In this document: positions 1 through 41,662 of the stretch, piece after piece
Position numbering within the stretch: the first letter of the stretch is position 1
Layout: each line of letters opens with the position of its first letter
Origin: Schizochytrium sp. TIO01
Lineage: Eukaryota > Sar > Bigyra > Thraustochytrida > Thraustochytriidae
Assembly: GCA_004764695.1 (NCBI GenBank)
Contig: CM015709.1
Span: 1 to 41,662, forward strand
Direction of reading: 5' to 3'
DNA: 41,662 bases
Made by a program: the position numbers and the translations under genes
Notes under the pieces: generated by a model
Told to the model about the DNA's origin: nothing
Database searches by the model: none
The model's input: the letters and a program-made list of their open reading frames with translations, nothing else

Positions 1-176
1 AATTGATTACGCGCATCTTCAAAAGGATCAAATCCACATTCATATGGAGAAACTTTTTCAGCGTAATTATTTTGAGTAGCCAACAAAAAAGAAGCTATAA
101 AAATAACAAAAGAAAGGATTGCAGCAACTATGCAAAAAATAAGAATAAAAGAATATTCAAAAAGCAAAAAAGTCAT
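1..176 (-). CDS. nad3: NADH dehydrogenase subunit 3, 5' part (gene spans the window ends)
   Basis: Membrane subunit of complex I in the inner mitochondrial membrane. ATG is at 176 on the minus strand. The frame carries a first hydrophobic helix and then the conserved loop motif SPYECGFDPF, which includes the family's conserved loop Cys. It runs open to base 1 and continues in frame at base 41662: the join gives [20 protein letters not shown], the expected nad3 sequence. The joined gene is 363 nt (120 aa), the normal family length. trnD ends 14 nt upstream. The clean join shows that the window is a circularised molecule cut inside this gene. Confidence 0.95.
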   Translation of the reverse strand, partial: MTFLLFEYSFILIFCIVAAILSFVIFIASFLLATQNNYAEKVSPYECGFDPFEDARNQ

Positions 177-190
177 TTAATAAAAAGAAA

Positions 191-265
191 CGGAAGAAAC
201 GAGATTTGAACTCGCGACATTAAGCTCGACAAGCTTACGCTCTAACCAACTGAGGCTATTCCTCC
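191..265 (-). tRNA. trnD: tRNA-Asp (GTC)
   Basis: Acceptor GGAGGAA pairs with TTCTTCC (one G-U). The anticodon stem TAAGC/GCTTA holds loop TTGTCGA, anticodon GTC. The T-loop is TTCAAAT. The D-arm is slightly irregular, with one extra base. The 5' end abuts the last base of rps12, so cleavage here would generate the rps12 3' end. Confidence 0.93.
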
Positions 266-629
266 ATAATTGTTTAGGGGCTCCATATTTAGAACGCGAT
301 GTTTTTCGTTTTATAACACCGGCAGTATCTTTAGCCCCACGTACAATTTTATAACGAACTCCAGGTAGATCCTTAACACGACCTCCACGAACCAATACGC
401 TAGAATGTTCTTGAAGGTTATGTCCTTCGCCTGGAATATACGCAGAAATAATGTTTTTATTACTCAAAAGCACTTTGGCTACTTTACGTACAGCAGAGTT
501 AGGCTTTTTTGGAGACATAGTAAAAACTTTCAAACAAACACCACTTGCTTGGGGTGCTTTTTTCAAAGCAGTTTCTTTTTTAATGAAACTACTTTTTTTA
601 CGTTTTATAGATTGCAAAAGAGTGGACAT
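266..629 (-). CDS. rps12: Ribosomal protein S12, with incomplete stop codon
   Basis: Small-subunit protein of the decoding centre. The sequence carries the hallmark [15 protein letters not shown] and [20 protein letters not shown] and reaches the usual C-terminal RSKYGAPK. It has 121 codons from ATG at 629. No stop follows in frame at the expected end: the coding sequence ends ...CAA TTA T and the next base is G1 of trnD. Cleavage at trnD plus polyadenylation would give TAA. Without that step the frame would read through the whole tRNA to 177, adding about 29 unrelated residues. rps7 lies 7 nt upstream, the usual rps12-rps7 pairing. Confidence 0.93.
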
Positions 630-636
630 TTATTTA

Positions 637-1032
637 TTAACGAGCTTTTTCAATAGATTTCAAAGAAGTAATTTTTTTTATAAATACACTCCCTTGATTT
701 GATTGACTAGATATAATTTCTTTAAAAAATACTTGAGAAAAAGAAGCTTTTTGGGCAGAACGAACAAAAGAAGATATACTTTTCAACATTTGTTTTGATT
801 TTGAAAGGGGTATAATAACAACTGCATTACGTTTATGAAGAAGCCTTTTTTGAGCTAGCGGCAAAGAGGCTTTATCAAAACTTTTTTTCATAAAACTAGA
901 AAAACTAATAAGTTTTTCAGAATTTGAAACTGAACTTTTCAAAAAAAGCAAGCATGTTTTAGCAAGATTTTTTTTTGCCACTTTACGAGTACCTTTATTT
1001 ATAATAAATGAATTTAGTTTAGAAAAGAACAT
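637..1032 (-). CDS. rps7: Ribosomal protein S7
   Basis: Small-subunit head protein, 131 aa, shorter than the bacterial 156. It is divergent but recognisable: basic N-terminus with KGTRKVAKKNLAK, a central VVIIPLSKSKQMLKSISSFV where S7 has its VPV..RR segment, and a C-terminal FFKEIISSQSNQGSVFIKK that matches the conserved EI..A..G.G.A.KKK region. Its position next to rps12 supports the call. Its ATG overlaps the nad6 stop by one base (TAATG), which suggests both are translated from one mRNA. Confidence 0.85.
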   Translation of the reverse strand: MFFSKLNSFIINKGTRKVAKKNLAKTCLLFLKSSVSNSEKLISFSSFMKKSFDKASLPLAQKRLLHKRNAVVIIPLSKSKQMLKSISSFVRSAQKASFSQVFFKEIISSQSNQGSVFIKKITSLKSIEKAR

Positions 1033-1640
1033 TAATTACGTTTAAACAAAAAAACAGCTTTATTTGATTGGCGCGAAAGTTGTTGATAAACTTTTTGTTT
1101 TTTAAAAATCAAAGATTGGCTATTATAAAATAGGGTTGGATTTAGTGTCAAAACGATAGCACCTACCATGGCAATTAGCAAAACAAACCCGGCTAGCAAA
1201 AAAGGTACAAAATAATAAGAATACAAAACGTTTGCTATAAGCAATACGTTTTGGGATGAATCGTATGAAGAAAACCAAGAAAAATATGATTGTTGAAAAA
1301 AAAGACTTGTATTATATGAAAAATTTTGGGTTATTACAAAAAAACTACAAAAAATGACAGCAAAAAACAGATAACCAAAAAAATTTGAAGAATGTTCTCG
1401 AGAAACTGCAACATTCAACATTATAACAACAAAAAGAAAAAGTACTGCGATAGCACCTACGTAAACAATCAAAAGCAAAAAACCAAGAAATTCTAGCTCA
1501 AACAACAAAAGGATTGCGGATGCATTACAAAAACCAAGAATAAGATAAAATACCGAATAAACAGGGTTAGTTGTTATAATAACAAACAAACTAGAAATTA
1601 GCAAAATAGAGCTAAAAATATAAAAAAGAAAGGAAAGCAT
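1032..1640 (-). CDS. nad6: NADH dehydrogenase subunit 6
   Basis: Complex I membrane subunit, 202 aa from ATG at 1640. The N-terminal helices include NPVYSVFYLILGFCNASAIL and the conserved ELEFLGFLLLIVYVGAIAVLFLFVVIMLN segment with the glutamates and YVGAIAVLF motif of the family; later comes LLIAMVGAIVLTL. A polar, basic tail of about 25 residues follows the last helix. It lies between trnP and rps7 and ends by a one-base overlap with the rps7 start. Confidence 0.95.
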   Translation of the reverse strand: MLSFLFYIFSSILLISSLFVIITTNPVYSVFYLILGFCNASAILLLFELEFLGFLLLIVYVGAIAVLFLFVVIMLNVAVSREHSSNFFGYLFFAVIFCSFFVITQNFSYNTSLFFQQSYFSWFSSYDSSQNVLLIANVLYSYYFVPFLLAGFVLLIAMVGAIVLTLNPTLFYNSQSLIFKKQKVYQQLSRQSNKAVFLFKRN

Positions 1641-1652
1641 TTAAAATAAAGA

Positions 1653-1726
1653 TCGGGGAGGTATGACTTGAACATACGACTTTTAGTTCCCAAAACTAAC
1701 ACGCTAACCAACTGCGTTACACCCCG
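1653..1726 (-). tRNA. trnP: tRNA-Pro (TGG)
   Basis: Cloverleaf with anticodon stem TTAGT/ACTAA and loop TTTGGGA, anticodon TGG. T-arm GTATG TTCAAGT CATAC. Acceptor CGGGGTG/CTCCCCG has one T-T mismatch at the sixth pair. Only 6 nt separate it from trnM. Confidence 0.92.
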
Positions 1727-1732
1727 AAAATT

Positions 1733-1806
1733 TAGCGATAGCAAGATTTGAACTTGCAACCCCAGGATTATGATTCCCATGCTCTAACCAACTGAGCTAT
1801 ACCGCC
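1733..1806 (-). tRNA. trnM: tRNA with anticodon CAT, probably elongator Met
   Basis: Acceptor GGCGGTA/TATCGCT, D-arm GCTCAGTTGGTTAGAGC, anticodon loop ATCATAA, T-loop TTCAAAT. A separate initiator tRNA is at 41388-41459, so this is the elongator Met gene or an Ile-CAT (lysidine) gene. The sequence alone does not settle which. It lies just downstream of cob. Confidence 0.85.
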
Positions 1807-1814
1807 AAAACGTT

Positions 1815-2963
1815 TTAAAGTGATGCTCGCATTAGCATACTTTCAAAACGACCCAAAAGAGGAATTAGAACTAGCAAAAAGAAGAAGTAGAAAACAGTAC
1901 AAACTTGCCCAATTTCTACATAAGGATATTCAACTACATTTTGACCAATCCAACCCAAAATCATACAATCAACAACAAACAACCAAAAAAATTTTCGGAA
2001 AATAGGACGAAATACAGATGAACGAACTTCTGAAGTGTTAATGAATGGCAAAGCCATCAAACAAACGATAGCACCAAACATAGCAATAACACCACCCAAT
2101 TTGTGAGGAATAGAACGCAAAATAGCATAGAATGGCAAAAAGTACCATTCAGGAACAATGTGTGCAGGAGTAACCATAGGATTTGCCATAATATAGTTAT
2201 CACTGTGACCCAAAACATTTGGAGCAAAAAACACAAAATAAGAGTAAACAATAAACAAAAGAATCAACCCAAATAGATCTTTAACATAAAAATAAGGATA
2301 AAAACTAATGGTATCAGATTTTGAATCTACTCCCAAAGGGTTGTTTGATCCATCTTGGTGCAAAAGTACCAAGTGAACCAATGCCAAAGCTGCAATAACA
2401 AAAGGCAAAATATAGTGCAAACTAAAGAAACGATTTAGAGTAGGATTATCTACTGAAAAACCTCCCCAAACCCAATTAACCACAGATTCACCTACAGCAG
2501 GAATAGCAGAAATAAGATTAGTAATAACGGTAGCTCCCCAAAAAGACATTTGACCCCAAGGAAGAACATATCCAATAAAAGCAGTAGCCATCATCAAAAT
2601 AAAAATAACTACTCCAGAACACCATAGCAATTCACGAGGATGCGCATATGATCCATAGTATAGACCACGAAACATGTGAATGTAAACAACAATAAAAAAG
2701 AAACTTGCTCCATTTGCATGAAGGTAACGAAGAAGCCAACCATTATTTACATCACGCATAATATGTTCTACACTACTAAAAGCGAGATCTACATGAGGAG
2801 TATAATGCATAGCAAGAAAAACACCAGTAAGAATTTGAACAACCAACATAAGCCCTGACAAAGATCCGAATCCCCACATATAACTAATATTGATAGGAGT
2901 AGGGTAGTCAACGATATGATTATTGATAATAGCCAGAATAGGCTGTTTAGTCCAACGTTTCAT
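1815..2963 (-). CDS. cob: Cytochrome b
   Basis: Core subunit of the bc1 complex (complex III), 382 aa, normal length. The four haem ligands are in place: His82 and His96 in helix B, His183 and His197 in helix D. The Qo motif [16 protein letters not shown] is present. ATG at 2963 begins [10 protein letters not shown]. It overlaps the 3' end of nad9 by 17 nt in another frame. No intron. Confidence 0.98.
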
Positions 2964-3540
2964 TTAAAAATAAAGAAATAACAGGCTTAGTAAGCTGAGA
3001 AGAAGAATTAAAAGTATAATTACGGAATTCTTGAGAAAGTTCAAGTGGTTCACAAACAACTCGTTTTTTTTCAATATCGTAACGCAATTCATGAAATCCA
3101 GTTAGAGGAAAATCTTTACGCATAGGATGCCCTTCAAAACCGTAGTCAGTTAGAATACGACGAAGATCAGGGTGATTTGAGAAAAAGATTCCAAAAAGAT
3201 CAAATGCTTCTCGCTCATACCAATTCGCGGATTCATGAATAGATGTAATAGAAGGTACTGCTTCTTCTGAAGCAAGATTTACTTTAACAGTAATTCGACA
3301 GTTATACCTAATAGATAGCAGTTGATAAACTACTTCAAAGCGATTTGCTCGAAAAGGGTAATCTACCCCTGCGATATCACTCAAAACAATAAACTGGCAA
3401 TGTGAATTACTTTTTAGAAAACGTATTACATCAATTAGAGATTCTTTTTTAACGACCAAAGTGATATGATCATTTATAAAGAAACTACCATTTAGCACGT
3501 TTGCAAGAACTGAGCTAATCCATTTATAGAAAGTAAACAT
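2947..3540 (-). CDS. nad9: NADH dehydrogenase subunit 9 (30 kDa)
   Basis: Peripheral-arm subunit of complex I (NuoC family), 197 aa. The family signature is clear: [20 protein letters not shown] followed by [23 protein letters not shown] is at 3540, after trnV. The last five codons and stop overlap the start of cob, giving a coupled nad9-cob pair. There is no fusion with another gene. Confidence 0.96.
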
Positions 3541-3551
3541 ATAATAAAATT

Positions 3552-3625
3552 TAGGCAGCAGCGGACTTGAACCGCCAACCTCTTCGGTGTAAACGAAATG
3601 CTCTAACCTATTGAGCTAACTGCCT
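3552..3625 (-). tRNA. trnV: tRNA-Val (TAC)
   Basis: Acceptor AGGCAGT/GCTGCCT, D-arm GCTCAATAGGTTAGAGC, anticodon stem TTTCG/CGAAG with loop TTTACAC (anticodon TAC), T-loop TTCAAGT. Lies between trnI and nad9. Confidence 0.93.
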
Positions 3626-3635
3626 TATAAAGGGA

Positions 3636-3708
3636 TAGGCGTAAAAGGATTTGAACCTTTGGTCTTTCGATTATCAACCGAAAGCTTTAACCACTAAGCT
3701 ACACGCCC
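3636..3708 (-). tRNA. trnI: tRNA-Ile (GAT)
   Basis: Acceptor GGGCGTG/TACGCCT, D-arm GCTTAGTGGTTAAAGC, anticodon stem TTCGG/TCGAA with loop TTGATAA (anticodon GAT), T-arm AAAGG TTCAAAT CCTTT. Starts 5 nt after the nad4L stop. Confidence 0.94.
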
Positions 3709-3713
3709 ATGCT

Positions 3714-4022
3714 TCATCCTTGAAGCAAATTAACTGTTTTTATTTCTACACTAGTATGAACTTTAAAATAACAAACCAAAATAGCCAAACCAATCGCGGA
3801 TTCTGCCGCTGCAACAGTAAGAACAAATAGTGAAAATACTTGGCCATAAAGATCATCCAAATAAACAGAAAAAAACAAAAATTGAAGATTTACAGCTAGC
3901 AACATAATTTCAATTGATATCAAGATAATCAAAATACTTTTCCTGTTTAGAACAATACCACATACTCCAATAAAAAACAAACAAAAACTAACAAAAATAA
4001 AATAAAAGATATCCAAAAACAT
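3714..4022 (-). CDS. nad4L: NADH dehydrogenase subunit 4L
   Basis: Small complex I membrane subunit (NuoK), 102 aa. Contains [20 protein letters not shown] and [20 protein letters not shown] with the conserved membrane glutamates, and ends NLLQG, a common end for the family. The stop is TGA at 3714-3716. If TGA coded for Trp the frame would run into trnI, so this is good evidence that TGA is a stop here. Its 5' end overlaps nad1 by 35 nt. Confidence 0.96.
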
Positions 4023-4992
4023 GTAAAGAAATATACCAATTAAAACTCAATAGAATACTTGCAGTCAAAATAGTCCAACTTATAGACAAAGGAAGAAATA
4101 CTTTCCATCCAAGGCGTATTAGTTGATCATAACGATAACGAGGATATGCGGCACGGACCCAAATAAACAAACTAATAAAAAAGAATGTTTTAATAGCAAA
4201 ACAAAAACAACCTTCAAAAATTTGCAATGGAAATAGCCATCCTCCTATAAATAGAATAACATTTAGAGAACTTATCAAAATTATATTACCATATTCACCC
4301 AAAAAGAACAATGCAAAACCCATAGCAGAATATTCAACATTATACCCGGAAACAAGTTCAGCTTCAGCTTCAGGCAAATCAAAAGGGTGACGATTTGTTT
4401 CAGCCAAACATGAAACAAAAAACAAAATAAATATAGGTAGCAAAGGCACACAATACCAAATAGCTTCTTGAGCCAAAACAATTTGAGTAAGGTTTAGAGA
4501 ATTTGCACAAAGAATAACGTTTATTATAATAAAACCTATTGAAATTTCATAGGAAACTATTTGGGCAGCAGAACGAAGGGCACCCAAAAAAGCGTATTTT
4601 GAGTTACTTGCCCAACCAGAAATAATAATACCGTAAACTCCTAGAGACGAAATTGCAAAGATATACAAAACACCTACATTTAGATCAGCAAACACATAAG
4701 TTTCATTTACGGGAATAACTGCCCAACCTATAAGACTCAAGAAAAAAGTAATTATTGGAGCAATTACAAACAAAGCTTTGTTTGAACTACTTGGCAAAAC
4801 AGTTTCTTTCAACAATAGTTTAAGACCATCTGCAAAGGCTTGCAACAATCCGAAAGCTCCAATAATATTTGGACCTCGCCTACGTTGAATACTACTCAAA
4901 ACTTTTCGCTCAGCCACAGTAAACAATGCAATACCTACTAGCAAAGGAACTACGATACCCAAAACTTTAAGTACACTTTCAATATAAAACAT
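3988..4992 (-). CDS. nad1: NADH dehydrogenase subunit 1
   Basis: Complex I membrane subunit at the quinone site (NuoH), 334 aa. I chose ATG at 4992 ([12 protein letters not shown]), which puts VPLLVG and [16 protein letters not shown] at family distance from the start. Upstream in-frame codons lie inside nad11. The later loop has [20 protein letters not shown], diagnostic for nad1. It overlaps nad11 by 14 nt and nad4L by 35 nt, so nad11-nad1-nad4L form a tight cluster. Confidence 0.96.
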
Positions 4993-5611
4993 TGTATTTT
5001 TTAATAGAAATAAAACCAACAGGACATAGATCAATAATATTACCGGAAAGTTTTGATTTAAGAGATTTTTGGACAAAAGTACCAATTTCAGAGGCATATC
5101 CACGACCGGTTATACCAAAAAAAGAATAACCAGCAACTTCATTTAGAAAACGAACACAACGAGTACAATGGATACACCTGGTTATAATTATAGAAATAAA
5201 AGGACCTACATTCTTATCAACCACACTACGTTTTTTTGAAAAAAAACGAGAAGAATTAGTTCCATAATGAAAAGATTGATTTTGCAAATCACATTCACCC
5301 CCTTGATCACAAATAGGACAATCCAGAGGATGATTAATCAACAAAAACTCTATTACAGCTTCACGTGCTTTTTTTACCAATGGAGTATCAGTAAAAATTT
5401 TTATATTTTCACTTACGGGCATTGCACACGAAGCTACAGGTTTAGGAAATTTTTCGATTTCCACCAAACATATACGGCAATTACCTGCGATAAGCAAACG
5501 TTCATGAAAACAAAAACGAGGAATTACAACACCGACTTTTGCACAAGCTTGAAATACGGTTGAATTTTTCTGTACAAGTACTTTAGAATTGTTAATATAT
5601 AGAGAAATCAT
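4979..5611 (-). CDS. nad11: NADH dehydrogenase subunit 11, N-terminal Fe-S part only
   Basis: 75-kDa subunit of complex I (NuoG), 210 aa against roughly 690 for the full protein. All cluster ligands of the N-terminal region are visible: Cys34/45/48/62 for the 2Fe-2S cluster, His94 with Cys98/101/107 for the His-ligated cluster ([17 protein letters not shown]), and Cys146/149/152/196 for the next 4Fe-4S cluster. The frame then ends cleanly. The molybdopterin-like C-terminal domain is absent from the window, so it is probably nuclear-encoded or lost. The same truncation is known from ochrophyte mitochondria. The stop overlaps nad1 by 14 nt. Confidence 0.95.
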
Positions 5612-5614
5612 ATT

Positions 5615-7093
5615 TTATAAATAAAAAACTGAAAGCAAAACGCTACAGCTAGTATGTAGAGGATCCAAAAAAATACCGGGAAAGATACCCCCAAAGATAG
5701 TAAGAAACAACAATGGCATAAACACCCAAAATTCTTGTTTTGTAATATCAAAAGAAACTTGAATGTATTGCAATTTGAGGTTACCGTAACACAGACGATT
5801 AAAAAGCCATAGAGAATACGCACTTCCCAAAATCATACTAGTCGCGGCTACAAAAGCTACGAATGAATTAGCATAAAAAGTACCAAACAAGATAAGGAAC
5901 TCTCCAACAAAACTGGAAGTACCTGGCAATGCAATATTTGCTATAGTAAATACAAGAAATAGAATTACAAAAAGAGGCATAGTATGCACAAGTCCGCCAT
6001 AATATTTAATCAATCGGCTATGATGACGATCATACAATACACCTACACACAAAAACAAAGCTCCTGAAACAACACCGTGTGATAGCATTTGAAAAATAGC
6101 ACCTTCAACACCTACCAAATTAAAACTAAACAAGCCAATTACAGTTATATTTATGTGAGCAACTGAAGCGTAAGCAATCACACGTTTTATATCACTTTGA
6201 CGAATAGCGGTTATTGAAGAATAAACAACTGCCAAAGATGCCAAAGTAAATACAAAAGGACGAAAATAAAAACTAGCCAATGGAAACAATGGCAAAGAAT
6301 AACGGATTATACCGTAAGTACCCAATTTCAAAAGCACTCCAGCTAGTAGAACAGAACCCGCAGTAGGTGCTTCTACGTGCGCTTCAGGCAACCACAAATG
6401 TACAGGCAACATAGGCACTTTAACAGCGAATGAGAAAAAGAAAGCTAGCCACAAAATTTTTTGACGTTCAGGACTAAAACTAGTTTCCAAAAGCATCAAA
6501 TAATGAGTACTACCGCATTCTATATAGATGAATACGATAGCAAGCAATATAAATAGAGAACCAAAAAGAGTGTACATAAAAAATAGATAAGATGCACGAA
6601 TTTTACGTTCACGGGAACCCCAAACACCGATAATAAAAAACATAGGCATCAAAACGGCTTCAAAAAAAGTATAAAAAACGATCAAATCTAGTGAAGTAAA
6701 TACGATAAAAATCATACTTTCTATCAAAAGAAAAAGAGCAAAATAATGACGATCAGTAAAAAGATGATTTTTTGTTTTTACAGACGACCAAGAAGATAGA
6801 AGACAAATAGGAATTAGAAAAGCTGTCAATAGAATAAAGAACAAAGAAATTCCATCGACTCCAAAGGTAATAGCTAGATTGGATGAACTAAACCAATTAT
6901 AAGTTTCTACGAATTGAAACGCACCGTTGTTATTATCAAAAAACACCCACATTAGAATAGAAATATAAAAACTAATAAGTGATGCTCCCAAAGCAAGTTG
7001 CTTTGATACTTTATTTGATAGTGGAAAAATCAAAAGAAAACTACCGATAAAAGCGGGAATACCAATAAGGTAAGAAATATAAAGAAATGACAT
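5615..7093 (-). CDS. nad4: NADH dehydrogenase subunit 4
   Basis: Antiporter-like proton-pumping subunit of complex I, 492 aa, normal length. Recognised by FFEAVLMPMFFIIGVWGSRE, by VKVPMLPVHLWLPEAHVEAP (transmembrane Lys and PxHxWLPxAHxxAP) and by SVAHINITVIGLFSFN. ATG at 7093. Its stop is 3 nt before the nad11 start. A 27-nt spacer with a small perfect hairpin separates it from cox1. Confidence 0.97.
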   Translation of the reverse strand: MSFLYISYLIGIPAFIGSFLLIFPLSNKVSKQLALGASLISFYISILMWVFFDNNNGAFQFVETYNWFSSSNLAITFGVDGISLFFILLTAFLIPICLLSSWSSVKTKNHLFTDRHYFALFLLIESMIFIVFTSLDLIVFYTFFEAVLMPMFFIIGVWGSRERKIRASYLFFMYTLFGSLFILLAIVFIYIECGSTHYLMLLETSFSPERQKILWLAFFFSFAVKVPMLPVHLWLPEAHVEAPTAGSVLLAGVLLKLGTYGIIRYSLPLFPLASFYFRPFVFTLASLAVVYSSITAIRQSDIKRVIAYASVAHINITVIGLFSFNLVGVEGAIFQMLSHGVVSGALFLCVGVLYDRHHSRLIKYYGGLVHTMPLFVILFLVFTIANIALPGTSSFVGEFLILFGTFYANSFVAFVAATSMILGSAYSLWLFNRLCYGNLKLQYIQVSFDITKQEFWVFMPLLFLTIFGGIFPGIFLDPLHTSCSVLLSVFYL

Positions 7094-7101
7094 AATTTTT
7101 T

Positions 7102-7116
7102 AAAGCTAAAAGCTTT
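7102..7116 (-). other. Small hairpin in the cox1-nad4 spacer
   Basis: Perfect 6-bp inverted repeat AAAGCT-aaa-AGCTTT in the 27-nt spacer between cox1 and nad4, one of the few junctions with no tRNA. Its role is unknown. It might mark a processing or termination point, but so short a stem can arise by chance in AT-rich DNA. Confidence 0.4.
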
Positions 7117-7120
7117 TAAT

Positions 7121-8695
<1,575 letters not shown>

Positions 8696-8716
<21 letters not shown>

Positions 8717-8860
8717 GAAATGTTGTAATTCTTTTTTTTGAAATTCTTTTTGAATATTTTTAATATTCTTTTTAAATGTTTTAATAAGATTATTAGAATT
8801 ACCAAAAAGCAAAAAAGCGATAAGTACAACAAAACAAATTTGAAAAAAGCTAAGATACAT
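8696..8860 (-). CDS. tatA: TatA-like twin-arginine translocase subunit (small)
   Basis: A 54-codon frame between cox2 and trnW. It has the TatA/TatE layout: a short N-terminus, one hydrophobic helix (about residues 4-19), the hinge LLFG (Gly20), then a Lys-rich, probably amphipathic helix ([17 protein letters not shown]). TatA forms the pore that works with TatC, and tatC is also in this genome (22779-23504). ATG at 8860 overlaps the end of cox2 by 11 nt in another frame. The first in-frame stop (TAG, 8696-8698) lies 21 nt inside trnW, so the mature C-terminus is uncertain. Call based on architecture and the FG motif; a chance hydrophobic frame cannot be fully excluded. Confidence 0.65.
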
Positions 8861-9623
8861 ATACTAAAAATAAAGCGTCTTCTAGTTTAGCAGCTACCCA
8901 AGAAACGTAATCTTCTAGTTTCAAAGCTTCTACTGCGATAGGCATAAATCCATGGTTTACACCACAAATTTCACTACATTGACCATAAAAAACACCAGGA
9001 CGTTGAATAAACAAACTAGCTTCGTTAAGACGACCAGGGCAAGCATCCATTTTAACTCCAAAAGACGGTACAGTCCAAGAATGTAGCACATCAGCACTGG
9101 TTACAATAAGACGAACATGAGTATCAACAGGCAATACTACACGGTTATCTACTTCCAACATTCGCAAATCTCCCAAAGACAATTCATCATCAGGCAACAT
9201 GTAAGAATCGAAAACTAGATTTTCTCCATCTTCATTTTCATAGTCAGAGTATTCGTATGACCAATACCATTGATGCCCAATAACTTTCAAAGTAACAGAG
9301 GGATCTACTACTTCATCTACAGAGTATAGAAGAGCAAAAGAAGGAACTGCAATAATCATAAGAAGAACTGCAGGAATCAAAGTCCAAATAATTTCAATAG
9401 TAGTTCCGTGAACTACAGCTGAAGGGTTAGGGTTGGTTTTTACGTTGAAATGCATTACGATACGAGTAAGCATCCAAAAAACAAAAACTACAACAAAAAC
9501 CATAATAAACATCAAATCGTGATGAAATCGAATAATACCTTCTGCGATAGGAGTAGCAGGGTCTTGAAATCCGAATTGCCATGGAGTAGCAGCATCACAA
9601 TAACCAAACAAAGTAAAAAGCAT
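8850..9623 (-). CDS. cox2: Cytochrome c oxidase subunit 2
   Basis: Complex IV subunit carrying the CuA centre, 257 aa. Two N-terminal helices are followed by [12 protein letters not shown] (aromatic electron-entry patch) and the CuA ligands His181, Cys216, Glu218, Cys220, His224 and Met227 ([15 protein letters not shown]). ATG at 9623 ([12 protein letters not shown]) is preferred; longer in-frame extension runs into trnN. Gene is intact, not split. Stop TAG at 8850. Confidence 0.98.
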
Positions 9624-9641
9624 ATATAAAAATTTAATAAA

Positions 9642-9713
9642 CTCCCTAGATTGGATTTGAACCAACGACAATTTGGTTAACAGCCAAATGCTCTACCCCT
9701 GAGCTACTAGAGA
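9642..9713 (-). tRNA. trnN: tRNA-Asn (GTT)
   Basis: Acceptor TCTCTAG/CTAGGGA, D-arm GCTCAGGGGTAGAGC, anticodon stem TTTGG/CCAAA with loop CTGTTAA (anticodon GTT), T-loop TTCAAAT, discriminator G. Lies between atp6 and cox2. Confidence 0.94.
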
Positions 9714-9735
9714 ATGTAGTAAACCTACATAATAA

Positions 9736-10491
9736 TTAATGACCTCCGTGAACCATATCACCTGTCATTAGACAAGTCAACATAGTAAATACGTAAGCCT
9801 GAATAAATGCAACAGCAGTTTCTAGAAACAACAAAAGAAACAATACTCCCATAGGAATAAAGTGAGCTAGAAAAAAAACATTTCCTGCCAATAGCATAGA
9901 CCAACAAAAACCTACAATAACTTTCATAAGAATGTGACCAGCCATCATGTTTGCAAAAAGTCGAATACCCAATGCGGCTAGAGGAATAAAAAAACTCAAA
10001 AGTTCAACAACTACGAAGAAAGGCACCATTGCAAAAGGAATACCTCCAGGCAAAAGAACACCCAAAATACGAATACCGTGATGTTTAATACCTACATATA
10101 GTTTACCTACCCATACCAAAGCAGACAAAGTAAAAGTAACAATCAAATGAGAAGTAACTGTAAAGCTATAAGGAACCATTCCAAAAGTGTTTGCCAAAAG
10201 CAAAAACATAAAAAGTCCAAAAATAAAAGGCACAAAAGTTTGACCTTTAGCACCCATATTTTCTTCTACCATATCAGCACTGAAAGAATAAAAATTTTCA
10301 AACAACAATTGCCAACGATTTGGAATAAAGAACCCACTACCATTAGAATAAACCAATTTAACAAAAAAAACGTATACCAAACAAATCAAAAGCAAAAAAA
10401 AGCTAGAGTTTGTAAATGAAAGATCAAAAGCTCCTATGCGCAAAGGCAAAATAGGATAAATTTCAAACTGTTCCAAAGGACTAAAAAACAT
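9736..10491 (-). CDS. atp6: ATP synthase subunit a
   Basis: Fo proton-channel subunit, 251 aa. The essential arginine is Arg177 in LAALGIRLFANMMAGH; the C-terminal helix ends AYVFTMLTCL. ATG at 10491. The cox3 stop lies 1 nt upstream, so the pair is probably translated from one mRNA. Confidence 0.97.
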   Translation of the reverse strand: MFFSPLEQFEIYPILPLRIGAFDLSFTNSSFFLLLICLVYVFFVKLVYSNGSGFFIPNRWQLLFENFYSFSADMVEENMGAKGQTFVPFIFGLFMFLLLANTFGMVPYSFTVTSHLIVTFTLSALVWVGKLYVGIKHHGIRILGVLLPGGIPFAMVPFFVVVELLSFFIPLAALGIRLFANMMAGHILMKVIVGFCWSMLLAGNVFFLAHFIPMGVLFLLLFLETAVAFIQAYVFTMLTCLMTGDMVHGGH

Positions 10492-10492
10492 A

Positions 10493-11281
10493 TTAATTTC
10501 CCCACCAATAAATACTTACAAAAAGAAACAACCAAACAACATCCACAAAGTGCCAATACCAGGCAGCAGCTTCAAATCCAAAATGATGTTGTTTTGTAAA
10601 GTGATATGCAAATACACGATAAAGGCATACGGTCAAAAAAACAGTTCCTACGAATACGTGGAAACCATGAAAACCGGTTGCCATATAAAAAGTACTTCCA
10701 TAAATACCATCTGCGATGGTAAATGGAGCATTTTTATATTCAAACAATTGCAACCCTGTAAAAACTACCGCCAAAGCAACAGTAATAGACAAAGAAAGAA
10801 TTGCTTCTTTTCGATAACCTGCAATAATAGCATGATGCGCCCAAGTAACAGAAGCACCAGAACTAAGAAGAATTACAGTGTTCAAAAAAGGAACTTCCCA
10901 AGCGGAAAGGGTTTCAATACCTTTAGGAGGCCATACAGAACCAATTTCAGGAACAGGTGCTAGACTTGCCCAAAAGAAAGCCCAAAAGAAAGCAAAGAAA
11001 AGCATTGCTTCGGATACAATAAACAAGATTATACCAAAACGAAGCCCCAATTGTACAATTGAAGTGTGTTGCCCTTCAAAAGTACCTTCTCGAACTACAT
11101 CACGCCACCACACAAACATAGTGTACAATAGCATAACGAATCCAAAGAATAGAAAGCTACCTCCACCGTTATAGTTATGCATAAAAAGAACACCACCTGT
11201 AGTGGTAATAAAAGCAGAAATAGAAGCGACCATTGGCCAAGGACTAGGGTCGACAAGATGAAAAGGATGTTTTTGTGTCAT
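10493..11281 (-). CDS. cox3: Cytochrome c oxidase subunit 3
   Basis: Complex IV subunit III, 262 aa, normal length. Begins [12 protein letters not shown], contains [16 protein letters not shown], and ends [20 protein letters not shown] followed by WWGN, all typical of the family. ATG at 11281 follows trnE. The stop (10493) leaves a 1-nt gap to atp6. Confidence 0.98.
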
Positions 11282-11295
11282 TTTCTAATAAGAGT

Positions 11296-11367
11296 TACCC
11301 TTAGAGAGAATTGAACTCTCACTTGAGCTACGAAAAAGCTATGTTCTAACCATTAAACTATAAGGGC
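11296..11367 (-). tRNA. trnE: tRNA-Glu (TTC)
   Basis: Acceptor GCCCTTA/TAAGGGT, D-arm GTTTAATGGTTAGAAC, anticodon loop TTTTCGT (anticodon TTC), T-arm GAGAG TTCAATT CTCTC. The anticodon stem has one mismatch at its outer pair. Its G1 directly follows the last base of rps10. Confidence 0.92.
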
Positions 11368-11629
11368 AAGCAACCACTTTCATACGAAAACTAAAAGTAA
11401 TTTTTTTAGAAAAAATAGAAAGTGCTTGATAAATATAAAAATTTTTTATATCTGACCACGAACTAAATGTATGAAGTGAAGATGCTTTAGTTTTATAAAA
11501 AACAAGACTTGCGGATGTCTTAGATTTTTTATTTACATGATGAGATTTGTTAAAAGTGAATACCTTTTTTTGTTTAACAGAAGAAGGTATAGATTTAAAA
11601 CTATAAAGTTGAAAATAACCACGAATCAT
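11368..11629 (-). CDS. rps10: Ribosomal protein S10, short and divergent, incomplete stop
   Basis: Probably the small-subunit head protein S10. The key match is KKVFTFNKSHHVNKKSK against the conserved SPHVNKKSREQFE core. The start is tightly bounded: ATG at 11629 lies 12 nt after trnF, so about 25 N-terminal residues of usual S10 are missing. The coding sequence ends ...GTT GCT T immediately before G1 of trnE, so cleavage and polyadenylation would complete TAA (87 aa). Otherwise the frame runs 29 nt into trnE. rps10 is known from stramenopile mitochondria, which supports the call; the rest of the protein is too divergent to be sure. Confidence 0.65.
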
Positions 11630-11641
11630 AATAAAATAAAT

Positions 11642-11714
11642 TGCTTAAGACTGGATTTGAACCAGTGACACAAAGATTTTCAGTCTTATGCTCTGCCAAC
11701 TGAGCTACTTAAGC
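11642..11714 (-). tRNA. trnF: tRNA-Phe (GAA)
   Basis: Acceptor GCTTAAG/CTTAAGC (perfect), D-arm GCTCAGTTGGCAGAGC, anticodon loop CTGAAAA (anticodon GAA), T-arm CTGG TTCAAAT CCAG, discriminator A. Lies between nad2 and rps10. Confidence 0.95.
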
Positions 11715-11731
11715 GAAAATGGATTTACCAT

Positions 11732-13249
11732 TTAAAAAAGTGAAAGGGCCATACGATGTGCCACCAGCATACAAAAATCAGGTAGCATAAAAAGAATACT
11801 TGATATAAACAAACTAAAAGAAATTAGATAAGCTTCCAATCGACTGAATGTAAAAGTCAAGTTATAATTACTTTGAATGGTTACTGCATTTGAAGAATTA
11901 TCAAAAAAGATCCATTTAATTACACGCAAATAATAAAAACAACTCACGACAGCAAACAATACTATTACAACAGCCAACAAGAATTCATTTTGTTCTACTA
12001 CAGCTATAAAACTAAAAAATTTTGCTCCAAACCCAGACAAAGGAGGAATACCAGCTATCGAAAACAACAAAATACAAAGACTACCTCCAATAAACGGATT
12101 TTGTTTTGCCAAAATTTTAAAATCTACTAGAAATGAACTATTTTTTTCTTTGTGCATAAGGACTACAAAACTCCAAAAACACAATGAAAGAAAACTATAA
12201 ACTAGCAAATAAAAGAACAAACCTACAAGGCCATCAAAACTATGCGCTGACAAAGCGGCTATTATAAAACCTACGTGAGTAACAGAACTGAATGCCAAAA
12301 ATTTCTTTACTTTTTTCTGAGCTAGTGCAGAAAAACTACCAAAAAGCAGTGAAAGAAATGCTACGATAGCAAACAAAACTGTCCAAAATGCTGAGAATTC
12401 AAAGAAAACACCCACGCTAATTCGAACAAGAGACCCAAACAGAGCAATTTTAGGAACTACTGCAAAAAACAAACTTACTGGAGCTACAGAACCTTCATAA
12501 ACTTCGGGTGACCAGAAATGAAAAGGTGCAGCACTAAGTTTAAATAGGAAACTGCACACAATCAAAAAGAAACCAAAATAAGTTACGAAGTAGTTAAATG
12601 AAAAAGTAGCTTCTGAAAAATAAAACAAAAGTGTTTTCAAAATTTCAAAATTCAACGACCCACACATCCCATAAATAAGAGACATACCAAATAGAAGAAT
12701 CCCCGAAGAAAATGCACCCATAATAAAATATTTAACTCCGGCTTCTGTAGAAAAAGCGGATGACCTATTAAAACAGGCTAGTGTATAAAAGATAAGAGAT
12801 TGAAGTTCCAAAAATAGATAAATACCCAAAAAATCAGAGCAAGCAGGCAAACCTATTAGAGAAAAGATACCGAAAAGAATAAGAAAAAAATATTCAAAGG
12901 TAAAAGAAAATTTTGTTATAATATAAGAACGACTGCTCAAAAAACTAAGAAAACTCAAAAACAAAACGATTAGAGAAAGGCTATGTGAATAGAAATCAAA
13001 GTTCAAAAATCCCCAAAAACTAGAATAATTTTGAATAGGAGTGTTAAGTTCAATTATAAATGTAAATGCAATAATTAGAAGAGTTATATTAAAAGCGTAG
13101 TGCTTTATAACAAAATGTTTTTTTTGAGAGTTAATAATAACAGCTTTACTAAAGAAAAACGAAAAGAATGAAAGAAAAAAACATGCGGAAAGTGCCAAAA
13201 AAAGAAGTGGAAATCCCGAAAAAAAATCATGAGTTAGCAATGAAATCAT
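11732..13249 (-). CDS. nad2: NADH dehydrogenase subunit 2
   Basis: Antiporter-like proton-pumping subunit of complex I, 505 aa. Recognised by FLFKLSAAPFHFWSPEVYEG (transmembrane Lys and the HFWxPDVYEG motif), FLAFSSVTHVGFI and SIAGIPPLSGFGAKF. ATG at 13249. It lies 12 nt after rps8 with no tRNA or other visible signal between them, and ends before trnF. Confidence 0.97.
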   Translation of the reverse strand: MISLLTHDFFSGFPLLFLALSACFFLSFFSFFFSKAVIINSQKKHFVIKHYAFNITLLIIAFTFIIELNTPIQNYSSFWGFLNFDFYSHSLSLIVLFLSFLSFLSSRSYIITKFSFTFEYFFLILFGIFSLIGLPACSDFLGIYLFLELQSLIFYTLACFNRSSAFSTEAGVKYFIMGAFSSGILLFGMSLIYGMCGSLNFEILKTLLFYFSEATFSFNYFVTYFGFFLIVCSFLFKLSAAPFHFWSPEVYEGSVAPVSLFFAVVPKIALFGSLVRISVGVFFEFSAFWTVLFAIVAFLSLLFGSFSALAQKKVKKFLAFSSVTHVGFIIAALSAHSFDGLVGLFFYLLVYSFLSLCFWSFVVLMHKEKNSSFLVDFKILAKQNPFIGGSLCILLFSIAGIPPLSGFGAKFFSFIAVVEQNEFLLAVVIVLFAVVSCFYYLRVIKWIFFDNSSNAVTIQSNYNLTFTFSRLEAYLISFSLFISSILFMLPDFCMLVAHRMALSLF

Positions 13250-13261
13250 AAGAATAGAAAA

Positions 13262-13636
13262 TTAGATAGTGGCGGCAAGCAATTTACCTCCTTTTAGATT
13301 TGAAAAACTTTTTGAATAATGAACCAATGAACCTTTTGAAGTAGAGATAAACAACGAACAAAGTCCACTATGCGCCCACAAATTTTTAGTAGATACGTAA
13401 ACATCTTTTTTATTGTGTGAAAAAAGAATAAATTTTTTACCTTTCAAAAGACTATTATTTTTGAAAAGAAAAACTTTAATATTACGACCAGAAAATTGAA
13501 AAGCTTTAATAAAACCTTCTTTATAAAGCAAAGAAATAAATTGAAGATTTTGTTTAGAATTAGGAACTTGCACAACACTTGCATTTTGTTGAATTCCTAT
13601 ATTCAAAGAAGAGATAAGCCTTTGAAAATTTATCAT
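13262..13636 (-). CDS. rps8: Ribosomal protein S8
   Basis: Small-subunit assembly protein, 124 aa. N-terminal NFQRLISSLNIGIQQN matches the S8 start; LLYKEGFIKAFQF and the C-terminal STSKGSLVHYSKSFSNLKGG fit the KEGFI and STSKGI..GGE regions. It is displaced from the usual rps14-rps8-rpl6 order and sits after rps4 instead. A tRNA-like element without an anticodon arm separates it from rps4. Confidence 0.88.
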   Translation of the reverse strand: MINFQRLISSLNIGIQQNASVVQVPNSKQNLQFISLLYKEGFIKAFQFSGRNIKVFLFKNNSLLKGKKFILFSHNKKDVYVSTKNLWAHSGLCSLFISTSKGSLVHYSKSFSNLKGGKLLAATI

Positions 13637-13649
13637 AAAATATATTTAA

Positions 13650-13694
13650 ACGAGGAAAAGGACTTGAACCTTTTTAATTAACCGAAACCCCCGT
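13650..13694 (-). ncRNA. tRNA-like element B (no anticodon arm) between rps4 and rps8
   Basis: A 45-nt tRNA-like fold. Acceptor ACGGGGG pairs over 7 bp with TCCTCGT (two G-U pairs). A 14-nt D-like loop containing GG (TTTCGGTTAATTAA) follows, then a T-arm AAAGG TTCAAGT CCTTT. There is no room for an anticodon arm. It fills most of the rps4-rps8 spacer, where other junctions have a tRNA. It resembles plant mitochondrial t-elements, which mark processing sites. Function is inferred, not shown. I looked for a normal tRNA with a 5' arm further upstream and found no matching acceptor strand. Confidence 0.6.
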
Positions 13695-13704
13695 AAACAC
13701 GTAG

Positions 13705-14202
13705 TTAGTAACAAACTACAAAACTGCGTGTACTAAAACTGATTTCCAAATTTTGGGGAATAATAGCTTGCAAAGCTACATTTTGATTTACGGTAGTAAA
13801 AAATGAACCATTAATAGTGATATTTCCCTGAATATGAACAAGATCTCCCGCTGACAAAATGAAATTTGGATTTTTTTGAACAATTCCATTTACGACTACT
13901 TTACTAGAACAAACAGCATGACGAGCTGCCAATAGTGAAGGATAGAAACGAGAACTCCAAATAAGAAAATCAAGCTTAAGTGGACTTGGAGAAGATGAAC
14001 CATAAGTGTACTTAACTTGTTTGCGCTGATTAAAAACATCTTTTTTAATTGCGTGCAAACGTACAAATGAAGAAACCCTATTTTTTTGAGCTTGTTTCAA
14101 AATGGAAACCCAAGTATTTTGCGGCTTACAACAATGAGCAACAAATTTTTGAGAATAGATAGGATTTATTTTTAGTTTTTTTAGTTGTTTAAACTTAAGC
14201 AT
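13705..14202 (-). CDS. rps4: Ribosomal protein S4
   Basis: Small-subunit primary binder, 165 aa from ATG at 14202 (MLKFKQLKKLKINP). This start lies 1 nt after the rps2 stop; a longer frame would overlap rps2. The S4 RNA-binding domain is clear: LDFLIWSSRFYPSLLAARHA followed by VCSSKVVVNGIVQKNPNFIL and SAGDLVHIQ. It is shorter than bacterial S4 (about 205 aa). A hairpin, GTAGTT/AACTAC with a 7-nt loop, covers its stop codon. Confidence 0.9.
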   Translation of the reverse strand: MLKFKQLKKLKINPIYSQKFVAHCCKPQNTWVSILKQAQKNRVSSFVRLHAIKKDVFNQRKQVKYTYGSSSPSPLKLDFLIWSSRFYPSLLAARHAVCSSKVVVNGIVQKNPNFILSAGDLVHIQGNITINGSFFTTVNQNVALQAIIPQNLEISFSTRSFVVCY

Positions 14203-14203
14203 T

Positions 14204-15214
14204 TTATTTTTTAAAAGATGTAAAAAAAAGAAATATAGAAAACCAAAGAGCTTTAATTTGACGAGGATCACAAAAAATAACGTAAGGCAAATAAAAAGAA
14301 TATTTCTTTAGAGAACTTTCGTTAGAAAAACAGATTACAGGAATCCCCTTTTTATTTGCTTCCAAAATAGCGACAAGATTTTTTTTAAAGCCCATAACGA
14401 TCAAAATATCAGGATAAAAAGATCGAGAATTTTTTTGAGAATTGGATAGAGTACCAGGAACCCATTTACTCAAAAAAGTAACGGATTCATTTTTAAACAT
14501 ATAAAAGAAGCGTGCTATTGATTTTGAATTCCCTACAATACAAAAAGAAACTTGACTTTTACGCAGATTGGTAATAAAGTAGAAAACTTTCATAAACGCT
14601 TGAGTTTGCTTAGAATAAAGCAAACCATACTTTGACAAAATAGAAGAAAAAAAGATTATTTTAACAGATTTCATAATAATAAATAATTTAGAACGTTTAC
14701 CTTCTTTTAGAGGCAACACAGAAACTTTGCTTATTATAAAACAACCCTTACCTTTATAAGGATCAGTTTGTTTTTGTTGGCAAATAAAAGAAACGAATTC
14801 TTTTAGAAGACTATAATTTATAGAATAGAAAAAAGCTTTAGTTTGGTCTTTACTAATTTCCACAACAATACCTTTAGGAATAGTAAACAAAACAGGGTGA
14901 CTAAGCCCAATGTTAATTTGGAAAGTATTTTGAGAAATTAGAGAACATTTGTAACCTACCCCTACTATAGAAAATTTTTCAGAAAAAACTTTATTAGATA
15001 TGAAAGAGATAATTTTAGATTGTAGGGACTTAAATTTAGTCAAAAATGAACGTTTCGAACACACAAATTGGATAGACGATGTTTCGTTAAATACCTGAAA
15101 AAAGAACTCTTTTTTAAACGCAAAGCTTTTATTATTAAATGAATCTGTAATAATATAAAAAGATTGATTTTCAGAGAAAGAGAATCCATCTTTTATAACC
15201 ACTGTAAAATACAT
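14204..15214 (-). CDS. rpl6-rps2: Fused ribosomal proteins L6 and S2 in one frame
   Basis: One uninterrupted 336-codon frame carries two ribosomal proteins. Residues 1-180 are L6: FSIVGVGYKCSL and the C-terminal QQKQTDPYKGKGCFI are typical. From about Met181 (ATG at 14674) the sequence is S2: KWVPGTLSNSQ matches the W..GTLTN motif, then FYPDILIVMGFKKNLVAILE and ANKKGIPVICF match the PD..iv....n..Ai.EA...gIPvI segment. No stop codon separates them. Either a fused protein is made and perhaps cleaved, or S2 starts internally at 14674. The S2 part (156 aa) is short. Order rpl6-rps2-rps4 is continuous with rps4 1 nt downstream. Confidence 0.85.
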   Translation of the reverse strand: MYFTVVIKDGFSFSENQSFYIITDSFNNKSFAFKKEFFFQVFNETSSIQFVCSKRSFLTKFKSLQSKIISFISNKVFSEKFSIVGVGYKCSLISQNTFQINIGLSHPVLFTIPKGIVVEISKDQTKAFFYSINYSLLKEFVSFICQQKQTDPYKGKGCFIISKVSVLPLKEGKRSKLFIIMKSVKIIFFSSILSKYGLLYSKQTQAFMKVFYFITNLRKSQVSFCIVGNSKSIARFFYMFKNESVTFLSKWVPGTLSNSQKNSRSFYPDILIVMGFKKNLVAILEANKKGIPVICFSNESSLKKYSFYLPYVIFCDPRQIKALWFSIFLFFTSFKK

Positions 15215-15228
15215 GATAAAAAGTTAAT

Positions 15229-15302
15229 GGCGGGAAGAAGGATTTGAACCTACGACATCTTGCACCACAAGCAAGCGTACTAACCACTGTACTATACCCA
15301 CC
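15229..15302 (-). tRNA. trnH: tRNA-His (GTG)
   Basis: Anticodon stem CTTGC/GCAAG with loop TTGTGGT (anticodon GTG). The extra 5' G (position -1) pairs with C73, the His identity mark, and is encoded in the DNA. T-loop TTCAAAT. The acceptor and T-stem each have one T-T mismatch. Confidence 0.92.
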
Positions 15303-15318
15303 TACATACAAAATGCTG

Positions 15319-15390
15319 CTGGGATAACAGGATTCGAACCTATATCTTTTAGTACCAAAAACTAAAGCTTTACCTTTAAGCTATATCCCA
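15319..15390 (-). tRNA. trnQ: tRNA-Gln (TTG)
   Basis: Acceptor TGGGATA/TATCCCA (perfect, with weak first pair as in many tRNA-Gln), anticodon stem TTAGT/ACTAA with loop TTTTGGT (anticodon TTG), T-loop TTCGAAT, discriminator G. Confidence 0.94.
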
Positions 15391-15406
15391 ACAATATAAA
15401 ACAAAA

Positions 15407-15493
15407 CGGAGAAGACTGGATTCGAACCAGCGACAAGTTTTAACCTGTAAACGTTTAGCAAACGTTCGCAATCGACCTCTCTGCCACTTCTCC
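15407..15493 (-). tRNA. trnS(gcu): tRNA-Ser (GCT)
   Basis: Class II tRNA with a long variable arm. Acceptor GGAGAAG/CTTCTCC, anticodon stem AACGT/ACGTT with loop TTGCTAA (anticodon GCT), T-arm CTGG TTCGAAT CCAG, discriminator G. First tRNA downstream of rrnS. Confidence 0.94.
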
Positions 15494-15535
15494 AAACTTT
15501 TTTTGATTCCCTGAGTAGTATTTAAAAAAGTAAAA

Positions 15536-15564
15536 GTATAAAGTTTCCGAATGTTTCTTTATAC
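15536..15564 (-). other. Hairpin between rrnS and trnS(gcu)
   Basis: Perfect 8-bp inverted repeat GTATAAAG/CTTTATAC with a 13-nt loop, in the roughly 100-nt spacer downstream of the rrnS 3' end. It could be an rRNA 3'-processing or attenuation signal; no T-run typical of a bacterial terminator follows directly. The rest of the spacer shows nothing recognisable. Confidence 0.4.
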
Positions 15565-15592
15565 AAAGATATTATAATTAAAATTTATTTAT

Positions 15593-16915
15593 AAATTCAG
15601 CCGCAAGTTCACTTACGGCTACCTTGTTACGACTTTATTACAGTCAGCTGCGTTATACTATAGGCTAAAACCATTTCATACAACGAAACCTCCCATAACA
15701 TGACGGGCGGTATGTACAAAGCTAGGTAAAAAATTTCACCGTGGCGTGCTGATCCACGATTACTGGCAACTCCAACTTCATAAAAGTGAGTTTCAACTTT
15801 TAATCCGAACTACGGTAATGGTTAAAAGGATTGCTTTAAATTTCTTTATTGCTTCTTTTTGAATTTACCATTGTAGCACGTTTACAGCCCAAAGCATAAG
15901 GGTCATGAAGATTTGTCTTAGTCTTAAATTTCAAACTGATTATCTCAGCTGATTTAAAGATGAAAAAACATCTTTAAAAAAAGGTTTCGCTCGTTTAAGG
16001 ACTAAACCATACATTTCAAAACACGAGCTGAAGACAACCATGCAACACCTGTTAAAAAGATTCCTGTCAAGCTTTGGTAAGATTACTCGCGTATTGTCGA
16101 ATTAAGTAACATGCTCCGCTGCCTATACTAGCTCCCGTCAATTCTTTTGGATTTCACCGTTGCCGGGGTACTCTCCAGGCAGTTTATTTAGCGTTAGCTT
16201 ATTTAGTGAAAATCTCCGAAGAGTAATTTCACTAAACAATAAACATCGTTTACGGCGCAGACTACAAGGGTCTCTAATCCTTTTTGCTACCTGCGCTTTC
16301 GTTTCTCAGTGTCAGGTTTTCGTAGAAAATTGTCTTCACAAAAAAGTCCTTTTGATATCAACCGATTTTACCCGTACTTCAAAAATTCTATTTTCTTCTC
16401 AGAACCTCTAGATATAACGTATTATTTCAAAATTAAAGTTTAATTAAAATTTAGAAAATAACAAAAATAACCACCTACAAACGTTTTACGCCTAATGTAT
16501 AGATAACGTAAGCCCTTCACGTATTACCGCGACTGCTGGCACGCATATTGGTCAGGACTAAGAAATAAGTTTATATCATTATTTAAACTTATTACTAAAC
16601 TTTACAACAAAATTGCCTTCTTCATTTTGTGAAATTGCTAGGTCAAGCTTTCGCTCATTGCCTAAGATTCTTCACTGCTGCCTCTACGTAGAGTATGGCC
16701 CTTTTTTCAGTGCCATTGTGGCGGATCTTTCTTTCGAAACCGCTTAAAGTCATAGGCTAGGTCAGTCTATTAAACGACCTACTACCTTGCTTTCCGAAAA
16801 GCTTCTCTTTTTCAAGATAAATACTTAACAAACTCACCCGTACGCTTTTCAACTCGCATGTGTAAAACATTTCACTAACGTTCATCCTAAGCCAAGATCA
16901 AACTTACATAAAAAT
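15593..16915 (-). rRNA. rrnS: Small-subunit (16S-like) ribosomal RNA
   Basis: About 1.32 kb. The 5' end carries GTTTGATCTTGGCTTAGGAT (start of SSU rRNA) near 16905. The plus strand shows the complement of the 1392 region (GACGGGCGGTATGTACAAA) at 15702, and the 3' end has AAGTCGTAACAAGGTAGCCG. The 530-loop and 900-region complements are also visible (for example CCGCGACTGCTGGCACG near 16526). Ends are set by homology and are accurate to perhaps 10-20 nt. Transcribed after rrnL, with only a short AT-rich spacer between them. Confidence 0.95.
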
Positions 16916-16964
16916 ATTAAATAGTATTTAATAAATACTAAAAAAATGTAAACTATATAATAAA

Positions 16965-19430
16965 ATAAAAAATAAAATTAGTATCACTAAGCTAAAAACA
17001 CACGTGACCTATCAAAGAGATGTTCTTTCACTTTGTTTAGAAAGATAACAAAAAGATTTCTTGCTTTAGATGCTTTCAGCAATTATTCTGAACTATCGTT
17101 ACTACCCTGCGATGCCATTAGACAACAGGTTCATAAGAGGATAGTGCTTAACGGTCCTCTCGTACTAGTTAAACATTTTGTTTACTTTCAATAAATTCTA
17201 AAAGATAGGGACCAAACTGCTTCACAGCGTTCTAAACCCAACTCACGTAACGCTTTAATCGGCGAACAGCCAAACCCTTGAAACCGGCTTCAGCTTCAGG
17301 TTGCGTTGAGTCGACATCGAGGTGCCAAACGTTCTTTTAGATATGAGCTCTTGAAGAACATTAGCCTGTTATCCCCGGAGTACTTTTTATTCGTTAAGCG
17401 ATGTCTTGTCCATTAAAAAACACCGGATCACTACGGCCGGCTTTTAAACCCCTGTGCGAGATGTACCTCTTACAGTCAAGCAAGTTTTTATTGCCGTTAC
17501 ACTGCTTACTTTTTTAAAGTATAACTTGCCTTTGCACTCCTTTGTTACTTTTTAAAAGGAATCCGCCCCAGATAAACTGCCTTCCTTATACGGTCTTTTA
17601 TTAAAAAAATGAGTCTAGGTAGACTAAAGAGTGGACTTTCACTTATGTAATTAAACTACCACTTCCAGTGTACAATAGAAAACCTTGAACAATATAAAGA
17701 TACAGTAAAAGTTCACGGGGTCTTTCCGTCTTTTTAGAATACGCTCGCTTCTTCACGAGCAAATAAATTTCACAGAGATTATTTAAGAGACAGTGAAACA
17801 GTCATTACTCCATTCATGCGGGATCATAATTAGTGACCAATGAATTTCGCTACCTTAGGACAGTCAGAGTTACTGCCGCCGTTTACTGGTTCTTAGTTTT
17901 ATAGCAAATACTATAAAAGTTAAAATAACAGCACCGGGCAGGAGTCAGTCCTTATACTACCACTTACGTGTTTGCAAAGACCTGTGTTTTTAGTAAACAG
18001 TTGCTATTTCCGTTTTTTTGCAACTTTCTCTTTAATCAAGAAAGCGCCTCTTCTCCCGAAGTTACGAGGCCAATTTGCCGAGTTCCTTTTAAATAAATAT
18101 CTCTACGTCTTAGCATAACTATGCTACCTCACCTGTGTCGGTTTAAGTACGGTAAACCTTATATAATTTTCTAGATTACTTTTTTTCATTAGATATATAA
18201 AACCCATCATAATAACTTTTCAGCTAATTAATTAGGGACCGAATAACCCTAAACTGAACAACATTTGTTTAGGAAACCTGGAGGATTCAGACGACACTCA
18301 TTCACAGAGTGTTTTCCGTTACTCATACTGAAATAATCAAATTGATAAACACACACATTTTACAACGTATGCTAACTTATACAAAAAGCTTTGCTACCCA
18401 GAGCTTTTAAGCTCTGTTTCCGCTTCGGCTGTTTTTTTAGTCTCCTACATTTTCAGAACCTATACCCTTAGTTAATGAGCTACTACGCTTTCTTTCAATG
18501 ATGGCTGCTTCCAAGCCTACATATTAACTGTCATTGGATATAAACTCTTTTTGCACTTAAAAAACATTAAAGGCCTTAGCGATAAATCTGGGCTGTTTCC
18601 CTCTCAACAAAAGACCTTATCGCCTATTGTTTGTTTATTAAATATTCTTAAAAAAGGTATTCGTAGTTTGCAAAGAGTTAGTAAGTGACACCCCCTTCCC
18701 TAAACAGAGCTCTACCCCCTTTTTTAGTATTTAACACTCTACCTAAATAGATTTCGCAAAGAACCAGCTATTTCCAAGTTTGATTAGCCTTTCACTCCTA
18801 TTCACAAATCATCCCAATCTTTTGCAACAGATACGGGTTCAGCCGAATGCAAATATACATCCGCTAGTTCATAAATAGATCACTTGGTTTCGGGTATAAT
18901 AAAAGTAACATAATATTGAATTTTTGCTTTCACGTACGCCTACATGTCTCCACTTAAGCTGGGCTACTTTTATTAACTCTTCAGTTCGTAATACAAAAAG
19001 CACGCTATAATAGCTTTAAACTACTCTAGCATAAAAAGCAGTTTGATTTCACTCTTTCCTTTACAGTACTTGTGCGCTATCGGTTAATGTTAAGTTAAGC
19101 TTTAGAAGATGGTTCTCCTATTTTCAGTAAAGATAACATGTCTCAACTTACTAATGTATAAGAAATTTTTACAAAATACAGGACTTAAATACCTTCTATG
19201 GTTTTAAAATTTTTTGCAAAAAATCCTTAAGCTTAAATTGATTTCGCTCGCCACTACTTTCAACTCCTTGTTTAATTTTTTAACTTGCTACTAAGATGTT
19301 TCAATTCGCAAGGTTATAAATAAAATAAATTAATGGTTTTCCTAGAGGAATCTAACCGAAATAGGTTAGCTTATCGCATATAAAAACGCCTCTATATTAA
19401 CATTACCTAGAGATCCTTCAAATGCCATAA
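16965..19430 (-). rRNA. rrnL: Large-subunit (23S-like) ribosomal RNA
   Basis: About 2.47 kb, continuous, no intron. Visible landmarks on the minus strand: domain I GAATTGAAACATCTTAGTAG and AGTAGTGGCGAGCGAAA near the 5' end, peptidyl-transferase region sequences in the middle, and the sarcin-ricin loop AGTACGAGAGGACC at about 17152-17165. The 3' end follows TTGATAGGTCACGTGTGT and an AGCTTAGTGATACTAAT helix strand. The 5' end near 19420-19430 directly follows trnG. End positions are approximate. No separate 5S rRNA gene was recognised. Confidence 0.95.
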
Positions 19431-19435
19431 ATAAA

Positions 19436-19507
19436 AACGGATGAAGGGACTTGAACCCTCATAATTAGCTTGGAAGGCTAAAGTGTTAACCTTTACACCA
19501 CATCCGC
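19436..19507 (-). tRNA. trnG: tRNA-Gly (TCC)
   Basis: Acceptor GCGGATG/CATCCGT, D-stem GTGT/ACAC, anticodon stem TTAGC/GCTAA with loop CTTCCAA (anticodon TCC), T-loop TTCAAGT. Its first 22 nt also encode the last codons and stop of nad7 in the available frame. Confidence 0.93.
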
Positions 19508-20715
19508 AAAGCTGACCTAAATAAACGATCAACTTCTCCAAAAACAATATCTTGAGTACCAATAATGGTAACTACATCAGCAATTAGATGTCCTTTTGCT
19601 ATTATGTCTAGCCCTTGCAAATGAGCAAATCCGGGCGCTTTTATTTTACAACGATAAGGTTTTGAAGATCCGTCAGAAACAAGAAATACACCGAATTCTC
19701 CTTTAGGGGCTTCAGTCGCTATATAAATTTCACCTGCGGGAACTGAAAAACCTTCAGAGAAGTATTTAAAGTGTTGAATAGTAGCTTCCATAGAATGTTT
19801 CAATTCTTTACGAGAAGGGGCAGACACTTTGTGGTCTACTTTAACAGAACCTTGTGGAAGATTATTCAAACACTGAACGATGATTGACAAAGATTCTCGC
19901 ATCTCAGCTACTCGAACAAGGTAACGGTCATAGCAATCTCCGTTTGTACCTACAGGAACCGAAAAATCGAGTTCATCATAGATTTCATAAGGAGTGTTTT
20001 TACGCAAATCCCAACAAACTCCGCTACCTCGAAGCATAACACCACTAAACCCCCAAGAAGCAGCATCTTTTATGGTAACAACTCCCACATCAACTAGACG
20101 TTGTTTCCAAATACGGTTTTCGGTTAGCAACTCTTCAAATTCATCTAGACGAACCCGAAAAGCTTCACAAAAACTATAAATATCTGCTGACAAGCCTATA
20201 GGAATGTCGTAAGCAACCCCTCCGGGACGTACATAAGCAGCGTGCATTCGAGCACCAGAAACACGCTCATAAAACTCTATAAGTTTTTCCCGTTCTTCGA
20301 ATCCCCAAAAAAAAGCGGTCATAGCCCCAACGTCAAGCGCGTGGCAACTAATAAATAGCAAATGATTCAATAGACGAGTGATTTCCAAAAAGATAACCCT
20401 AATATACATAGAACGTTTAGGTACTTGAATATTCATCAATGATTCAACTGCTATAGAATAAGTGTGTTCTTGGGCCATCATAGAAACATAGTCCAGCCTA
20501 TCGAAATAAGGCAATGCTTGCATATAATTCTTATGTTCAACCAATTTTTCAGTACCTCGATGCAAAAGACCAATGTGAGGATCTGCACGAAGAACATTTT
20601 CTCCTTGCAAGTCCAAAACAAGACGCAAAACCCCGTGAGCAGCGGGATGTTGAGGACCAAAGTTTAGAGTAAAATTCTTTAGCTCTTTATTTATTTTTCG
20701 TTTTGTAAGTGCCAT
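19486..20715 (-). CDS. nad7: NADH dehydrogenase subunit 7 (49 kDa)
   Basis: Peripheral-arm subunit at the quinone site (NuoD), 409 aa. N-terminal [38 protein letters not shown] and the C-terminal [10 protein letters not shown] are hallmarks. The family usually ends at GEVDR; here about 12 extra residues follow and the stop (TAA, 19486-19488) lies 22 nt inside trnG. Cutting at trnG would leave a transcript ending in TT, with no stop. The mature end therefore needs checking. ATG at 20715; upstream lies tRNA-like element C. Confidence 0.95.
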
Positions 20716-20729
20716 AATAAATTCAGTAA

Positions 20730-20779
20730 AGTGGCAAAGGGAATTGAACCCCTATTTATATAATACTACGAGTACCACT
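20730..20779 (-). ncRNA. tRNA-like element C (no anticodon arm) between rpl16 and nad7
   Basis: A 50-nt fold. Acceptor AGTGGTA pairs with TGCCACT over 7 bp (one G-U), a 19-nt D-like stretch CTCGTAGTATTATATAAAT follows, then T-arm AGGGG TTCAATT CCCTT. There is no anticodon arm. The middle resembles that of the repeat-borne element (CTTTGGTATATGTATATAAA). It fills the only spacer between the ribosomal-protein cluster and nad7, a junction without a tRNA. Position and structure suggest an RNA-processing signal. Confidence 0.6.
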
Positions 20780-20798
20780 AAGAGGGTAAAAATAACAC

Positions 20799-21242
20799 TT
20801 AATATAAGAATGAGGCTGGAAAATTACGTTTTACAACTTTTACTGAACAGGGAAATTTTTTAGATATAGAATTAAAAGCATCTACTACGATAGTTTCAGA
20901 AACCCCAGAAATAGAAAAGATAACAGAACCAGGAGACACTTTAGCTTTCCAAATGGAGATAGCACCCTTACCTTTACCCATTCGAGCACCAATACTTTTA
21001 GACGTAAAAGGTTTATCAGGAAATACGTGCAAACGAAGAATTCCTTTACGAACTAGCTTTTTCTTGATTAGCTTAATAGCTACGCTAAGATGATTATTCG
21101 TAACGTAACAAGATTCAGTTGAAATCAAAGTAAAAGAAGGCAAATTTGTAGCAAGTAGATCTTGAATACCCGGTGAAGAACACTTAAGACGACCTCGCTG
21201 ATACTTTGCAAATTTTATACGTTTAGGACGAAGTGAACACAT
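20799..21242 (-). CDS. rpl16: Ribosomal protein L16
   Basis: Large-subunit protein near the A-site tRNA, 147 aa. Begins with the usual PKRIKFAKYQRGR region; later LRLHVFPDKPFTSKSIGARM then GKGKGAISIWKAKVSPGSVI fit the conserved MGKGKG...W...V..G.I motif. ATG at 21242 lies 5 nt after the rps3 stop, keeping the bacterial S10-operon order rpl2-rps19-rps3-rpl16. Confidence 0.95.
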   Translation of the reverse strand: MCSLRPKRIKFAKYQRGRLKCSSPGIQDLLATNLPSFTLISTESCYVTNNHLSVAIKLIKKKLVRKGILRLHVFPDKPFTSKSIGARMGKGKGAISIWKAKVSPGSVIFSISGVSETIVVDAFNSISKKFPCSVKVVKRNFPASFLY

Positions 21243-21247
21243 TTTAA

Positions 21248-21919
21248 TTAATTAGAATAAGAACACCAAACTTTAACACCAAGCACTCCATAAGGAGTTT
21301 TAGCAAAAGAATGATTTATATCAGTTACTTTTATAAAAGTTTTACGGGACACAGTACCCAAAGACAAAACTATTTTTTTAGACCTATCAGATCCATTTAC
21401 GCGACCTTGCACATTAATTTTTAGACCTACGATTCGAGAATTAGTAGATGAATTAAAAACGCGGGTAATTGTACTAAAACAAACGTCAAGCACTCGACTA
21501 TGACGAGCAGTTTTTTCTAGAAGGGTGACAATAACTTTGGCCACTAGATGACTTACATTAAAACCTTTAGAAGCCAAACTAAAGATAGTTTCAAAAAGTG
21601 ACGATTCAGATGAAACTGCAGACGATTTAATAAAAATGCGAGTTGGAATACCCGCCAAAATAAGCAAAGAAATATGCTTTTCCAAAAGAGATACTGCTTT
21701 CAAAAAAAGAGCTGAAGTATAGCTAGACTTAAATTGAAACAAATCTAGGGTAATGTAACAATAAGAACTATTAAAGTTCAAAGTAGATTTTACAGGCAAA
21801 TAACCCAAAGAAAATAGAGTAGTATCAATAACCTTTGATACCAACAAACCTTTACTAAACCAAAAACTATACGAAAATTTTGTGAATAGAGTATCTGAAA
21901 ATTTAATAGAAGAATACAT
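21248..21919 (-). CDS. rps3: Ribosomal protein S3
   Basis: Small-subunit mRNA-entry protein, 223 aa. The C-terminal domain is well conserved: IVGLKINVQGRVNGSDRSKK, LSLGTVSRKTF and KTPYGVLGVKVW. The N-terminal part is divergent and lacks a clear QK.NP..FR motif. ATG at 21919 lies inside the rps19 frame, so the two overlap by 130 nt. The central insert found in many mitochondrial S3 proteins is absent. Confidence 0.92.
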   Translation of the reverse strand: MYSSIKFSDTLFTKFSYSFWFSKGLLVSKVIDTTLFSLGYLPVKSTLNFNSSYCYITLDLFQFKSSYTSALFLKAVSLLEKHISLLILAGIPTRIFIKSSAVSSESSLFETIFSLASKGFNVSHLVAKVIVTLLEKTARHSRVLDVCFSTITRVFNSSTNSRIVGLKINVQGRVNGSDRSKKIVLSLGTVSRKTFIKVTDINHSFAKTPYGVLGVKVWCSYSN

Positions 21920-22092
21920 TTAGGATATAATTTTTTATTTTTTCGAGGCTTACGAGTGGGTGCGAAACAACCCGCCTTTATACCTACTATAGATTTAATA
22001 ACCAAAACTTCAACGAATTCTTTTCCATTGTGAATCTTAACTACTTTATTAATTTGATTTTCAGAAATATAAGAAGACCTTTCTAGAAACAT
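21790..22092 (-). CDS. rps19: Ribosomal protein S19, N-terminally short, long overlap with rps3
   Basis: Small-subunit head protein. Residues 3-58 fit S19 from its middle onwards: ERSSYISENQINKVVKIHNG, then KEFVEVLVIKSIVGIKAG and FAPTRKPRK. The first 30 or so residues of normal S19 are missing, and only 13 nt separate ATG 22092 from the rpl2 stop. After the normal end the frame stays open for about 42 codons with hydrophobic, low-homology residues, overlapping rps3 by 130 nt to a stop at 21790. Either S19 carries this tail, or another mechanism ends it. Confidence 0.82.
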   Translation of the reverse strand: MFLERSSYISENQINKVVKIHNGKEFVEVLVIKSIVGIKAGCFAPTRKPRKNKKLYPKCILLLNFQILYSQNFRIVFGLVKVCWYQRLLILLYFLWVICL

Positions 22093-22105
22093 TTGAAAAT
22101 TTGAT

Positions 22106-22792
22106 TTATTTTTTTGTCAACCATCCCCAAGGACTTACAGAAGGACGTCCCCCAGAAGACTTACCTTCACCGCCTCCATGTGGATGATCTACAGGATTTA
22201 TAGCAACTCCTCGAACGGTAGGCCTTTTTCCTATCCAACGAGATTGACCTGCTTTAAACAGATTTTTTAGATAAAAACGCTCATTACCTACTTTACCATA
22301 AGAAGCAAATACAAAAGAAGAAACTTTTTTAATAACACCAGAGGACAACCTAATGAAACAAAATTTATCAGATTTTTGAACAAGGGTACAAAAAGAACCT
22401 GCAGACTTTGCATACTTACAGTCAACATCATGTAGAAAAGAACCCAAAGGAAAAGAGGAAACAAAACAACGAGTACCTGGCAAAAGCTCACTATAAGTAA
22501 CATTTGATTGAGAAGAAAAACTAAAAGAGTTACCTACCTCTATACCTGAGGTATTAAGTACAAAAGAGTATAGTTTAGACTCCGAATGTTGAACTAGTGC
22601 AAGGGATACATTACGAAAAGGATCATAGTGAAAACTAATAATTGAATAACTACCAAACGCCTTTTTACTAAGACCTAGCAAACGAAGCTTTTTAGAATGA
22701 CCCCCTCCTTTATGGCGGCATGTAATTTTTCCGGAATTATTCCTCCCAGAATTTTTAGAAATACCTTTTGAAAGAAGTTTAGGAAAACGCAT
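22106..22792 (-). CDS. rpl2: Ribosomal protein L2
   Basis: Large-subunit core protein, 228 aa, shorter than bacterial L2 (about 273). Signatures: SGRNNSGKITCRHKGGGHSK at the N-terminus and GVAINPVDHPHGGGEGKSSG near the C-terminus, including the conserved DHPHGGGEG loop. I chose ATG at 22792 (MRFPKLLSKG); upstream codons in this frame are tatC in another frame. It overlaps tatC by 14 nt. Confidence 0.96.
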   Translation of the reverse strand: MRFPKLLSKGISKNSGRNNSGKITCRHKGGGHSKKLRLLGLSKKAFGSYSIISFHYDPFRNVSLALVQHSESKLYSFVLNTSGIEVGNSFSFSSQSNVTYSELLPGTRCFVSSFPLGSFLHDVDCKYAKSAGSFCTLVQKSDKFCFIRLSSGVIKKVSSFVFASYGKVGNERFYLKNLFKAGQSRWIGKRPTVRGVAINPVDHPHGGGEGKSSGGRPSVSPWGWLTKK

Positions 22793-23504
22793 TAAATAAC
22801 ACTTTAAAATTTTTAAAGAAACATATAAGTAGTAGGACAGCTTCAAAAAACATTGAAAGCACAGCGAAGATGATAACCTGAGTAAGTAGATCTGGGGGAG
22901 ATAGAATCCCACCGCAAATACTAAATATAACATAAAAGTAACGCCTATTATAAAACACAAAACTACTACTAAATGACGTAAAACCAAAAAGGATACTCAG
23001 TAGTACAGGGAAAAAGCTAAATATAAAAACCATCCCAAAATGTAGAAGTATAATAAAGCGTATAAAAAAAGAATAATTAAATATGAAATCAATAGAAAAA
23101 AAGCTCGTCGCTATACTAAACTGAATAAAAAAACACCACAACTTAGGCAAGAAATAAGCAAAACAACTGATACCCGCAAAAAAATAAAGGCTCAAAAAAC
23201 AAAGTAGCAAAAAACGAACCAACCGTTGCTCATGAAGGTACAAAGCGGGTATAAAAAAGCAATAAGCTTGAATCAAAAAAACGACGAGTGAAACAAAAAA
23301 ACCAAAGTAAATACTAAAAATGACATCTGTATTAAACAACTCAAAAGGAGATAGAATAATAAACCTATAAGAATCAATGGATATTGTTACGATATACAAA
23401 AGATTGCTTTTTTTAAAAAAGATAACAAAACTGGTTATAATAAAAGACAGGATAACATAAAACAACCTATATACCAAGTCCTGAATAAAAAATTTATAAA
23501 TCAT
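22779..23504 (-). CDS. tatC: Twin-arginine translocase subunit TatC
   Basis: Multi-spanning membrane receptor of the Tat pathway, also known as mttB or ymf16, 241 aa. Hydrophobic throughout, with SPFELF after the first helix, the PALYLHEQR segment (Glu92), a YNRRYF motif and SPPD at 202-205, followed by Glu221, all in TatC order. I chose ATG at 23504 (MIYKFFIQDL) over a TTG two codons earlier. It is the first gene downstream of the long non-coding region and would be the start of the main transcript if transcription begins there. A likely partner, tatA, lies at 8696-8860. Confidence 0.92.
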   Translation of the reverse strand: MIYKFFIQDLVYRLFYVILSFIITSFVIFFKKSNLLYIVTISIDSYRFIILSPFELFNTDVIFSIYFGFFVSLVVFLIQAYCFFIPALYLHEQRLVRFLLLCFLSLYFFAGISCFAYFLPKLWCFFIQFSIATSFFSIDFIFNYSFFIRFIILLHFGMVFIFSFFPVLLSILFGFTSFSSSFVFYNRRYFYVIFSICGGILSPPDLLTQVIIFAVLSMFFEAVLLLICFFKNFKVLFNAFS

Positions 23505-24850
23505 CCACAAATAGAATTGAATACAAAATACGTATAATAACGATTACTGTAATAAACCAAGCTAACACAAAGGCTAGCCTTGGCTTTCACACACAAGACA
23601 CCCGTAAGGAATTTCATTTAAATGGCATATAATTAGTTTAGATAGATACTCCTTTAAGGCTATCCAACAACAACCTGTTCGATTAATTTGAAACCATCAT
23701 AACTTTCACCCGTCTCTACTCTAACGAAGTATAAATTCGTAGTATAATTCCAGACATACATATAAAGCTGCGCACGAAACTCCACTCAGCTAGCTGCGCA
23801 TTACTAACCAAGCTTTATTTCACTTTATAATGCATACCTTTCTTTTTACCACTCTTTTAAACTCCCTTTTCATAAATACCAAGATTACTAATTAATTAGA
23901 ATTAACAAAATCAATCTAATAAAGCTGCGTCTTCCAACACATAAACTTTCTCTAAACAAAACCGCATAAAATAACCAAAAAAACTACATCCCAAACAGGA
24001 CTCGATACCGTATGGTACTCTTGTCGCTCACAAAGTGAACAACTCACGTAGATAGATCGCCCTATCCGACATCACAAACAAGTAAAAACAACCCTCATAC
24101 AAGCTGCTCCCCTCCTTTTGCTAGAATTCTCCATATAATAAAAGTTACTCTCCTACAAGCATACCGGTGACTACTACATCACACACTCCTCTCCAACTAC
24201 CATGAACTTCTTGACACCCCAACCTTGCAATCCACTTGCCTAGAAAGAATTAGGACAAGCGTCTCGCTCTAGATATAATATAACTCGCGTACCCTCGCGA
24301 CGACTTTCTCAAACTTTCATTCAATAGGTCTAATCCGCATACGAAAATACTACGAATTGGCTAGCAAAGCAGACTTCGTTTCATCACTTTGCCTCGCACT
24401 TGAATTCCATGCCTCAAACAACACTTCCTCCCATACGAGTATGCCAGCTAAGTTATTTCATTCGATCTCACTGCCTTATTAGGGCAAGTGCACTGACACC
24501 ACTCCGGTTCCCCATTACTAGCAAGGAGATATGATCCTTGCCGCAATTCGATAGCATTGAATAAACTACTACCTCTCTAACTACTGCGCGCATTGGCGTG
24601 GGCCACCCTATCTTCATCTTCGTTAGAAATTTTTTTTTAAATCTTTGCTGGTTTTAGGTCTTGTTAAGCCTTATTATAAAGAGTTTATACACTAGTTCAC
24701 TTGAGAAACGCAATACCAACGCATAAGCTGAGAACCTATGCGGCAATCCTTCCTTTTTTCGCGCTTACCATAATGATACCTTCTCATTCAATTAAATTAC
24801 TTATGGTAAACTTTTTCAGCTAAAAAGGCTATTTTAGAAAAACTAGATAC
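23505..24850 (-). other. Non-coding region upstream of tatC
   Basis: About 1.35 kb with no frame I can recognise and no tRNA on either strand. It is less AT-rich than the genes. The minus strand is G-rich and C-poor over much of it. Small inverted repeats occur, for example CCAAGCTA/TAGC-CTTGG (one bulge) at about 23558-23582 and CAAGGA/TCCTTG at about 24521-24540; the octamer GCTGCGCA occurs twice near 23768 and 23792. This region lies immediately 5' of all genes on the coding strand, so it is a reasonable place for a promoter or replication start, but I cannot identify a motif. Confidence 0.5.
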
Positions 24851-25003
24851 TGAAGCCCAGGGGAAGTCGAACCCCCGCTTATGCATCTGAACCTGTTTGA
24901 ACAGTCCAGTAGCGGTCCCAGCTGTATTCTATTACAAGACACTCTCCTCCGTAGCGGCGTGATCTTGCTCTATGTCGAGAATAGTGGGCGAACCTTCGGC
25001 TTC
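24851..25003 (-). ncRNA. Structured RNA closed by a tRNA-like acceptor and T-arm; possible reduced tmRNA
   Basis: A 153-nt segment whose ends pair: GAAGCC at the 5' end with GGCTTC at the 3' end, followed by A. Directly before the 3' strand is a T-arm, GGGGG TTCGACT TCCCC (last pair G-U). After the 5' strand comes GAAGGTTCGCC, resembling the GGxTTCGAC D-loop of tmRNA. Inside, CCCA/TGGG, TATTCT/AGAATA and GACA/TGTC can stack as one interrupted helix. This is the layout of a tmRNA tRNA-like domain. Mitochondrial tmRNAs without an mRNA-like part are known in jakobids and oomycetes. Against it: no G3-U70 pair, and about 40 nt lie between the helix and the T-arm. Confidence 0.4.
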
Positions 25004-25075
25004 TGGAATTAATTATATTACTAATTAAGACGAATATTTATTAAAAACGAATAAGAGGCATTTTACTTTGCCTCA

Positions 25076-25125
25076 GGGTAGAACGGGAATCGAACCCGTT
25101 TTATATACATATACCAAAGCTACCC
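25076..25125 (-). ncRNA. tRNA-like element A, copy 1 (left border of repeats)
   Basis: A 50-nt fold: GGGTAG/CTACCC acceptor, D-like stretch CTTTGGTATATGTATATAAA with GG, and a T-arm ACGGG TTCGATT CCCGT, stacking to 12 bp as in a normal tRNA. No anticodon arm. It stands 5 nt from the first 101-bp unit. Nine further copies lie in the repeats (one in each 345-bp spacer, one at the right border). Confidence 0.6.
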
Positions 25126-25130
25126 ACATT

Positions 25131-28100
25131 AAAACTGGAAGGAGGGGCCAAAGTCCGAAAATCCTCCTTCTATAAGCATGGAGCTAGCCCAAAAACTTCA
25201 AGAACCTCGTGCACGGACCTCCGGTAACAGTAAAACTGGAAGGAGGGGCCAAAGTCCGAAAATCCTCCTTCTATAAGCATGGAGCTAGCCCAAAAACTTC
25301 AAGAACCTCGTGCACGGACCTCCGGTAACAGTAAAACTGGAAGGAGGGGCCAAAGTCCGAAAATCCTCCTTCTATAAGCATGGAGCTAGCCCAAAAACTT
25401 CAAGAACCTCGTGCACGGACCTCCGGTAACAGTAAAACTGGAAGGAGGGGCCAAAGTCCGAAAATCCTCCTTCTATAAGCATGGAGCTAGCCCAAAAACT
25501 TCAAGAACCTCGTGCACGGACCTCCGGTAACAGTAAAACTGGAAGGAGGGGCCAAAGTCCGAAAATCCTCCTTCTATAAGCATGGAGCTAGCCCAAAAAC
25601 TTCAAGAACCTCGTGCACGGACCTCCGGTAACAGTAAAACTGGAAGGAGGGGCCAAAGTCCGAAAATCCTCCTTCTATAAGCATGGAGCTAGCCCAAAAA
25701 CTTCAAGAACCTCGTGCACGGACCTCCGGTAACAGTAAAACTGGAAGGAGGGGCCAAAGTCCGAAAATCCTCCTTCTATAAGCATGGAGCTAGCCCAAAA
25801 ACTTCAAGAACCTCGTGCACGGACCTCCGGTAACAGTAAAACTGGAAGGAGGGGCCAAAGTCCGAAAATCCTCCTTCTATAAGCATGGAGCTAGCCCAAA
25901 AACTTCAAGAACCTCGTGCACGGACCTCCGGTAACAGTAAAACTGGAAGGAGGGGCCAAAGTCCGAAAATCCTCCTTCTATAAGCATGGAGCTAGCCCAA
26001 AAACTTCAAGAACCTCGTGCACGGACCTCCGGTAACAGTAAAACTGGAAGGAGGGGCCAAAGTCCGAAAATCCTCCTTCTATAAGCATGGAGCTAGCCCA
26101 AAAACTTCAAGAACCTCGTGCACGGACCTCCGGTAACAGTAAAACTGGAAGGAGGGGCCAAAGTCCGAAAATCCTCCTTCTATAAGCATGGAGCTAGCCC
26201 AAAAACTTCAAGAACCTCGTGCACGGACCTCCGGTAACAGTAAAACTGGAAGGAGGGGCCAAAGTCCGAAAATCCTCCTTCTATAAGCATGGAGCTAGCC
26301 CAAAAACTTCAAGAACCTCGTGCACGGACCTCCGGTAACAGTAAAACTGGAAGGAGGGGCCAAAGTCCGAAAATCCTCCTTCTATAAGCATGGAGCTAGC
26401 CCAAAAACTTCAAGAACCTCGTGCACGGACCTCCGGTAACAGTAAAACTGGAAGGAGGGGCCAAAGTCCGAAAATCCTCCTTCTATAAGCATGGAGCTAG
26501 CCCAAAAACTTCAAGAACCTCGTGCACGGACCTCCGGTAACAGTAAAACTGGAAGGAGGGGCCAAAGTCCGAAAATCCTCCTTCTATAAGCATGGAGCTA
26601 GCCCAAAAACTTCAAGAACCTCGTGCACGGACCTCCGGTAACAGTAAAACTGGAAGGAGGGGCCAAAGTCCGAAAATCCTCCTTCTATAAGCATGGAGCT
26701 AGCCCAAAAACTTCAAGAACCTCGTGCACGGACCTCCGGTAACAGTAAAACTGGAAGGAGGGGCCAAAGTCCGAAAATCCTCCTTCTATAAGCATGGAGC
26801 TAGCCCAAAAACTTCAAGAACCTCGTGCACGGACCTCCGGTAACAGTAAAACTGGAAGGAGGGGCCAAAGTCCGAAAATCCTCCTTCTATAAGCATGGAG
26901 CTAGCCCAAAAACTTCAAGAACCTCGTGCACGGACCTCCGGTAACAGTAAAACTGGAAGGAGGGGCCAAAGTCCGAAAATCCTCCTTCTATAAGCATGGA
27001 GCTAGCCCAAAAACTTCAAGAACCTCGTGCACGGACCTCCGGTAACAGTAAAACTGGAAGGAGGGGCCAAAGTCCGAAAATCCTCCTTCTATAAGCATGG
27101 AGCTAGCCCAAAAACTTCAAGAACCTCGTGCACGGACCTCCGGTAACAGTAAAACTGGAAGGAGGGGCCAAAGTCCGAAAATCCTCCTTCTATAAGCATG
27201 GAGCTAGCCCAAAAACTTCAAGAACCTCGTGCACGGACCTCCGGTAACAGTAAAACTGGAAGGAGGGGCCAAAGTCCGAAAATCCTCCTTCTATAAGCAT
27301 GGAGCTAGCCCAAAAACTTCAAGAACCTCGTGCACGGACCTCCGGTAACAGTAAAACTGGAAGGAGGGGCCAAAGTCCGAAAATCCTCCTTCTATAAGCA
27401 TGGAGCTAGCCCAAAAACTTCAAGAACCTCGTGCACGGACCTCCGGTAACAGTAAAACTGGAAGGAGGGGCCAAAGTCCGAAAATCCTCCTTCTATAAGC
27501 ATGGAGCTAGCCCAAAAACTTCAAGAACCTCGTGCACGGACCTCCGGTAACAGTAAAACTGGAAGGAGGGGCCAAAGTCCGAAAATCCTCCTTCTATAAG
27601 CATGGAGCTAGCCCAAAAACTTCAAGAACCTCGTGCACGGACCTCCGGTAACAGTAAAACTGGAAGGAGGGGCCAAAGTCCGAAAATCCTCCTTCTATAA
27701 GCATGGAGCTAGCCCAAAAACTTCAAGAACCTCGTGCACGGACCTCCGGTAACAGTAAAACTGGAAGGAGGGGCCAAAGTCCGAAAATCCTCCTTCTATA
27801 AGCATGGAGCTAGCCCAAAAACTTCAAGAACCTCGTGCACGGACCTCCGGTAACAGTAAAACTGGAAGGAGGGGCCAAAGTCCGAAAATCCTCCTTCTAT
27901 AAGCATGGAGCTAGCCCAAAAACTTCAAGAACCTCGTGCACGGACCTCCGGTAACAGTAAAACTGGAAGGAGGGGCCAAAGTCCGAAAATCCTCCTTCTA
28001 TAAGCATGGAGCTAGCCCAAAAACTTCAAGAACCTCGTGCACGGACCTCCGGTAACAGTAAAACTGGAAGGAGGGGCCAAAGTCCGAAAATCCTCCTTCT

Positions 28101-29253
28101 ATAAGCATGGAGCTAGCCCAAAAACTTCAAGAACCTCGTGCACGGACCTCCGGTAACAGTAAAACTGGAAGGAGGGGCCAAAGTCCGAAAATCCTCCTTC
28201 TATAAGCATGGAGCTAGCCCAAAAACTTCAAGAACCTCGTGCACGGACCTCCGGTAACAGTAAAACTGGAAGGAGGGGCCAAAGTCCGAAAATCCTCCTT
28301 CTATAAGCATGGAGCTAGCCCAAAAACTTCAAGAACCTCGTGCACGGACCTCCGGTAACAGTAAAACTGGAAGGAGGGGCCAAAGTCCGAAAATCCTCCT
28401 TCTATAAGCATGGAGCTAGCCCAAAAACTTCAAGAACCTCGTGCACGGACCTCCGGTAACAGTAAAACTGGAAGGAGGGGCCAAAGTCCGAAAATCCTCC
28501 TTCTATAAGCATGGAGCTAGCCCAAAAACTTCAAGAACCTCGTGCACGGACCTCCGGTAACAGTAAAACTGGAAGGAGGGGCCAAAGTCCGAAAATCCTC
28601 CTTCTATAAGCATGGAGCTAGCCCAAAAACTTCAAGAACCTCGTGCACGGACCTCCGGTAACAGTAAAACTGGAAGGAGGGGCCAAAGTCCGAAAATCCT
28701 CCTTCTATAAGCATGGAGCTAGCCCAAAAACTTCAAGAACCTCGTGCACGGACCTCCGGTAACAGTAAAACTGGAAGGAGGGGCCAAAGTCCGAAAATCC
28801 TCCTTCTATAAGCATGGAGCTAGCCCAAAAACTTCAAGAACCTCGTGCACGGACCTCCGGTAACAGTAAAACTGGAAGGAGGGGCCAAAGTCCGAAAATC
28901 CTCCTTCTATAAGCATGGAGCTAGCCCAAAAACTTCAAGAACCTCGTGCACGGACCTCCGGTAACAGTAAAACTGGAAGGAGGGGCCAAAGTCCGAAAAT
29001 CCTCCTTCTATAAGCATGGAGCTAGCCCAAAAACTTCAAGAACCTCGTGCACGGACCTCCGGTAACAGTAAAACTGGAAGGAGGGGCCAAAGTCCGAAAA
29101 TCCTCCTTCTATAAGCATGGAGCTAGCCCAAAAACTTCAAGAACCTCGTGCACGGACCTCCGGTAACAGTAAAACTGGAAGGAGGGGCCAAAGTCCGAAA
29201 ATCCTCCTTCTATAAGCATGGAGCTAGCCCAAAAACTTCAAGAACCTCGTGCA
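25131..29253. repeat. Tandem array of 41 units of 101 bp
   Basis: Units start every 101 bp from 25131; 40 are complete and the last is cut after 83 bp. I see no differences between units on reading, so the array is strongly homogenised. Each unit contains an 8-bp hairpin stem GAAGGAGG/CCTCCTTC, the palindrome CGTGCACG and GCTAGC. 101 is not a multiple of three, and no reading frame stays open. It is not CRISPR: there are no unique spacers. The function is unknown; such repeats are common in diatom mitochondrial genomes. The copy number may depend on assembly. Confidence 0.97.
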
Positions 29254-29351
29254 ACCTAAATTTTATCATTTAAACATATTATTAATCTCTGAATAGGTAT
29301 ATTATTTACATATTCTTCCCCAAACTTCCAAACCCTACTTTCTGTGCGCAA

Positions 29352-29399
29352 CCTCTACACCTCCTCCTCCGTGAACCTGCGTCAGAGGAGGTGTAGAGG
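29352..29399. repeat. 15-bp perfect hairpin in the 345-bp spacer (representative copy)
   Basis: CCTCTACACCTCCTC pairs perfectly with GAGGAGGTGTAGAGG around an 18-nt loop. The same element occurs in all eight spacers, at spacer start +98 to +145. It is the strongest inverted repeat I found in the window. Candidate roles are replication start, recombination site or transcript end; none is shown by the sequence. Confidence 0.8.
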
Positions 29400-29543
29400 A
29401 TAGCTAGAAAGGAGGTACAGTGTCTAAAATGGAAATTAACTCTAGCGTCATCGATATTAACCCCATTTAAACACTTATTCTCTGTAATAGTTAGCTTCTC
29501 ACACTAAGATAGAACAAATAAGAGGCATTTTTACCCTGCCTCA

Positions 29544-29593
29544 GGGTAGAACAGGAATCGAACCCGTTTTATATACATATACCAAAGCTACCC
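29544..29593 (-). ncRNA. tRNA-like element A, spacer copy (representative of eight)
   Basis: Same fold as copy 1 with one base change in the T-stem, giving ACGGG TTCGATT CCTGT: a G-C pair has become G-U, so the stem is kept. The eight spacer copies look identical to each other. Each lies 5 nt before the first 101-bp unit of its block. Confidence 0.55.
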
Positions 29594-32500
29594 ACATAAA
29601 AATTGGAAGGAGGGGCCAAAGTCCGAAAATCCTCCTTCTATAAGCATGGAGCTAGCTCCAAAACTTCAAGAACCTCGTGCACGGACCTCCTATAACAGTA
29701 AAACTGGAAGGAGGGGCCAAAGTCCGAAAATCCTCCTTCTATAAGCATGGAGCTAGCCCAAAAACTTCAAGAACCTCGTGCACGGACCTCCGGTAACAGT
29801 AAAACTGGAAGGAGGGGCCAAAGTCCGAAAATCCTCCTTCTATAAGCATGGAGCTAGCCCAAAAACTTCAAGAACCTCGTGCACGGACCTCCGGTAACAG
29901 TAAAACTGGAAGGAGGGGCCAAAGTCCGAAAATCCTCCTTCTATAAGCATGGAGCTAACCCAAAAACTTCAAGAACCTCGTGCACGGACCTCCGGTAACA
30001 GTAAAACTGGAAGGAGGGGCCAAAGTCCGAAAATCCTCCTTCTATAAGCATGGAGCTAGCCCAAAAACTTCAAGAACCTCGTGCACGGACCTCCTATAAC
30101 AGTAAAACTGGAAGGAGGGGCCAAAGTCCGAAAATCCTCCTTCTATAAGCATGGAGCTAGCCCAAAAACTTCAAGAACCTCGTGCACGGACCTCCGGTAA
30201 CAGTAAAACTGGAAGGAGGGGCCAAAGTCCGAAAATCCTCCTTCTATAAGCATGGAGCTAGCCCAAAAACTTCAAGAACCTCGTGCAACCTAAATTTTAT
30301 CATTTAAACATATTATTAATCTCTGAATAGGTATATTATTTACATATTCTTCCCCAAACTTCCAAACCCTACTTTCTGTGCGCAACCTCTACACCTCCTC
30401 CTCCGTGAACCTGCGTCAGAGGAGGTGTAGAGGATAGCTAGAAAGGAGGTACAGTGTCTAAAATGGAAATTAACTCTAGCGTCATCGATATTAACCCCAT
30501 TTAAACACTTATTCTCTGTAATAGTTAGCTTCTCACACTAAGATAGAACAAATAAGAGGCATTTTTACCCTGCCTCAGGGTAGAACAGGAATCGAACCCG
30601 TTTTATATACATATACCAAAGCTACCCACATAAAAATTGGAAGGAGGGGCCAAAGTCCGAAAATCCTCCTTCTATAAGCATGGAGCTAGCTCCAAAACTT
30701 CAAGAACCTCGTGCACGGACCTCCTATAACAGTAAAACTGGAAGGAGGGGCCAAAGTCCGAAAATCCTCCTTCTATAAGCATGGAGCTAGCCCAAAAACT
30801 TCAAGAACCTCGTGCACGGACCTCCGGTAACAGTAAAACTGGAAGGAGGGGCCAAAGTCCGAAAATCCTCCTTCTATAAGCATGGAGCTAGCCCAAAAAC
30901 TTCAAGAACCTCGTGCACGGACCTCCGGTAACAGTAAAACTGGAAGGAGGGGCCAAAGTCCGAAAATCCTCCTTCTATAAGCATGGAGCTAGCCCAAAAA
31001 CTTCAAGAACCTCGTGCACGGACCTCCGGTAACAGTAAAACTGGAAGGAGGGGCCAAAGTCCGAAAATCCTCCTTCTATAAGCATGGAGCTAACCCAAAA
31101 ACTTCAAGAACCTCGTGCACGGACCTCCGGTAACAGTAAAACTGGAAGGAGGGGCCAAAGTCCGAAAATCCTCCTTCTATAAGCATGGAGCTAGCCCAAA
31201 AACTTCAAGAACCTCGTGCACGGACCTCCTATAACAGTAAAACTGGAAGGAGGGGCCAAAGTCCGAAAATCCTCCTTCTATAAGCATGGAGCTAGCCCAA
31301 AAACTTCAAGAACCTCGTGCACGGACCTCCGGTAACAGTAAAACTGGAAGGAGGGGCCAAAGTCCGAAAATCCTCCTTCTATAAGCATGGAGCTAGCCCA
31401 AAAACTTCAAGAACCTCGTGCAACCTAAATTTTATCATTTAAACATATTATTAATCTCTGAATAGGTATATTATTTACATATTCTTCCCCAAACTTCCAA
31501 ACCCTACTTTCTGTGCGCAACCTCTACACCTCCTCCTCCGTGAACCTGCGTCAGAGGAGGTGTAGAGGATAGCTAGAAAGGAGGTACAGTGTCTAAAATG
31601 GAAATTAACTCTAGCGTCATCGATATTAACCCCATTTAAACACTTATTCTCTGTAATAGTTAGCTTCTCACACTAAGATAGAACAAATAAGAGGCATTTT
31701 TACCCTGCCTCAGGGTAGAACAGGAATCGAACCCGTTTTATATACATATACCAAAGCTACCCACATAAAAATTGGAAGGAGGGGCCAAAGTCCGAAAATC
31801 CTCCTTCTATAAGCATGGAGCTAGCTCCAAAACTTCAAGAACCTCGTGCACGGACCTCCTATAACAGTAAAACTGGAAGGAGGGGCCAAAGTCCGAAAAT
31901 CCTCCTTCTATAAGCATGGAGCTAGCCCAAAAACTTCAAGAACCTCGTGCACGGACCTCCGGTAACAGTAAAACTGGAAGGAGGGGCCAAAGTCCGAAAA
32001 TCCTCCTTCTATAAGCATGGAGCTAGCCCAAAAACTTCAAGAACCTCGTGCACGGACCTCCGGTAACAGTAAAACTGGAAGGAGGGGCCAAAGTCCGAAA
32101 ATCCTCCTTCTATAAGCATGGAGCTAGCCCAAAAACTTCAAGAACCTCGTGCAACCTAAATTTTATCATTTAAACATATTATTAATCTCTGAATAGGTAT
32201 ATTATTTACATATTCTTCCCCAAACTTCCAAACCCTACTTTCTGTGCGCAACCTCTACACCTCCTCCTCCGTGAACCTGCGTCAGAGGAGGTGTAGAGGA
32301 TAGCTAGAAAGGAGGTACAGTGTCTAAAATGGAAATTAACTCTAGCGTCATCGATATTAACCCCATTTAAACACTTATTCTCTGTAATAGTTAGCTTCTC
32401 ACACTAAGATAGAACAAATAAGAGGCATTTTTACCCTGCCTCAGGGTAGAACAGGAATCGAACCCGTTTTATATACATATACCAAAGCTACCCACATAAA

Positions 32501-35500
32501 AATTGGAAGGAGGGGCCAAAGTCCGAAAATCCTCCTTCTATAAGCATGGAGCTAGCTCCAAAACTTCAAGAACCTCGTGCACGGACCTCCTATAACAGTA
32601 AAACTGGAAGGAGGGGCCAAAGTCCGAAAATCCTCCTTCTATAAGCATGGAGCTAGCCCAAAAACTTCAAGAACCTCGTGCACGGACCTCCGGTAACAGT
32701 AAAACTGGAAGGAGGGGCCAAAGTCCGAAAATCCTCCTTCTATAAGCATGGAGCTAGCCCAAAAACTTCAAGAACCTCGTGCACGGACCTCCGGTAACAG
32801 TAAAACTGGAAGGAGGGGCCAAAGTCCGAAAATCCTCCTTCTATAAGCATGGAGCTAGCCCAAAAACTTCAAGAACCTCGTGCACGGACCTCCGGTAACA
32901 GTAAAACTGGAAGGAGGGGCCAAAGTCCGAAAATCCTCCTTCTATAAGCATGGAGCTAGCCCAAAAACTTCAAGAACCTCGTGCACGGACCTCCGGTAAC
33001 AGTAAAACTGGAAGGAGGGGCCAAAGTCCGAAAATCCTCCTTCTATAAGCATGGAGCTAGCCCAAAAACTTCAAGAACCTCGTGCAACCTAAATTTTATC
33101 ATTTAAACATATTATTAATCTCTGAATAGGTATATTATTTACATATTCTTCCCCAAACTTCCAAACCCTACTTTCTGTGCGCAACCTCTACACCTCCTCC
33201 TCCGTGAACCTGCGTCAGAGGAGGTGTAGAGGATAGCTAGAAAGGAGGTACAGTGTCTAAAATGGAAATTAACTCTAGCGTCATCGATATTAACCCCATT
33301 TAAACACTTATTCTCTGTAATAGTTAGCTTCTCACACTAAGATAGAACAAATAAGAGGCATTTTTACCCTGCCTCAGGGTAGAACAGGAATCGAACCCGT
33401 TTTATATACATATACCAAAGCTACCCACATAAAAATTGGAAGGAGGGGCCAAAGTCCGAAAATCCTCCTTCTATAAGCATGGAGCTAGCTCCAAAACTTC
33501 AAGAACCTCGTGCACGGACCTCCTATAACAGTAAAACTGGAAGGAGGGGCCAAAGTCCGAAAATCCTCCTTCTATAAGCATGGAGCTAGCCCAAAAACTT
33601 CAAGAACCTCGTGCACGGACCTCCGGTAACAGTAAAACTGGAAGGAGGGGCCAAAGTCCGAAAATCCTCCTTCTATAAGCATGGAGCTAGCCCAAAAACT
33701 TCAAGAACCTCGTGCACGGACCTCCGGTAACAGTAAAACTGGAAGGAGGGGCCAAAGTCCGAAAATCCTCCTTCTATAAGCATGGAGCTAACCCAAAAAC
33801 TTCAAGAACCTCGTGCACGGACCTCCGGTAACAGTAAAACTGGAAGGAGGGGCCAAAGTCCGAAAATCCTCCTTTTATAAGCATGGAGCTAGCCCAAAAA
33901 CTTCAAGAACCTCGTGCAACCTAAATTTTATCATTTAAACATATTATTAATCTCTGAATAGGTATATTATTTACATATTCTTCCCCAAACTTCCAAACCC
34001 TACTTTCTGTGCGCAACCTCTACACCTCCTCCTCCGTGAACCTGCGTCAGAGGAGGTGTAGAGGATAGCTAGAAAGGAGGTACAGTGTCTAAAATGGAAA
34101 TTAACTCTAGCGTCATCGATATTAACCCCATTTAAACACTTATTCTCTGTAATAGTTAGCTTCTCACACTAAGATAGAACAAATAAGAGGCATTTTTACC
34201 CTGCCTCAGGGTAGAACAGGAATCGAACCCGTTTTATATACATATACCAAAGCTACCCACATAAAAATTGGAAGGAGGGGCCAAAGTCCGAAAATCCTCC
34301 TTCTATAAGCATGGAGCTAGCTCCAAAACTTCAAGAACCTCGTGCACGGACCTCCTATAACAGTAAAACTGGAAGGAGGGGCCAAAGTCCGAAAATCCTC
34401 CTTCTATAAGCATGGAGCTAGCCCAAAAACTTCAAGAACCTCGTGCACGGACCTCCGGTAACAGTAAAACTGGAAGGAGGGGCCAAAGTCCGAAAATCCT
34501 CCTTCTATAAGCATGGAGCTAGCCCAAAAACTTCAAGAACCTCGTGCACGGACCTCCGGTAACAGTAAAACTGGAAGGAGGGGCCAAAGTCCGAAAATCC
34601 TCCTTCTATAAGCATGGAGCTAGCCCAAAAACTTCAAGAACCTCGTGCACGGACCTCCGGTAACAGTAAAACTGGAAGGAGGGGCCAAAGTCCGAAAATC
34701 CTCCTTCTATAAGCATGGAGCTAGCCCAAAAACTTCAAGAACCTCGTGCACGGACCTCCGGTAACAGTAAAACTGGAAGGAGGGGCCAAAGTCCGAAAAT
34801 CCTCCTTCTATAAGCATGGAGCTAGCCCAAAAACTTCAAGAACCTCGTGCAACCTAAATTTTATCATTTAAACATATTATTAATCTCTGAATAGGTATAT
34901 TATTTACATATTCTTCCCCAAACTTCCAAACCCTACTTTCTGTGCGCAACCTCTACACCTCCTCCTCCGTGAACCTGCGTCAGAGGAGGTGTAGAGGATA
35001 GCTAGAAAGGAGGTACAGTGTCTAAAATGGAAATTAACTCTAGCGTCATCGATATTAACCCCATTTAAACACTTATTCTCTGTAATAGTTAGCTTCTCAC
35101 ACTAAGATAGAACAAATAAGAGGCATTTTTACCCTGCCTCAGGGTAGAACAGGAATCGAACCCGTTTTATATACATATACCAAAGCTACCCACATAAAAA
35201 TTGGAAGGAGGGGCCAAAGTCCGAAAATCCTCCTTCTATAAGCATGGAGCTAGCTCCAAAACTTCAAGAACCTCGTGCACGGACCTCCTATAACAGTAAA
35301 ACTGGAAGGAGGGGCCAAAGTCCGAAAATCCTCCTTCTATAAGCATGGAGCTAGCCCAAAAACTTCAAGAACCTCGTGCACGGACCTCCGGTAACAGTAA
35401 AACTGGAAGGAGGGGCCAAAGTCCGAAAATCCTCCTTCTATAAGCATGGAGCTAGCCCAAAAACTTCAAGAACCTCGTGCACGGACCTCCGGTAACAGTA

Positions 35501-36010
35501 AAACTGGAAGGAGGGGCCAAAGTCCGAAAATCCTCCTTCTATAAGCATGGAGCTAGCCCAAAAACTTCAAGAACCTCGTGCAACCTAAATTTTATCATTT
35601 AAACATATTATTAATCTCTGAATAGGTATATTATTTACATATTCTTCCCCAAACTTCCAAACCCTACTTTCTGTGCGCAACCTCTACACCTCCTCCTCCG
35701 TGAACCTGCGTCAGAGGAGGTGTAGAGGATAGCTAGAAAGGAGGTACAGTGTCTAAAATGGAAATTAACTCTAGCGTCATCGATATTAACCCCATTTAAA
35801 CACTTATTCTCTGTAATAGTTAGCTTCTCACACTAAGATAGAACAAATAAGAGGCATTTTTACCCTGCCTCAGGGTAGAACAGGAATCGAACCCGTTTTA
35901 TATACATATACCAAAGCTACCCACATAAAAATTGAAAGGAGGGGCCAAAGTTCGAAAATCCTCCTTCTATAAGCATGGAGCTAGCTCCAAAACTTCAAGA
36001 ACCTCGTGCA

Positions 36011-36158
36011 ACCTAAATTTTATCATTTAAACACTTATTCTCTGTAATAGTTAGCTTCTCACACTAAGATAGAACAAATAAGAGGCATTTTTACCCTGCC
36101 TCAGGGTAGAATGGGAATTGAACCCATTTTATATACTTATACCAAAGCTACCCAAAAC
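36011..36158. repeat. Truncated ninth spacer at the right edge of the repeats
   Basis: It matches the 345-bp spacer but lacks 197 bp, including the 15-bp hairpin. The breakpoint falls on the 10-mer CATTTAAACA, which occurs at both ends of the missing part in the full spacer (29267-29276 and 29464-29473 in the first), so it looks like a deletion by slippage or recombination. It keeps its tRNA-like element, with compensated changes. No 101-bp unit follows it. Confidence 0.85.
36104..36153 (-). ncRNA. tRNA-like element A, last copy (right border of repeats)
   Basis: Acceptor GGGTAG/CTACCC unchanged; T-arm now ATGGG TTCAATT CCCAT. Compared with copy 1 a C-G pair has become T-A by two changes on opposite strands of the stem, and the T-loop purine has changed G to A within the TTCRA rule. 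The D-like stem is CTT/AAG. Conserved pairing despite base change suggests selection for the fold. It follows trnC by about 48 nt in the transcript direction. Confidence 0.65.
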
Positions 36159-36201
36159 TTTTATAAAAAGTTTAAGCTATTTTAGCTTTAAAATAACTTT
36201 T

Positions 36202-36275
36202 AAGCCATCATGGGACTCGAACCCATAATCCCCAGGTTTGCAACCTAGTGCATAAACCAATTATGCTTCATGGCC
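36202..36275 (-). tRNA. trnC: tRNA-Cys (GCA)
   Basis: Anticodon stem CTAGG/CCTGG with loop TTGCAAA (anticodon GCA), T-arm ATGGG TTCGAGT CCCAT, discriminator T as usual for Cys. Acceptor GGCCATG/GATGGCT has a G-G mismatch at the seventh pair, and position 8 is A, not T. Last normal tRNA before the repeats in the transcript direction. Confidence 0.88.
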
Positions 36276-36290
36276 AAGCTATTTTTATAA

Positions 36291-36371
36291 TGAGGAAGGT
36301 TGGACTTGAACCAACGACTCGAAACGAACTTGGTTTACAGCCAAGCACAATAACCACTCTGTCACTTCCTC
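36291..36371 (-). tRNA. trnY: tRNA-Tyr (GTA)
   Basis: Class II tRNA with a long variable arm. Acceptor GAGGAAG/CTTCCTC, anticodon loop CTGTAAA between TTGG and CCAA (anticodon GTA), T-arm TTGG TTCAAGT CCAA, discriminator A. Its first 10 nt contain the last codons and TGA stop of atp8. Confidence 0.93.
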
Positions 36372-36766
36372 AACAATTGCAATAAAACTCGTTTTATCAA
36401 TTGCAATTGAATAAAAGAATTTACCAAATTATTCAAATAATTAGGAGTAAATTTAAATTGAGATGAAACTTGTTTTGAAGATTTCAAAGCCCAAGAAGCT
36501 ACGTTAGAATACGATTTTTGAACTAGTTTGTAGCAAGAACCACAAGATTCACTGAAAAAAGTATCATATTTAGCTGAAACGGAACTAACTTCTTTTTGAA
36601 GTTCTGAAGATGATAGTTGAATAGAAGAAAAGCGTTTTACCCTCATTTTAAGAGCATTCACAATTAGGGGAACAACTGTTTGAAAAGTAATAAAATAAAA
36701 CAACCAAAAAAACAGAAGAAGCCAAAAAATTTGAGAAAGAAAAGTAGTAATATCTAGTTGAGGCAT
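36362..36766 (-). CDS. atp8: ATP synthase subunit 8
   Basis: Fo stator-associated membrane protein (formerly ymf19), 134 aa. It begins MPQLDITTFLSQIFWLLLFF, the hallmark MPQLD start and single helix; the rest is a polar, poorly conserved tail, as usual in this family. ATG at 36766 follows trnK; longer frames enter that tRNA. The stop is TGA, 10 nt inside trnY. Cleavage at trnY would leave the mRNA ending in TT, with no stop. Confidence 0.92.
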   Translation of the reverse strand: MPQLDITTFLSQIFWLLLFFWLFYFITFQTVVPLIVNALKMRVKRFSSIQLSSSELQKEVSSVSAKYDTFFSESCGSCYKLVQKSYSNVASWALKSSKQVSSQFKFTPNYLNNLVNSFIQLQLIKRVLLQLLRK

Positions 36767-36778
36767 TAGAATAAAATT

Positions 36779-36850
36779 TGGGTGCAAAGGGAATTGAACC
36801 CCCGACAAAAGACTTAAAAGGACTCTGCTCTACCACTGAGCTATGCACCC
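36779..36850 (-). tRNA. trnK: tRNA-Lys (TTT)
   Basis: Acceptor GGGTGCA/TGCACCC (perfect), D-arm GCTCAGTGGTAGAGC, anticodon loop CTTTTAA (anticodon TTT), T-loop TTCAATT. The anticodon stem has one T-T mismatch. Lies between nad5 and atp8. Confidence 0.92.
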
Positions 36851-36867
36851 AATCCTTGTTAATTTTA

Positions 36868-38835
36868 TTAAACAATAGCAAGACATAGAAAAATAAAAAA
36901 GAACAAAGGAGAAATAGAAAAAAATAGAAAGCATGAATAAGCACAAATAAAAAACAAAATTACAAATATATAATGAAACAGATGACCTGAACTAAAACGA
37001 GAAAAATTAATAGAACTAATGGTATGACTTAGCCCAAAAGGTCCCAAGATTTCAAGAATACCTCGATCTAGCAAACGGTATGAAATATCATAAGCGAATC
37101 GCAAACCGGATTGACCCACTATTTCGGTATACACTTTATCAAAAAACCATTTTTTATTAAAAAAAATATAAAGTGAACGCCCAATATAATGTTGTTTTAT
37201 ATTAAACAAATAAATTGAATTATACTTATAAAAGATGAATGATGAGATCATACCCAAAAACGCTAGTATAGTAGGAAACAATTTAATTGAAGTTGGCAAA
37301 AACTCTCCAAAAAATACATTCAAATGATTTGGAGCTACGAATAGAGCATGATTAAAAAAAGAACTTCCTACTCCAATAATAGCATCTTTAAAAAGATAAC
37401 CAAAGAAAACACTTCCAAAAATCAAAACAAAAAGAGGAAATGCTATACGAAATGGAGACTCATGTACATTTTCAAACCTCCTTCGAAAACCATTTACAGG
37501 AGACAAAAAGGTAAGATACAACAAACGAATAGAATAAAAAGATGTACAAAAAGCAGCCATACTTCCCAAAATAAAAGCGAAGTGACCTGTAGAAGAAAAT
37601 GAACCATAAGCATTTTCAAGAATAACATCTTTTGAATAAAATCCTGAAAGAAAAGGAAAACCAGCAAGAGCCAAAGAACCAATCATTATAGAACTATAAG
37701 TAAAGGGCAGCAATTTGGCAAGACCTCCTATTTTTCGCATATCTTGTTCATCTCCTATAGCATGAATAACTGAACCAGCACACAAAAACAACAAAGCTTT
37801 AAAAAAAGCGTGGTTAGCTAGATGAAAAACACCAACTTGGTAAGAAGAAAGGCCACAAGCAAATACTATGTAACCCAACTGAGAACAAGTAGAATATGCA
37901 ATAACTTTTTTCAAATCATTTTGCAACAATCCAGTAGTAGCTGCAAAAAAAGCAGTAGAAGCACCAAAAACGGTGATTACTTGCAACGCAAATGGAGAAA
38001 ATTCAATAAAAGAAGAACACCTTGCGAGAAGAAAAACACCTGCGGTAACCATAGTTGCAGCGTGAATTAGTGCAGAAACAGGAGTTGGACCTTCCATAGC
38101 GTCAGGCAACCAAGTATGCAACCCTAGCTGCGCTGATTTACCAACAGCTCCTACAAAAAGTAGCAAACTAATAGCGGTGATAGTATCGATAGAAAACCAA
38201 AAAAGATAAATTTTTGTACCTACCAATGAAGGTACACAAGAAAACACAGTAGCATAATCGATAGAACCTACAGAAAAATAGATAGCGAAAATTCCGAGAG
38301 CCAAACCATAGTCTCCGATACGATTTATAAACATAGCTTTAATAGCAGCTTTATTTGCTTGGATTCGAGTAAACCAAAAATTAATAAGAAGATAACTACA
38401 CAAACCAACACCTTCCCAACCCACAAATATTTGAATAAAGTTGTTTGCAGTTACCAAGATTAGCATAAAAAAGGTAAACAATGACAAATAACTTATAAAA
38501 CGGGGTAGGTGAGGGTCTTCTTCTATGTATGAAGAAGAATAGATATGAACCAATAGAGAAACAGAACAAACTACGATCAACATAGTAGCAGTCAAACTAT
38601 CAAACAAAAACCCCCATTGAACATTAAATGAACCTACTTCTATCCAAGGCCAAAGTTGAAAATGGATACTTATAGGAGAAAACAGAAATGAAAAAAATAC
38701 GTACCAAGACAAAATACATGAGACTAGAACAGAACTGGTACTGATGATAACAGAACCATTACGCCCCAAAAGGCGCCCTCCTATACCTGCCAAAACGGAT
38801 CCCAAAAATGGAAACAAAACAATCGAGAAATACAT
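36868..38835 (-). CDS. nad5: NADH dehydrogenase subunit 5
   Basis: Largest antiporter-like subunit of complex I, 655 aa. Recognised by VGWEGVGLCSYLLINFWFTR, by GKSAQLGLHTWLPDAMEGPT followed by PVSALIHAATMVTAGV, and by HAFFKALLFLCAGSVIHA. I chose ATG at 38835 (MYFSIVLFPFLG); the longer frame starts with TTG at 38856 inside trnS(uga). The C-terminal helix region is AT-rich and divergent but complete. Confidence 0.97.
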   Translation of the reverse strand: MYFSIVLFPFLGSVLAGIGGRLLGRNGSVIISTSSVLVSCILSWYVFFSFLFSPISIHFQLWPWIEVGSFNVQWGFLFDSLTATMLIVVCSVSLLVHIYSSSYIEEDPHLPRFISYLSLFTFFMLILVTANNFIQIFVGWEGVGLCSYLLINFWFTRIQANKAAIKAMFINRIGDYGLALGIFAIYFSVGSIDYATVFSCVPSLVGTKIYLFWFSIDTITAISLLLFVGAVGKSAQLGLHTWLPDAMEGPTPVSALIHAATMVTAGVFLLARCSSFIEFSPFALQVITVFGASTAFFAATTGLLQNDLKKVIAYSTCSQLGYIVFACGLSSYQVGVFHLANHAFFKALLFLCAGSVIHAIGDEQDMRKIGGLAKLLPFTYSSIMIGSLALAGFPFLSGFYSKDVILENAYGSFSSTGHFAFILGSMAAFCTSFYSIRLLYLTFLSPVNGFRRRFENVHESPFRIAFPLFVLIFGSVFFGYLFKDAIIGVGSSFFNHALFVAPNHLNVFFGEFLPTSIKLFPTILAFLGMISSFIFYKYNSIYLFNIKQHYIGRSLYIFFNKKWFFDKVYTEIVGQSGLRFAYDISYRLLDRGILEILGPFGLSHTISSINFSRFSSGHLFHYIFVILFFICAYSCFLFFSISPLFFFIFLCLAIV

Positions 38836-38849
38836 GAATAAAAAAGATA

Positions 38850-38935
38850 CGGGCAAAGCAGGATTCGAACCTGCGAAGAATACGATTCTTACCAGTTTTC
38901 AAGACTGGAACCTTAAACCACTCAGACATTTGCCC
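38850..38935 (-). tRNA. trnS(uga): tRNA-Ser (TGA)
   Basis: Class II tRNA. Acceptor GGGCAAA/TTTGCCC (perfect), anticodon stem CCAGT/ACTGG with loop CTTGAAA (anticodon TGA), long variable arm AAGAATCGTATTCTT, T-arm GCAGG TTCGAAT CCTGC, discriminator G. Confidence 0.95.
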
Positions 38936-38941
38936 AATATG

Positions 38942-39283
38942 TTATAAAAGACGCCTTTTTTTCTTTTGACGACACCCGTTAAAAGGAACAGACGCACTAA
39001 AATAACAATGTTCAATTTGAAATTTTTGAAAAGCTTTCAAAATATAAAATTTACCTTTCCCCAATCCAGAAAAATAAAAAATGATACGGGGTTTACCGTT
39101 GAAAAAACTTTCCAAAAAATTTGCAGCGTGCACACCCAACATAATAAGAGACATATTTGAATTTTTTTTAAAACTCCCCCGAATAGAAGACATACCAGAT
39201 GAAGCTTTAAAAACTATTCGTTTATTATAATAAATGGATAGATGGGTATTATTAAAAGAACTATTAATATAGATAGAAAACAT
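38942..39283 (-). CDS. rps11: Ribosomal protein S11
   Basis: Small-subunit platform protein, 113 aa. Begins directly at the conserved INSSFNNTHLSIYYNKRIVF core, so the short N-terminal extension of bacterial S11 is missing. SSGMSSIRGSFKKNSNMSLI and a basic C-terminus with NGCRQKKKRRL fit the family. Located 2 nt after rps13, the conserved rps13-rps11 order. Confidence 0.9.
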   Translation of the reverse strand: MFSIYINSSFNNTHLSIYYNKRIVFKASSGMSSIRGSFKKNSNMSLIMLGVHAANFLESFFNGKPRIIFYFSGLGKGKFYILKAFQKFQIEHCYFSASVPFNGCRQKKKRRLL

Positions 39284-39285
39284 AT

Positions 39286-39642
39286 TTAACGAATTTTTTT
39301 TACTGTTTTAGCATTTGTTTTAGTACGTTGCCCTCGAACAGGCAAATTAGAAGAATATCGAAATCCTTTATAACTTTTTATTTTCATATGCAAAAGTTTA
39401 TTATCTTTAATATATTTACGCAAATTTGCCTCTATTTTATAATCATCAAGAAGATTTTTTTCAATCCAATTAAGTACTTGATTTTGTTGAGTAGAGGTAA
39501 CTATATAAGCAGGAGTTTGCGACAAAATACCACATGAAACACAAATACGTTTGCTCAAATGAGGACCAATGCCGTAAATAGTAGACAAAACAGATGCAAA
39601 GAAGATTTTACTTTTTATAAGATCTTTTTTAAATTGAATCAT
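39286..39642 (-). CDS. rps13: Ribosomal protein S13
   Basis: Small-subunit head protein, 118 aa, normal length. STIYGIGPHLSKRICVSCGI fits the helix-two-turn-helix region; the C-terminal PVRGQRTKTNAKTVKK is diagnostic. ATG at 39642 overlaps the end of rpl5 by 14 nt. Confidence 0.95.
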   Translation of the reverse strand: MIQFKKDLIKSKIFFASVLSTIYGIGPHLSKRICVSCGILSQTPAYIVTSTQQNQVLNWIEKNLLDDYKIEANLRKYIKDNKLLHMKIKSYKGFRYSSNLPVRGQRTKTNAKTVKKIR

Positions 39643-40165
39643 AAGTAGAATTAATTTGAAGGCTATTTATAAAAAAAGAAAATTCTTTTGTAGAAATAGA
39701 CGAATGGAATAGTTGAACTGAAAAAGCTTCGTTAATCAATGATTTAAAACGATCACTCTCATTTTCAATACTATAAATATTTATAGTCTTAATATCAGCA
39801 ACATACCTAGAAGAAGAATGTTCACGTTTAAATAGAAATGCCAAGGCATTATTTGAGTACATACAATAAAAGGTGAACAAATAATTCAAAAAAGATATAG
39901 TTTGCTCAAACGAAAAAGAAGAAGAAAATGAAACAAATTGACCTCGACGCAATTTCAAACGAGCAACATCTTTTTTAGAATAAAGTAGTGTAGGTTTTCG
40001 CAATGATATAAATTCTATCAAAAGCCAACAAGAACCAAAAAGATCCTTATTAAAATCAAAAGATTTCAAACTTACTTGCGATTGCAACGAAAAATGCTTT
40101 GATTTTATAGAAGATATTAGATCTTTTTTTACTACACGTGAATAAAATTGATTAAAACGAAACAT
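39629..40165 (-). CDS. rpl5: Ribosomal protein L5
   Basis: Large-subunit central protuberance protein, 178 aa. Divergent but supported by FYSRVVKKDLIS at the N-terminus, LLIEFISLRKPTLLYSKKDV and ARLKLRRGQFVSFSSSFSF, which match the E...GQKP....K.VA.FKLRKGQ.VG segment. Position between rpl14 and rps13 agrees. Its ATG shares one base with the rpl14 stop (TAATG). Confidence 0.85.
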   Translation of the reverse strand: MFRFNQFYSRVVKKDLISSIKSKHFSLQSQVSLKSFDFNKDLFGSCWLLIEFISLRKPTLLYSKKDVARLKLRRGQFVSFSSSFSFEQTISFLNYLFTFYCMYSNNALAFLFKREHSSSRYVADIKTINIYSIENESDRFKSLINEAFSVQLFHSSISTKEFSFFINSLQINSTYDSI

Positions 40166-40569
40166 TAAAAATAATTATCAAATAGACTATACGCTTTATA
40201 AAAACCTTTTTGTTTAATAATAAAGGAAACAGCACCTTGGGAACGAGATCCCAAATTTTTTTGATTTTTCCTAAAAGATTTAATATCCAATAGAACACAA
40301 TAATTTTGAGAGTATTTAGCATAAAAACCGGTTGAATACATATTCAAAGAAGTTTCTTTCTTTGACCCAGTAAAAAGGCCCGCCACTAGTTGACCCTTTT
40401 TAAATTTTTGTTGTTTATTTGTTTGATTTTTCATTGCTTGAACAACTCCCACAAATACGGATCCCACTACCCCATTATTAGCATAACGTTTATTTTTAAT
40501 ATGAACACAACGAACTTCACGAACTCCACTATTATCAAGAACATTTAGAGTTATTTGAGGATATAGCAT
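40165..40569 (-). CDS. rpl14: Ribosomal protein L14
   Basis: Large-subunit interface protein, 134 aa. Starts MLYPQITLNVLDNSGVREVR, the expected L14 N-terminus; later come NKRYANNGVVGSVFVGVVQA and the C-terminal SRSQGAVSF, where L14 has its GSR..GPV motif. A spacer segment of about 10 residues is longer than in bacteria. ATG 40569 is chosen because the longer frame enters trnL(caa). Confidence 0.92.
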   Translation of the reverse strand: MLYPQITLNVLDNSGVREVRCVHIKNKRYANNGVVGSVFVGVVQAMKNQTNKQQKFKKGQLVAGLFTGSKKETSLNMYSTGFYAKYSQNYCVLLDIKSFRKNQKNLGSRSQGAVSFIIKQKGFYKAYSLFDNYF

Positions 40570-40584
40570 AAAATAAAAATGGAT

Positions 40585-40659
40585 TACCCCTAGCTGGATT
40601 TGAACCAGCAAAAAAATAGATTTTGAATCTACCGCGTCTACCAATTCCACCATAGGGGC
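40585..40659 (-). tRNA. trnL(caa): tRNA-Leu (CAA) with shortened variable region
   Basis: Acceptor GCCCCTA/TAGGGGT, Leu-type D-arm GGTGGAATTGGTAGACGCG, anticodon stem GTAGA/TCTAT with loop TTCAAAA (anticodon CAA), T-arm GCTGG TTCAAAT CCAGC. The variable region is only six T residues instead of the long arm usual for Leu, so it is unusual for class II. Confidence 0.88.
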
Positions 40660-40667
40660 AAAAATAA

Positions 40668-40940
40668 TTACCAAGAATAAGACGACAAACCAGAAACACG
40701 ATATTGAAGCAATACTCGTCGAATACTTATCCTAGAAATTTTAAAAAACCTAAAAACAAAACGGGAACGCCCTGTTAGAAAGCAGCGATTATTCAATTTT
40801 GTTTTTATATTTTTTTCTACGACTACTTTTTTAGAGAAAGGAGTATAAAAACTAGCCATTGTATCAAAAGAATTAAAAACGGTAGGGTTAAAAATAGAAT
40901 CTAGTTTATACTTACGATTTTTACTTAGAGAACTTTTCAT
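40668..40940 (-). CDS. rps14: Ribosomal protein S14
   Basis: Small-subunit head protein, 90 aa. C-terminal NRCFLTGRSRFVFRFFKISR followed by ISIRRVLLQY and the final SSYSW matches the S14 CxxTGRxRg..R.F.lsRi..R......PG...SW pattern. I chose ATG at 40940; upstream in-frame codons lie in trnA. It lies upstream of rpl14, an order different from the bacterial spc operon, where rps14 follows rpl5. Confidence 0.93.
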   Translation of the reverse strand: MKSSLSKNRKYKLDSIFNPTVFNSFDTMASFYTPFSKKVVVEKNIKTKLNNRCFLTGRSRFVFRFFKISRISIRRVLLQYRVSGLSSYSW

Positions 40941-40953
40941 ATAAAGATTATTT

Positions 40954-41025
40954 TGGAAATGATTGGATTTGAACCAACAACATTTTGCTTGCAAAGCAAA
41001 TGATCTACCATTGATCTACATTCCC
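40954..41025 (-). tRNA. trnA: tRNA-Ala (TGC)
   Basis: Acceptor GGGAATG/CATTTCC, with a G3-T70 pair, the Ala identity mark. Anticodon stem TTTGC/GCAAA with loop TTTGCAA (anticodon TGC), T-loop TTCAAAT, discriminator A. Only 2 nt from trnL(tag). Confidence 0.94.
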
Positions 41026-41027
41026 AA

Positions 41028-41109
41028 TACTGCTTGCAAGACTTGAACTTGCACTAATAAATTAAATGGAACCTAAATCCACCGTGTCTACCAATTCCAC
41101 CAAAGCAGC
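41028..41109 (-). tRNA. trnL(uag): tRNA-Leu (TAG)
   Basis: Class II tRNA. Acceptor GCTGCTT/AAGCAGT, Leu D-arm GGTGGAATTGGTAGACACG, anticodon stem GTGGA/TCCAT with loop TTTAGGT (anticodon TAG), variable region about 12 nt, T-arm TGCAAG TTCAAGT CTTGCA. Confidence 0.92.
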
Positions 41110-41137
41110 AAAAGCTTTCAAATAAGAAAGCGATAAC

Positions 41138-41365
<228 letters not shown>

Positions 41366-41387
41366 TTATTTTAAAATTTTTAATAAA

Positions 41388-41459
41388 GGCGGGGGGAGGA
41401 TTTGAACCTCCAATCTTTAGGTTATGAGCCTAATGAGATAACCATTACTCTACCCCGCA
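41388..41459 (-). tRNA. trnfM: Initiator tRNA-Met (CAT)
   Basis: Acceptor TGCGGGG/CCCCGCC leaves the first pair (T1-C72) unpaired, the initiator hallmark. Anticodon stem TTAGG/CCTAA with loop CTCATAA (anticodon CAT), T-arm GGAGG TTCAAAT CCTCC. Lies between nad3 and atp9. Confidence 0.93.
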
Positions 41460-41475
41460 AATCCTGATTAAGGAA

Positions 41476-41662
41476 TTACCATTCAAGAGCACCTACTTTC
41501 CAGGCATAAAGAAAACCGATAACCAATTCAACAAAGAAATCGATTATAATCCAAAAACTAAAAGATCCCAGTTTACCCACTATAATAGACCAAGGAAACA
41601 AAAAACTAGCTTCCAAATCAAAAATAAGAAAAAGGATAGCAACCAAATAAAAACGGACATCA
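41476..41662 (-). CDS. nad3: NADH dehydrogenase subunit 3, 3' part (gene spans the window ends)
   Basis: Continues from base 1 of the window. Contains [20 protein letters not shown], then the FPW motif and the last helix ending [11 protein letters not shown], followed by TAA at 41476-41478. It is typical of the nad3 C-terminal half and is complete. The initiator tRNA starts 16 nt downstream. Confidence 0.95.

Follow-up and report, generated by a model that had tools for sequence, protein, structure and literature searches.

In animal mitochondria, the established punctuation model has RNase P and RNase Z cutting at tRNAs that lie between genes on a polycistronic precursor. A second tRNA-like system is found in animal nuclei, where mascRNA and menRNA (RF01684) are the tRNA-like 3′ parts of the long noncoding RNAs MALAT1 and MEN beta. 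The closest described counterparts of the elements analyzed here are plant mitochondrial t-elements (wheat; Arabidopsis cox1, ccmC and others). These are homologous to tRNA genes, have a typical tRNA-like structure, and are cut by the RNase P/RNase Z route at mRNA ends and left uncharged (PMC11658184); charophytes may also possess them (PMC8003010). No report of t-element-like elements in stramenopiles was found in the literature, of which subscription papers were only thinly covered.

What these enzymes require of a substrate is partly described. AtPRORP1 cleaves hairpins made of acceptor and T-stem at the correct site, slowly, with hairpin-only substrates cut about 1000 times more slowly; cleavage was still efficient after deletion of the anticodon stem-loop, and was abolished by removal of the D-loop in one assay (PMC4975455). 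ELAC2 clamps the acceptor/T-arm minihelix (PMC11996679). For stramenopiles, RNA-based RNase P is taken to have been replaced by protein-only RNase P (PRORP) (PMC10941002).

Three types of mini-tRNA-like element, designated A, B and C, were analyzed in the mtDNA of a thraustochytrid, a stramenopile. They resemble plant t-elements as tRNA-like sequences at mRNA borders, a tRNA-like acceptor/T-arm fold being found in all types and an mRNA-border location in B and C; cleavage by PRORP and RNase Z is proposed here for them as well, and no translation role is expected. They differ from plant t-elements in their length (45–50 nt), in having no anticodon arm, no D-stem and no clear tRNA parent, and in residing in the compact mtDNA of a stramenopile. 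The parallel with plant t-elements, already drawn in the preliminary description, is apt; plant t-elements operate by the route proposed here (PMC11658184). With mascRNA and menRNA, which are cut by RNase P/RNase Z and are not aminoacylated, they share an acceptor and T-arm with a degenerate middle, whereas the middle part of mascRNA and menRNA is longer and their origin nuclear; C scored 19.3 bits (E 0.066) against RF01684, below the 42.5-bit gathering cut-off, and by the model tested A, B and C are not mascRNA. Minimal mitochondrial tRNAs of mites and nematodes offer a parallel in extreme shortening within mitochondria, but they keep the anticodon arm and lose the D or T arm, whereas A, B and C keep the T arm and lose the anticodon arm.

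Genome context and shared design of the elements

The window, meaning the whole 41,662-base stretch that was analyzed, is the entire contig within a 64-Mb eukaryotic assembly. Its genes all lie on the (−) strand and comprise 21 tRNAs, both rRNAs and a complete complement for respiratory and ribosomal proteins; because nad3 spans the contig ends, the mtDNA is circular. TTA was absent within assigned genes, many reading frames terminated at TTA (table-23 ORFs), and the leucine tRNAs were CAA and UAG, with none carrying UAA. The molecule is the whole circular mtDNA of a thraustochytrid with TTA acting as a stop, as in the mitochondrial code of thraustochytrids (NCBI table 23). An algal source (cryptophyte or ochrophyte) was rejected on the absence of TTA within genes, and a search for rbcL, made with such a source in mind, found none. 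The published mtDNA of Schizochytrium sp. TIO1101 has 31,494 bp and 21 tRNAs; the lengths of rps19 (165 bp) and nad5 (1968 bp) match its published values exactly (PMC7799850), and the excess in size over that molecule is about the length of the repeat region found here. The organism is thus probably that species or a close thraustochytrid relative. A second mtDNA contig in the assembly was identical at B, at C and at nine A copies, with the A1 region mostly N, and so added no variation. Searches with cox1, nad7, cob, nad5 and nad1 against viral contigs, and with cox1 against genome contigs, yielded no close mitochondrial relative; the contigs that matched were of bacterial type, or were distant and in part mitochondrial.

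All three element types share the coding (−) strand with the tRNAs, the two rRNAs and the assigned genes. The sequences, the coordinates of B and C and the ten copies of A agreed with the preliminary description, and all positions are collected with the neighboring genes in the table below.

Coordinates of the tRNA-like elements, the repeat region and the genes flanking B and C (positions in the window)
Feature	Coordinates	Strand	Description
Element B	13650..13694	(−)	45-nt tRNA-like element
rps4	13705..14202	(−)	last gene ahead of B; Pfam S4 domain, table-23 ORF
rps8	13262..13636	(−)	first gene past B; Pfam PF00410, table-23 ORF
Element C	20730..20779	(−)	50-nt tRNA-like element
rpl16	20805..21242	(−)	last gene ahead of C, TTA stop; Pfam PF00252
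nad7	19522..20715	(−)	first gene past C, TTA stop; Pfam PF00346
Repeat region	25054..36153	(−)	A copies interspersed with stretches of a 101-nt unit (82 counted)
A1	25076..25125	(−)	downstream repeat-region border; 1571 nt before tatC; T-stem all Watson-Crick
A2	29544..29593	(−)	G-U T-stem variant
A3	30578..30627	(−)	G-U T-stem variant
A4	31713..31762	(−)	G-U T-stem variant
A5	32444..32493	(−)	G-U T-stem variant
A6	33377..33426	(−)	G-U T-stem variant
A7	34209..34258	(−)	G-U T-stem variant
A8	35142..35191	(−)	G-U T-stem variant
A9	35873..35922	(−)	G-U T-stem variant
A10	36104..36153	(−)	upstream repeat-region border; 48 nt after trnC; loop TTCAATT

The minimum free energy (MFE) fold of every type was exactly an acceptor/T-arm stack of 12 bp closed by a 7-nt TTCRA loop, divided as 7+5 bp in B and C and as 6+6 bp in A. 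The order along the element was acceptor, three to four pyrimidines, GG (A and B) or GTAG (C, which is without GG), an A+T-rich stretch and the T-arm. For B, the acceptor was ACGGGGG/TCCTCGT (7 bp, including two G-U pairs), the linker 14 nt (TTTCGGTTAATTAA) and the T-arm AAAGG TTCAAGT CCTTT. For C, they were AGTGGTA/TGCCACT (7 bp, including one G-U pair), 19 nt, and AGGGG TTCAATT CCCTT. The interval between the 7-nt acceptor strand and the 5-bp T-stem, likewise 19 nt in A, was single-stranded in the MFE fold, and a linker of 14–19 nt is too short for an anticodon arm, as had been proposed. The base 3′ of the acceptor (N73) was U/T in all three types, again as described, and the preceding base (N-1) was U for 3/3 element types and for 16/19 of the tRNAs scored, where the background frequency of T is 0.40.

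The common design put forward in the preliminary description therefore held for the acceptor and for the T-arm with its TTCRA loop, both recovered by MFE folding in all types, and needed amendment between them. A TATA-rich D-like stretch was not borne out for B, in which the linker reads TTAATTAA, and the D-like stretch, while containing the GG (A, B) or GTAG (C) as claimed, formed no D-stem in the MFE fold of A, B or C. Folding z-scores of single elements were modest (−1.2 to −2.0); the weight of the evidence lies in the tRNA-specific arrangement and in position, rather than in raw stability.

The ten copies of A, each 50 nt long, were compared with one another. The eight inner copies (A2–A9), which lie within the long repeat and are identical to one another, carried one change from A1, from G-C to G-U. 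Of the four positions at which A1 and A10 differed, two were T-stem partners, and the T-loop and the linker accounted for one each; the C-G pair of A1 was replaced by U-A in A10, so that the change was compensated and all 12 pairs were kept. When random changes were simulated, about 1% of runs preserved every pair and included one or more compensated pairs (p about 0.01).

Known RNAs were also considered for these sequences. A full tRNA hidden in A, B or C was rejected for want of space and on scores below the 29-bit gathering cut-off of RF00005: C reached 15.6 bits, A10 and B had no match listed at E up to 5, and ARAGORN called none of A, B and C as a tRNA. tmRNA was likewise rejected: the match of A10 to its model was local, covering 17 nt at 10.2 bits, and the alanine identity pair G3-U70 is absent from A, B and C, the third acceptor pair being G-C in A and B and T-A in C. 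The 1.5-kb spacer before tatC was tested for a hidden tmRNA or other known RNA, and none was found.

Placement among genes and candidate processing enzymes

Protein-gene junctions without a tRNA had gaps of 27 nt or less, or overlaps, with two exceptions (table-23 ORFs): rps4–rps8 (68 nt), which is filled by B, and rpl16–nad7 (89 nt), which is filled by C. rps4 ends 10 nt before B, and the rpl16 stop (TTA) lies 25 nt before C. The distance between an element's 3′ end and the ATG of the downstream gene was 13 nt for B (rps8) and 14 nt for C (nad7), and for twelve real tRNAs it was 10–21 nt (median 12.5). Given the size of the gaps, a 10–14 nt leader would arise by chance with a probability of about 0.21 (B) or 0.125 (C), so that position alone is only moderately telling. 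Placement, leader length and N-1 make B and C resemble the neighboring tRNAs to the processing machinery.

The arrangement is like animal mitochondrial tRNA punctuation in having marks between genes on a polycistronic precursor and in the short distances (10–21 nt) from tRNA to start codon; unlike it, the putative marks here are non-tRNAs that are unable to decode. The proposal that the elements are placed where tRNA punctuation is missing thus fits B and C, which occupy the sole protein-gene gaps above 27 nt that have no tRNA and which have tRNA-like leaders. As a general rule it goes too far: about 17 other tRNA-less protein-gene junctions, with short gaps or overlaps, and the LSU–SSU gap (50 nt) contained no element, and A was found away from mRNA and rRNA borders, with A10 after trnC, A1 far from tatC and the other copies between repeats.

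For the proposed 5′ cut, the nuclear genome contained one PRORP gene (E 3e-21). The encoded protein begins with a stretch of abundant Arg, Ala, Leu and Ser, as mitochondrial presequences do, and is probably targeted to the mitochondrion. At the Rfam cut-off, the window gave no match to RNase P RNA. For the proposed 3′ cut, the nuclear genome contained several RNase Z-like genes.

Proposed cleavage and alternative explanations

The explanation we favor, and consider reasonably probable, is that all three element types are minimal tRNA mimics and serve as cut marks for RNase P and RNase Z. For B and C, anatomy supports a punctuation role well; for A, that role is less certain. The layout of genes on one coding strand suggests that long precursors containing A, B and C would be transcribed. 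In these, the features that the end-processing enzymes would need, the 12-bp stack and the canonical T-loop, are retained, and the GG of A and B could pair with the T-loop to form an elbow; the anticodon arm, needed for translation, is gone. Two cuts would release the element: one at its 5′ end by RNase P, probably a PRORP targeted to the mitochondrion, and one at its 3′ end by RNase Z. Cleavage at B would part the rps4 transcript from rps8–nad2 and cleavage at C that of rpl16 from nad7, so that the downstream mRNA would start 13–14 nt ahead of its ATG, as after real tRNAs. At A, cleavage may cut up the repeat transcript and isolate it from trnC and tatC, a step of which we are less certain. 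The lack of a D-stem in every type and of GG in C are the weak points of this model. Most tRNA-less junctions, having no element, must be handled otherwise or left polycistronic.

If confirmed, A, B and C would be natural substrates showing the minimum of a tRNA that is needed for mitochondrial end processing, probably by PRORP, and would thereby define a natural minimal PRORP substrate. Punctuation by t-elements would then have arisen outside plants too, and the cutting of messages in a compact, one-strand mtDNA where tRNAs are missing would be explained. As to whether stramenopile mitochondria independently evolved 45–50 nt RNase P/RNase Z tags that replace tRNAs as dedicated punctuation, we regard the case for and against as evenly balanced.

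As to origin, no clear parent emerged when the elements were aligned with the 21 resident tRNAs (p 0.03 to 0.6), the best match of B being a weak one to trnI (p 0.03, uncorrected for testing); with no parent identified, descent from a tRNA and a newly built mimic both agree with the data. One route, which is compatible with the cut-mark explanation, is that tRNA genes lost their translating part after tRNA import took over and retained an inherited processing role. Neither trnR nor trnT was found in the window, though Arg and Thr codons are used, and this loss followed by retention fits their absence together with the retained 12-bp stack and N-1 = U. The homology to tRNA genes described for plant t-elements (PMC11658184) also speaks for it; the missing parent speaks against it, and we hold this origin to be plausible, at slightly under an even chance.

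Element A, apart from B and C, could instead belong to a replication, transcription-start or recombination apparatus, its tRNA-like fold acting as a primer or stop signal. The 11-kb non-coding repeat region contains all ten copies, none of which adjoins a protein gene, and each copy is directly followed by a fixed GAGGCA...TGCCTC hairpin. However, A shares its design, strand, N-1 = U and T-loop with the mRNA-border elements B and C, and no sign of an origin or promoter was seen here; we therefore think this role unlikely.

Less likely again is that A, B and C are functionless, recently degraded relics of lost tRNA genes. Such relics would account for the failure to find trnR and trnT while their codons are in use, for elements placed between genes as tRNA genes are, and for the weak resemblance of B to trnI. 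Decay should strike all arms equally, yet the 12 stack pairs are intact while the D-stem and anticodon arm are gone; the compensated change between A1 and A10 and the lack of a clear parent also count against decay, and make it improbable.

How often such a structure arises by chance was estimated with a two-strand scan for a 7-nt acceptor with 6 or more pairs, an unconstrained gap of 8–70 nt, and a 5-bp T-stem with a TTCRA loop, a pattern that was defined after the elements had been pointed out. In the window, matches were confined to tRNA genes, of which most of the 21 were recovered, and to A, B and C, with none on the (+) strand. The 29 kb of unique non-tRNA sequence gave 4 matches, of three different types, all of them on the (−) strand, and 200 dinucleotide shuffles of this sequence gave a mean of 0.1 and a maximum of 2 matches per shuffle over both strands. 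That AT-rich spacers merely happen to fold in a tRNA-like way is thus very improbable: the modest folding z-scores of the single elements and a pattern fixed only after they were known would favor it, but three independent types were found on the coding strand only against about 0.1 expected over both strands, the T-arm consensus is a criterion from outside, and positions and N-1 agree with those of the tRNAs. In 4.28 Mb of other DNA, the pattern was matched 19 times, at least once inside a real tRNA.

Repeat array and its assembled length

Repeats span ~10.9 kb of the window. The 101-nt unit is present in 82 copies, arranged in runs of 1 to 41 that are interrupted by copies of the 50-nt, anticodon-less tRNA-like element A and by a non-repeated spacer. 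A fixed GAGGCA-loop-TGCCTC hairpin begins one base past each A copy; at A1, the copy at the downstream border, the loop is changed and the stem retained, compared with the hairpins of the other copies.

The published mtDNA of Schizochytrium sp. TIO1101 (31,494 bp; PMC7799850), which seems to come from the same or a near species, was obtained with short reads, and the repeat region may therefore be missing or collapsed in it. A second mtDNA contig of the same assembly (G000:C15, 71.7 kb) corresponds to two overlapping turns of this mtDNA. Because it is shorter by about 0.5 kb per turn and consists of N in part of the repeat region, the assembled array length is uncertain.

tRNA set and the spacer before tatC

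Neither an Arg nor a Thr tRNA gene turned up anywhere in the window, although CGN, AGR and ACN codons are in use; import presumably supplies these tRNAs. For the T-arm-like hairpin GGGGGTTCGACTTCCCC, neither a matching acceptor at tRNA distance nor an Rfam match was found.

Coordinates of features in the window
Feature	Position	Strand	Location or reading
Repeat region	25126-36100		
Hairpin at A1	25054-25075		
T-arm-like hairpin GGGGGTTCGACTTCCCC	24850-24885	-	1.5-kb spacer before tatC
44-residue ORF	8726-8860	-	between cox2 and trnW
Long frame before rps4	14204-15214	-	two genes when read with table 23

Further reading frames

The 44-residue ORF resembles TatA, with a hydrophobic helix and an FG motif; TatC is likewise encoded by this mtDNA. 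Under table 23, the thraustochytrid mitochondrial code (TTA = stop), the long frame yields both an rpl6 look-alike (176 aa) and rps2 (156 aa, S2 domain).
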